This document shows positions 1 through 64,000 of a stretch of DNA of 64,000 nt, piece after piece. How positions within the stretch are numbered: the stretch's first letter is position 1; the number at the start of each line of letters is the position of its first letter. This stretch comes from Tetradesmus obliquus (taxonomy: Eukaryota > Chlorophyta > Chlorophyceae > Sphaeropleales > Scenedesmaceae): assembly GCA_030272155.1 (NCBI GenBank), contig CP126200.1, positions 1,054,001 to 1,118,000 of the forward strand, written 5' to 3'. The translations under genes and the position numbers were made by a program. The notes under the pieces are model-generated. The model had not been told where the DNA came from and did not search any database. It saw only the letters and a list, made by a program, of their open reading frames with translations.

Positions 1-76
1 CACACCGCATGTGACACACCACAAGTGACACACCGCAAGTGACACACCACAAGTTGTTGACACACCGCAAGTGACA
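1..76. repeat. 14-bp short tandem repeat
   Basis: About five imperfect copies of a unit close to GACACACCGCAAGT, alternating with GACACACCACAAGT. It lies just downstream (minus-strand sense) of exon 3 of the left-edge lipase gene, so it is probably intronic. Confidence 0.8.
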
Positions 77-1111
77 GCGGGCTGACGACCGCCAAATTTC
101 ACCCGTTTGCTGCATTTGCTTTTGCTGCACACGGTGTGCTCGCCGTCCAGCTGCGGATGCACTCACTGATGCGGTTCTCGTCAAACGCTGAGCCGCGGAT
201 GAGCACCAGCAGCTGCCTGGATACATTGGTAGTGTTAGGCCGCAACACTGCTGCTGTTGGCACTTGTGTGAATTCCTTGCCGTACATGGAGGTTATGTTG
301 AGCACTGCCTCCAGCTTCCAGCCCACAGGCTCTGGGTACGGCTCTGCAGCGCAACAGGCACAGCACAAGGCATACACTGAGTGTTGAGCACTGCTTCTAG
401 CTTCCAATCAGCTGGTTCAGAGTACGGCTCTGCGGGTGCAAAATGCACAGCAAGCTCGTTGTCAACTGTTCAGCAACATGACGATGCTCATAGAGCCATG
501 GCTGCAGGCGCACGCCGTGCCTGTTACATGAGCTATAGCTCTGCGTGCAAGGGTGTTGCATCGCCACAGGTGCCTGCAGCTGCTGGCAGCTGGCAGCTGC
601 AGCACTGCGCTGACTGTACTGGGCTCACTTGGCGTTGTTGACAGGGGGCAGGGTGCCCACCCCAGAAGGTTGAAGATTTGAGTGTACAGCCAGCTGTAGG
701 TGGCCCCCTCGCGCTGCAGTGTGGCGTTGACTGGCAGCTGCGCGGGTAGCTTTGCCCTCCTGGCCAGGGGCTGCGGCACAAGCTGGCCTGCAGGAAAAAA
801 CACCATATTACAATAGTTAAGCTCACATTGTGTGCTGACTAGTCAGCCAGCTGTGTGCTGCACGACGTTGAGCAGCAGCTCGTGCAGGCGCTGCTTCTGC
901 TCAACTTCCCGCATGCTTGCTGGAAGGGGTAGCGCTTACCTCTGGTGTTGTAGAGCGCCGGAGGTGGTTGTTCTGGAGTGGAGCAGAATGGATCAGGTCG
1001 GACGTCCACAGCATCTGTTTGCAGGAGAGCCAAGCACAGCACAGCCAGCAGCAGCAGCAAGCACTGCTGTTTGAAGGTTGCGAGCAGCGCTGCAGCGCCT
1101 GCGATTGCCAT
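1..1111 (-). CDS. Secreted class-3 lipase-like protein, partial (paralogue 2)
   Basis: This is the 5' part of a gene that runs off the left edge. Exons seen: 940-1111 (ATG at 1111), 629-787 and 167-343; phases agree (1,1,1). Exon 1 encodes a signal peptide with a Leu-rich core, then a Cys/Pro-rich start of the mature protein. Exons 2 and 3 encode segments nearly identical to the lipase gene at 3061-6092, including PTAAVLRP and QLLVLIRGSAF. The second matches the strand before the active site in class-3 lipases. The catalytic exons lie outside the window. Both genes point the same way, so this is a tandem duplication. An upstream block (about 1199-1273) resembles 6181-6270 ahead of the other copy, so promoter sequence was duplicated too. 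Family assignment rests on the complete paralogue. Confidence 0.8.
383..435 (-). repeat. Echo of lipase exon 3 acceptor edge
   Basis: A diverged 53-bp copy of 297-349 (the 5' edge of exon 3) sits 86 bp away inside intron 2. It keeps a usable acceptor (CCGCAG|AG) and an open frame resembling the real exon (PYSEPADWKLEAVLN). Confidence 0.8.
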
Positions 1112-3060
1112 TGCAGCGCTTGAAGCTGAAGGTTATAGTGATTGTTCTAAATTCAAGAGGAGGAATCAGCCGTGCACTGGCTCTGCAGCTAGCAGCAGGG
1201 TGCCGGAAGTAGTGAGAGCGAAGGGCTTGCCGGAGCACTGCTGGTCGTAGCGGTAGTTAAAACAGGCAGCAGCTAATCGTGTACGACCATATGAGTTTAT
1301 TCTGTTTTGGCATTGCCCTGAGGTGAGTCACATGACGTTCGAAGCGGGGTACTGCCCGGCCTATGGCTGGTGACAGGCATGGCAGTTTGACAAGGCAAGG
1401 ATACTGTTATCTTGGCGTTGCATCTCGTGTCCTTCTTGCACATGATGCGCGTTATATGGGATGCCACATGATCTCTATGAAAAAATAAACCAATTCGCAA
1501 CGATACGTGTACGCCAGGGCCCTGGCATGATTGCAGACTCCATGCAACCGCAGAGCAGCCCAGCTGCCTGTGCTGTTCACACTGCCAGCCACCTCAACTT
1601 TCAATTCTTACACAGCTGCTCGGCCATAACCTCTGCAGCAGGGTTGTACCAACCACAGCTACAAGTGCAGCTCCTAGCTGCTGCTCATGCTTGAATAATC
1701 CTTTGAGCACTGGCGCCATCCCGTGCTCCGGTGTGGGTGCCACCAACACTGGGTGTAGCCACCGCCCACACAGCTATCACCATCATGGTACTGCAGACTG
1801 CACAAGGGCGTGCTGCAGCAGCTCCTACTATGCATGATGCATGTCTTCATGACGGGAGAAGTTCGCCCCAAAGCCATGATCATGATGCTGCTCAATCGAG
1901 TCCACCAGTATGCAGGTCATGGCATGGCTTGCGCACGACTCAACGAACAAGCCACATGCTGCAAAAGAATATGTCAGCCACCGCCACTGACAGCACTCCA
2001 CAATGAGCATGCAGCAATGCACTTTAGCAGGCCCTGCTGGCCACCCTCAACTTGTCCCAACAAGGACCTGCCAGCTGCAAGCAACATGCAGCCAGCACAG
2101 CCAGAAACAGACTTTTTAATAGCATCATTGTGATGATCTTGCACTCGCACGGCAGCTTCAACTCAGTTTTGAAGCCTGCCGCACGACTGTGCATACAGCA
2201 GGTCTTCAGGTCAAGCCGAGAACAGCTACATAGGCGATGCTGCTGCACATCCAAGCAACAGCCCGTGCAGCTGCTGGTTGCCTGTGCAGCAAGCACTGCA
2301 GCAATGCAGCCAGCACAGGCCCTCACCCTGCTCTTTTGGCAGCGGAGCGGCAGCTGTGCACTAACAATGCAATCATGCATACTGCAACTGCAACCATGCC
2401 TCCTCAGCCATCATGTAAAAGTGCTGGCAGCGGCCCCCAACAGCAACACAGCAGCTATTGCTCCCACAGCACAACCCATGTCCATCACCCGCCACAGGAG
2501 AGCTCTCAGCAATTGCCGCCACTCATTGGCAAGCAGCCTGCTAGCATTACCTGCCGCACCACGTTGAGCGGTGCACTGCTCATTGGCCATGCAGATTCGC
2601 CTGTGCCTGGACCTTCTGTTTTTTTAAAAAACCCTTCTCATCAGTAGGCATGATTATGTGACCCAGAAAACCCAAAGCAACCTGCACTGGCCAATCTTCG
2701 GCAAGCCAATTCAGGCTTCTTATCTACATACAAACAGACAAAGCTGACGCACCAAGATTCACTGCACACTGTGTGCGCCTTATTTATGTAGCTGTGTTCG
2801 ACAGCTGGCACCAATAATATAGCTACGGCGCAGTGGAACACAAAAATGAGCACCAATCACAGATCACTAAAGTCATGGTCAACGGCATGTGCACAGTAAA
2901 GATCATAAAAGTGGCGCCAAATTTGAAAGGTGTTCACCAGTCGAACACATCACAATGCTCACATCACATCATTTCAAGCCTGATCACTGACAATCTGGTC
3001 ACAGCAATACCTAAATCAGCTCCCATCCTGCCTGTAGCTGCACCTACTCCCCACTTGCTG
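1112..3060. other. Intergenic region between tandem lipases
   Basis: Promoter side of the left lipase and 3' flank of the right one. Beyond the duplicated upstream block near 1199-1273 I see no conserved coding signal; the open frames here have no recognisable motif. A T7/A6 run lies near 2620. Confidence 0.5.
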
Positions 3061-6000
3061 CTAGGGGTAAGCTGGCTTAGTGGGGAACACCGCTGCAATG
3101 GCGTAAGGCGGGAAGTTGCCACAGTAGGAGGCTTTAGCCAGCTCTGCAGCATTGCCAGTATGCAGCAGGCACCAATCGCCCATTGCATTGGCCACAAACT
3201 GGCTCAGCATGCACCTGTAGCTGCAGATGTGGGCACCAGCAGAGTACACGTCCCCACGGGGATATGGCAACCCTAGCCCGATTGTGTACTGCTGTGCGTT
3301 TTCCCACGCTTGGAACGCTTCTGCTCCTGTTGCTGCAGTAAGGTCGATGCTTTCTACTCCGCTGCCAATTTTGGCCCATGTGGAGCTTTGGAACGGCATG
3401 TCTTGAGCAGTAAAGCGAATGACACCGCCCACGCGTGTGTAGTTGACAGGTGTGGCAGGCACTGGCAAGCCTGGAGGAGCAAAGTTGGCTGTCAGGAACT
3501 GCAAAGCAGTGAGAGCAGCAACACCAACAACTTTTTAGTGGGCAGACAAAGGCAGCAGTGGTTGCAGCGCGTGGCGGCGAGACAACAGGCCAGCACATGC
3601 CGGCGAAGCCAAACTTTGGACTCAGTTGGCTGTGAGGAACTCCACAGCAGTAACAGCAGTGGAGACATCACCAGTCCAGTTGGCAGGCAACAGCATCAAC
3701 GTGCAGCAGCGCAGCTGTGTTTTCAAAGATGTCCAGCAAGCAGGTACCCATGAAGCTGCAATTCAGCAGCATGGCATTGCACGCTGCTGACAAACATCAT
3801 AAGTCGCGGTCAGATCCATGGGGGCGGTTAGTTGAAGCTTCAACTAAACTGCCCCCCATACAATGCCCTGCTACGTGAGCAAGTACCAGGGCCCAGCATA
3901 CAATCAGATTCAAAAACATGCAGGAACAACAACCCCAACCTTTTGCTTTGCACCCGCAAGCTGCTGGGTGCCGTTTGATATGCAGCATATGCTGCGTTGC
4001 TGGTGTTGCCCACCTTTGTATCTCTGTCAAATGCAAAGTCCATTAGGCGCGCGTTGACCCTCCTGTTGAAGATAGCAGCAAAGGCAGGATTGCCTGCATT
4101 GGCGGCTGCAAAGCCCACCAGAGACACAAATGGCCTGGCTCGCAGCGAGGCAGGCAGGAACTTGCAGGCTCCTGGGTTGGCTGTGCTGTTGGCTGTGCTG
4201 TTGCACTCCTTTGCCAGATACTTCTGCGGGGAAAAGAGTGGTGGACAGGGCAAGCAGCCTGAACTGAGCAGCCTGAACTTGCATGCAGGATACTAAACAC
4301 ATGACTGCTGGTTTGTGATGCTGACACTGCCGCCGCCGCCGCTGCTGCTGCTGTTGCCGCTGGTGATGGAGTGCAACATCCATAACTTGCATTTTCCCCA
4401 AAGCACTAGCCAGCTGCCACCTCACCCACCTCTGTCCTGGCAGCAAGCAGTGTGCCCAAGCCTCCCCCCATGCTGTGCCCGGCAAACAGCACACTGGTGA
4501 TGCGGCCACTGGTGGCGTTCACAATGAGCTTGCGCAGCACTGCCTGCAGGCCTGCCCTGTCACTGCCCCACAGCTGATCAGATGCGTTGCGGTAGCCGCG
4601 GTGAATGAGGCCGTCACCGTATGCAGGGGCGGCGATCTGCGAGTAATCATAGTCTGCAGCAGCAGCAACAGCAGCAGCAGCGGCAGCAGCAGTTGCAAAG
4701 GCAGCAAGGTGAGTACAGTTGGCTATCCCTTGTCAGCTCTATGTGCAGACAGGCCACTGCACAGCTGTAGTGCAGAGGGGAGCTGCACTGCAGAGGGGAG
4801 CTGCACTGCAGAGGGGAGCTGTACTGCAGAGGGGAGCTGCACAACCGAAGAGTGAAATACGTCATGCCGACTGGGCAATGCACAGTTGCAGCAGCTGCTG
4901 CGGCTGTGCTGGATGCGCAGCTGTTGTTTGAAAGCTCTTGATGCGGTTCAAGGCTTGATGCTGTTGCCTGGCATGCAAAAGCACGCGCTGTCCAGTCACT
5001 CAGACAGTCGCCGGCTGCTGTACAGTTAGCCGCCCCGCCACACTGCAGCAGCAGCAGCAGTAGCAGCAAAGGAGGCAGCATGCGTATTGGCCCATGTTAC
5101 TGTTCAGCTCACCAATGCGGTCTTCTTCGCCAGCAAATGCTGAGCCCCGGATGAGTACCAGCAGCTGCCGTGATATGTTGGTGCTGGCAGGCCGCAGCAC
5201 TGCTGCTGTTGGCACCTGTGTGAATTTGTTGCCGTACAGTGAGGTGATGTTGAGCACTGCCTCCAGCTTCCAGCCAACAGGCTCTTGGTACGGCTCTGCA
5301 GCACAAAAAAGGTGCAGCAGCAAGGCGCATGTCACATGTGTAACCAGAGCTCTTATGTGGCTCTGCCCCCAGTGCGCCCTGCCGACCACCAGCCATCCAT
5401 CCAGCCAGCCAGCCAACCAGCTGCCTCATTCAGCACCTGCTGCAGTGTATCGTAGTAACTACCTGCTCATTGCGCATTGACCACAAGTCGACTGTGTTGA
5501 ATTAGCTCTGCCTGCCCAGCAGCATGGCCTACAAGCGCCTGCTGCCGCAACAGGTGGCGCTGCATCCACAATAATACATGTGCGCAGCTGCAGCGCTTGC
5601 CACCAGCTCACTTGGCGTTGTTGACAGCGGGCAGGGCGCCCACCCCAGCAGGTTGAAGATCTGTGTGTACAGCCAGCTGTAGGAGGCTCCCTCGCGCTGC
5701 AGTGTGGCGTCAACTGGCAGCTGCGCGGGCAGCTGGGCCCTCCTGGCCAGAGGCTGCGGCACAAGCTGGCCTGCACAGACAACGTTCCAAGACTGAGCAA
5801 TCAGGATGAGCATGTATGCACAACCAGCTGGCTATGAGCTCTGCACTGCATGGCGTTGCACAGCAGCACATGCTGACACGTGCTGCTGCTCGAGCTTCTG
5901 CCTGCTGCAAGGGCGCTACTTGCCTCTTGTATTGTAGAGTGCAGGAGGTGTTTGGGCTGGAACTGAGCACATAGGATCAGGAAAATCGTCTGCAGCGGTT

Positions 6001-6092
6001 GCTTGCAGGACAGCTAAGCACAGCAGAGCCAGCAGCAGCAAGCACTGCTTGTTGAATGGGGCGAGCTGATATGCAGCGCCTGTCGAAGCCAT
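3061..6092 (-). CDS. Secreted class-3 lipase (alpha/beta hydrolase), paralogue 1
   Basis: Predicted exons: 5924-6092, 5612-5770, 5113-5295, 4985-5017, 4430-4653, 4014-4223 and 3061-3498. They total 1,416 nt, about 471 residues, with all phases consistent. Residues 1 to about 32 form a signal peptide. Exon 3 carries QLLVLIRGSAF and the 33-nt exon 4 carries DCLSDW, the DW motif after the oxyanion strand. Exon 5 has LIHRGY and then the nucleophile elbow GHSMGG (Ser near residue 244). Exon 6 (SLVGFAAANAGNPAFAA) and the His-containing SAGAHICSYRCM of exon 7 fit the rest of the fold. Expected role: hydrolysis of acyl-ester lipids after secretion; the substrate is unknown. Intron 1 appears to use a GC donor (AG|GCAAGT), where the paralogue has GTAAGC. 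Exon 4 is the least certain, since its donor GTGCTT is weak. Confidence 0.85.
4771..4842. repeat. 18-bp tandem repeat, four copies
   Basis: Four near-perfect copies of TGCAGAGGGGAGCTGCAC inside lipase intron 4, with one T/C difference in the third copy. Confidence 0.9.
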
Positions 6093-6160
6093 GGCAGCGG
6101 TTCAATGTACATGAGGTTGTAGTAATAATGTGTCGGGCGGAGTGTTTAGCCTATCCGCTG

Positions 6161-6170
6161 GTTATATAGC
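6161..6170 (-). promoter_or_regulatory. TATA-like box upstream of lipase 1
   Basis: GCTATATAAC on the minus strand, about 70-80 nt upstream of the ATG at 6092. A shorter CTATAACC lies upstream of the paralogue near 1131-1138. No start site can be fixed from sequence. Confidence 0.4.
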
Positions 6171-6179
6171 TTGCCGCAG

Positions 6180-7800
6180 GCCACCGGAAGGCGGTGGGAC
6201 ACTGTTGGGAGCAAGGGCAGGCCGGGGCACTGCCGGGCGAAGCGGAATCGTAGTAAAGCGAGCAGCTTCTGAACGATAACGGCCACAAGATAGACTGTCA
6301 TGACAGGTCAGTCACTCTTGCCGGTCAAACGGGGTGGCTTGCCACGTGTCACGAGGAACCTTGGTGTTATGTCACTCCTGACACGGATCATCTTATATTT
6401 TCCGTCTCATCTCCAAGATTCTGTGTGCACATGTTGCGCTGCTACCCGAGGGCCCCTGATCGCGATCACCCAGCTGCGTACTGCACAGCATTGCAGCAAA
6501 AACTTTGATCGAGCTCTGGCATCATCACACCCCCTCCAGGGCCTGGATGCCAGCCACATGCCATGATTTGAATTGGACTCCCAAAGTATGATAAGTAGAG
6601 TTGCAAAGTATGATGTAGCCACAAGGCACACGGCGTGCAGTGATGGCGCACTACATGCTGCAGGCCCTGAGTGTGGTTACCGATCTGTCAGTGTGCCAAC
6701 ACCAACTCTGACCACTACCACACGCGCCAACAGTAGTGTGCCAGATGCTGCAGGACAGGTCAATACTGTAATCAATCAGTTCCTACGTCCCACGGGAGAC
6801 TTGAACCACTTGGTGCTCAAGCAAGTGCACAAAGTGAAACTATGGCAAGACAGCAGTAGTGCAGTAAAACTGTACGTACCAGCCGGTCAGCTTGCCGGTG
6901 GTGCTCCATAGCCACAGAGACCCTCCTGTCCCCACAGCACTGTCTGCGGTATCCAAACTTCAAGCAATCAAGCACAGGCTGCACTGCCTATGGCAGCTGT
7001 TGCAGCCTGCTGAAAGGCAGGGCTGTGCCGATGGCACCGGTGAATACAGGATACAGCTGTTGCTCATGCTCACTTCTTCCTCTGCACACTGACGCCAATG
7101 CATGCACCATAATGCAGCAGTGACTGCCCCGCACCTGCACGATGCACAATCCACAATATGCACTACAGCAACTGCTACCAAGCGTGACAAGAACACCACA
7201 ACCAGCACAAGCAGGCATTGCACCATCAACGCCATCATCAGCATGCAGGCGTTGCATTGCTGCAGCAACTGCAAGTCCAACAGTGACATACACTTTGCCG
7301 CAGCAAAAGTATCACATGTGTTGAATACCACCACTGGCAATGCTCCACAAGGAGCACACAGTAGTACCAGCAGCAGCAGCAGCCCCACATCGAACCACAT
7401 GACGTGTGGCGCCAAGCTGCCAGCAGCATGCACTGAACACAGCCATATGCAGAGCTCTGCACCAGCACCTGCCTTCTGTCCCTCTCAAAGGCTAGGCGCA
7501 CCCCCGCACCGCCACTCAGCCGCCGCCAGGCTGTGGACACTGCCCATGCCACATGGCAACCCAGCGCCAGCTTTAGCCCACTGCTTGTACATTGTCAACT
7601 GTAAATTCTCCCTTGGCAACCCGCTCACACCACCTCAGACAGCGAATTGCTCTGCACGGTCCAGGCGAAGCGCGTCCGCGCCCGGCCTCACTCTTGATGC
7701 AACATAATGGCGCCAACCCTCCCGTCACATCCACATGTTGCCTTTCCACTGGCCATCACTAGTATGTACCAATCCACTGTGGAGTTTCCTGCATACATAG
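6180..7800. other. Intergenic region, no supported gene
   Basis: Between the lipase promoter and the 3' flank of farnesyl diphosphate synthase. Open frames on both strands are compositionally biased and show no motif or splice structure that I can support. Confidence 0.45.
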
Positions 7801-7804
7801 TCAC

Positions 7805-8052
7805 TTCTGACGCTTGTGTACCTAACCAGCAGGCTAGCAGAGACCTCCCACACCCTGCCTCGCCACCAGCTACCATCAGCAACCACACTGACCTGAACAA
7901 CACGTCATAACATGTTATGTAACAACCTCACTTCTGGCGCTTGTAGACCTTGGCCAGCAGGCTGGTGAAAACGACCCACACCCTGCCTTGCCACCAGCCG
8001 CCGCCAGCACCTCACTCACCAGTGCCATGTTATAACACATTAAATAACATCC
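7805..8052 (-). repeat. Two echoes of the FPS terminal exon
   Basis: Two copies (about 7805-7930 and 7930-8052, unit about 123 bp) of the segment that ends the farnesyl diphosphate synthase coding region (IYKRQK-stop plus flank) lie downstream of the real stop. The nearer copy is much closer in sequence; the far copy is decayed. Confidence 0.85.
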
Positions 8053-10021
8053 CTACTTCTGGCGCTTGTAGATCTTGGCCAGCAGGCTGGTGAAGACCTG
8101 CTTGGGCAGTAGGCTCTGCTCCTCAATTGTGGCGCTCAGCTGTGCGTGGCTCTGTGCCTCATAAGCCTCAAACTTGGATGCCAGGCCCAGCTGCGCGTAC
8201 ACCTCCTTCACCTTGGCCACAGCAGCGGGATCCTTCTGGCCGTAGTTGGCCTGCGAGTTGTTTGCAGGAATGTTTTTGCAGGAATGTTTGCAGGATTTGA
8301 ACAGAGCGCGTGAGTTGACGGCCAAGCAAGATGTGGTGCTGCTTACGGCGGCGTGCGGCATGCCAGCTGCCCCAATCCTTGCTGTTCAGCAGCATATGCA
8401 CGAGCTGCTGCGACCTGCTGCCGAATGCGCCGCCACAACACCATTGATCAGCCGAAGCATGATCACCCAACAGGATTACAGGCGGCGTAACCCCGCACCT
8501 TGATGACGTCCTTCTGCTCCTCGCTGGCCTCCTTGAGTGCGGTGCACACCAGCCAGCAGCACTTGGCGTCCTCCACGTCGGTGCCAATCTTGCCGATGAC
8601 AGCAGGGTCGCCGTAGCAGTCCAGGTAGTCGTCCTGTATCTGTCGGTTGGAATGGGGTGTTGAAAAGCAACGGAAAGAGACGGCAGCAACGCAGCAGAGC
8701 CAGCTTCAACATTGTTGCAGGCGAAGGCAGGCGCGAGTTGAGCCATACAGCAGCCGCAGAATGCACTGCAATGACAGCACAGCAATATCCCATATAATTC
8801 TGGGCCAGGCGATAACAAACAGCGCAGCAGACAACCTGTGAACACCACACGGCCCCCACCTGGAATTACTGGCCCATTTCCACGCAAATGGACTCGGCCG
8901 GGGAGCACCACCAAACCATAGAGCAGACACATCTTGACCGTCAACACCACGCGGTACCAGTCCATCTCCACGCAGATAGACTCGGCGCGCCAACGTCCCT
9001 GCCACTGGCAGCCCAACAACATCAACAACAACACTGCGCGGCAGCCCAATAACAGCAGGACATACAGAATCCAAGCCAACACCATACCTGGAAGTACTGG
9101 CCCATCTCCACGCAGACGGACTTGGCCAGCTCAGAGGCAGCTACAACAAATCTCATGGCAATCCAATACAATCCACCCATTTCGACATGCCACCCCACCT
9201 AAAAGTACTGGCCCATCGTCACGCAGATGGACCTGGCCAGCTCACAACTGCGCCAACACATCTGCGCCAACAGCAACTACCCACAACACCAAACAACCCC
9301 ACCGCACCTGGAAGTACTGGCCCATCTCCACACAGATGGACTTGGCCAGCTCAAAGGCAGCCGGCCGTGCCTCGCCAGCCAGCACCAGCCCAGCAGCCAC
9401 GGGCAGGTAGAAGGTGTAGAAGGCCGTCTTGTAGGTCACGATGCGCAGGTAGGCGTCCATGGAGTAGCGGGACAGGTCGATGTGCCCCGGGGGTGCGGTG
9501 GTGAGGTCCAGCAGCTGCCCGTGGCTGGTCTGGTACGTGGTCTGCGGCGAGCAGCAGCAGCAGCAATGTTGGTTAAAATGCAATGATGCTGTGGTCAAGC
9601 AGTTGGCCGTGGCTGGTCTGGTAGGTGGTCTGCGGGAAGCAGCATGTGCAGGACATAGACGTTGAGGTTGTGTTTGGGTGCGTGTGCATGGTGCGGTGGT
9701 GAGGTCCAGCAGCTGCCTGTGGCTGGTCTGGTAGGTGATCGTCAGCAGTGTGTGCAGCGCGGACTGTCAGAGGTGTGGTTGTGACGACAGACAAGCAGCA
9801 GCCCATGCGCTGCAGCACACACGCTGCAAACGGCACCAAGGCCCAAAAGAAATGTTTCTACTGTTTTACATGTAACAAATAACAGTTATAACACCCCCTC
9901 ACCTCCAGGAACAGCTCCAGCAGCTGGCCGTATGCTGTGCTGCCGCCAAAGTGGAACTTGAGGATGCGGTAGATGCAGCACTCCAGCAGGATGTAGTCGT
10001 TGCACGCCACCATGCCCACCT

Positions 10022-10054
<33 letters not shown>

Positions 10055-10695
10055 GCAGTGTGTGGAAAGGGATGTTCATCCTAGGCGGTGCACATTGCAC
10101 ACCAACCCAGCAGGTGATTTAGCGCAAAGGTGTCGGCGAGCATGCAAGACATGGCGGCGAAGAATGTGCAAGCATATGCAGGACCCCAAGCCAGCAGTGC
10201 GGCAGCTGAGCCATGTCAGAGCGCCTAGCAAGCAGCTGTCCACATCACGTCATGGCAGCAGCACTGTTGATAGTGAGCAAGCAGCGGTGCCACATGTTTG
10301 GCTGCAGCTCTGCCTCAGCTGCAGTCTGTCACATACACTGCTGCTGCTGCTGCTGCTGCCGCCCGCGCCTCACCTTGGGCTGCTTGTACCAGCAGGGCTG
10401 CCCCCGCCGCGTGATGGAGCCGTCCATGATGTCATCAGCCACCAGGAAGAAGGCTTGCAGCTGCAGGAAAGGGCAGGCACAGCACGATTGTGTTGTTCAA
10501 ACACAGCTGAGACAGCGTATCACACATGATGTCATCAGCCACAAGGAAGAAGGCTTGCAGCTGCAGCGCAGGTGACACCGCGTATTTGTTGTTTTGTCAG
10601 AAGCTGAGACAGCAAAAGTGCACCTGATGTTGTCAAGCTTGCAGTGATTTGAGCGATTGAATCTGCAGACTGCGGCTTGAGCAAGACAAAAACCA

Positions 10696-10727
<32 letters not shown>

Positions 10728-11194
10728 AAGCAGACCACAGCTCAGGCGGCCGGCAAGAAGCGCGGCTTTGCACCACCATCATTCACTGTGCTGATGCTGG
10801 CTGGGAGATGGGGGCGCTGACCCCGACCCTGCATGCACCAGGCACTGACGCACTGCTGCATGTGCTGCACGGTTTCTGCTGCTTCCGCAGCCTGCTGATC
10901 CAGGGCTGACCCTTTGCTTTCGCTGATGCTCTGCTGCACCTATGTGGCTTGCGATCAGCAGCTTGATCTGCGACCACTGCTGCTGTCCTGGTGCCCCACA
11001 CAGCGTGCCTGGGTGCTGCGCCTGCTGCTGCTGCTGCTGCTGCTGTGCCCTATACGGCGCCTCATGTGTGTGCTGCCGCTGTGCCCCAAACAGCGCCTGG
11101 TGTGTGCTGCTGCTGCTGCTGCTGCTGCTGCTCACCCATTCGATGCACCAGCCCAGCGCGTTGGCCTTGAAGATGTCGTCCTTGCTCAAGTTCT

Positions 11195-11231
<37 letters not shown>

Positions 11232-12193
11232 GCAGCAATGATAAGGAGCTGCATGTGTGCATGGGTGTGCTTTGCAAAGGCTACAGGCCATCACCAGCAG
11301 CTGCGAACACACCGAAACAGCACTGCCTTCGTCTAATGGTGTGCTCGTCTCCGATGTACTGCCTCCGCAGCAAGCCGTGGCTGCTGCTGCTGCACATTCA
11401 GTGACAGGCAGCAACTGTCTATCGACTGCAGCTGTTGATACAGCCGGCTGCACTGCTGCAGCTGCCCACCTCTGCGCCCTTGATGGATGCCAGCACATCA
11501 TACACTGCCATGCCCCTGTTCAGCTTGCCACCTGGCACGTTGTAGTCCAGCATCTGCGTCGATAGCAGCAACAGCAGTGGTATCAGAATGTTAGCATGTC
11601 AGGAGTCTCTGAAACACATTCAATTCAGCTGCCATTGTGCCAGTGCTGTGAGTGGGGGTGTACTGCTTGGCCAGCTGTCCTGCCACCAAACTGGTGTCAT
11701 CGCTATCATCCAGCATGTTCTGCAGCAGTAGCGCCCTAAAGTAACAACTGTCTCACCTCCTTGAGCCAGTCCTTGGCCTCCTGCGGCTGCCCCTCCAGCA
11801 TCTTGTCATCGAGCAGCTCTTGCCTCAGGGTGGCATACACATCAAGGAACGCCTGTCGACAGCAGAGAGCACATTGCGCGGCTGAGATGCGTCGTCGCTT
11901 ACTGAGCTAAGGATGATCGAACCAATCAGGGCAGCACAGCTAGGAGCCTCCGGCTGCGGACGAGCTTGCAGAAATCGATTGTAGGTCGCTGCTGCAGGTT
12001 GCTGCTGTTTCTGAGCTGCACGACGAACCTCGCGTGTATGGTTGTACTCAGTTTTTGCTTTCTTCGTTTGGGGCTCTGCTACGGCTGCCATGGTGCTGAA
12101 CTGTGCCTCAGGCTGGGTCACTTGTTGGCAGCACAGAGAACTCAATGCCCGAAGGTTGGGGATCTGGTGTCGCAAAGAGCGCGCGTATATCAT
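8053..12193 (-). CDS. FPS: Farnesyl diphosphate synthase
   Basis: Condenses IPP with DMAPP and then GPP to make FPP, the precursor of sterols and prenyl groups. Exons: 11903-12091, 11757-11852, 11470-11553, 11136-11192, 10374-10460, 9903-10019, 9308-9541, 8499-8633 and 8053-8250. All are phase 0, 1,197 nt, 398 residues from the ATG at 12091. Motifs in order: GGKLNRG, LGWCIEW, the first Asp-rich motif DDIMD (about 151-155) followed by [32 protein letters not shown], the second Asp-rich motif DDYLD (about 289-293), and the IYKRQK C-terminus typical of plant FPS. The frame stays open upstream to an ATG at 12193, adding 34 residues rich in Arg, Ser and Gln with almost no acidic residues; this resembles a mitochondrial presequence. 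Exon 1 otherwise encodes a 63-residue leader not found in short FPS. Several exon edges are echoed in the introns. Confidence 0.96.
8858..9245 (-). repeat. Four echoes of the FPS exon 7 donor edge
   Basis: Partial copies of the last roughly 50 nt of exon 7 plus its donor recur in intron 7 at about 8858-8895, 8950-8985, 9085-9140 and 9195-9245, spaced about 100-135 bp. Copies nearer the exon are more alike, and the two nearest keep AG|GT donors. Confidence 0.85.
9597..9745 (-). repeat. Two echoes of the FPS exon 7 acceptor edge
   Basis: Copies of the exon 7 start (acceptor plus [10 protein letters not shown] codons) at about 9597-9650 and 9689-9745 in intron 6, so this exon is echoed on both sides. 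Confidence 0.8.
10526..10566 (-). repeat. Echo of FPS exon 5 acceptor edge
   Basis: A 41-bp near-identical copy (one visible mismatch inside) of 10426-10466, offset by exactly 100 bp, carrying the [11 protein letters not shown] codons. A further shared GCTGAGACAGC downstream of each copy suggests the original duplication was about 100 bp. Confidence 0.9.
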
Positions 12194-12926
12194 GAGACGC
12201 CTCGTTGTAGGCGCATAGACGCAAGATCAGCGATCATGCCAGCTGACGCCTTTTGGCGCTAGCCTGTGCTGAGCTCCACGGTTATGCCAGTTAAGAACCA
12301 TGGTAGTAACTGCACATGAGTGCATCATTGAGGGAAAGAGCCACATGTGCTGCTTTATTGTCCGGTGAATATGGCACCGCTGAACAGTGTTCCTTTGAAA
12401 GCCCTGGGGAGGACGCACTGCTGCTGCTGCCGCTGTCATTTTGTTTGGCAAGTCCTGAAAGATAATTCAACAACCGAACGCACAGTTGTCTGTAGAATCA
12501 TCTTCAAGCTTGACAATGCATTCAACTTCTGCTGGCAGAGGGCGCAGGAAACTTTCCAGTGAAGGCTGATGAATGAGGGGGGTGACTATGCCTGTGCCGC
12601 AATGTCCTTGACATATATCAGGCACCTATCATGGCGAATAATCTTATGTTATCAAATGTTCTTTGGGACGCCTCCATCTTGCCGGGAAGAGCTGCTGGAA
12701 GCAAACACCTGTTCAAATGTTTGGGACGCCTGTCCAGACCCTCAACCCCGCCACATTGACATTGGGACTGCAGCACCTGCTCATGCAGCCTCTTGAAGCT
12801 GGTCAGCCGTGCCACCATGCAGCTGATGGTGACAACAGCAGCAAAGGGACGCGTGGCACGCCACTAGAGCACCTAACCAAGCAACGACAGAGCTCTCACT
12901 ATCTGAACAGCACATCAAGCAGCACG
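12194..12926. promoter_or_regulatory. Divergent promoter region, FPS and SERF-like gene
   Basis: The two genes are transcribed away from each other and their start codons lie 733-835 bp apart, depending on which FPS ATG is used. Core promoters of both should lie here; I see no convincing TATA box or coding exon. Confidence 0.45.
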
Positions 12927-13223
12927 ATGTCTAGGGGCAACCAGCGCGACGTGAGTGGTTATATTTTGTAGCCTAAACGCTATTAATTGTGATAGACACC
13001 GTACCTATGTCTAGGCTTGCACACGTATGTGCCCACTTGCTGCCCTGCCTGTGACTTCTTGTTCTCGTAGACGGACCGTGCCAGGGCTGCGAAGCGTGCA
13101 GCTGAGAAGGGAAAGACTGCAAAGGAGAAGGATGGCCTGACAGCCGCTCAGCGCAAGGAGCGCGATGCCAAGGCACTGCAGGAGAAGCTGGCTAAGAAGG
13201 CAGCAGCAGGAGGCGGCAATTGA
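12927..13223 (+). CDS. SERF/4F5-family small basic protein
   Basis: Two exons, 12927-12950 (MSRGNQRD, donor GTGAGT) and 13071-13223, give 58 residues. The N-terminal (S/T)RGNQR motif, the Lys/Arg/Glu-rich body and DGLTAAQRKERDAKALQ match the small EDRK-rich factor (4F5) family. Members of that family are short, disordered, basic proteins reported to influence RNA-associated condensates and amyloid formation. Length is typical. The first intron follows the conserved GNQR core directly. The function in algae is not known to me; the assignment rests on motif and length only. Confidence 0.85.
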
Positions 13224-14682
13224 GGCAGAGACCGCTTGCATGGCGTGTCATGCGATACGCCATGCCTTGCTGGTAGCGCGCAGGGCAACAGCTGACCGTC
13301 CGTCGGTGCTGTGGAACCTTCTCTTTGCCTCAGCAGTCCAGGCCAGGACTGGAGACAATTGAAGCATCCAATGGTCCAGCTTTGTCGGTGCCTGATGTCG
13401 TGTCAGCAAAGGCTCAGCTGCTTCAGCCGACCTGCAACACTGCCAGCAGCACAGCAGCAGCAGTATCAGCAGCAGGTGCTGTTGCAGCGAGGCCATAGAA
13501 GCTGCAGTGGCAGTCAACTGCAGCTGCAGCTGGCGTATGATGTCAGCTTGCAAACGCAGGCAGTAAGAGGGGCAAGCAGTCGGGGCGAGGCTTAACCGCT
13601 TTGAGAGTTAGCATCAGGCTGCATCTGTCCAACAGGGAGTGACATTCTGCAGCATGTCGGTGGTTGCGCAGCGAGGTTGTACTGGGTATGTGCTAGTGTT
13701 TGCTTGTGCCATTGCAGAGCATGCATGTTGCAGTGGCCAGCGCAGCAGTGATTATTGCAGCAGGCTGCTACGTGGCTGGCCTGGTTGGCATGATCGCTGG
13801 CGCTTGCAGATATTTGAGAGGATGTATGTGAGAAAGAGGGCCGTCCGCAGGCCGGTAGAGCATGTGCGCTAGGAGATGCGACCTTTTGTTGCACTCCCGC
13901 ACTTGCATACAACTTGCATGCTGGAATTGCATGCTTCTGATGCGCCTGGGACGCGTCGTGCTGTGAGCCTCATAGCGCCTGAGGAGTGCGTCACCGCGAG
14001 CGGGTCTGTTTTAATGGGCTTTTCACAAGCAGTCGTTTGGTTTGCTCTTTCAGCATCACTTTGTTGCAGTGGGCAGCTTTTGGGCTCTGGTAACAATTGA
14101 TGTCCCCACTCAGTACCTGCTGACAGCATGGTCTTGGGATGCGCTATGTTCAGCCTGCGTTGAGCTTCAGCATCATGCTGAACACAGGCTGTGCGCACGT
14201 ACTACTGCTACACCATATCAGACGGCCAGCTCGCGTACAATGCCGCTTACACGTTGCCCTCATTTGCGTGCCACCTGCCTGTGCATGTTCGCAACTGCTT
14301 GCATGCATCCACATGCAATCCTTCGACAACAAATGCGGTGTATTTACGCATAGGTGGAACAGCGTTACCCGCCTCCTGCAATACCAACCAGAGCTGATAC
14401 ATCCATGTGGCAGTACGCATCGGTGCACCCAGCGGCACTGCACCCGACAGTACTGCAGCGGTCAGCCACGCTAGACCTGCGGCCATGCGCTTTGGACTCC
14501 AAATGGCAAGCCCGCGCCTCCAAGGCTTTTTGAACACACACGCCTTCTGCGGCGTGCACTGCACAGACACTGTTGCTGTCAGCCGCACACAAACCCCGTT
14601 CAACACCACATTCCCAACCTACAACTCTACATGAGCAAACTCTGCTGTGGGTGCTGTCACAAAAACCTATGCAAGTCCTCAG
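13224..14682. other. Convergent intergenic region
   Basis: 3' flanks of the SERF-like gene (plus) and the plastid membrane protein gene (minus). No coding exon with a recognisable motif and no TGTAA polyadenylation signal close to either stop. Confidence 0.45.
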
Positions 14683-14913
14683 TTACGACCGCACCTCCTG
14701 CTGCTGCTGCTGCTGCTGCCGATATTGCTGCAGGACTTCCCGGCTCTCCATCACACCAGCCAGTGCAGCAGCAGACACTGCAGGGGCCTTGCTGTCCTCT
14801 GCTGCTGCTGCTGCTGCTGCTGCAGGAGCAGGCTCCAAACTGCCTTGCCATGCAACTGCCTGCGGCGCTGCACCCGTGTCTGCGACAACGGTGTACCCAG
14901 CAGCCTCTGCTGC

Positions 14914-14959
<46 letters not shown>

Positions 14960-16504
14960 TTGCTGCTGTGGCTGTTGCTCTCAGGGCTTTCACTGCTGCT
15001 GCTGCTGCTGGCTGCTGCAGCAGGCGCTGCTTCTGCAACTGCTGCTGCTGGCTCTTCAGGCTGCTGCTGCAGCACCTTCTTCTTTGCAGCAAACAGCCCC
15101 TCCTCAACAAGCTTTGCCTGCCGCTCCTGCTCTGCCCTCTCCGCTGCTGCTGCAAACATAGCTGCCTCTGCTGCTGCATTGCGGCGCTCGATTTCGGCTT
15201 CCAGTGCAGCTGACTCGATGGACAGGGGAGGCAGATCATCCGCCTCTGCCTCTATGTCTGCTGGGGCCTGTGGAGCATTCTCAGCCTGCAGCCAGCAGCA
15301 GCAGCAGCGACAGCAGCAGCAGCAGTATTATGGAACTGCTGTTACAAGCAATGCTTGTGGAGTGATGCGCACCTGCAGCAATCCAAGCGGATAGATTCTT
15401 AAACAGTCTGTTGTCTGCAGAAAGCTCGCATCACACGGTGCAGCATGCTAGGATGAGAGCTATTGCATCTTATGAACAAGCGACACGTCCCAAGCGCAAG
15501 CATTCAAATGCACATTGTCATTGCTGCAGTAGCACACTCTCCCACATAAAGGCAACTGTGATCCTGCTTTCCTGCAAGGCCTACAGGCTCACCTGCTCTG
15601 CCCTCTTCCTGGCTACCGCCATGGCAGCATTTGCACGCGCAATGGCGGGGAACCACGCGCCGTTGTTCTCCGCAGCCACTGTCACGATGAACAGCGATGC
15701 TGCGCTGCCGATGAAGACAGTCCAGACTTTGCTCTTGTCAATGTACTGCTTTGGGAGCGGCTTTGCCATCTGTGTCATTTGGCTGGCTGGCACGGTCTGC
15801 AGGCAAGGCAGAGGAGCAATGAATGGTTGATGTGATGGCACAGCACTATGCACGAAGCAGGAAGCCTCTCGGCTCCCTGACGAGGAGTTCAAAGCAGCAC
15901 TAGCACATGTCCAGGTGCAATGCAATGCTACACGTGCACCTGCTGCAGCTTGATGTTCTGCTTGCTACTACGCCACGACATCCATGGCGACCTCTTCATA
16001 CAACAGCTGCCAGCAAGTGTGATCAACAGTAGCGGCGAGGCAAGTTTGCATGGCATTGTGTTGGTAGCAGGCACTGGCATTCCAAACTGAGCAGATGTTT
16101 CCTGCAACCCTGCTTTGCTGTTGATGGGCCTCAGGAGGTGCTGGCACGGCACCCACCTGAACTAGGTCTGCAGCAGCTGGTAGCGGGTTGACCAAAGCGG
16201 CAGCTGTGATGGCTGCTGACGCTGCAAACGCAGCAACCTGCTGCTGCAGGCCAGCAGCCCTCCGCTCGCCATCCTGCAAGCAGCATGGACACCACGCATG
16301 CCATCAGGTTGCCGCATGCATACACAACATTGCTGTACACCTGCTTGCAATGTGACGGAGGCACTCGCATACCTTGTTGAAAGCTCTGCACACGTGCCTA
16401 CGTGCTTTGCCTGGCTGCACTCGTTGCTGCAGAGATGGTGCAGAAGCAACACCACTGCTGTGCCCACGGCGCACCAGCCTGCATGATGTGCTTGCCGCCT
16501 GCAT
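14683..16504 (-). CDS. Plastid-targeted single-pass membrane protein, unidentified
   Basis: Four exons: 16373-16504, 16157-16273, 15593-15796 and 14683-15285, 1,056 nt, 351 residues, all phase 0. The first 44 residues are Ser/Arg-rich without acidic residues, like a chloroplast transit peptide. Residues about 55-80 are a hydrophobic Ala-rich stretch ending PLPAAAD, which resembles a thylakoid-transfer signal. A second hydrophobic segment near 107-125 (VWTVFIGSAASLFIVTVAA) is followed by ENNGAWFPAIARANAAM, which looks conserved rather than low-complexity. The tail is Ala/Glu-rich, possibly coiled coil, then poly-Ser/Gln. I do not recognise the family. A thylakoid or envelope membrane protein is inferred from targeting only. 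Confidence 0.6.
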
Positions 16505-16863
16505 GTTTGAAGGTCTTGTGCACTTTCAGTATAATTGCAACAGACGATCTCAGTTGAGCTGGCGAGAGGTGGGATGTGCGCGTGGGTGGTGGGCGAGGTG
16601 ATTCAGGCTGTGATGAGCATAGGCGAAAAGACGCTACAGCAGTAAGCAATGGTGGAAGCACTTGTATGAATCGTGACATTCGTCTGCATCGTCACCCGGG
16701 GTCGTCACACTGAGGGAGCTCGACAGGCATCTGTCATAGAAGCCCTACAGCCCAAGAAATGCCTCATTGCTGCCCATTATCGCTTCTTAAGCTGCAACTT
16801 GATGATTTGTTGTTGTAGGTCACACCCTTGCTCTGATAGCTGCATCTGCCACAGCACAGCCTG
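16505..16863. promoter_or_regulatory. Divergent promoter region
   Basis: 359 bp between the start codons of two predicted plastid proteins transcribed in opposite directions: the membrane protein (minus) and the SET-domain protein (plus). A shared promoter is plausible but no element is identified. Confidence 0.45.
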
Positions 16864-19800
16864 ATGCTGCTGCCACCTCACCCTGCACATGCTGCACATG
16901 CAAGCAGAGCAACAACCCACACAAACAAGGCTCTCAACCGTATAACAGCAACAGTAGTAAACCAATGCACTAGCAGGCAACGTAGGCGGCAGCCGCAATG
17001 CAGACCACTGCGTGCTGCAGCAGCAGAGGCAGGCGCAGCAGTCAACGCACCGTTCGCCGCACTCAGCAATTGGCTGACGCAGAATGGCGGCAGCATGGGC
17101 AGCATAACTGCAGGAGACTGCCGGATGGGCGATGTGACTGTGCGGGGGCTGGTGGCAGTGCAAGACTTGCCTCCTAGCACGCCAATCCTTTCAGTGCCAG
17201 TTAGCAGGTGAGCTGAAGCATACCTAGTAGTTGTAGATGAAGCGTTACGGTATTAAGCAAACATGCACTGTTGCTAGGTTGCTTGATGATAAATGTGCAG
17301 CTTTTCCGAAAGCTGCTGCCATGCACAGGCTGCCTAGTACTGCCTACATGCTTTGCAGGAGTGTGCGGGCTTGGCAAAGTTGCAGGATGGCCAGCACACT
17401 CCTGCCTCTTTCAAACAGCATCAGTGTTCAGGCACTAGCCACTGCGTTGCTGCTTGCTGATAGCAGTGGACGTTCTACTGCTGCTGCTGCTGCCGCTGCT
17501 GCCACAGCACGTTGCGTGATGACAGGGCGGCCGAGGCCTACCCAGGGGCCCCTTGGAATGCCAACCTGGCTGCACAGCTGCTGCAGGAGCGGCGAAAGGG
17601 CAGCGCCAGCGCCTTCGCACCATACATTGCGGTAAGCTACAACAACACTCAACGGTTGGGTGCACAGCATGCAAATATGGTGCAAGACGCTGCTGCAGTG
17701 CAGTGTGAGGACGTCAACAGCAGGTGGCAACTGAGTTGTTTTGACCTGCTGATCCATCACACACCTGATCCTCGCATGTATTGTGGGTGACGGGTATGCT
17801 GCAACCCAGCTACCAGCCATATCTGCTGCTGCAGCCTCATGCCAGGCTGATGATATTGTGTGGCCGCTGATGCTGTGCCCATGCAGACGCTGCCAGAATC
17901 CTGCTGCAGCCCGCTGCTGCTGCAAGAGCACCAACTGCCAGAGGTGCAGTACAGCCCAGCCATGGACGCAATCGCAGCGTACCGCCAGTCTGTGCGTGCT
18001 GCATACGACAGCTGGTGCGCTGTGCGTGCTGCGGCGGGGCAGCAGCAATTCTCCTGGCAGGAGTGGGCGTGGGCGGTGCACATGGTGCAGTCGCGCAGCA
18101 TACGGCTGGCCATCACAGGCTGCAAAGTGATGATCCCAGGTAGGCATGTTTATCAGCCGGTGCCTGAAGTGCCAGTCCTGCAGGCATAAGCCCACCTGTA
18201 AGTCATGCCTCGGCAGTGACAAACGCAGCAGGTACTGCATGTGCTGTGCAGCAGTGCAAAGATGTCAGCTGCCCTTGCTGCAGTGCTTGTTGAGCGCCAA
18301 CCACACCAGTGGTTCAAAAAGTGGCGCTGCTGCTGCTGCCAGCTGTCTGTTGACTGGCATGCACACTCCTCTTGTACGGCGCCTGCTGCTCTGCAGGCAA
18401 AGACCTGCTGAAGCGTCCTGCGTGATGCTGAAACTGATGCTGAAACGTCATGTACGTGCGCTGCCATGCAGGCATGGACATGCTGAATGGCGGGGGCTCA
18501 GCAGCCCAAAGGTACTTGATGTTGTTTGCTGACGGGCCATGCATGCTGCTACCATGACGTCACGCCTCTGCTGCCCTGCAGGCGTCGACCTGCTGAATCA
18601 TGGCGGTGCTGCAGCCAACGGTCAGCTGGTGCTGCTGCTGCCTGTCTTTCTATGCCAAACCATGTAACGCTTGCTGCCCTGCAGGCATCGACCTTCTGAA
18701 CCACGGCGGCTCAGCAGCTAATGGTCATCTGGTGCTGGGCAAGGCCAGCTGGCAGCTGCATGATGCAACTGCATACGCAACCTCCGCACGCTTACTGCTC
18801 CCTGCAGGCATCGACGTGCTGAACCGCCATGATTCAGCAGCAAATGGACAGCCATTGCTGGGCAAGGCCAGTTGATGGTGTGTGTTGACTAGGACCTTGC
18901 TTGCAGCTGATACGTGCTCATCTTCACTGATGCGTGCTGCCCTGCAGGCATCGACCTGCTGAACCACGGCGGCTCAGCAGCCAACGGTCAGCTGGTGCTA
19001 GGCAAGGCCAGCTGGCAGCTGGAAGGGGAGCCAGCGGTGTGCTTTGTCACCAGCAGCCACATCGCAGCGGGACAGCAGGTGAGCTAGAAACACGGATGTG
19101 AACAGCAAACTGCTGGCTGTGTGTCCCATGTGCCCGCATGCCATGCAGTGTTACATTGCAGCGGGTCAGTGGGTGATCTTGCCAAGCAGGGTTGGTGCTG
19201 CTGACTTTTGTATCTACGTACCTGCATTCAACCGCGTGCCATGCTTGGAAAGGGATGGAGAGGCTGCTGCTGTAACATGACGAATTCTACACAAAGCCAG
19301 GATCCCGAAGGACGCTGGTCATGCTGTGGTGTTGTCCCCTGCATGCAGCCGCACCAGATTAGGAGTGGCCACAGCGCCGGCTGGGCACAAGCAGCAGCTT
19401 GTGAAACCGCTGTTGAAACTCCTCGTCCTGCCTGCCCTGCGCACTGTGCTTCGCCGTGCGCTGCATCACATGTGGTGGACTTGCTGTGCATCCTAATCGT
19501 CCGATGTGTAACAATGTGCTCTGACACGCTATGCATTGCAACTCCCCTCTCCAGGTGCTGTGGAGCTATGGCACGCGCGGCAATGACGACTACTTTGTGT
19601 ACCACGGCTTTGCTCTGCCAAACAACCCCGATGAGGATGTGGTGCTGTTTGAAGATGTGCAGCAGCTGCTGGCCTGGGCGCTGCAGCGGCTGCCCCAGCT
19701 GCAGCCGCTGGCGGCGGCTGGCTGGGATCAGCAGCAGCTGGTAGCTGTAGCAGGTGAGAGGCGATACATGTGCGAAACTAACCAAGAGGTCACATGTGGG

Positions 19801-21268
19801 AGCTGTTGGGTGGTGGCTGGTGCATGGTTGCGGGTGTTTTTCATTTCTGCTGTCAACCATTGGGCATCACATGTGGCACAGGCACGGCGCGTGTAAACAA
19901 ACATTGCTCCAAGCGCGGAGCTTTCATGTACCCGCGAGCCATTCGTCATGCACGCGCGGGCGCAATCAGCACCACATCAATTGCGTGATCGCTGTCTGCA
20001 GAGGCTGCTGCCACACGTGCTGCTCAGAAGGCCTCAGCCTTTTGCTCCTCAGCTGCCATCCACATGTCAAAAAACTCTGCAAACTCCATGTTAACATGTT
20101 ATGCGCAATCAACAAGCAACTCTGTGTTGCTGCGTGCACTTTTCTGCATAGGCAGCAGCTGCGCGTGCAGCGCAGGAGGCCTCAGCCTTCTGCTCCTCAG
20201 CTGCCATCCACATGTTGTGCGCAATCGGAAGGCATCATCTGTGTTGCTGCCTTTTGCTGCTGTCTGTAGAGGCTGCTGCCACCCGTGCTGGTCAGGAGGC
20301 CTCAGCTTTCTGCTCCTCGGCTGCCATCCGCACGGTACACACAATTGACATGCAACATCTATGTTGCTGCTTTTTGCTGCTGTCTGCAGAGGCTGCTGCC
20401 ACACGCGCTGCTCAGGAGGCCTCAGCTTTCTGCTCCTCAGGTGCTATCCAGGGCACCAGCAGCAGCACACTGCTGCCGCTGCACAGCCTGTCGCAGCAGC
20501 TGAAGCAGCCACCCAGCAGGCTGCAGCAGCAGGTGCAGCAGCAGTGGCAGCAGCAGCTGGGGCACGGCGGCAGTGGTGCGGTGTGTGAGGCGGCGGTGCT
20601 GTCAGGCATGAAGTATTTGAAGCTGCACCGTAGGCTGGCGTCATGCAGGCTGCACAGGTACGTGTGTTGTTCATGCATACGTAAGGGCTTTTGGGGCAGA
20701 GCATGGTGCGCTTTGTTATGTGATCATCCACGCATTGTGTGCCGTGATTCTCAGGCCGCAGGAGCAGTCGCTTTCTGGTTGTGGACCTCGGCAACTATCC
20801 TGCAGGCGAAATATCGCAGCAGTGTGATTGTCTGCATGCGGCATGTGGAAGTGCAGTGTGTGAGGCGGCGGTGCTGACAGGCATGAAGTACCTGCAGCTG
20901 CACCGCAGGCTGCCATCGTGTAGGTTACACAGGTACGGGCGCCTAGCGTTGAGCGGACGAGCAGTCTCTCATCCTTTTGTGCATCCGCAAGCATGCTAGT
21001 CTTTGGTCAAGACCAAGGAAAGTGGCTACAGCTACAGCCGTCTCTCTGCCCTTTTCCTTTCTGCCCTGCATGCTGTGTGCAATGGCTGCTGTGCTTGCAG
21101 CACTTACAGCTTCCTTGGCTGCTGCTGCTGCTGCTGCTTGCAGTCCTTCTTGGGGCACCCCTGAGTGCCCCCAAACCATCCCTGAGCTAGTGCTGCGCTG
21201 CGACGGCTGCATAGATGTACGGCTTCCTGCTGTCGTGGCAGCACTGCTGGATGTAGCAGCAGCAGCAG

Positions 21269-21303
<35 letters not shown>

Positions 21304-21549
21304 GCAGGGCAGCAAGCAGGGCTTGTCGGTGAGCAGCTGCCAGCGCTGCTGCAGCAGCTGCTGCAGATGCGCTGCCAGGAGCTGCTTGAGACTTTCCCTA
21401 CCAGCATAGAGCAGGATGATGCGTGGCTGATGCAGCAGCAGCAGCAGGCAGGCCAGAGCAGTGAGGCAGACCGACTTATGGCGGCTGTTGTGCACTACAG
21501 GCGTGCCAAGAAGCAGGTGTTGCGAGACCAGGCAGCGTGTAAGCTGTGA
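16864..21549 (+). CDS. SET-domain protein methyltransferase, Rubisco LSMT/SETD3 type
   Basis: Predicted exons: 16864-17207, 17359 to about 17475, 17508-17631, 17887-18139, 18948-19078, 19555-19753, 20390-20657 and 21144-21549 (stop TGA). The start is Arg/Thr/Ser-rich, like a plastid transit peptide. SET landmarks: GLVAVQDLPPSTPILSVP (N-terminal strand), GIDLLNHG (the D-x-x-NH motif at the cofactor site), then VLWSYG followed by NDDYFVYHGFALPNNP, with the catalytic-region Tyr. The C-terminus (ELLETFPTSIEQDD, then YRRAKKQVL) matches the Rubisco LSMT substrate-binding domain. Likely role: Lys (or His) methylation of a plastid protein. The exon 2-3 junction is unresolved: conserved text (ALATALLLADSSG) and exon 3 lie in different frames and I could not find a clean donor. 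Intron 4 and the introns flanking exon 7 contain echoes of exons 5 and 7. Confidence 0.85.
18460..18880 (+). repeat. Echoes of SET-gene exon 5 acceptor edge
   Basis: Three clear copies (about 18575-18640, 18676-18770, 18799-18880) and one degenerate copy (about 18460-18515) of the acceptor plus start of exon 5. Each clear copy keeps CCCTGCAG or CTGCAG followed by GID-(L/V)-LN codons. The true exon is the last copy, at 18948. Confidence 0.9.
19997..20340 (+). repeat. Echoes of SET-gene exon 7 acceptor edge
   Basis: Three copies at about 19997-20070, 20140-20215 and 20262-20340, unit near 120 bp, of the acceptor and the AAATRAAQEASAFCSS codons of exon 7 (real start 20390). Two keep CTGCAG or CTGTAG acceptors. 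Confidence 0.9.
20850..20937 (+). repeat. Echo of SET-gene exon 7 donor edge
   Basis: Copy of the last roughly 75 nt of exon 7 (VCEAAVL-GMKYL-LHRRL codons) with an intact CACAG|GTACGG donor, about 280 bp downstream of the real donor at 20658. Confidence 0.85.
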
Positions 21550-21636
21550 TGTTGACAGAGAGATTGCACTTTCACCAGGTCACCATTTAAGCCATATGGC
21601 ATGCAAAGCGACGCCGTCATTGTTCGGCTGGGATTG

Positions 21637-21641
21637 TGTAA
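21637..21641 (+). terminator. Putative TGTAA polyadenylation signal
   Basis: TGTAA, the usual chlorophyte poly(A) signal, lies about 90 nt after the SET-gene stop codon. Confidence 0.45.
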
Positions 21642-22234
21642 CAAGTTGATCCGTTGATGCTGGTGTTTGTCGTCCGGCACTAGCTTACATGGCTAGAGGT
21701 GGCTGTCACTGCCAGTGGTCAGTGATGGCTTCGCTGCTGCTGTGCATTGCAGTAGGGTGTCGCATGGCGGCCGCTGCCAGGCTGGCAGCAGGGGTCTCAA
21801 AGGCAACGAGCCGAATATCTTGAATAATCCAGCCTGGCCTTTCGGAGAAAACAGCATGCTGCTCCGCATTCAGCAATAGCACATGGACGGCTAGAGTGGC
21901 CCAGCGACTACCCGCCACGGCGACGACCAGTCTGTGACTGAAGCTGGGGACCTTTGGTCACGGACAATGCTAGCTTCAGTTTCAAAGGGTTATGACGTGC
22001 AAGCAGGTCAAGCATTGCAAGCATCATGCAACGTAATGAGTACTCACATGGCCTGAAGTGTTCAGTAGCACCCATCATAGACCACACATCACAGCGTGCA
22101 CGCTGCCTGGTCTCACACCACCTGCTTCAGCAGCTTCTCAGCAGGCCTATGATGCATATATATTTGTGATGCATAACGCCATCAGCCCCACCCACCGGAG
22201 CGGCAACAGGATGGAGCACTAGTGTACTGCTATA

Positions 22235-22545
22235 TTATGTCTGCAAGTACTGCGCACACCCCAAGCCTTCCATTCCAAGGAAACCAGCAATGCTGCCAAA
22301 CACTAAAATCCTGTCAAAATCCCAAGCATCACCCCACACAAACCGCATCACCTTCACCGCAGCATCTGAAATAGACAACAAGCTACGCAAATCTCCAGCG
22401 CTACCAGACAAAGCCCTGATCTCATAAAACACCCAAACATCAGTGTGCTTGCTTGTATCAGTGAAACATCAGCCTGCCTACTAAGCAAGTAGTACTTGCA
22501 CCCAAAAGCAAGATCTGCGAAGGTGAACTGTACAGGCGCACAACT
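22235..22545 (-). CDS. Possible C-terminal exons of a PEX11-like membrane protein
   Basis: A terminal open segment (about 22235-22435, stop TAA at 22235-22237) reads FYEIRALSGS, then DLRSLLSISDAAVKVMRF, then a Gly-rich hydrophobic stretch (LVFGSIAGFLGMEGLG). A preceding segment near 22490-22545 reads FGCKYYLLSR. The order YYL, YEIR, a short helix and a Gly-containing hydrophobic end resembles peroxin PEX11, a peroxisome-proliferation protein. Upstream hydrophobic segments at about 22985-23130 and 23420-23560 may be other exons of the same or another membrane protein. Splice sites and start are not resolved, so this is a weak call. Confidence 0.3.
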
Positions 22546-24090
22546 GTACAGCCGCACAGCCGCAGAGTCTATTTTACATGCCTAGAAGAAAGGCACTGCA
22601 TTCGCACACAATGCAGCCGCCAATCAAGGCGCCCACCACCACCACCACAGCAATGTGCGATCTGAACAGACAGCTTGAGGGTGCGCAACATATCTACAGG
22701 GAGTTCATGTACATGTGCTAAAAAACATAGCACGCGCTGCCTGGTGACCCCCGACCACACGTGAGCCAGCAGCTGCATGCAACAACTTCCCTACTGCTGC
22801 ACAAGTAGCAACATCATGTTATGATAACTGTTACAGGATGACAATGAGGGTGCCGTTGATGGAGCAACCAGCATTGCTTCAGATCAGTGTGCAATTCACA
22901 GTGCACGAGGTAATAATCAAACTGGGCACCACACCCACTGCCATGGCGTGCTAAACCTCTTCAACAAGGTTGTGCCAGCACCCCAAGCACCCCAGAGCCC
23001 CCAGAGGCTGTACACGAGGTTGAAGGGTTTGATGAAAATTGGCCAACCATACGTCCCCGCAGCGAAGAAGAGCAGCGCCACTGTATTCGCCAGCACCACC
23101 AGTGGCGGGACCCACAGGTCTTGCAGGACATGTGTTTGTGATTGCCAAGGGAAACAACAAAGGCCTACTGGCTGGGTGCAACCAACCGCAGCAGGCGAAG
23201 CTGAGTACAACAACCAGAGGCACTCAGTGCAGCACTGTGAGCTGACCCCCTCCTTGTTCAGCAAACATTAGGCAGAAATAACCGCCTGCAGGACATGTGT
23301 GCCACACACAGCTTGCCGCAGCCACCATTGTGACATGCTCCATAGGGGCGCAGGGCTGGTGGCGTTGATGCTATGGCTTGATGGTAACATGATTATGATG
23401 ATGCTCCCAGCGCAGGCGCCTGACCTGGCATACAAGCCTTGCCAAAAGAGGGCCTCCTCGCTGCGCTGTGGCGACTTGCTGTTGATGGTCACCACCAGCA
23501 GATGAAAGCTCCACTGAACATAACGGCAGAGTAGCGGACTGAGATCCGGCATGCTGGTCGCCTTAGCTGGCCTTGTCATGCGGTTGATCATGGCTCAAAT
23601 ATCCTTTTCGCCTGAGGAACTGCACAGCCGCAGCATACCAGTCGGCCACGTCGTCGGCAGGGGTGCGATATGGCCGGCCTGCACAGCACGCAGGCAAGAA
23701 ACACATCATCATTATGAGCCATATGCAAACTCCCTGTCAAACTCAGGGAACGCTCTCTGCAGCATTCCGTGGGCTGCGCTTGAACACAGGAGGAGGCAGC
23801 TTATTGAAGAAGCATGGCAGTTGCCTGTGACCGAAACCAGCGATTTAAGTCCAACGTCAGCTAGCATTGTTGGCAGCAGGGCACTTGGCGATGTACAACT
23901 ACTCAAGCAATCGTCTCAGGGGACGGGGCTCGTCACCCTGCCGCTGCTCGCTCTGCATGTTGCTACTGCTGCTGCCACCACTGGTGCTCAGCAGACGCAT
24001 GCAGCAGCATTGAGCATGTCCTGGGAGCTGTGCTACTGCAAAGAGCAGCTGCTACAAACAACACAGGTGTACAACAGGCACAGCTCTACC

Positions 24091-24297
24091 CACCTGCTGG
24101 CACCACCTCATACTGCTGCCCACCTGCTGGCACCACCTCATACTGCTGCCCACCTGCTGGCACCACCTCATACTGCTGCCCACCTGCTGGCACCACCTCA
24201 CACTGCTGCCCACCTGCTGGCACCACCTCACACTGCTGCCCACCTGCTGGCACCACCTCACACTGCTGCCCACCTGCTGGCACCACCTCATACTGCC
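24091..24297. repeat. 30-bp minisatellite, about seven copies
   Basis: Tandem 30-bp unit beginning CACCTGCTGGCACCACCTCA, with only T/C variation between copies (CATACTG versus CACACTG). All minus-strand frames stay open through it, so apparent 10-residue protein repeats are not evidence of coding. Each minus-strand unit contains both GAG|GTGG and CAGCAG|GTG, so the array may descend from an exon-edge echo. Confidence 0.95.
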
Positions 24298-24539
24298 AGC
24301 AGGGACTTGCATGCCGCCTGCAAAGCGGATGCCAGACCCAACTGCACGCAGCACCCCAGATTCGAGGCCTACACCCATCAGGATGTCCTGGGCACACCCA
24401 TAATTTGCCAAGAACTTCAAAGGAGGCTGGCCCGCTTGCAGCACGACCACAAGATCTGGCTCCATCCTGTTGTGCAGCTACTGTTGCCAGGAATTTGTTG
24501 GCCACCCCTGCGCAAGCAACACACTAATGTGTGAACACA

Positions 24540-25690
24540 GGGAAACCAGCAGCCTTGACACAAAGCGCTGACCTTCACTTTAGACAACCATAGATATGAC
24601 ATGCTGTTGATCTGACACATGTAGGATGTCGTCCAGGGCAAGAAAGGAACAGTTCCTTTGTTGCTTGCTGGCAGCAAGGTGCTGCTGCGGCCCTTACCAC
24701 CTAGAGCAAGCAGCGGAAGCTGTACAAACATTCTTTGCAGAACATGGTTTGATTCTATGCATAATAACCTACTCTTCCCAAGACTCCTGCAGCAATAGGC
24801 TACTCGCAGGAACACAGTGGCCCAGCAACCTCAGCCGGTGAGAAACATCGCACAGAGGTCTGTGCAACTGCTTCTAACGCGTCACCGAACCCGAGTTATG
24901 AAAAGGCGAAAGAACACGCGCTGCGGGTTTGCAGTGAGCACGATAGCACCCAATCGGACAGCACACACCGCAAGAGAGAGGCACTGGAGAGTGCGCGCAA
25001 ATCGCAGATTACTAGGTGTGAGCGGCCTGACAAGCTTGCTATGGCAGCTTGACAGCTGCAGCCAATGGTTGAGACATGCAGGATCGGGGTGAACCACAAA
25101 CTACTCAGGCCCTGAGGGGGGTGGGTGACGCAGGTGACACTACCCTCTACCCCCTCTCTTAAAAGAGGCGGTCTCTAAAAACTACCATATAGCTCAAACG
25201 TGGGCCAAAAGTTGCAGCAACTTCTGCTGCACAAGGAGCAACCACGGCTGCTGCATACGCAGCTCAGCGGCGGTCACCGCCGTCACCATTTCCCTAACAG
25301 AAATTTTCTTTACCTAAGCAAGTGTATCGATACACATTACGCTTAAATTTCAATCGCATATTCGTACAACTAAACAGGCTCGCCTGCTCTGTTCGGACAA
25401 ATAAACGGATAGAACGTGTGACAAAGAACCTAAACCACTTTTCAATGGCGCTGCTGACCAATACAGGCGTCGCTATCGACTAAATACACTTGTCGATTAC
25501 AGGTGTAATTACAGAAAATTGCTTAGGTTTAGGTATCGAAGTCTGGCGTAAGGGAAATCCCATGACGGTGACGCCAACACTCCAACCATTTAATGATTGC
25601 TTGAAGGTGCGCAGCTGTGCATTACCAGCGTCCTGCTGGATCCTGGCTTTGTGAAAAATCGTCCTTAGCAATAAGGTGGATTGCTTGAAG
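24540..25690. other. AT-richer, gene-poor stretch
   Basis: From about 25100 the sequence is visibly richer in A/T and lacks the CAG/CTG runs seen elsewhere. It includes a perfect 14-bp palindrome GTGTATCGATACAC (25322-25335) and two similar stretches ending GATTGCTTGAAGGT near 25596 and 25679. No gene or transposon family is recognised. Confidence 0.4.
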
Positions 25691-25740
25691 GTATGGATGT
25701 TGTCAGATGAATGCTACATCAACATGCCAAGCGATACACT

Positions 25741-25776
25741 AACGCATGCGCATGCGTTGGGCCGGCCCATATGGGC
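25741..25776. repeat. Cluster of three palindromes
   Basis: Three perfect palindromes within 36 bp: AACGCATGCGCATGCGTT (25741-25758), GGGCCGGCCC (25759-25768) and GCCCATATGGGC (25765-25776). The last contains the CATATG that starts a small open frame at 25771. Confidence 0.9.
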
Positions 25777-26052
25777 ACAGAAGAATTGAAAAAAGGCGTT
25801 TATAACTTGTTTAACAATCACATATGCGGTGCTTGTACCTGGAAGAATGAGGATGAGAACGGAGACTGTAACAATGTGCCTGACTGTGTCTCCAAGGTTC
25901 GTGGGTGCGCTGCATATCATGCACACGGGTTCGGCATGCACAGAACCACCATGATAAACAGGCTCATGAGCATGCATGCTGCAGTTGGGATCGGGTGTTT
26001 ACTATTGTACGAGGCTAGCAGCAGGAGCTGCTCGATCTCTGTCCTAGTCTGA
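25771..26052 (+). CDS. Small Cys-rich ORF, hypothetical
   Basis: An ATG at 25771 opens a 93-codon frame. The first roughly 55 residues are balanced, not low-complexity: a short acidic/basic start, then HICGACTW, GDCNN, PDCVSK and RGC, with Cys spacing that could bind metal or form disulfides. Codon and base use are less GC-rich than in neighbouring genes. A possible donor (CCAAG|GTTCGT) lies within it, so the last residues may not be translated. No family recognised; it could be chance or a remnant of foreign DNA. Confidence 0.3.
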   Translation: MGTEELKKGVYNLFNNHICGACTWKNEDENGDCNNVPDCVSKVRGCAAYHAHGFGMHRTTMINRLMSMHAAVGIGCLLLYEASSRSCSISVLV

Positions 26053-26276
26053 GTTCCCGCCTAACAGTTTCAAACGGGCTGGGGCGTTTGTTGGGTCCTG
26101 ATGCCGGCGGTATAGCGGGGCAGCTCTTGTGTCAAACAATCGATTCACTTATCTCGTTTAAATCGTTGCTCTGAGTCTTGACAGCTGCCTGATGCGCTGC
26201 ATACCGCGGCCTGCTGTTGGCCAGCTCGTCCTGCTGGCGGGATTGGAGCTGCACCGCCCGTAGCCAGCCCAAAAGC

Positions 26277-26764
26277 ATGGATATTTCTGTTTCCTGCGAA
26301 GCTAGAGCTTTCTTTATCGTCGATGCGCTGTCCGAGGGAGCCCTGGTGTGGGCACGTAAAGCTCTGCTGCACCTGGGCTCTACGCTTGCCTTGGCTGTGA
26401 AGCGGCCCCCACTGATCGGCATAGCTGTGCTGCAGCGCAAGGGACCCAAGAAGAGCACGCAGCTGCAGGCAAGGGGCAATATAACCAGCTACATGATGGG
26501 CTGCCCTGTCAGAGCAGCAGCAGCAGTCAGCAAGGCAACTGCCCTGCGTTCATGAACGCAATGATCGTTGCTTATGCGGGGCATGTCCTGAGTTCGACGA
26601 GATTAGAGCATGCTGCAGCGTGCAAGTTCGCTGAGCATGTCTGCAACCATTTGCAGACGTGCAGGGCTTGCAGCCTTTGCATTGAACAAGTGGTATCGTG
26701 TTGTGCTCTGTGCTTACTGCTTGGTGGATGTGCAGCGCTGCACTTTGCATGGTTGCCACCGCCA

Positions 26765-26801
<37 letters not shown>

Positions 26802-27477
26802 AGGTGCTGCTGAAGCCAGGGGCTTCCTTCCAGCTGCGTGAGTTCCATGCATGCATCGCGCGCGTGACAGCAGCGCCACCAAGCAACGCAGCAGATGGCA
26901 AGACACTAGGTGAGCTGTGGCAGCGGTACAAGGATCACCTGGTTCTGACCTAACACTGTTTGTCTGCCTGACCTAGCACTGGCTGTCTGCCTGATTCACC
27001 GGCCCGTGCTTGCCTTGCGCTGCAGCTTGGATAATGCTGCTGCTTGCCGCCTGCTCACATACTGGCAGCGCTGTGTGCACTTCATTCATAAACTCTGCAC
27101 GTGCAGAGTTATCGTGTGTTGGCTGGCACCCTGCTTTTGCACCCTCTGCTTTGCATCTAGGCTGCATGTTCAAGGCGTTTGATCTGCAACGTTTTTTTGC
27201 GGTGCAGTCAAGACGCTGCTGGGGCTGTTGCTGGGCCTGCCAGGGGCTGTCGCATGTGCATACTCTGCAATAGTGTCGACGGCTGTCACCTGAGCTTTGC
27301 TTCGTTTTCGCTGTGCTGATGCAGGCGGCGCAGTCAAGACGCTGCTAGAGTTCATGCTGGGCCTGCCTGGCGGGGCCGGCTGCACCAACCACTGCTTTAT
27401 CGTGTCAAGCAGCTTTGGGCCACACCCGGTGCTGCACAAGGTGGTGCAGGTGAGTGGTGGGGTGGCTTGTGTGCTGC

Positions 27478-27539
<62 letters not shown>

Positions 27540-28783
27540 TTGGCCCACGCCGGTGCTGCACAAGGTGGTGCAGGTGGGCTGCCATGCAGTGTTGCGTGCA
27601 ATTGACAATAACAGCAGCGCAGCAGCAGCCGCAGCAGCAGCAGCAGCAGCAAGCTCTTTGCGCAGAGCAGCACCTGCTGACAATGACAGTTCTACACAGC
27701 TGACGCAACACATGCACCTGCCGCTCCTCTGTAGCGGCTGCCTGGTCAACCCTGTCTGTATGTTCCTGCAAGTGCAGGTGTGCTGCAAGCAGCTGCATGC
27801 GTGCCTGCACCTCCTGCAGCTAGATGGCCCGGAGCTCGACACACCAGATGCTGCTGCTGCTGCTGCTGCTGACACCAGTGCACTGCAGCAGTGCATCGCT
27901 GCCTGTGCCCCAAATGCAACGTTTGACCAGTACAAAGCAGGTGGGCTGCTTGCAGGAAAGTGTGTGTCGCAGGGGCATGCAGCATCTCTGTGCTGGCAGG
28001 AGTGCATGTGATGCTATCGCCTGCAATTGCAGGGTGCTATGAGTCTGCAGCGGTTGCGGCAAGGGGTATGCCTTGCACTGCACAACTATGCATGCTTTGT
28101 GAGACCTACTGCAGCAGTAATCAGGCGTGAGTAACGCACGTGGGGGTGAGCAGCACGACGTCTTGCGTGTGAACGGGCACCTATCACTTGCGCCGCTTCT
28201 GCTTCTGCTGCTCCTGCAGACTGGCAGGCAGTGTAGCGAAATTTTCATCTTTGTTGAACTGCTGCTGCTGCTGTCCCTGCACCTGCAGACTGTGAGGCAG
28301 TAGCTGATCTGCTGTGCCAAACTTGGCTCAGGGAGCTACTGGCCAGCAGCAGCAGCAGCAGCAGCAAAAGCAGCAGTACACAGCCAGATCTCCTGCTGCA
28401 CCTAGGCGAGCAGCAGCAGCAGGTGCTGCGTTGCAACCTGCAGCAGCACATCCTGCAGCTAGATCCTTGGCTGCTGCCTGCTCACCTGTGCCCCTGCCAC
28501 AACCTACCCATGCACCCACCAAGCAGCAGCGCCGCCACCAGCAGCAGTCGTGCGGCCGCAACGGCAGGAGCAGCAACAGCAGCAACGTTGAGCGGCTCGG
28601 ATTTTGATGCTGCTACAGCTGCAGGGCTGCTGCTGCTGCCGGAGCAGGTGCCTTGGAGCTGCAGGGTGACTGGGCAGCCAGTGTTGCAGGATCTGGGCAG
28701 CTGCAAAACAGACACGAATGTGTTGCAGCTAGGCAGGCATACTCAGCTGCGAGCAGGACCCAGCAGCCATATTGCTAATCAGC

Positions 28784-28846
<63 letters not shown>

Positions 28847-29867
28847 TGCGCACTGGCTTTGCTGCTGCTGCTGCTGCTGCTGGTGGTGGTGGTGGCAAAG
28901 CATGTGGCAGCAGCAAGCTCGCTGCAGCGCTGGCGGTGCCAGCTGGGCAGCCGTGCGAGTTGGCAGTGAGGCATGTTGTGGGACTGCATGAGGTGGACAG
29001 CATGATGTTATACGGAATGCCCCTGATTGTTACGCCAGCAAACAACACAACAACATCAGGTGCTGCAGCAGGCGACCGCAGCAGCAGCAGCAGTGATGAC
29101 GCAAGCATGCTGATGCGTGCTGTGTGTCAGCTACTGCTAGAGCACAGCCAAGTGCTCCTGGTCTGCGGCAGCCACGACCTACACCGGCGCTGCTGCACGC
29201 CGCTGCTGCATTGGTACATGCTACAGCCGGCCGGCGACGACTGTAGCTTGCTGCTGCGGTGCTTGGCTAGCCGTGAGCAGCTGCTGCCCCCTAAGGGCTT
29301 TGCTGGAGTGATGCAGCAGCAGCAGCAGCAGCAAGGACAGGAAGATGAGGGGCTGGGTGAGCAGGTGGTGCTGCTTGATGCTGAGCAGTTAGAAGCAGTG
29401 AGGGGCAGCCTGACTGGACTGGGTTTGGGTGGCAGCAGCAGCAGCAGTGATGCTGGTGAAGGACAGATGCAGCTAACGGCAGCAAGAGCACCACTTGTGG
29501 CTGAAGCAAGGCCTCAGGTTGACATCAGTGATGCGTCAGCGACAGCAGTAGTAGCAACTGCATCGGATACAGGTAAAGCTGCAGCTGCAGCAGCAGCACA
29601 ACCTGAGCATCACCCGACAGCTGCGGCAGCTGGTCTGCTAGCAGTGCAAGGCGCAGATGAAGCAGCAGCGCCAGGTGCTGCCAGCAGCAGCATTAGCAGG
29701 CCGCTGTCGCTGCTGCTGTCGTGTGGGCTGCATGAGTGGGTTGCTGCTGTGGTGGACAGCAGTGCAGGCACATACACAGCACCAGCAGCACCCCTGCCAT
29801 CAGCTGCACAAGGAGCACCCTTTTCAGCACCCTTTGGCACACATCACCACCAGCAGCAGCAGCACCA

Positions 29868-29919
<52 letters not shown>

Positions 29920-30126
29920 GGCATAGATCAGGGGCCCATTGCTGGCAATGGAGTGTACACGAGTGCCCAGGACGCACTGCCTGCTGCTGCTCCAGAGGTG
30001 CAGGGCAGGGGCAGCAGCAGGAGGAGGCCCTCTGGTCAGGCTGCTGCTGCTGCAGGGGGCGCTGCACCAGGTACAAGGGCAGGTGGTAGAGCTGCATTGA
30101 GGCTCAGCAACAGCAAGGGTCGCTGA
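26277..30126 (+). CDS. M1AP-like (meiosis 1 arrest protein) homologue
   Basis: Exons: 26277-26468, 26804-26909, 27325-27449, 27778-27940 and 28289-30126, 2,424 nt, 807 residues, phases consistent. From memory of human M1AP, collinear similarities are: FFIVDALSEGALVWARKALL with the N-terminal von Willebrand-A-like strand and helix; CFIVSSSFGPHPVLHKVVQ with LEITILTSQPGKEVVKQLEE; QTWLRELL, then QVLRCNLQQHILQLDPWLLP with KAWLHNS, then LKCDLQERLLCPSLL; MLYGMPLIVTPAN with LTYGLPFILRPTS; and LLLRCLASREQLLPP with LLVKAVATRELMLPS. In animals M1AP acts with SHOC1, SPO16 and TEX11 in meiotic crossover formation. The C-terminal third is poly-Gln/Ala/Ser. Intron 1 seems to use a GC donor (CAG|GCAAGG). Homology is inferred from remembered sequence and needs a profile search. 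Confidence 0.7.
27205..27255 (+). repeat. Echo of M1AP-like exon 3 acceptor edge
   Basis: Copy of the start of exon 3 (GGTGCAGTCAAGACGCTGCT) about 120 bp upstream of the real acceptor at 27324, with a TGCGGTGCAG acceptor-like end. Confidence 0.85.
27479..27580 (+). repeat. (CAG)n tract followed by echo of exon 3 donor
   Basis: About twenty CAG units (27479-27538) inside intron 3, then a copy (about 27540-27580) of the exon 3 end (PVLHKVVQ codons) with an intact GTGCAG|GTGGGC donor. Confidence 0.9.
28205..28240 (+). repeat. Echo of M1AP-like exon 5 acceptor edge
   Basis: CTCCTGCAGACTGGCAGGCA resembles the real exon 5 boundary CACCTGCAG|ACTGTGAGGCA, about 75 bp downstream. Confidence 0.7.
28786..28846 (+). 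repeat. (CAG)n tract encoding poly-Gln
   Basis: About twenty uninterrupted CAG codons within exon 5 of the M1AP-like gene. A second poly-Gln run lies at about 29871-29915. Confidence 0.95.
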
Positions 30127-31192
30127 CGAGCCTGCACTGCAACTTGGGGGCTTACTTGCGGCTGTGTGTCTGGGTTCAACAGAGACCTTTGCTTGCTAAC
30201 TGTGCACGCATGCGCTGAAGTTCACTTTGGGGCTTTGGCCAACGGGTGATGTGATCCCTCAAATATCCAAGAGAATGTGAAATGGCGTTGGGCTACCAAG
30301 CTTTCAACGGGTTGCATGCAACGTGTTTGAGTAGCCAGGCACGCATGTGCAGCTGCCCGTGAGGCATTTGGCATACTGTATGGTTTCAGCACACTATGGT
30401 TGTTCCAAGCCAAGTAGGCTTGTTAAAAGGCTTCAATAGATACTTCTGTCAAGTGGGATTACATTTGGCAGGCTAGCAAGCGCTTCTTGTCGAGTTTTAC
30501 ACGCTGCAGCTTTATAAAGGACTGCATGGAAGACAGTACATTCTGCAACAGCTTGCCTTTGGGCCTGACAACATAGCTGCCAATACCAAGAACCTTGTTA
30601 CAACACCCATGATCAGAAAGGCCGATGGATGGAGTCGATATGCTTGCTGATGCTGCCACCGCAGAATGCTCAGCACACGCGTGCACGCCATCTGCCCACG
30701 GCAAGCTGGTCCGACTGTACACCGACCATCATGATGGCAGCTGACTCAGCTGCGCCAATCGCATCATCCGCTTGCAGTAATTGCCAAAAATTGCAACCCC
30801 CTGAGGCCAAGCAGGCGGCCTACAGCTGAAAACAAGGAGCCGCCGCTCAATCAAGCAATATGACGCTTTGTTCAAACTGCTACAGTGTGTCATGGACCCT
30901 CCACGCACCAGCGTGGGCCGGCAGCCAAAGTGCGCTGTAAAAGTGTGCACAGCACAACTCGCTGAGCTTGTGCATTATGCAATACTGGGTGCCTCTGCCG
31001 TCATAACGCGGCACATTAATCCACGACAAGCTCGCCGCTTCTTCTGCATACCGTGTGTCCGTGTGAACACACCAACATCTTGCTCACACCGCTTCACATC
31101 TGCCCAGGCCCTCAATCAGCATTTGCCGCAGATTCCCTTCTCTGCCAGTGCGTGTTTTGCCAGCTTGCATGCATGTCTTGTGTGCTGCTGCC
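30127..31192. other. Convergent intergenic region
   Basis: 3' flanks of the M1AP-like gene (plus) and the PsbP-domain gene (minus). Open frames here show no motif; nothing else recognised. Confidence 0.45.
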
Positions 31193-33161
31193 TCACAGCA
31201 GCTTGAAGGTGTCCACAATGTGCTGAAGGTCGTTGGCAGCTGCCCCATACAGCTGCAGCAACAGCAACAGCAGCAGCAGCGGCAGCAGCAACAGCGGCAG
31301 CAACAGCAGCAGCGGCAGCAGCGGCAGCGGCGGCGGCATCACATTAACCACCCCACACAGAAGAGTGCTGTGACGTGCAAGCAAACATATGCACATAAGG
31401 AGGCATGCAAAAGAAAAAAGGGAGCCTGCTACAGACAGCCACTGCTCACAACAGAGTTCAGGAGCTGCTGCTGACCATTGCGCCACAGCGAGTGCTGCGG
31501 GACCTTGACCAGCAGCAGCATCTGAACTCTGTGTCAGTGCAGGCATCTGGCATTTGATGCAGCCAGCATCATACAGTGCATTGGATAAGTTTGAATCCTT
31601 GGTTGTGCACTTGGCTGGTGACGACAGCGCACTCGCTCTGCGCATGCTGCGCACAAAGCCCGCACTCTGCTACAATCCGAAACAAGCAGCTGGTGTAGAT
31701 ATCTCACAGCTGGCACCATGCAGTGCACTGCAGAGCATCTGACACTGGATGTTTAACATACTAGTTTTGCACTCAGGCTGCCCAGGCTGCACAAACAAAG
31801 CACTCTGCTCCACCCAACATAAGCCGCAACGACATGTTGTTGCAGCTAGCACAAAACAGTGCATTGCACAGCAGCAATTGCTTGATGTAGCTATCTAGTG
31901 CTTTGCACTCACCCTGCTTGGGCTGCGCACGAAGAGCGCGAAGACCTTGCCATCCTTGACGGCAATGCTGGACAGGTACACATACGCCTGGAAGCAGCAG
32001 CAGCAGCAGCAGCAACATCAGCAGCGACAGTAATGGCTGAGGGACTTGCATACACAACCGCCGCTTCCCTGGCACTGCATGAGCAGCACGCTGTTGAGAC
32101 TGCGCCTTTCACGGGAAAGCAAACAATATAACCAGCCACCGCAGCTGGCCAGATCTAGCACCAGCACCTCATCACTATGTCACATTGTCATGTTGTGATT
32201 GTGGGTGTTATGTCACATGTCATATGACAATGACAGCTCACCGGCGAGTCGATCTTGTAGTTGAAGAACTTGATGCCCTCCTTCTCCGACTCGCTCTTCT
32301 CTGTGTTGGTAGCGTCACTCAGCGCATCCTGGCGGCAGATGTTAATGACAATAACAACATGATTAGTAACACGTAACAACACAAAGGTGTTAGGAAAGGA
32401 GATGGTGGCTGCGCCAGACCAGATGACGGTGGTGCAGCGCTGTGGATTGCAGCTATGTCTTGTCAGTGCTCATGGTGCAGCAGCCTGCTGGACAGATAAA
32501 TTGCATGGCATCAAGTGTACAAACGCCTCGTTCTTACAAGTGTATTTCTTTGATACAAAGTTATGTACCCTCTGTCAAAACTGTTACAACTATATGAGCA
32601 CCTGCAGGTCGTAGTCTGCTCCTGCAAAGCTGGCGAAGGTGGATTCTGTGTCGGTGAGCTGGAAGCGCGCATTGTCCTCGCCAGCACGAGTCAGCGTGAT
32701 CACAAACGCACGCTGGTCTGCAGCAGCATCAGCAGCAGCAGCATCAGCAGCAGCAGCATCAGCATCAGCAGCAGCACGCGACGCAGCGCAGAAGTAAGGG
32801 TACGTAGGTACAATGAGGAGGTGGTCATGCAGTCAGAGACGAACCCTGTGCTGCACTGCCTGACTGGTTTACTGCTCGCTGTGGGCGGACACACACGGCC
32901 GCTGCCCAGCACACAGAAAATCGCAACTGCACGTCGCAGCGGTGTTGAGACTGTGCCTTAGCGTGCTGCTGCTGCTGCTGCTGCCAGCCCAGGCTGGGAA
33001 GCTGGCAGGCAGCTGCGGCTGCTGCATCCACATCATAGTCGAGCTGGCTGAACCTGCAACGCCGCAGGTGCTGGCTGCTGCGGCTGTGTCACACCTTTGC
33101 TGCGGGGGTTGACCACGCGCCCATCAATGCCCTGCGTGCCCTTCTCAACCTGCTCCGCAAG

Positions 33162-33245
<84 letters not shown>

Positions 33246-34655
33246 GACGCATCCATCCTCCTTATGCAGATGATGGCAGTTCCAGGGATTGCGCGGCCCA
33301 GCAGCTAGCCAGGCACATGAATTTTTACAACGTCTGTACGGATTGCGCGGCATTGCTGCGTACGGGCTATCTGCGCAACCAACCGGCCAGCCAACTGCTG
33401 TACACTGGTGTGCTGCTATGCTTCTTAGCTAGCCCAGGCATCAGGCCCCACCCACCTTGGAGGGCACCTCCTGCTTCCAGCCTGCGGGGTACTCAAAGGT
33501 GTACCTGCGGGAGCGCAGCAGGAGCAGCAGCAGCAGGTGTGAAAATCATCCGGGCAGGACACAGCTTGTCTGCTGCAGAACTGCAACAGGCCCCGCACAA
33601 CATTCCCAGCTGTGCAATGGTGCTGCTGCATGTTGCTGCTGCTGCAGTGCTGGCGTAGAAGGGCAGCATATTCTGAGGGAGCTAGTGTGGTCCAGCGCAT
33701 GCGCTTGTTGCTGCTGCGTGTTGCTGCTGCTGCTGCAGACCTGGCGCGGCAGGGGCAGAGGCAGCTGGTGTGCTGCTCACTTTGGGCTCTCGTTGCGCTG
33801 AGTACTGGCATAGCAGGCAAGGCAGCTGATGTCATGCTGACTGTGATGCCGACTTTGCTGCCGCTGCAGTACTGGCACCAGCAGGACAGGCAGCTGGTAT
33901 GGTGCTCACTTTGGGCTCTCGTTGGCATTGCCTCCATAGCCTCCATAGCTGGTGGGTGGCGAAGCCATGCCAAAGAACTTGTTATACTCTGTGGGCAGCA
34001 GTACCATTCGATGCAAACACGGCAGACTAAGATGCAGCACGCTTGCTAGGGATGACCCTTCACATGTGAACAAGCAGGTGCCTTGTTGCGGCTCGTGCGC
34101 AGCAGAAATGTAACAAGCTGCTGAATAGGCAGATGCAAGCTGAGCTACAAGTGGACTAGAGGCTACAGCCCGCAGTGCTGCTACTGCAGTTGCTGCTGAT
34201 GCTGCTGCTGATGCAGGGGAAACTGCTGGCGCTGCAGGAGGCTGGTGAACATTGACTACAAATCAGAAGAATAATACATTGCACAGCAACGTCGGAAAGC
34301 GCTGTGTAACAAGCTCGTTGCTGCTGCTCTGAGCTGGACACACTGCTACAGCACAGCACACTGCTCAACCACGCTGTCAAGCAACATAGCAGATCCCGCA
34401 GCAAACTTGACTCCGATACCAACCTGCATCAGCCTGTGCTGACTGCTGCATCAGCAGGGGCAGAGCGATGCTTGCCAGCAGTGCTTCCCTGCGGGCCATG
34501 GTCACTCCGGCTTCTGCATCGCTAGGCTTGCACGCATTGGCAACAACATGGCAGCGAGAAGCAGCACGAACGCTAGGGCGAATGCTGCTGAAGCAGCGAG
34601 CCTTGCTGGCTGCCTTGCATGGTGCCGAGCTGGCTGTGCGTGTGGAGAGTGCCAT
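31193..34655 (-). CDS. PsbP-domain thylakoid lumen protein
   Basis: Exons: 34424-34655, 33910-33988, 33456-33504, 33095-33149, 32602-32717, 32242-32328, 31913-31987 and 31193-31252, 753 nt, 250 residues, all phases consistent. Residues 1 to about 50 are Ser/Arg/Ala-rich (chloroplast transit). Then MARREALLASIALPLL ending SAQADA is a twin-arginine-type thylakoid signal, implying Tat import to the lumen. The mature part shows PsbP landmarks: YTFEYPAGWK, RAFVITLTRAG, FFNYKIDSPAYVYLSSIAVKDGKVFALFVRSPS and the C-terminal helix LQHIVDTFKLL. PsbP-domain (PPD/PPL) proteins assist photosystem or NDH assembly; which subfamily this is cannot be decided here. Intron 3, ahead of exon 4, holds a CTG tract of about 26 units in sense orientation. 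Confidence 0.88.
33166..33244. repeat. (CAG)n/(CTG)n tract at a 3' splice site
   Basis: About 26 units, reading CTG in the sense of the PsbP-domain gene, ending about 17 nt before the exon 4 acceptor (33150). It may act as the pyrimidine-rich stretch of that acceptor. Confidence 0.95.
33765..33812 (-). repeat. Echo of PsbP-domain gene exon 2 donor edge
   Basis: CTCACTTTGGGCTCTCGTTG recurs (about 33778 and 33905); on the minus strand this is the exon 2 end NESPK with its AA|GTGAGC donor. The unit is about 125 bp. Confidence 0.85.
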
Positions 34656-36580
34656 GGTGAAAAGTTTCGGCAAAGCAGCGTAATCAAAGGCCGGCTAAAT
34701 CTCAGTATGTGCACGCTGTCTTGCAGTCTGATCTAGCACGAAACGCTTTGTGCACGGGAAGTATCTAGTCAAAGCCCTGAACAGTACCACAGTTTGACTG
34801 ACGCCTGATCCGCTGCCAAGCTCCAGCTCAACCGCTGAACCGCATATTGGATTCGAGGTCAAATAATTACTACCATGTCTTGTAGTTCAGCAGCGAGCGC
34901 ACCATAGACAGGCTGCCTGCAAGACAAATTGAAGACAAGTCAATCGCTGTGCTGGCAGCAAGCGCCACGAGCGCCACAAGGCTTGCAGGAACCACGATAC
35001 ACTGCGCTGGCAGCCTTAGACAACATCAGGCTTGGCAGTACAGTAGCACCAAACCAGCGTGCACATGTCCAGTCGGAATACCTGAGCACACCAGGTGCTG
35101 TCAGCACCAGCATGGTGCCACAGACAACCCAACACACAATCCTGCCTCACAGTGCTGTCTCAGCCTTATTATGATGGGAAGCTCTGAAAATGTCCTGCAA
35201 CTGCACAGCCGCGTCACATGCCAACCAAATCACCACAACTTCAGCACATGCAAGACCTTCCCCAGCATGCATGACGACAACACAAGCTGGGCAATGTGTG
35301 CAGCGAAAGCAACTCATGCGAGCAGCACACCTGAATCTGCACGTCTTGCACCTGAACACGGCCCTTGAAGCAGCAGCGACAACTTGCCACAGTGATGCAG
35401 CTTAACGAGCCATCAGAGCCTACAGTGCAGCCTCCTGTTATATTGCATCCTGAAGCTTTGACATTATCATAGAAGCACACACCTACACAATCAGCAATAA
35501 AACCAGCACAGCACCCTTCTATTTGTCATGAGCGCCAAATCAGAACCTTGCATGGCACATCATGCGCCAGCAACCAACTGTCGTGCTGCCTGCCTGTGCA
35601 GCGCAGCAGCCACAAACACCCTGCCTCAACTAGCTGATCAGACCACTACTAGTATACTGTAATTTGCCCCAAGGACTCCTTGAGTAGGCTACTCAACTTG
35701 ATACTCTCCGACCAGCAAAGGACGCCCAAGATCTCCAAAGCATGCGTTGCGAGCTGCGCTTGGTTGCAACACACGTCAATGGCACAAAGCCTGCTGGCTG
35801 ATGCGTCACGGCAAGAAGCTCAAGCATGACCAGGGCCCTGCACATCAACCATGCTATCATTTGGCTTGGTTGGTAACCTGGTGACCACAACAATATTGCT
35901 ATCTATATAATTATATTGCGTAACCAGCTTCAGAAAAGCAGTGAAATGCCCTATATTAAGTGACCGCAGCGCGCCACAAGTGGCACTAGATATACTACTG
36001 GGTGACCTCCGCATAAACCCACAACACTTGACCGACTGCTGGATTAGCTGCTGCAGAGCCAGCAAGTTTGCTTGCAGCAGCCGGCAAATTTGCTTGCAGC
36101 AGCCGAAACCAGATATCACACAGGCTTGAGCCCTGCACGCACGCACGTGCATAGGGAAGAAGCGGCATCCATTCACTGTAATAGGTGCACCTGACACTGA
36201 GCTATTCGCTGGTGAATCACCCTAACATCTGGAACCTTAGCCTAGAGCCTAGCCTCACCATCTGCAACACACACCTAACCAACCCAACCAACCTCACCAC
36301 AATAGCTGTCAAAGCTGCATGCCCAGCTGCCCTTTGGGTATCAATAGTTTCAACAGTATCCAGTGGCAGTGCAGCTTCACACGCCCTGACGCCACAGCAA
36401 CACACACGTCAACTAAACACAGCAACCATCTGCCAGTGCCGACAGGCTGAAAGCCAGCCAACCAAGTGGCAGACATCTACGAAGTGACCACGGCAACGCT
36501 GCAGCAGCACTGTCTGCCGCCTCATCACCTGCATGCTCATCAACAATCCACACCTCAAGCAGTAGTCCTTCACGTGGCAG
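34656..36580. other. Region with unresolved minus-strand exons
   Basis: Upstream of the PsbP-domain gene and 3' of the kinase gene. A plausible terminal exon at 34870-34916 (minus, after TTGCAG, ending LLNYKTW-stop) joins in frame to a hydrophobic segment at about 34995-35150 (VVCGTMLVLTAPGVLRY, then FGATVLPSLMLSKAASAVYR). Cys-rich text lies at 35360-35480. This may be a small membrane protein, but its start, family and upstream exons are not identified. Confidence 0.35.
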
Positions 36581-36589
36581 CACCAACAG

Positions 36590-36840
36590 GCAAACCTGCA
36601 CCAGGCCCTTCCAGGCCCCTCCAACTGTAGGCCTGCCAGCATCTCTTGCCAGATATCATGTGGCCTAAGTAGCAGAGCCAGCAGGCAAACCTGCACCACG
36701 CCCTTCAGATCTAGGCCTGCCAGCAGCTGCTGCCCGATATGATGTGACCTCATACGGCTTATGTGGCAGCGCCAGCAGGCACCCCCGCACCCAGCTCCTC
36801 AAGACCCAGGCCTGCCAGCATGACCTTGCCAGACATCTCA
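36590..36840 (-). repeat. Echoes of the kinase-gene terminal exon
   Basis: Three copies (about 36590-36655, 36680-36740, 36770-36840) of the last coding segment of the kinase gene (GKVMLAGLGFEELGAG codons) lie downstream of its stop at 36864, increasingly diverged with distance. Confidence 0.85.
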
Positions 36841-36863
36841 AACTTGCTGCAACAGCAAGTCCC

Positions 36864-39800
36864 TCAAGTGGCAGCGCCAGCAGGCGATCCTGCACCCAGC
36901 TCCTCAAAACCTAGGCCCGCCAGCATCACCTTGCCAGACATCTCAAAGGGAGACCTGGCAGCGCTGCCACCTGGGCGCAGCTTGACACCTGGCAGCGCAG
37001 GCGCAGGCGTGTCCACAGCAGCAGCGCCGGGCGAGAAGCTGGCCCCGAAAGGAGTCCAGCTCTGGCTGCTTGGCACTGCTGCTGCTGCTGCTGCTGCAGG
37101 CGCAGGTGTGTCCGCAGAACCAGCAGCGGCAAGCGCAGCAGGCCCAGCAGGAGCAGGAGCAGCAGCAGCAGCACTGCCAGGCGGCTCTGCCACCAGGGAC
37201 GCATAAGCAGCAGGATATGCAGCTGGCCTTGCTGCCGCAATTGCTGCCGCTGCACCGTCGAGCGAAAACGCTGATGTGGTTAATGAGTCCGACTCAGGCA
37301 GTGGCGCGAGCCCATGCACAAAAGACGGCTCAACACCATCAGCAGCAACAGGCGGCAGCAGCTCCTCGTGCTGCTGCTGCAGCTGCTGCCACTGCTGCTC
37401 GCGCGCAGCTGCTGCGGCCTCACTCTCTGTGTCGCGCTGCCCGGCTGCTGCTGCAGCGGCCGCAGCCACAGCCGCTGCTGCTGCTGCTGCCACAGACGCC
37501 TTGATGCTGCTGCTGGATGTGGATGCAGCAGCCTTGCGCAGCGCCTTGAGCTCTTTCACAACCTTGTCAAATGTTGGCCTCTTGGTGTGATCTGCGTCCC
37601 AGCAACGCAGCATGAGCTGCACGTAGCCGTGCACTGCTGCTCCCAGCTTGCGGACACCTGGCAGCTGAGCAAAGTCTGCAGGGTCGGCCGGCAGCTTGGG
37701 GCGCTTGCCTGCAGCAGCAGCAGCAGCAACGGCACACCTCAGGTTGGCTGTTACACCACGCTGAAGGACTTTGTGTGTGCCCAGCCATGCACGACTGCCA
37801 TACATCATCCAGGCCTCACCCAAGGTAATGCAGCCATTTTTGAAGCCGTCCATTGCTGAACACAGCTGCTTTCGATCAGCCCCAAAACATGCAACTGCCA
37901 CAAACATACCTGTGCGCACTGCATTGGTGATGTGCCATGGGTGCAGGTGCGGAGTTGGGCAGTACGAGTCCCCGCAGTACGCGTACGGAGGGGTCCAAGG
38001 CAGCTGCCAGGTCAGCAGCTCCCACAGCACGATGCCAAAGCTGTACACATCGGAGTAGGTGCCGTAGTGGGTGCGGCCGTCACAGGTGAGGGCCTCCGGG
38101 GCGCACCAGCTGGGGTTGATCTCCACCTGCTTGCTGGTCACGATCTGGCCCTGCAGCAGCAGCAGCAGCAGCAGTAGCAGCAGCAGCAGTTGTCAGCGCA
38201 TCCGTTGCAGCAGAGGGCCTCCGGAGCACACCAGGAGGAGTTGATCTCCACCTGCTTGCTGGTCACGATCTGGCCCTGCGGCAGCAGCAGCAGCAGCAGT
38301 AGCAGCAGCGATGCATTCGGTGCGTTCCTTGCAGAAGTGTGCCTCAGGGACACAACATGAGAGGTTGATCTCCACCTGCTTGCTGGTCGCGGGTTTTCCC
38401 TGCGACGGCGGCAGCAGCAGCAGTAGCAGCAGCAGCAGTTGTCAGCGTAAGCGTCACAGGTGAGGGCTTCTGGGGCGCGCCAGGAGGGGTTGATCTCCAC
38501 CTGCTTGCTAGTCACGATCTGGCCCTGCGGCGGCAGCTGCAGCAGCAGCAGCAGCAGCAACTTCAGCCCTGAGGTCAGTGTGCCATGGCAAACCACGCGC
38601 GTCGACATCAGACCTTGATGCAAGCAGCACAGCGCGTGCAGGTGCGCCATGCCCCCACCTCATCTCAACACAGCCCTGCCACACGAAGCCCCCCATTGTC
38701 TCTGGATACAACATGAGAGATTCGGTGCTCAAGGGTGTGCATTGTGTTTTACGATGCTCACTCTCTTTTTCTGGTCTCAGACCTTGTTTCTCAACCTGTT
38801 GTGGCTCATACCATCCAAGATGGTGCCAGGACCCACATGTAACTATCCTCTCTCATTGCGCCACACCTGCCACAACCTCCTCCCGACTACAGCGCTACAA
38901 CCAGCGGTTGATTAGTCAAACCCCCGCCCGTTCACCTGCTTCAGGCTGTGCAACAGCCCGAGTTCTTTGACCTCGACAGTCAGCCCCGAGGCAGGCGTGC
39001 CCTGGCAGAACAGGTTGGAGAACATGGTTCTTCGCGGTGCAGAAGCCGAACGCGCGTGCAGGTGCGCCATGCCCTCTTGCCTGCACAATGTCTCTGTCAC
39101 AACATCCCTGCTACAACCTCCCTCCTTCGCACAAGAAAACCATTCCAAAGCCTCGCCTGCTCACCTGCTTCAGCCGGTGTGACAGCCCCAGGTCCCCAAC
39201 TTTCAGCATGAGCCCCGAGTCAGCCTTTAGTTGCTTCTACTAAACCCTAAACCCTGCACAAGATTTTCACCCTAAACCCTCGCCGGCTCACCTGCTTCAG
39301 CCGGTGTGACAGCCCCAGGTCGCCAACTTTCAGTGTGAGCCCCAAAGCCGGCGTGCCCTTGCAGAACAGGTTGGCGCTCTTCAAGTCCCTGTGCAGGAAG
39401 CCGAGCGCGTGCAGGTGCGCCATGCCTTGTGCTGCGTCCAGTGCCAGGTTTAGCGGCAGGATGCGACGTGCCAGTAGGGGCTGGATGTGCTGTGTCAAGC
39501 GCGCCTGCAGACGTTTTGAAAGCAATAACAAGTTAGTTACAGATGGAAGAGTGATGCACGTCCCGTGCAGTGCATGCTGGTAGCACGACCAGCTAGTTCC
39601 GTAAATTGCTGAAAAAGCGACATGATTCAATAATGGCGCTAAAGGCTGGCGTAGTCAACATGTATGTGGAGCATGCAGGGCGCCCTCAAACATCCACCCG
39701 TGAATTAAAAGCAGCAGCACCAGCAGGAGCAGCAGCAGCATTGGTCTATAGCATAAACTTGCCCACCTTCGCCAGATTGTGCAAGAAGCCGCTTACACAA

Positions 39801-41410
39801 GAGTATGGGATGACAGACGGCGGCGGCACGCAGCAGTAGCAGCAGCAGCAGCAGCGTCAAACCCTGCAGAGCTGAAACCAAACCCCAAAACCTCAACTCA
39901 AACCGTGAACCCTCACCGTTTCCAGCAGCTGGTGGAGGCTGCCGCTCTCGCAGAACTCTGTGATGACTGACCAGGGCTGCACGCACACAGCTCTCACAAC
40001 CAACAGCAGCAGCAGGTGTCTTGACCGACCCGAGGGAAAACCCTGAACCTTACCGTTTCCAGCAGCTGGTGCAGGGAGCCGCTCTCGCAGAACTCTGTGA
40101 TTACGGCAGGGGGCCGCACGCACACATACATCACATAACCTCAACACCCTCAACCCAGAACCTCACCGTTTCCAGCAGCTGGTGCAGGCTGCCGCTCTCG
40201 CAGAACTCTGTGATCACGGCAGGTGGCCGCACGCACACGCCCATGAACAGCAGCACGTTGGGGTGGCGCTGCTCCTGCAGGACCTCCACCTCTTTGCGCA
40301 GCTCGCTCAGCTGGCTCCTGCAGAAGCAGAAAATGCAACGGGTCCGACTTTGTTATTGTTGGGTGGGTCCTGCAGCACCTCCACCTCTTTGCGCAGCTCG
40401 CTCAGCTGGCTCCTGCAAGTAGCGGATGCATTGTAGATGCAACCAGTCAGTGTGAAGCCATATAAGGCAGCATGTCCACCAATGCACCTCCACCTCCTTC
40501 GCTGCTTGCTCAGCTGGCTCCTGTAAGTAGCGGATGCATTAAAAGCAACGAGTCAGTGTAAAGCCATATAAGGCAGCATGTCCACCAATGCACCTCCACC
40601 TATCTCCGCAGCTCGCTCAGCTGGCTCCTGCAGGAAAATATACGGAGCGCGATGCAACAGCATGCAGAAAGAGTCAGTGGCGGAACATGAAACTTCCATC
40701 ATATTAATGCAGCACCTCCACCTCACGCCGCAGCTCCGAGGGCTGGCTCCTGTGAGCAACACTTGCAATAAAAAAGCAACCGTTCAGTGAGAGGTCAGGA
40801 AATAACATGACACCACAGGCACCTCCACCGTGAGAGGCACCTCGCTACGAGTCAGCTGAGTCTAAGTCAGCTGGCGCCTGCAAAGGTTGATTTAGATCAG
40901 GCAGCATTGTGAGTGTGACGCAGCACGTGATTGCAATGCACCTGCTGCAGCACCTCCACCTTGTCACTTCATCAACCTGTAGCAGCAGTTTGAAAGGGTC
41001 AGTCACAAAACATGGGCATGCACTGTGACCCAATGAACCTTCACCTTGCTGCCACATCAGCGGAGGACAGCAACAAAACAGCACAGCTGACAGAAAGCAC
41101 CGGAAGCAGCTGCCGCACCTGTCCCACGAAGACTTGCTGGCGTCGCGTTTGTTGGTGTCCATAAGGAACTTGACCGCCACAGCCGTGCTTCCCAGCAGCC
41201 GCCACAACAGCAACAAGCACACAAACCAAGAAACACAGCACAGCCGACAACAAACACCGCACCTGTCCCACGAAGATTTGCTGGCGTCGCGATTGTTTGT
41301 GCCTGTCAGGAACTTGACCGCCACCGCAGTGCTGCCCAGCAGCCGCTGCTCCACATAGCCAAAGGAGCCCTCCCCTAGAACACGCTTGTGGCTGGTGTCT
41401 GCAGTTTAAT

Positions 41411-41448
<38 letters not shown>

Positions 41449-41523
41449 GAGAAGCAGCCGCCGCTCCACGTAGCCGAAGGAGCCCTCCCCCAGTACACGC
41501 TTGTGGCTCGTGTCTGCAGTGTG

Positions 41524-41580
<57 letters not shown>

Positions 41581-41653
41581 GAAGCAGCCGCCGCTCCACA
41601 TAACCAAAGGAGCCCTCTCCCAGTACACGCTTGTGGCTCGTGTCTGCAGTGTG

Positions 41654-41696
<43 letters not shown>

Positions 41697-42250
41697 GAGA
41701 AGCAGCCGCCGCTCCACATAACCAAAGGAGCCCTCCCCCAGGACACGCTTGTGGCTGGTGTCTGCAGGTAAAGGGCAAAAGGCGCAGCCATGCACCAATG
41801 GCAAGACAGAGTCCTTGTCAGAATCACTAAGTCAGCAGGCAGTCAAAAGAAACCTCCGCCGGCATACGCTCCGTGTTGCTCCGTTCTGTGCCTGAAAGAG
41901 CAGCAGCAGCAGCAGCTGCAGCAGCAGCAGCAAGCAGTGAGAAGCAGGTGCCGCTACATGCAGCCGAATGAGACCTCCCCTAAGCAGCGCTCTTTGTGGC
42001 GCCACTCTGCGATCGCAAAAGCACCACAACCTTGTCAACGTTACAGCAGTGAACGCACGCCATTACTGGTCAAACCTGGTAAGAGCGGTCAAACCAAGTC
42101 AAACACGGTCAAAGGCAGTCAAACCCACCTGAGTCAACCTCCAGCATTGCCAAGTCCACATTGCAGCGGCTGTCCACAATCTCTCGCGCCCACAGCGTGG
42201 TGTTGCGCCGCAGGAATGAGCGGCGGCCATGCATCAGGTGCGGCGGCCAG

Positions 42251-42288
<38 letters not shown>

Positions 42289-42800
42289 CTCCTGCTCATG
42301 CAGCTGCCGCTGCTGCTGGTCTAGCCGCTGCTGCGGCGGTGGTGGGGCGTCCAGGTCGGATGACAAATGCTCTGACGACTGCTGCTGCTGCTGCTGCTGC
42401 ACGTACATGCAGATCTGATCATCGATGGAAAGCCCACCAGACAGTTGAGGCGGCTGCTGCTGCTGCTGCTGGTCCTGCTGCTCTCCACCACCTGAGCTGC
42501 GCTGCTGCAGCGGGCTATCTGGTAGCTGCTGCTGCTGCTGTTGCATCCTGCTGCCCTCATTCTGCTGCTGCTGCTGCTCTGGGTGCAACCAGCCTGCAGG
42601 CATCTGCACTGACGGCTGCAGGTGCATCCCTGGCACCATCATCTGCGATGTCATGCTGCCCATACCTGGGTACATCTGCTGCTGCTGCACGGGCAACAAC
42701 CCTCCAAAACCGCCAGCTCCGGCAGCCCCTGCTGCTGCTGCTGCTGAAGGTGGGCTTTGCACAGGCGTGCCAGACTGCAGCTGGCTGCCTGCTCCCTCCA

Positions 42801-42838
<38 letters not shown>

Positions 42839-44695
42839 GGGCCTGGCCAGCCCAAGAAGCTGCCTGATCCTGCTGGACCGCTGCTGGCTGCCGGCTGCAG
42901 CAGCAGCAGCTGCTGCTGTGTGGCGCTCAGGGAGCCGCTTGCTGCTGATGCGTCTCGAGTGATAAAGGGGTAGTACTCAGCTGGTGAATTGTTGCAGTGG
43001 GTGCGAGGGAACAAAAGTAGGTTAGCAGCAGCATCAGCCTAGTCAGCAGCAACACCAAAGGCATCAAACAAGGCATCATGTGCATTGGCAGCAGCAGCAT
43101 CAGCTATGCAGCCGCCAGCGTGCCTTACCGTCCACACCCAGCTGCTGCATCCGGTGCGACAGCCTGATCAGCAGCCGTGCAGTATGCTCGTTTTGCAACT
43201 GTCAAAACAACACCAATGCAAGAAAAAAAACCGCCTCACCGTCCACGCCCAGCTTCTGCATCAGCTGCGACAATCTGATCAGCAGCCGCACAGCATACTC
43301 GTTTCAACCTGTCAAAGAAACAACTCCAAATCAAAGAAGAACGCCTCACCGTCCACGCCCAACTTCTGCATCAGCTGCGGCAGCCGCAGCCGCCAGCGCT
43401 TGACGCTGCCGCTGCTGCCCGCGGAGAAGAGCAGCAGCGAGGGGCTGCCGTCGCGCACCAGGCAGGGCGCCGCCAGCAGGTGCTCCATGCCCGTGAGGTG
43501 CGCTGCAACAGGAACAAATAAAGTTAAGGCAAAGGATGTAGTTGTACTAGGCTACCTTGTGTTCACCTACGATGCCTTTATGAGCATATAAGCAGGTGCG
43601 CCGTACCCGTGACGTGCGCTGCAGGTGCATGTGCAGGTGTGCGGCAGATGAGTCTCCTGCACAATTTTTTTGAGGAGACATACGCTGGAGGCGTGGAGGC
43701 GTAGGAGGCGTGGAGGCGCATGAGGTGTATTCATTGCCACACACGTCCCCTTCCTTGACTTACGCGGGTGTTGAGTGTGAACACACCACGCGTAGCAAAT
43801 CATTCATTCATGCTGGACAGCTGCATTGATGCGGGCAGGCCAGCTCACCATCCTGCAGCACCGCCGAGTCCGGCCACCACTGCTCCGGCTCAGGCACGCA
43901 GCGCCGCCTGCTGCTGCTACTGCTGCTGCGGTGCAGCTGCTGCTGCAGGCCCAGCGCAGCACCTGCCCTCTGAAAGGCACTTGGAGTAAGTCTGTGCAGT
44001 GCAATCTGCAGGGCAGAAGATGCTTTGGTCAAGAGCGCACAAGACAGCACGAGAATAAGCACAATTGCAACAGCGGTGCCGCCACAGGAAGTGCCAAGCA
44101 GCGTTGTATGCGGATGCGGTGGTTGCCGGCCCATACTGCTCACGCGCGCAGTGCTCAAGCATATGTACATAGATGAAAGCACTGCTCACCTTGCCTTAGT
44201 AACCACGCCAAAACAAACAGCAAAGCAAGCACACCGGCAGGAAGCGCCAAGCAGCATCGAATGAAAAACTTCAGCGAGTGCTGCTGCTACTCATGCGTGC
44301 AGCGCTCAAGCATATGCATACAGGTGACAGCATTGCTCACCTTGCCACTGGCATGGCCGCAGCACAGCACCCCTGTGCCCTCCACAACACCCAGCCCCCT
44401 CACTGCCAAGCCTGTGCCCCTCAGCCAGCCCTGCACACTGGGGCCACACTTGCTGCTGGGCATCACACACAGCAGCGGCGTCAGCCAGTCCTCGCTGCTG
44501 CTGCTGCTGCTGTTTGCGGCAGCAGCAGCCGCACTGGCAAGTCCGTTGCTGCTGCCGCTGCTGCTGCTGTTGGTGACCCAGATCACTACCATGCCGTTGC
44601 TGTGGCCGGTGACAAGGTAAGGCAGCACTGCCTGGGAGTGCTGCAGCTCTGGTAGCAGCGCTGCATGTACTGCTTGGGTTGAGAAAGGGTTGGGG

Positions 44696-44730
<35 letters not shown>

Positions 44731-45959
44731 GTTGCCGAGGTTGAGGGAGCGTGCAGGCTGGATGCTGTCAGGGTACAGCAGCGTCATGGCTGTCACCGGA
44801 GACCTGCAATGTCCAAATGATGTTATATGTTAATTTTGAAGCACAGTAACACAGCGGTTGCTGTCCGAGTACAGCAGCGTCATCCCTGTCACCGGAGACC
44901 TGCAACCTTTGGATCCATTGTAGGTGATGTGGGAGACTTGTACACTTGAATGTGTTGAGGTATATGCAGCTGTGCTTGAAGAAAACATGTTGCCGGTTTG
45001 TTGCTTGCAAAAACGTCGTGGCAGCGTCCACAGCGCAGGGTGCATATAAAGTGGCTTATGGCTGGGGTCAAGCTGAGCAGCGACACTAAGCCAACACACA
45101 TGCAAGCATACCACTGCTCACAGCATTGCAGCCGCCGGTAACACCTGTGCATGCAGACAGCAGACGCTACCCAACACTGCATGATTTGCCGAGATCCCAC
45201 CAGCCCTCTTTCCCTGCAAAATCTGCCTGCGAATCTCACCTGCCCAGCCACTCGCACTCCGCAATGCTCACAACATCCAGCAGCTGCGGCACACTTTCAC
45301 TGCTGCTGCCGCTGCTGCCGCCGTGCCACATCTGCAGCGTTGCTGTTGCTGGGCTGTCTCCAGCCGCCACAAAGGCCCGCCCCTGGCACAGCAGGATGCT
45401 GCTGACACGGCCTGCTGCTGCACTGCTGGGGGCGCAGCCGGGGCCTGCTGCTGCTGGCGGCGGCTGCAGCAGCTGCTGATCTGCGATCAGGCGAGCTGTC
45501 GCTGCAGTTGCCGCGTCATTGAGCCTGCAGCAGCACATTTGAACGTAGCACGAAGACTGCATCAATACAGCACTGTTTGACACACGGTGAACATACATTA
45601 TCTTGCTGCAACTAGTCGAGCTGTTGCTGCCGTCGCAGCGTCATTCAGCCTGCAGCAGCACAAATGAAAGCAGCACAAGGGTCGCTTCAACATACAGCAC
45701 TCCAGCTGCCATGCCACAACCATACATGCATTTATGTTAGTGACATGACACATAACACACTGGTGGGCTGTTACATTGACCGCACCTGCAGACCAGCAGC
45801 TCCCCAGACTCCAGCCCCACCCAGCAGCAGCTGCCATCCAGCTGCACTGCCAGAGCAGTGATGCCACAGTCTGCTACATAGTCTGACTCCTTGTGTGCTG
45901 CGTTGCTGAGGGGCACACGGCCTAGCAGGCCCTCCCTGTCACCCCACAGCACATTGCCT

Positions 45960-46003
<44 letters not shown>

Positions 46004-46419
46004 GGCAGCAGCGCTTCACTTGAGGGATGAAAATGCCAGTTGCTACGCTGCAGGAGGCTCAACCAACACATACATATATAAAGCATGGTGCCGTGCAGCA
46101 GCAATGCTGGCGACAACACTGTGCTCAGCCGATATGAAAGCAATTCAAGCGTGTCTGCTGCGTGTGTGGCGCGTGCTCACCTGCTGTGTCCTGTGCAAGG
46201 CATGTGATGCCCTCTATATTCCTGGCAGCAAAGCGCGCCGCCTGCAGCGGCAGCAGCACCAGCAGCAGCAGCATAGCTCAAACACACCCTCCCCAGTGCA
46301 GCAGCAACGATGGACAAGCATTTCACACCTGTTACGGCAACAGCATGTTTACGCCGCATCAACGGTCAGTTGCACCCACAGCACGACAACTCTTGCAGCA
46401 GCGGACATGCGAAGGACAT

Positions 46420-46455
<36 letters not shown>

Positions 46456-46744
46456 CCTCACCGTGCTCATCGCGCCCGCCCGCCGGATGTTGCAGCCCAC
46501 CGCCCACGTCACCTCGTAGTCGCGCGTGGAGGGGCAGAAGGCGATGTGCATGGCACGCACATGGGAGCCTGCGTAGCCCATGCGCTTGCTGCAGGGATGA
46601 AATCAGACGGCAAGACAGACCACAGCAGCAGCAGCAGCAGCAGTGAGAGCAGCAGCGGCGGTGCGTCGAGCTGTTTGACCACAACATCTGAGCAAGCATC
46701 GCAATCCCTTGCTGCAGGGATGGAGTCAGATGGCAAGGCAGACC

Positions 46745-46785
<41 letters not shown>

Positions 46786-47170
46786 GAAAGCAGCAGCGGC
46801 AGTGTGTCAAGCTATTTGACCACAAAACCTGAGCCAGCATCGACCTATTTGCCGCGCACATGGGAGCCTGCATGGCCCATGCGCTTGCTGCATGGATGGA
46901 GTCGGCAGTTAAGAGGCAAGACCCAGCAACATTGCAGCAGCAGCGGCAGCAACAGCAGCAGCGGCATGGTGATCCAAGCGCCAGTGACCATGCTGGTGGG
47001 TTGAACAAATTGCAGGATAGCAGCAACTGCAAAAGAACCAACACGCACAGCATGCACGCCAGTTATCAACGGCAATGTATTATGTCAGCGGAAGCATCCT
47101 GTTGACTTGCCGCACACTGCGGTCCTCAACACAGAAGTTGCTTGCAAGGTGTACTGCCACCGCTTGCCTG

Positions 47171-47201
<31 letters not shown>

Positions 47202-47688
47202 CACCATTCTGCGTCGCTGCCCGCCAGCAGTGTGCCGCATGCTGACAGGCTCAAACACACTGCAGCTGTGGCTGAGCCAGAAATGTCGCAGGATCAAAAT
47301 GCTGCTCACCATTCTGCGTCGCTGCCCTCCAGCAGTGTGGCGCAGCTGCCTGTGCGGCCCTCCTGCAGCGCGTTGATGGGCACAGCCTGCAGCCGCCGCA
47401 GCAGCCTGGCAGCAGCAGCAGCAGCAGCAGCAGCGTAATAGGCGTGAAGAGAAAGGTGACGCCGCCCAGAATGCAACCGACCACTCCGTAAGAGTGCGAT
47501 CAATCCGTAAGAGTGCATTGCACAAAGAAGGCTTTTATAAGCAGCTGCTGCCACCTGCACAGGGTTTCCACACCAACAGCTGGCGCTGCAGTGTGTGTGC
47601 ACACTACTGCTGCACAATCAGCCACAGCCAGCACACTGCAGAACCGCCTAAAACTGCCAGCCATAGACTTGCGTTGCTCGAATGAATC

Positions 47689-47722
<34 letters not shown>

Positions 47723-48557
47723 AGATCGTTCACACCTGCGTGCAAGCTGCAGCGGCTGCAGCAGCTGCTTTGACAGCCTCTTGCCCCTGCCTGGTTGATG
47801 CCGCCTCACCGGCCCGCGCGGCTGCTGCAGGCGACAGCAGTGCATTCAAACGTCAGTGTGCCGCCAGTGTTGAGGTGTCAGTGATGCTGCAGCTCTGCCT
47901 ACACATCATATAAACTTTATTTTCCATAGTAACAGCCAGGTGTGGGCCTGTGGTACCATATGTGCTGCTGCTGAGTAGGACTGTCAAGCGGGACTGTCCA
48001 GTGGGACTGGTTTGTTGGAGTTGTGCCTGGCAGCAGTTGGCTGCGTAAGTGGAGTTCTGCTGCGCAGCTGGATGTCTGCAGACGGCTGTTGTTATTTTGG
48101 AAGTTCAAAAAATTGAACATAACATGTACAGCTCGTGGCATGTCAGGTCAGCAACGAGCGTGTGGTGTCCATGCTGCTTGTCCCGCAAGCAAACTGACAG
48201 CTGCAGCGCCTGCGCGTGCGCGCGACCAGCACGAACGTCTCTGCAACTCATGCAGCGTATCAGCTGCTGCTGCTGCTGCTGCTGCTGCAATCTGGTCAAA
48301 CCCACCCGGGCAGCAGCTGCTGGCGGCCCCACAGACTTCTCCATGCGCGGGTCAACCGCCAGCGCGCCTGCAGGAAACACCAACCGTGCAGCCAAGTCAG
48401 CATATACACCTTTGCCTGTTGGCAAAGGCTGAAACTCATTGATGGGTGGTTTGAAGAGAAGCGCGGGTCAAGTAATGTGCTGCACAGCATCAGTACACAA
48501 GGGGGTGCGGTGCTTACCGTTCAGAGGGGCAGCCAAGCCCTTGGCTTGCTGCTCCAT
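36864..48557 (-). CDS. WD40-repeat / TKL (Raf-like) protein kinase fusion
   Basis: Seventeen exons: 48518-48557, 48306-48367, 47810-47824, 47310-47386, 46462-46588, 46181-46241, 45786-45957, 45240-45524, 44341-44803, 43849-43969, 43350-43502, 42129-42980, 41263-41398, 40167-40317, 39292-39504, 37910-38150 and 36864-37708. Total 4,014 nt, 1,337 residues, all phases consistent; the 15-nt exon 3 is the weakest. Residues about 65-530 show WD40-type strands (SPVTAMTLLYPD, PYLVTGHSNGMVVIW, SLLLFSAGSSGSVKRW). A Gln-rich linker follows. The kinase domain spans about 815-1115: GEGSFGYV (P-loop), TAVAVKFL (Lys), HPNVLLFMGVC, VITEFCESGSLHQLL, HRDLKSANLF, DLG in place of DFG, WCAPEAL, DVYSFGIVLWELLT and KRPTF. 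All ATP-binding and catalytic residues are present, so it should be active. The tail is Ala/Pro-rich. WD40 before a TKL kinase is unusual. Nearly every exon edge here is echoed. Confidence 0.85.
38190..38545 (-). repeat. Echoes of kinase exon 16 acceptor edge
   Basis: Three copies (about 38220-38290, 38345-38400, 38455-38545) of the acceptor plus the QIVTSKQVEINPSW codons, each followed upstream by a short CAG-rich stretch. The true exon start is 38150. Confidence 0.9.
38575..39215 (-). repeat. Echoes of kinase exon 15 donor half
   Basis: Copies at about 39150-39215 (nearest, well kept, with the SHRLKQ|GTGAGC donor), 38925-39080 (long, carries the MAHLHA to SANLF region, altered) and 38575-38655 (MAHLHAL region only). 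Confidence 0.85.
39895..40110 (-). repeat. Echoes of kinase exon 14 donor edge
   Basis: Two copies (about 39910-39970 and 40045-40110) of VITEFCESGSLHQLLET with intact ACG|GTGAGG or GTAAGG donors. The real donor is at 40166. Confidence 0.9.
40370..40755 (-). repeat. Echoes of kinase exon 14 acceptor edge
   Basis: Four copies (near 40371-40420, 40485-40525, 40590-40635, 40705-40755) of the acceptor and the SQLSELRKEVEVL codons, each keeping an AG before the Ser-Gln-Leu codons. The true start is 40317. Confidence 0.9.
41119..41202 (-). repeat. In-frame echo of kinase exon 13 (ATP-binding Lys segment)
   Basis: A copy of the last roughly 84 nt of exon 13 (RLLGSTAVAVKFL to SSWDR) with its donor, exactly 144 nt (48 codons) downstream of the real donor, and an open frame between them. 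Most differences from exon 13 are synonymous. There is no AG upstream within the intervening stretch, so it can be used only as an alternative downstream donor. Confidence 0.9.
41440..41770 (-). repeat. Three echoes of kinase exon 13 acceptor edge with CAG tracts
   Basis: Copies at about 41455-41522, 41575-41655 and 41698-41768 of the P-loop segment (SHKRVLGEGSFGYVE codons) after CTGCAG, separated by (CAG)n runs of 12-19 units. The true copy is 41338-41398. Confidence 0.95.
43115..43290 (-). repeat. Echoes of kinase-gene exon 11 donor edge
   Basis: Two copies (about 43120-43170, 43230-43285) of the LPQLMQKLGVDG segment and its GAC|GGTGAGG donor, unit about 115 bp. The real donor is at 43349. 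Confidence 0.9.
44870..44912 (-). repeat. Echo of kinase-gene exon 9 acceptor edge
   Basis: Copy of the TTGCAG|GTCTCCGGTGACA boundary about 85 bp upstream (sense) of the true exon 9 start at 44803, with the same reading SPVTGMTLLYSDS in place of SPVTAMTLLYPDS. Confidence 0.9.
45600..45660 (-). repeat. Echo of kinase-gene exon 8 acceptor edge
   Basis: Copy of the CTGCAG|GCT(C/G)AATGACGC boundary encoding LNDAATAATARL, 135 bp upstream of the true exon 8 start at 45524. Confidence 0.9.
46690..46905 (-). repeat. Echoes of kinase-gene exon 5 acceptor edge
   Basis: Two copies near 46705-46735 and 46858-46905 of the CCCTGCAGCAAG region (the farther one still includes KRMGHAGSHV codons), separated by CAG tracts and short GAG/Ser-rich runs. 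The true start is 46588. Confidence 0.8.
47190..47235 (-). repeat. Echo of kinase-gene exon 4 donor edge
   Basis: GCTCACCATTCTGCGTCGCT occurs at 47200 and at 47304; on the minus strand it is the exon 4 end SDAEW with a GTGAGC donor. Confidence 0.9.
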
Positions 48558-49990
48558 CCTGGCCTGTGCAATCACAACCACACTGTGTTACGTGATTGAA
48601 CAGCGAAGTGTGTGCGGTTTGGAAGTGATGTTGGAGGGTACAGCGCACGCAGGCATCCTATTGCTGCTGCTGTCACGCTCCTGCTGCTGCCATGTGTTCC
48701 GATGACTGCATGCGGTCATGGCTCGTCGATGTTTTTGAAGTAAGAAAACTATGTTTATCTAGCAAGATATGCTGCCCCACACCTTGCTGCGTGGTCACTG
48801 GTTGGCTCTGTGTGTGCACAATTCTAGGCCAGCCAAGCTGAGCTCGTGCTCGCCATGTTCACTGCTTGGATATGATCGTAACAAATGGTGGAACTCGGAT
48901 GTGTTTCGTTGCGCTGCTGCGATGCAGCAGAACCAGCACTTGACTTTGTTGCCAATGCGAAAGTCCCACGATCGCTCTGTGTGTCTGCTGCAACTGTTAA
49001 CCACAATGCTTGTTGTTACTATGATGTAGAGCTGTGGCACTCTCCGGAATTAAACGGTACCACAGGTGTCACTGGTGTTGTCAGTGTGCAGGTGACCTTC
49101 CGCCAGTTGGTTTGGTCCCTGCAATGCCGTATGTGGCTGCCGTTTCGCAAGTACAACAACTATTACCAACGATTGCACCTGTTTGATCCAGAATGATGAT
49201 TCTGTGCAGTGAATTCTGACGTCAGCGTCAGCAGTGCAGGACAACAGTGCACATCATCCCGCCTTGCCTGACGCTGATGCAACCCGGCTGCTGTTCGCTT
49301 ATGTACAACAACACAACGCGACCCGGTGCATATGCTGGTCGAGAATTGGCGCATACAGCCTTCCAATCCAACCAGTGAACACATGGTGCTGGCTGTGAGT
49401 GCACCTGCAATGGGCTCCACTGGGAGTCCAGTCAGCCTGGTCTGACTGTCTGATACAGTCGGACAGTATGCATATGAAATCAATCACACTTTACTCCAAT
49501 GGCAGCACAGCGTTTGCAACACATACGCGTATGCACTTGCAGCGCTTCCAAGAGATGAAACATTCTCTCATGCTGTACAGGTAGCAACCGTGCAGTGCTC
49601 ACATTGCTGCCAGTCATGGCATTGTAACAACATCAAGCCTGGGAGAAGCCCAGGCATTGCATCGTGGAACAAACAAAGCTTTGCATTCCCGTTTCTGACT
49701 GGTCGATCTGTGACCTGTCATTGGCTCATTTGCGAGGTAAGTCGCCCAAAAAATGCAACCCCAAGATGTGACCCTTGCACACTCTTGGGAGCAGCTAGCA
49801 ACACCTCGACAGGCCTCCTCATACGGCCAAGAATATTGAACATACACACATACACACGTAACACACTGAGACCCGCCTCGTCGTTGCAGGCCATATGGCT
49901 TGCATGTCGAAATCAAGTTCGATGGTCCAACAGTCAATAGTACAAGGAATGGCTACTTCTGCATGCATGCCTATACCTCCTCTGCTTGCA
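48558..49990. other. Intergenic region upstream of the kinase gene
   Basis: Holds the kinase-gene promoter (minus) and the far 3' flank of the metalloprotease gene. Open frames on both strands have no recognisable motif or splice pattern. Confidence 0.45.
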
Positions 49991-49999
49991 TAGTACGGT

Positions 50000-50282
50000 G
50001 TGTCAGCTGCCAGCGCGGTAGGCAGCCCAGAGAGCCAACATGAGCCAGCAAGCATGCAACAGCACTGAGCCAGCATAAGCCAGCATGTCGTGTGTTGAGT
50101 CAGCTGCCAGCGCGGTAGGCAGCCCACTGAGCCAACCTGAGCCAGCATGAGGCAGCACTGAGCCAGCATAAGCCAGCATGTCATGTTATGAGTCAGCTGC
50201 CAGCGCGGTAGGCAGCCCACTGAGCCAACATGCGCTCCTTCTGCTTGCATCTTTCCTTCCATATCTTGTGCAGAAGTGCATG
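50000..50282 (-). repeat. Three echoes of the metalloprotease terminal exon
   Basis: Copies starting near 50003, 50098 and 50191 (unit about 90 bp) of the stop-codon end of the real last exon at 50283: WAAYRAGS-stop plus flank. GTCAGCTGCCAGCGCGGTAG is identical in all four. Confidence 0.95.
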
Positions 50283-53076
50283 TCAGCTGCCAGCGCGGTA
50301 GGCAGCCCACTGAGCCAACATGCGCTCCTTCTGCCCCGCAGTGAACGACGTCATGCACGCGTCCGGTGTGTAGTCCTGCAAGGCACACATGCGCAGCAGT
50401 TTTATGTTATCATTTGCAACATTGGTATGTCATCGGGGGCACATCACATTACTGTTGCTGCGCGGCCAGCAGCATGCAGGGCTGGGCGCTTCGTCCAGCA
50501 CACAGCTGCAGCTCACTGCACCGACAAGGCATCATCATCAGCAGCGGCACATGCCAGCACCAGCTCTGACAGCTTGTGGTAGCACATGCTGGGAGATGCA
50601 GGCATGGCTCGTCCTGCGCATGCTGGGCATTGGCCTATGCAACCGATATACATTGCAACTGCTCCCCTGGTGCAAAGCAACATTCAATCATGTGTAGCCT
50701 AACTGTAAAATGACACAAAATGTAACATGTCCCACCATGAAGTTCTCGATCAGGTCTTCTCCCGGCAGGCTGGGGCACGAGTCTGTCTTCTTGCAGCGCG
50801 TGTTGGCGCTGCGCACGGCTGGCGTGTCCTCCACAAAGTCCCCGCCATCGGTTGCAGACATGGCGCAGCCACCCTGCACACGGAATGAAAGTTGTGTTTA
50901 GATTGCGCTAGGTCACTTGTGCGGTACGTTTACACACTGATGCTGGCAACTTGCAGACATGGCGCAGCCACCCTGCACACGGAGAAATTGTTTGCGGTTA
51001 GTTTGTGCTACGACACTTGTGTGGTACTTTTAAGCACTGCTGCTGGCAACTTTCAGAGGACTGTATTGTGGTTGCATGCTTGCTGCGGGAAGGTGAAGGG
51101 TAGCTGCAGGCAGTGCAACTGCGCCTGTGCAGCCGCAGAAGTTGTGCTGGCAGCAACAGCAGCAATTTACTTGTGCTTGCACAGCACTGCAGCAACCGGA
51201 CTGCTGCACTCACTCCAGCATATCAACTGCTAGCTGCTGTGACTTGATAGCAGGTATTTGCATTGTCAAGGCCAGTCCGCGCTGCTGCTGGTGACTGCAT
51301 GGCTTGCTGCGCTGTGCTGCGCGCTGCCTACCTGGAAAGTGTGGTAGGCCCCTAGCCTGAAAGCATACAGGAAGCAAAGACGGAAAACGGCAGCAAGTGT
51401 ACCAGTCAGCATCTCCCTTTTTTGGCTTATGATAAGTCGGTGATTATGCGTGAAGTACATGCGTATGCAAGATGCTTTTGCTCATTTTTGCTGTCGCAAA
51501 ATCGAAGCAGCACTCTGCAAAGTGGGCCTTCATGTTAGCACCCACGCAGCATCAACCAGCTTGCTGCAGACTGCCGCGCCAACGATCATCAGAACAACGC
51601 TATCATCCCAAAACAACCGTTGCAGCTATACAGCAGCTGCATTCAAGCCCCAGCAGCAGCCGTGAACTGCAGCTCCTCACCCCAGCAGGGCCCGACTTGT
51701 GTCATTTCTGCCATACGTTATACATATGACGCACCAAAAGAACTATGAGATATTTGACTCACCAGTGCCCAATCTCGTGTGTCAGTGTGTGTCCCAAATT
51801 GTAGTCCTTGTAACTGCCGCCAGTGACTGACTCATGCATCACCACCACACCATCTTTACTCGGGTTCTTGTAAAACGCCTCCGGAAATGTGGCCCATCCC
51901 AGCACCCGATTCAGCGGCGCCCAGGTGTACACATGTAGGCTGCTGGCCGCACTACTGTTTGCAGTCCTGCTGCTGCTGCTGCTGTTGTTCAGCTGCTGCT
52001 GCTGCTGCCTGACAGCATCCTTAATGCGCATTTCACCAGGAGAGTCCTGGCCCGATTGGAACAGCGCTTTGTCCTCAGTTGTGTACCATGTGACTTGCTG
52101 GATCAGAAACCTGAAGCTGCCTCGGTAGGCGCGGTTTAGCAGCATGATCTGCTGGTTGATGCGCCGCCGGGGGATGAAGCCCTCGAGCGTGCTGCTGCTG
52201 TTGCCGCTGCCGCTGCTGCCGTTGTACTGCACAATGTGGAAGAACACCTGGAGAGGCATACAATGAGAGGGTGTCGGAAGGGAGTTGAGCAGGAGCGGAG
52301 GCATACTTCGGTTGTGCACAGCGTCGTGTCTGGGGACAGGCGCAAGGCACTTGGGTAATGCTCGGCTCCACAACCGGATTCAATGTATGCGCAACACAGC
52401 ATGCCTAACAGTACAAACGGCAAGTAGGTCCATGACAGCGGCACACTCACAGGCACTTGGGTGATGCTCGGCTCCATCACAGGTTCTGATGTATGCACAA
52501 GCATCATGCTGACAAGTGCAAACAGCAAGCAGGGGCACAACAGCAACACACGCCCCAGCACTTGAGAATGCTCGGCTGAGGAAAGTTTGCGGCATCACAG
52601 GATACGGTGTATACACACAAAATCATGCCTGACAATCTAAACAACAAGCAGAATGTAAGCAGGCGCATGACAGCCGCATGCTCACCGGAATCTGTGTGAC
52701 TGGCTGCACGCTGATGCTGCCACCAATGCTGTCGCTGCTGGTGACACTGCCAGCAGCAGCAGCAGCAGCAGCAGCAAGCACCTGGCTGTCATACCCTAGC
52801 TGCTGCAGCCGTATCTGAAACCGCTGCTCCGCTACAGCCCTATCAACGCTGCTACCCTCATTTGTGCCGCAGCGCCTGACTTGTGGAGGAGCTGCCACTG
52901 CTGCTGCTGCTGCTGCTGCTGCTGCTACGCTGTCACTAGCTGCTGCTGCTGGGGTGGGCTTGAGGGGCTGCTGCGTTGCTGAGGCCAGCAGCGCAGCGAC
53001 TGCGCGGTCCAGCTCCCTGCCACTGACGTACCCAAACTGCTGTGAAGCTCCTTCTGGCTTTGATAGCTTGCGGCTG

Positions 53077-53126
<50 letters not shown>

Positions 53127-53237
53127 AAAAAGGGTTGCTGCCTGGTGTGCTGCCTGATGAGCGTCAGCGTGTCCCAGCAGTGCACTCCCCGCCGCCAATG
53201 CTAGAAGAAACAGCCATGTTATTCGAGTGTTGATCAT
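50283..53237 (-). CDS. Secreted M43 (pappalysin-type) zinc metalloprotease
   Basis: Five exons: 52686-53237, 51763-52247, 51332-51356, 50736-50873 and 50283-50375, 1,293 nt, 430 residues, phases consistent. MINTRITWLFLLALAAGSAL is a signal peptide; a poly-Gln/Ala-rich propeptide region follows. The catalytic domain begins near VFFHIVQYNG and includes TWAPLNRVLGWATFP and the extended zinc motif HEIGHWLGAYH (about 340-350), with Glu as general base. It ends with DGGDFVEDTPA, then ENFMDY carrying the Met-turn, and FTAGQKERMLAQW, all standard for M43B. Likely a wall- or matrix-acting secreted endopeptidase; the substrate is unknown. Exon 3 is a 25-nt microexon that encodes LGAYHTFQ and so supplies the third zinc ligand. 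Echoes of exon 4's acceptor (near 50955) and of the terminal exon are present. Confidence 0.92.
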
Positions 53238-54001
53238 TTGTATGTGCGCACGACGCGTGGGAGCGTCAGTGCGTGCAGGCCGGGGGTTACCCCAGCTGCT
53301 CCGCAGTGGCTAGCCAGCCAGCAATTTTGAGCTACGTCCTAATTCTGATTCTGATGCTGCTTGATCATATTCACGGTTGAAAATGATAGGGGTGCAGCCT
53401 CATCCGCTGCAAGCGATTAGCCCCTGTTGCTGCGTTGGCTATACATTGTCCGCCCGTTCCAGGATACAAAACAGAAGCCGCACTATCGACTAGCAGCCCG
53501 GCTGGCGCGTATGCCCTTTGCACAAGTTCACACGTGTGGGCACTGTTGTTGAGTCGGAAGATCAGCGGAAGGTGACAACCCTGCTGGTGACGATCCATGT
53601 GTGCCTGCATGCGTGCGTAGCCAATATGTTGTGATGTACTTAGGGTTGCAATAGCTCTCCTCGTCATACCTACTTCGAGTATTGGTCGGTTCGTGCAGGT
53701 GAGGCGAGGCAGATTATCGTCGGTCAGCTGTGTCACTGCAGTAGCTGGGCTGTAGCAGGCAGCCTACATCCACACTAGCGATGTAAGAGCACTTGCACAA
53801 GTCGCATGTGCATTTTCTTTGAACCTTACACCGAGGCCACGGTACCAAAGCAGGTGCGCTAGCAAGCAGTACAACAGCAACAAAGCCGGTCAGTGCCCCA
53901 GGGACAGAGGCATCCCATCATCAAAACTGTGCATTGAAGTGTTACACTCTATTGCCCGTCTCATCAATCTCAAAAGGCCTGCCAGCCGCACTTCTGCTGG
54001 C
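53238..54001. other. Intergenic region, metalloprotease promoter and TRS120 3' flank
   Basis: Both genes are on the minus strand, TRS120 upstream. No coding motif seen. Confidence 0.45.
53942..53946 (-). terminator. Putative TGTAA polyadenylation signal of TRS120
   Basis: TGTAA on the minus strand about 55 nt after the TRS120 stop. A second TGTAA lies at 53826-53830. Either could serve. Confidence 0.35.
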
Positions 54002-54932
54002 CTATCTGCTCACGAGCACGTACATTCTGTCTTGATTGAAGTACACCTTGCTGCTGCTGCTGCCTTTGCCATCAGCACCGCCGGCAGACCCCCTGCCAGC
54101 CACCCCAGCTGCTGCTGCACCTGCACCCGTCACAGACACCCTGCTTCCGCTGCTGCTGCTCCTGCTGCCGCTATCGCCAATGCTGCTGCCGCCCCCAACG
54201 CGTGTAACATCAGCAACACTAAACTGATAAAGCCCTGGTTGCACCAGCAGCGCCTGCAGCCGCACCCTCTCCCTGCTGCCTGCAGCAACTTTCACCTGCA
54301 AGCCACTGTAGCAGCCCACTATGAAAACCCCAGGGTCCACTAAACCCTGCTGGCTAAAGCCAGGAGCACTGAAACCTGCTGCTGCTGCTGCTGGTTGTGC
54401 GGCTTGCATGCTGCCTGCTATGCTGCCAGCTCGAGGAGCAGCAAAGGCAGAGGGAGTGCTGCTGCCTCGCAACAAAGGGCTATTGCCTGAAAAGCCACCA
54501 GCAGCAGCAGCCGCTGCCGTGAGTGATGCTGCTGCTGATGTAGCAGAGGCAGGCGTGCCTGGCTGCTGATAGCCACCTGCTGCTGCTGCTGCTGCTGCGT
54601 TGCTGAGCAGGTCGGTGACTTGCAGCGTCACCAGCAGCTGCAGCAGATCCTCCTCCTGCTGCTGCTGAGTGACATCAGCTCCATCTGTTGCGCCCGCTGC
54701 TGCACCCGCTGCTGCGCCTGCTGCTGCGCTGCTGCTGCTGCTGCTGCTGCTGTACGTGACCTCCAGGTCCAGACACAGCCACTCGCCAACCTGCAGGCGG
54801 CACAAGCAGCGCACGTACAAAGTTGCACCTCAACAGAGCAGCACGGCGTGCACATATGCAGCCGCAGCAGCAGCAGCAGCAGCAAGCCAGTCTTCGGCAG
54901 CATCACCACCAGCTTGCAGGCCAGTCCATGGC

Positions 54933-54971
<39 letters not shown>

Positions 54972-56732
54972 CACCATGCACTCACCGACATGTGCAGGCC
55001 CCACAGCGGCCCTGACAGCCCCGGCAGCAGCAGCCCTGCCCCGATCAGGCTGGCCAGGCCTGACAGCAGCAGGCCTGAGGGTCCTGACAGCTGGCCTGAG
55101 CAGCCTGACGCTTGGCCTGGCGGCTGGCTTGAAGGTCCTGAGGGTCCAGACAGTGGTCCTGAAGCCTGGCCTGAGGCCTGGCCTGAGGGTCCTGACAGTT
55201 GGCCTGAGGGTCCTGAAGCCTGGCCTGAAGGTCCTGACAGCTGGCCTGAGGTTTGACCTGAGGGTCCTGAGGGTCCTGACAGAGGTCCTGAAGCCTGGCC
55301 TGAGGCCTGGCCTGAGGCTGCTGCCAGTGCCAGGCCGGCCAGGTCGATGAGCTCAGGGGGGCAGGCGCTGCCGGCAGCAGCAGCAGCAGGGGGCGCGCAG
55401 AAGCGCAGCAGCAGCGAGGAGGGGCGCAGCGCTGCCACAGCACCTGCAGGACAGCAACAATGACAAGAGCATGGTGATTGGGGCCAGGGCAGCAGCAGCA
55501 GCAGCAGCAGCAGGGAGTAGCCAGCCAGCCAGAGCTACTGGTAACACCTGCCGTGGGGTGGCATCAGCTGAACAGCGGAGCCTTGGGAATTGTTTGCGTG
55601 TGCAAGCACATCACACAGCTCAGCAGATGCCAACAAAGTGGCATCATAACCCCCCCCCACCCCTCATACCTGGGGTCAGGGTTGCGGCCACATCAACAGG
55701 CGCCAGCTGTACCTTGCCCCGCGGCAGCTGCCCAGCCTGTAACAACAAAGTAATAAGAAAACGACAGCTTTCCCGCACCTGGCGTCAGGGTTTCGGCCAC
55801 ATCAACGGGCGCCAGCTGTACCTTGCCCGCGGCAGCTGCCCAGCAGCAGCAGCCAGTTACAACAAAGTGCAGCAACAAACTTACAACAATAGTAACATCT
55901 TGAACCGCACCTGGCGTCAGGGTTGCGGCCACATCCACAGGTGCCAGCTGCACCTTGCCCCGCGGCAGCTGCCCAGCAGCAGCAGCGCCCGTGATCATCT
56001 CCCAGCACACCACCAGCCGCTCCACTAAACCCTCCGCAGCCGCCAGCCGCGAGGGTTCAGCCAGCCCAAAACCCCCGGCGCCGAGATCTGGCACTTGAGC
56101 TGCAGCAGCCGCAGATCCTGTTCCTGGTCTGGCCTTGCTGGGGCTGCTAGGTGCTGCTGCTGCTGCAGCAGCTGCTGCTGCTGCTGCTGCTGTTGGCAGC
56201 ACTGCCAGCAGTCGTTGCGTGTCGCCTGGCTCCAGCACTGCCACCACTGACAGCGCGTGCTCTGCAGCTAGGCGGTCAGGCAGGCAGCCCAGCCAGGCCC
56301 TGCGAGATGCAGCATCAAGCATGCAAAACAATTAGGATCCTCACAGGGATGCTTGCGACGGGGTGGAAGCTGCACATTCTGCGCTAGGGCGACGCAATCT
56401 AGTTCCCACATCACCTCGGCTAAGCAGGAGGCTGTGAAGCAATTCTGAAGTCGGTAACAGTACAGACACCGCAAGTACAAGGCGTTCCACTGTGCCTCGC
56501 GCAAACCTAAAGTAACGCTCGCTGGCCGCAAAGCCCCAAGTACAACAAATGACATGCAGCAGTACCAGCAGCGCCGCACCTGAAGTAGCGCTCGCTGGCG
56601 TTCCTCACAGCCAGCTCCAGCAGCGGCTCACTGCCCACTGCACGCCACCCGGCAGCAGCAGCAGCGGCAGTGGCAGCAACAGCAGCAGCGCCACCCCTGG
56701 CCCTGCTGTCATGCTTGGTGGGTGAGCCTCCA

Positions 56733-56774
<42 letters not shown>

Positions 56775-58704
56775 CCATCGCGCTGCGGCACATCACTGCT
56801 GCTGGAGTGGGTGCCATCAGCCAACAAGGCAGCAGCAGCAGCAGCAGCAGGTGAAGCCGGACCCTGCTGCTGCTGCTGCTGCTGCTGCTGCAGGGCCCCT
56901 AGTCCTCCTCTTTTAGTAGGGCTGCTGCCAGGGCTGCTGCTGCCACCAGCAGCAGAACCTGCTAGCAGCATTGCACTCACACCTGCTGCCCCCAGCCCAC
57001 CTAGCACCGGCAGTGCCCCATCGCTGCTGTTCCGCACATGATGTGACGGGTGCCGCCGCAGCATACTACTGCCTCCCGGGCTGGCTAAACCCCCAGGGGA
57101 GCCCTGACCCCCAAACCCTAAACCGCTGCCGCCTGAACCCTGATGCTGCAGCTGCAGCTGCGCTAAGCCCTTAGGGTTGAATTCTGAGCCGCTGCCGGTC
57201 CTGCTGTCAGGCCGTAGTGTGGTGAGGCTGCTTGCTAACTGCTGGTGCTGCTGCAGCAGCCTGCTGGGTAGCTTTATATGCTTGTGGCCGTTCAAAAGGG
57301 GATGGGTTTGTTGCAGGAAGCGTACACTTTTGATCTGTAATGTAGGCTGAATGGAGAGCCGAATAGGCAGGGTGAGGCGGCGGCCGATCAGGGGCGGCTC
57401 ACTGCTGCTGCTGCTGCTGCTGCTGCTCTTTGCGGATGTGCCATGGTAGGTAATGCGCACCTGCAAGAGCAAGATGCACAGTGATAGTATCAGTGCTGGA
57501 GCTCACAGTTGCTGCGATGCTTGAGGCAGGCAGGTGAACAGCGTATCTTGCAGTAGCTGTTTGTAGAGTTGGCTTGCGCAGCAGGTGCAGCTGTGACAAG
57601 GCCATGGTCTCAAGCTGGTGCAGATACTGCGGCATTTATTGTGATGCCATTCTGTTACGCTTCGCTCAAACGATAAGAGGTTGAGTCCTGATAGCTGAGA
57701 TATGAAGCTGCTATTGCATCATCAAGGAGTACATCACAGTGGCTGGGTTTTAAAGCATGGCTAAAACCCCACCTGCAGCATGACGGCATCAAAGGCGTCC
57801 CCGGGCGGCTTGCCTACTGTTACCGCCACAGGCAGTGACAGGCTGCCGCCAGGGTTGAGCGGCAGGCCTGCTGCTAAAACCTGCTCCCCGACCTCCATGT
57901 GGGCTCCGCTGAAGCTGGAGGGGAGCTGCTGCTGCTGCTGCTGCTGCTGCTGGTTGGCTGTTGCTGCTACTGGGGCTGGGCTGAGTGGCTTGATCACTAG
58001 TCCCTTGGCATTCAGTACAATGATCTGCAGGAGTGGAGTTGATAAAAGTGAACAGAGGGCTCAACACGTTGAGGCAAATTGCAGGAATGTATGCATGTCA
58101 CAGAGCGGCTGTGACATGGTCAGACACCCTTGCTGCGTGCCAAAGCGGCCCTCACCTTGCAGTCCGTGACAGCCTGTGCGCTTATGTTGCTCAGGTTCAG
58201 CGTCCAGCTCAGTGTTTATTGAACATGGTCAAAACATGCTTGTTTCATGCATATTCCATGGCAACATCAAGACTTACCTTGCAGCCCGTGACAGCCTGGC
58301 CAGATATGTTGCTCAGGTTCAGCGTCCAGCTCAGCGTCTGCCCCTCGAACACCACCACAGGTGGCACCTTCTTATCCAGCTCCGACACACCAGCAGCAGC
58401 AGCAGCAGCGGCAGCAGCAGAACTAGTAAATCCTGCGGCTGTCCATGGAGACGCACTGCTGCTGCTGCTGTTGCCCGGTGTCTGGCTGCTGCTGCTGCTG
58501 CTGAAGGTAAGGCCTGCTAGCTCCTCGTCTGCTGGTGCTGTGAGCTGCACTTCGGGCCCATGCAGCACAGCCTGCAAGACAACCAGCAGCACACACCAAA
58601 GGGCAGCAAACCCGTCAGATGCATGCAATATGTGCATGCCAGCTGGTGCGGTGAGCTGCACCTCAGGCCCGTGCAGAACAGCCTGCAGAGTGAAGGACCA
58701 GCAG

Positions 58705-58739
<35 letters not shown>

Positions 58740-59422
58740 AGCACGCGTAGAAAGAGAACATAACACCAGGCTGTCAACTGCAGCAGATCTCGCGCATGAG
58801 CTGCACATCAGGCCTGTGCAGCACAGCCTGCTGGAGCCAGCAGCGCAGCCAATACAACATGAGGCCGCCAACAACTGCAAGCAGCAGGGGTGCGGCTGTG
58901 ACCTTGTCTGGTGCGCATAACACACTGCTCAATGCATGAAATTTTCTGACTTTGCAATGCTCAGCCTGTGCATGCCTGCATGGGGTCTGCTGCATGCTAG
59001 GCAACCCGTGCCATTCACCTTGAGCAGCGGCTGCACATCCACTTCCAAGGCACCCTGTGGCGACACCCTACCCGGCTTTGTGCTGCTGCACCATACTGCA
59101 TACCTTCAACTCACTGTGAATTTGCCTTGCCACACCCTACCCTGCCAAGTACTGCCATACAATATTCATAATGTCAAGCAGCTTGATCAGCGGCAGCGGC
59201 GGCTACACCCTGAAGGCACCCTGTCAGCATTTCACCATACCTGAAGTAATAAATTGGTCACATACATGTGTTGAGCGTACCTTGATCAGCGGCAGTGGCG
59301 GCTGCACATCCACTGTGAAGGCGCCCTGCGGCGACAGCGCCTCGTGGCCCGCTGCTGCTGCTGCCAGGCGCGGCAGCTGCACGAACGGCTGGTACCACGA
59401 CACACCCCAACAGCTCGCCTGC

Positions 59423-59484
<62 letters not shown>

Positions 59485-59847
59485 CGACACCAGCATGATC
59501 CAGAATAGAGGTTTGCTGCCAACAAGAGCAAGAAAAAGGCAGGTGGGCTGAAAAGTGGCGTCAACTTTGGTGGCACCAGGGCCGCATTGAATGTAGCAAT
59601 GAGCCCAAATTTGCATGGCCTGCTGGCTGAGCAGCAAGGGATGGTACACGACATACAGCACACCACAGCTGCCAGCATGCTGCTCGTTACGTTTTGTCAT
59701 GTTATATGTGTCATGTCATGTTATGTTATGTAACAACACACACCCACCTGGATGCCAGTGACAGCCACCAGGCCGGGCTGGGTCACGTTGTGGCTCAGCA
59801 GCACACGCACAGGCTTGCTGCCAGCTGCCAGCGACACCGACACACTG

Positions 59848-59883
<36 letters not shown>

Positions 59884-60595
59884 GCAGGCGCATTACTGCT
59901 GCTGCTGCTGCTGCTGCTGGCAGCTGCATTTCTGCTGGCACCAGCAGAGTCTGCTGTAGCATCCTCCTGGGGATGTGGCTTGCCTGCTGCAGCCTTGCTA
60001 CTGCTGCTGCTACTGCCGCCACCCTGCTGCGGCTGCTGCTGCTGCTGCTGCTGTGGCAGCCGCTGCACCACCAGCTGCAGCTGCTCCAGCTTGAGTGCCG
60101 TGGCGCAGGGGTTGACCAGCAGCACCTCCACCCACCCCTCTTCACCACACACCTGTGTAACAGGTTATAACACATCAAATTATGTTACATGTTATGTTAC
60201 ATGTCCTAACACGTAGGAAATTGCAGCTGCAGGCCAGCCGGCAGACATGTTCGGCATGCCTGGTACGATGGTGCTGCAAAAGCCCATCTGTGAACGCTGA
60301 TGTAATCGTAGTAATCGTAACAAAGCCACACCCAAAAAGCTAGAACATGAAAATCCAGCGATACAGCTAAACACCCACCCACTCAGGCAGTGCCGCCTCA
60401 GCAGCAGCTGCTGCACTTGCCCCTTTGCGCTTCGCCGCATAAGGGTTGAATATGAAGGGCCCTGCGCTGCTGCTGCTGCTGTCGCCTTTTTTGCTGCCGG
60501 CTGCTGCTGCTGCGCCGCCTGCTGGGGCCATGTCGGCTGGTGATAGGTGCAGCGGCTGCAGGCATGGTGCTCCTACGAATGACAACAGAAGGCGA

Positions 60596-60654
<59 letters not shown>

Positions 60655-61043
60655 GTTTAAGGCGTTTGGGGGTCAAGACAGCTGGGCTGGCACTGAGTGG
60701 TTGGTCCTGCGGCTCCAAGCAGGGCAGGCATACAAGCCAGCATACGCGAAGAAGTCTGCAGCCCAAGAGCAGGGGCGTTTGAGCAGAGCAGCATAGAAAC
60801 CAGCAAGCCGCCAACGAGCAACTCAAAGCCCCAGCCTCAACTTCCAGCCACATTTAAACCCCGCGAACCGCTCACCCAGCGCTGCACGGCAGTATAAGGG
60901 CTGGCGGCACTCATCAATAAGCAGCAGAGGCAGCAGAAGCAGCAGTAGCAGCAGCCACAAAGGTCGCTGGTTCCCACCTGGCAGCACGTGCTTGAGCTGC
61001 ACCTGAGGCCCCGGGCCTGGTCCGGCACTAATTCATTCAAGGT

Positions 61044-61094
<51 letters not shown>

Positions 61095-61256
61095 CACCTG
61101 GCAGCACTCGCTTGAGCTGCACCTGAGGCCCCGGGCCTGGTCCTGGCCGCAGCCGCGCCCTTGTGCCCATGGCTGCTCCTGCAGCAGCACAGGCCTCCAT
61201 GAGGCCCACCTGCAGCGACTGCGGCAGCAGCGGGTAGGACTCCCTGCGGCGGCAGC

Positions 61257-61316
<60 letters not shown>

Positions 61317-62200
61317 TTCGACAGTGTGTAGCTCATTGCTGGAGATACCTTGGGGTGCCGCCGCTAGCAGCTGATGGAATCGGTCAACAGAGCTGAGTGC
61401 ATGCAGAAGTATGGCTAGTGCTGGGACCAGAAAGGTTACAGCCACAGCGACAGCAAGCAACACTGTTGCAGCAGCGGCCAGCAGTGACTCTACTGACGAA
61501 GCTGGCCTGCCCTGGATGCAGTTGACAGCGTCCATCAACATGCCAGCTGAGCAGCTACTACTGCAGTTTAGCCGAACCCCTCAAACACCCCTGCTAATAA
61601 CAGTGACAACGATGTAACAAACGATAAATTCAGCATATGTCTCAATCAGCCGCACCTCAGCAGTGTAGCAGCAGCCTCCCATGCTTCAACAGGCGCAGCA
61701 GCAGTCTTGGCAATAGCCACAACTGCCTCCAGCACTGCCACCAGCACACCTCCCCAGGGGCTGACCCACTCATTCACCAGTCCTAAACCGCCCCTGCCGG
61801 GCGGTAAACCCCACAGCTTGGCACTGCTGAACCCTGCATCTTTCGCACTGCTGCCGCTGCTAACACTGCTGCTGCTGCTGCTGCTGCAGAACTGCTGCAG
61901 CAGTGCAGCCTGCTCAGGGGTCAGCAGCTGCAGTCGAGGCCCTAGCAGCTGCAGGAACTGCTGCTGATGCTGCTGCTGGCCGTCCTGCTGCTGCTGCTGC
62001 TGCCAGCTAGAACCCTTACTGCTGCTGCGGGTGATCTGCGCATGTCTGCTGCTGCCGTGTTTGGACTGGCTGCTGCTACTGCTGCTGCTGCTGGTGACTG
62101 TGCGGGAGGCGCTCTGCTGCTGCGCCAGGTCTATGTGCTGCTGCTGCCAGGCAATGAAGCGCTTCATGGCCCAGTGCACACGTGGCAGGTCATCAGGGTC
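54002..62200 (-). CDS. TRS120/TRAPPC9 TRAPPII-complex subunit, C-terminal part
   Basis: Eleven exons in phase: 61656-62200, 61098-61243, 60379-60572, 59748-60152, 59281-59418, 58278-58571, 57773-58024, 56580-57460, 55911-56299, 54986-55443 and 54002-54790. They total 4,491 nt, 1,496 residues; the N-terminus lies beyond the right edge. TRS120/TRAPPC9 landmarks: ESYPLLPQSLQVGLMEACAA, APCLQPLHLSP with GPFIFNPYAAKRK, VCGEEGWVEVLLVNPCATAL (Ig-like segment), GRRLTLPIRLSIQPTLQIKS, NASERYFR, and VGEWLCLDLEVTY near the end. The protein tethers vesicles and regulates Rab11-type GTPases at the trans-Golgi. The fold is inflated by Ser, Gln and Ala runs and, near 55060-55320, by a Gly-Pro-Ser/Gln-Ala-Ser repeat. 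Several exon edges are echoed, two of them on both sides. Confidence 0.85.
55060..55320 (-). repeat. Coding minisatellite (SGPSGQASGQ-type)
   Basis: Within TRS120 exon 55443-54986 (sense), a degenerate 15-nt-based repeat encodes alternating SGPSG, SGQASG and SGQLSG, about 85 residues. It is in frame with flanking conserved sequence, so it is translated. Confidence 0.85.
55665..55850 (-). repeat. Two echoes of a TRS120 exon donor edge
   Basis: Copies of LPRGKVQLAPVDVAATLTPG plus donor end at 55779 and 55670. The first is exactly 132 nt (44 codons) past the real donor (exon end 55911), with an open frame between them. The second is a further 109 nt away, out of frame. Confidence 0.9.
58155..58215 (-). 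repeat. Echo of TRS120 exon 58278-58571 donor edge
   Basis: Copy of the LSWTLNLSNISGQAVTGCK segment with its AAG|GTGAGG donor, about 120 bp beyond the real one. Confidence 0.9.
58640..58835 (-). repeat. Echoes of TRS120 exon 58278-58571 acceptor edge
   Basis: Two copies (about 58640-58690 and 58797-58840) of AVLHGPEVQLTAPA codons with their acceptors. Together with 58155-58215 this exon is echoed on both sides. Confidence 0.85.
59017..59215 (-). repeat. Echoes of TRS120 exon 59281-59418 donor edge
   Basis: Two copies (about 59017-59065, 59170-59218) of the QGAFTVDVQPPLPLIK segment, decayed with distance. Confidence 0.85.
60975..61044 (-). repeat. Echo of TRS120 exon 61098-61243 donor edge
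   Basis: Near-identical copy of the GPQVQLKRVLPG segment with its CCAG|GTGGG donor, separated from the real one by a (CAG)n run (61044-61093). Confidence 0.95.
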
Positions 62201-62264
62201 CTGGCAGTACAACAGCAGCAGCAGTACAACAGCAGCAGGGTATTGAGCAAGCATGGTGTCTGAA

Positions 62265-62425
62265 GATCTGTGAAGCGCTTCATGGCCCAGTGCACACTGG
62301 GCAGGTCGTCAGGGTCCTGGCAGCACAACAGCAGCAGCAGTACAACGGCAGCAGCAGTACAACAGAAGTGCTGTGAAGCGCTTCATGGACCAGTGCACAC
62401 GCGGCAGATCGTCAGGGGTCTGTTA
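62265..62425 (-). repeat. Two echoes of TRS120 exon 61656-62200 acceptor edge
   Basis: Copies at about 62265-62325 and 62368-62425 of the PDDLPRVHWAMKRF segment. The nearer one keeps CTGCCAG|GACCCTG; the farther one is altered at the acceptor. Confidence 0.95.
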
Positions 62426-62511
62426 CGGTTGGTGTGGCCTGAAGTACAGCAGCAGTAGCAGCAGCAGCAGCGCAGCAGGAAATACAGGCAGGCTCATCCG
62501 GTCCACTTCTG

Positions 62512-64000
62512 TGCTGTGGATGTGCTGTGGATGCGCTATGGATGCGCTGTGGATGTGCTGTGGATGTGCTGTGGATGTGCTGTGGATGTGCTGTGGATGC
62601 GCTGTGGATGTGTTGTGGATGTGTTGTGGATGCGCTGTAGATGCATTGTGGATGCGCTGTGGATGCGCTGTGGATGTGCTGTGGATGCGCTGTGGATGCG
62701 CTGTGGATGCGCTGTGGATGCCCTGTGGATGTGTTGTGGATGTGCTGTGGATGCGCTGTGGATGCGCTGTGGATGTGCTGTGGATGCGCTGTGGATGCGT
62801 TGTGGATGTGTTGTGGATGTGCTGTGGATGTGCTGTGGATGCGCTGTGAATGTCCGGTGGATGTGCTGTGGATGTGTTGTGGATGTGCTGTGGATGTGTT
62901 GTGGATGCGATGTGAATGTGTTGTGGATGTGTTGTGGATGTGCTGTGGATGCGCTGTGGATGCGCTGTGGATGTGTTGTGGATGTGCTGTGGATGCGCTG
63001 TGGATGTGCTGTGGATGTGCTGTGGATGCCCTGTGGATGCGCTGTGGATGCGATGTGGATGTGTTATGGATGCGCTGTGGATGTGCTGTGGATGTGCTGT
63101 GGATGTGTTGTGGATGTGTTGTGGATGTGCTGTGGATGCGCTGTGGATGCGCAGTGGATGCGCTGTGAATGCGCTGTGGATGTGCTGTGGATGCGCTGTG
63201 GATGTGCTGTGGATGTGCTGTGGATGTGTTGTGGATGTGCTGTTGATGTGTTGTGGATGTGCTGTGGATGTGTTGTGGATGCGTTGTGGATGCGCTGTGG
63301 ATGCGCTGTGGATGCGCTGTGGATGTGCTGTGGATGCGCTGTGGATGCGCTGTGGATGTGCTGTGGATGCCCTGTGGATGTGCTGTGGATGTGCTGTGGA
63401 TGCGCTGTGGATGCGCTGTGGATGCCCTGTGGATGCGCTGTGGGTGTGTTGTGGATGCGCTGTGGATGCGTTGTGGATGCGCTGTGGATGTGTTGTTGAT
63501 GTGCTGTGGATGTGCTGTGGATGTGTTGTGGATGTGTTGTGGATGTGTTGTGGATGTGCTGTGGATGCGCTGTGGATGTGCTGTGGATGTGCTGTGGATG
63601 TGTTGTGGATGTGTTGTGGATGTGCTGTGGATGCGCTGTGGATGTGCTGTGGATGCGCTATGGATGCGCTGTGGATGTGTTGTGGATGTGCTGTGGATGT
63701 GCTGTGGATGTGCTGTGGATGCGCTGTGGATGCGCTGTGGATGTGCTATGGATGTGCTATGGATGTGTTGTGGATGTGTTGTGGATGTGTTGTGGATGCG
63801 CTGTGGATGTGCTGTGGATGCGCTGTGGATGCGCTGTGGATGTGCTGTGGATGCGCTGTGGATGCGCTGTGGATGTGCTGTGGATGTGCAGTGGATGTGT
63901 TGTGGATGTGCTGTGGATGCGTTGTGGATGTGCTGTGGATGTGCTGTGGATTTGTTGTGGATGTGTTGTGGATGCGATGTGGATGTGTTATGGATGCGCT
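62512..64000. repeat. 11-bp satellite, about 135 copies, runs off right edge
   Basis: Unit GYTGTGGATGY with almost no indels, about 1.49 kb to the window end. Variation is concentrated at two positions that switch between C and T in CpG/TpG context. Because 11 is not a multiple of 3, long frames encode an 11-residue repeat (CGCAVDVLWMR type), which should not be read as a protein. It lies immediately upstream (minus sense) of the first visible TRS120 exon, so it is probably intronic. Confidence 0.97.

Follow-up and report, generated by a model that had tools for sequence, protein, structure and literature searches.

Introduction

Short tandem duplications in plants can arise through paired-nick or patch-mediated break repair, and they resemble the repeats described here in their unit length and in consisting of end-joined local copies. 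To our knowledge, these duplications have no tie to coding boundaries, and allele-like differences between the copies are not expected of them. Tandem genomic duplication has already been described as a source of introns (PMC4974935, PMC2809761). Intron length varies between related algae as well: according to the figures given in PMC5966456, the introns of Tetradesmus obliquus average 462 bp, compared with 230–302 bp in three other Sphaeropleales.

The present work concerns a 64,000-nt stretch of nuclear DNA from T. obliquus, referred to as the window. Blocks that straddle an exon edge recur in the adjacent intron or 3′ flank. These copies, called echoes, are real as a sequence observation, and they represent a possible unrecognised route of intron growth, which bears on the differences in intron length among related genomes. 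No description of exon-edge echoes was found in the titles and abstract openings of the open-licence papers listed in literature searches.

Gene models and searches

The assembly behind the genome-wide searches comprises 104.66 Mb in 17 contigs. Kinesin exons were identified by a profile search with Pfam PF00225, and 30 introns were derived from them, 27 of which were used for a splice consensus. The consensus is strong, with donors CAG|GTG and acceptors CTGCAG|G, and a small gene-finding HMM was built from it. This HMM returned about a dozen main genes and small doubtful genes in the window. Pfam confirmed Lipase_3, polyprenyl synthetase (FPS), SERF, tyrosine/serine kinase, and M43 peptidase, while a PsbP match falls slightly below the Pfam cut-off. 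The SET-like gene, the WD-type gene, gene 4, and the last multi-exon gene had no Pfam match and were labelled by eye.

The predicted FPS is 100% identical to the annotated T. obliquus protein OEZ86_005226, which maps exactly to nine exons at 8053–12091 on the minus strand; six of these nine exons were exactly recovered by the HMM. FPS alone was checked against an annotated protein, and an annotated T. obliquus kinase was not among the matches listed in the kinase protein searches. The exon models are mostly hand-curated HMM predictions. Several echo copies called as exons by the HMM were removed by hand, and the curation came after the self-comparison had been inspected. Three families, 19991–20450, 20576–20937, and 58531–58847, touch an edge solely via exons added later.

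Echoes were searched for by Smith-Waterman alignment with triplet masking, a mask that also hides a 30-bp minisatellite at 24 kb. Each edge probe consisted of 100 exon bases and was searched in the adjoining non-coding DNA, the probe length capping the measurable depth.

Repeat families in the window

Self-comparison of the window by blastn gave 39 repeat families with offsets of 40–1500 bp. Two polyglutamine-type clusters and the intergenic 30-bp minisatellite (24086–24296) were set aside before the edges were counted, which left 36 families. Under the curated models, 35 of the 36 touch an exon edge or the end of a coding sequence (CDS), or 32 of the 36 without the three that depend on later-added exons. 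This agrees with a sequence-only reading of the same DNA, in which blocks straddling exon boundaries were said to recur nearby. That reading had counted more than 35 echoes, and the Smith-Waterman search found 43 copies in the window (60 in total minus 17 in kinesin loci). Its statement that many genes are involved also holds; the number differs, as at least one family lies in 10 of the 12 gene models and not in 8 of 11 genes.

The FPS gene on the minus strand and the kinase provide checks that are independent of the curated exon models. In tblastn searches with FPS, eight extra matches (at least 11 residues, 66% identity) were obtained, each of them at an exon edge or at the end of the CDS: one at the start of exon 5, two at the start of exon 7, four at the end of exon 7, and one after the stop. 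Shorter or weaker chance matches are present outside these eight. By tblastn and self-blastn, the acceptor edge of exon 5 (10460) has one echo (10425–10613) and that of exon 7 (9541) has two (9492–9757). The donor edge of exon 7 (9308) has four donor echoes in intron 7 (8841–9361), and the stop-codon edge (8053) is repeated in the 3′ flank with a period of 127 bp (7801–8097).

The kinase, also on the minus strand, has seven such regions. Its stop-codon edge (36864) is repeated in the 3′ flank with a period of 95 bp (36564–36947). Acceptor echoes comprise three copies of the edge at 38150 with a period of 125 bp (38077–38559), echoes of the edge at 40317 found by self-blastn (40273–40829), and three copies of the edge at 41398 with a further partial copy (41338–41980). 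Donor echoes comprise two aligned copies of an edge near 39262, the exact end of which is uncertain (38619–39426, with the deepest copy reaching to 39426), two of the edge at 40167 (39886–40238), and one of the edge at 41263 (41113–41346). The two echoes of donor 40167, at 40057–40134 and 39920–39988, were also found by three of seven kinases from other organisms.

The WD-type gene (minus strand) has two downstream copies of an edge at 43357, which is a donor or a CDS end in an uncertain model (43122–43385). It also has acceptor-edge echoes at 44803 (44760–44905) and 45524 (45481–45701), a three-copy array with CTG tracts at the acceptor edge 46588 (46556–46965), and a donor-edge echo at 47310 (47195–47348). 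In the M43 metalloprotease (minus strand), three further copies of the stop-codon edge (50283) occur in the 3′ flank (49999–50334), and an acceptor edge at 50878, placed by the gene finder at 50861, has an echo (50852–51057). The only family without an annotated edge also lies in this gene, at 52345–52651. It ends 35 bp short of donor 52686 and by eye looks like a donor-edge array.

The SET-like gene (plus strand) has an acceptor-edge array at 18948 with a period of about 110 bp, detected by self-blastn (18460–19021). It also has three echoes of an acceptor edge at 20392 (19991–20450) and one echo of a donor edge at 20655 (20576–20937), both belonging to the same exon, which was added by hand after the repeat had been seen. 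In gene 6 (plus strand), an acceptor (27325) and a donor edge (27449) have one echo each with a period of 126 bp (27199–27651). Self-blastn detected an acceptor-edge echo in lipase copy A for the exon ending at 343, with a period of 86 bp (296–452, minus strand), and a donor-edge echo at 33910 in the PsbP-like gene (33725–33924, minus strand). The last multi-exon gene (minus strand) has two echoes of donor edge 55911 (55668–55986), echoes of donor edges 58278 (58151–58337) and 61098 (60921–61143), two echoes of acceptor edge 58593, an exon start set by hand after the repeat had been seen (58531–58847), and two echoes of an acceptor-like edge at 62200 (62155–62417).

Edge types, unit size, and intron length

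The rates for the edge types pool blastn and Smith-Waterman hits, with nine edges entered by hand. Echoes occur at 15 of 57 acceptors, 15 of 57 donors, 4 of 12 last-exon ends, and 1 of 12 first-exon ends. Three of the four last-exon ends are sure stop codons (FPS, kinase, and M43), as the sequence-only reading had reported for these genes, and WD 43357 is possibly a donor. The sole echoed first-exon end resembles an acceptor, and few starts are well defined. The frequency at stop-codon edges, from small numbers, is close to that at splice edges. Since acceptors, donors, and stop codons are affected alike, the target is the coding/non-coding boundary and not the splice site.

Successive edges are spaced 86–148 bp apart in 54 of the 60 copies, and the remaining six spacings are 172–299 bp, as if an intermediate copy had faded. 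The exon depth of an echo is 53 ± 16 bp as capped by the 100-bp probes, and the repeat unit comprises about 53 bp of exon together with some 65 bp of flank. Most copies reach less than 100 bp into the exon, and the deepest, at kinase 39262, extends to about 165 bp. The splice dinucleotide AG or GT is kept in 26 of the 36 echoes aligned to a splice edge and lost in 10, so the splice site is usually readable, as had been stated. Mismatch did not rise steadily with distance from the real exon (7.9% for first, 10.5% for second, and 7.1% for later echoes), contrary to an earlier impression that similarity falls off. Introns with an echo have a median length of 579 bp (n=27), compared with 278 bp (n=30) for those without (p=5e-6). 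Duplications straddling exon edges do accompany longer introns, as the same reading had supposed.

Inspection by eye showed edge families at 4 of the 22 kinesin loci; of the 54 kinesin intron edges that are well defined, 2 have an echo. The window is thus much denser in echoes than the kinesins. On contig 2, a segment of the Pfam kinesin profile (~262–289) is matched four times consecutively, and this repeat is an acceptor array of seven copies.

Preference for exon edges

At a strict threshold, echoes were found at 23 of 138 probed edges, and the same probes gave 0 of 690 on the non-coding DNA of other genes. Exon-centre windows had no echo (0 of 72). Among tiled windows, a local repeat was present in 16 of the 431 between genes, 70 of the 362 in introns, 40 of the 239 at edges, and 11 of the 128 confined to exons. 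All 11 of the positive wholly exonic windows are part of edge families. Of the 16 positive intergenic windows, seven overlap an exon; the nine listed without exon overlap are situated within arrays at an exon edge or at CDS ends. The repeat pairs listed without exon overlap all fall inside the 36 families, including 52345–52651, and apart from this array an edge-free family of this kind was not found in the window. In an early shift test, 17 edges had an echo against 14.9 expected, which is not significant; the power of this test is low because the echoes themselves occupy about one quarter of the intron sequence.

An unlikely but serious alternative is that ordinary tandem duplications of about 120 bp occur everywhere, the exonic ones being purged and those at edges remaining visible longest via one constrained copy. 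The units are indeed tandem or near-tandem with variable CTG tracts, and the exon and flank parts are equally similar in several families. The exon part of a pair is conserved better than the flank (92% versus 65% identity), and old edge duplications would therefore outlast non-coding ones. Such a process also predicts many purely non-coding families, yet 52345–52651 is the sole candidate. Under a null model of uniform duplication with purging in exons, the expected edge share is 0.27–0.32 at equal visibility and 0.55–0.61 at a visibility of 0.3. The detectability of non-coding repeats was taken as 0.3 because a non-coding-only match was seen in about 12 of the 36 families in the tiled windows. 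At this value, P lies between 1e-8 and 5e-7 for the count of 35 of 36 and between 1e-5 and 3e-4 for that of 32 of 36, which argues against ordinary duplication whichever exons are counted. At a detectability of 0.1, P is 0.002–0.009 for 35 of 36 and 0.09–0.23 for 32 of 36, leaving a weak edge excess or none. Mere survivorship is thus an unlikely cause of the edge preference, barring almost invisible non-coding copies.

Differences between the copies

Divergence was examined in 60 echoes at 34 edges (43 in the window and 17 in kinesin loci). Mismatches between the echo and the real exon at codon positions 1, 2, and 3 number 42, 45, and 155 of 959, 956, and 938 aligned bases. They comprise 147 synonymous and 95 other changes, 61% synonymous compared with 27% expected for random change. 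The third-position excess is present at 28 of the 34 edges, with a deficit at 4. Mismatch is higher at position 3 than at positions 1 and 2 in all base classes. At position 3 it is highest for A and T (36–39%) and for CpG (30%), compared with about 5% at positions 1 and 2, and it is only slightly raised, at 7–8%, for other C and G. Third-position changes are balanced, with 64 from GC to AT and 63 from AT to GC. The bias extends to comparisons of echo with echo, where the mismatches are 31, 21, and 76 (p=8e-10, kin5 array excluded), the pairs within a family not being independent. In the kinase 41398 family, all 12 of the 12 echo–echo mismatches are at third codon positions.

The adjacent 45 bp of non-coding DNA shows 25% mismatch in 32 scorable echoes, which gives a ratio of flank to position 3 to positions 1 and 2 of 25 : 16.5 : 4.5. 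By our own reasoning, a neutrally decaying local duplicate is expected to give 2 : 2 : 1, and the observed 3.6-fold (position 3) and 5.6-fold (flank) values do not fit this. The synonymous-type differences, both from the exon and between echoes, also argue against the earlier view of the echoes as simple copies of the local exon, and ordinary duplication does not yield a bias at third positions between one non-coding echo and another. On account of this bias, and because interior families are nearly absent, neutral decay of purely local duplicates is placed behind the allelic reading set out below. It may apply to single families, e.g., kinase 38150, which has little third-position excess (7, 7, and 10) and a flank identity of 75–85%. 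In the two nearest echoes of kinase 41398, flank identity is 90–92%. The edge location of the families (35 of 36, or 32 of 36) and the mismatches of 31, 21, and 76 between echoes are also not those of ordinary minisatellites.

Judged from these sequence differences, the divergence of the copies seems to date from a time when they were coding and therefore lay on different chromosomes, as alleles or now-lost paralogues, with joining in cis coming later. Two separate coding histories call for two chromosomes or a lost paralogue. The mismatch of about 4.5% at positions 1 and 2 would mostly be decay since arrival in cis.

Origin of the echoes

The reading that we favour, tentatively and at somewhat less than even odds, is that an echo is the exon edge of a diverged allele, inserted by recombination in which only exons pair. 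All of its steps are inferred. Two chromosomes would meet whose exons are well conserved and whose introns are strongly diverged. A broken end within an exon would be copied from the other chromosome, and synthesis would continue beyond the exon edge, entering an intron or 3′ flank with no counterpart on its own chromosome. The extended end would then be unable to anneal back and would be end-joined, leaving the edge of the second allele beside that of the first. Selection would remove insertions inside exons, and breaks deep in introns would meet no homology. Splicing would retain whichever copy is attached to the body of the exon and leave the other to decay into an echo. Unequal exchange inside an array may add copies, and the net effect would be intron growth.

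Recombination between alleles of this kind would account for the boundary rule and for the similar rates at the edge types, and likewise for the lack of interior families and the way in which the copies differ. The detectability of non-coding repeats matters because, under this model, the non-coding parts would have diverged from birth. A wider and more doubtful proposal is that introns constitute a fossil record of the exon edges of other haplotypes, the exon/intron homology boundary being a mutational hotspot that drives intron growth. If true, the end of homology at exon edges would turn every one of them into a hotspot of duplication where populations are highly diverse, and past alleles, as well as sex in an alga, would have left a dated record in the echoes.

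Several observations stand against the allelic model. Start codons should be affected too, yet first-exon ends have one echo in 12, and that one is acceptor-like. The families at kinase 41398 and 38150 look like ordinary tandem repeats, and arrays of at least four copies require multiple events or more than one type of allele. Few kinesin edges have an echo (2 of 54), and the edge excess is weak if detectability is 0.1, with P up to 0.23 for 32 of 36.

It is improbable that the echoes are an artefact of assembly or polishing, in which a divergent haplotype or strain supplies reads that align at exons, these are clipped at the exon edges, and the pieces are inserted into the consensus. The edge location and the allele-like differences would both be explained in this way, and the spacings mostly stop just under 150 bp, a common short-read length. 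The arrays of four to seven copies argue against an artefact, as does the decay of the echoes: 10 of 11 indels break the frame, 10 of 36 echoes are without AG or GT, and exon-part identity goes down to 74%. The independent UTEX 393 draft assembly, as reported in PMC5966456, also has unusually long predicted introns with a mean of 462 bp.

Slightly less probable still is that the echoes are used as alternative exon edges under present coding constraint. Among the ungapped exon parts, 52 of 53 have no stop in the exon frame, and with the splice dinucleotide kept in 26 of 36 this is consistent with present use. The spacings modulo 3 are not (26, 19, and 15 for remainders 0, 1, and 2, a single kinesin array supplying six of the 26), nor are the frame-breaking indels. 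Mismatches also lean to third positions (6, 5, and 13, mostly kinase) in echoes that follow a last exon, where in-frame reading past the stop is impossible. Present coding use was set aside on the frame evidence and these 3′-flank echoes.

Although the duplications straddle splice sites and copy them, a splice-linked tandem duplication en route to intron gain (the AGGT model), to which the sequence-only reading had linked the echoes, is highly improbable and a splice-specific mechanism was set aside, since stop-codon edges are affected about equally and in blastn a repeat touches both edges of one intron in 1 of 36 families (55072–55328, a minisatellite).

Comparison with known systems

Introners, as described in PMC9860276, and the echoes have in common that intron sequence is added in many genes. 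Introners are presented there as one element copied to many places. The kinase region 41338–41767 had no match outside its own locus in 104.7 Mb, for this one family and in a search that skips simple repeats and very common words.

As in intragenic duplication, cited in PMC4974935 and PMC2809761, duplication within genes supplies intron sequence. Unlike in those accounts, exon edges are copied here: no whole-exon repeat occurs among the 36 families, no blastn family lies on both edges of one exon, and exon centres are without echoes (0 of 72).

The potato RdRp case, as described in PMC4974935, is similar in that a short tandem duplication carries splice signals, and the parental intron/exon structure was copied as well. 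In that description a new intron arises, whereas in T. obliquus existing introns and 3′ flanks lengthen. Stop codons are included in T. obliquus, unlike in the potato case as described, and the copies differ mainly at synonymous sites.

Triplet tracts and tandem arrays

CAG/CTG triplet tracts are very abundant throughout the window, where they occur in exons, in introns, and adjoining acceptors, and they may aid slippage inside the echo arrays. The window contains an 11-bp satellite, TGTGCTGTGGA, at 62510-64000, which comprises about 135 copies over approximately 1.5 kb with 89% matches and continues past the window end. A minisatellite with a 30-bp unit is present in seven copies at 24089-24296, and is the largest array within the window DNA left unannotated.

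Kinesin loci

The acceptor array of the kinesin locus L026, located elsewhere in the same assembly, consists of seven copies (positions 655-1590 after reverse complement). The whole array forms a single open frame in which the CTG tracts are read through, and its spacings of 123, 126, 135, 138, and 141 are each a multiple of three. The loci L023 and L003 (C3:6204834-6209953, another contig, reverse complement) have 52-bp stretches that are 81% alike immediately upstream of two separate predicted acceptors of a single gene. These stretches lie at positions 3415-3467 and 4701-4753 of the reverse-complemented interval, despite a distance of 1286 bp between them.

Neighbouring genes

Two lipase-type genes with matching exon peptides are found at 167-737, truncated by the window start, and at 5113-5720, with a few kb between them. 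The polyprenyl synthetase gene FPS (8053-12091) has a near neighbour at 14683-15778. In P0005, a predicted protein of 541 aa from another source, the N-terminal part is a homologue of this neighbour and the remainder corresponds to FPS. This means either that synteny is conserved or that two genes were fused in the gene model.
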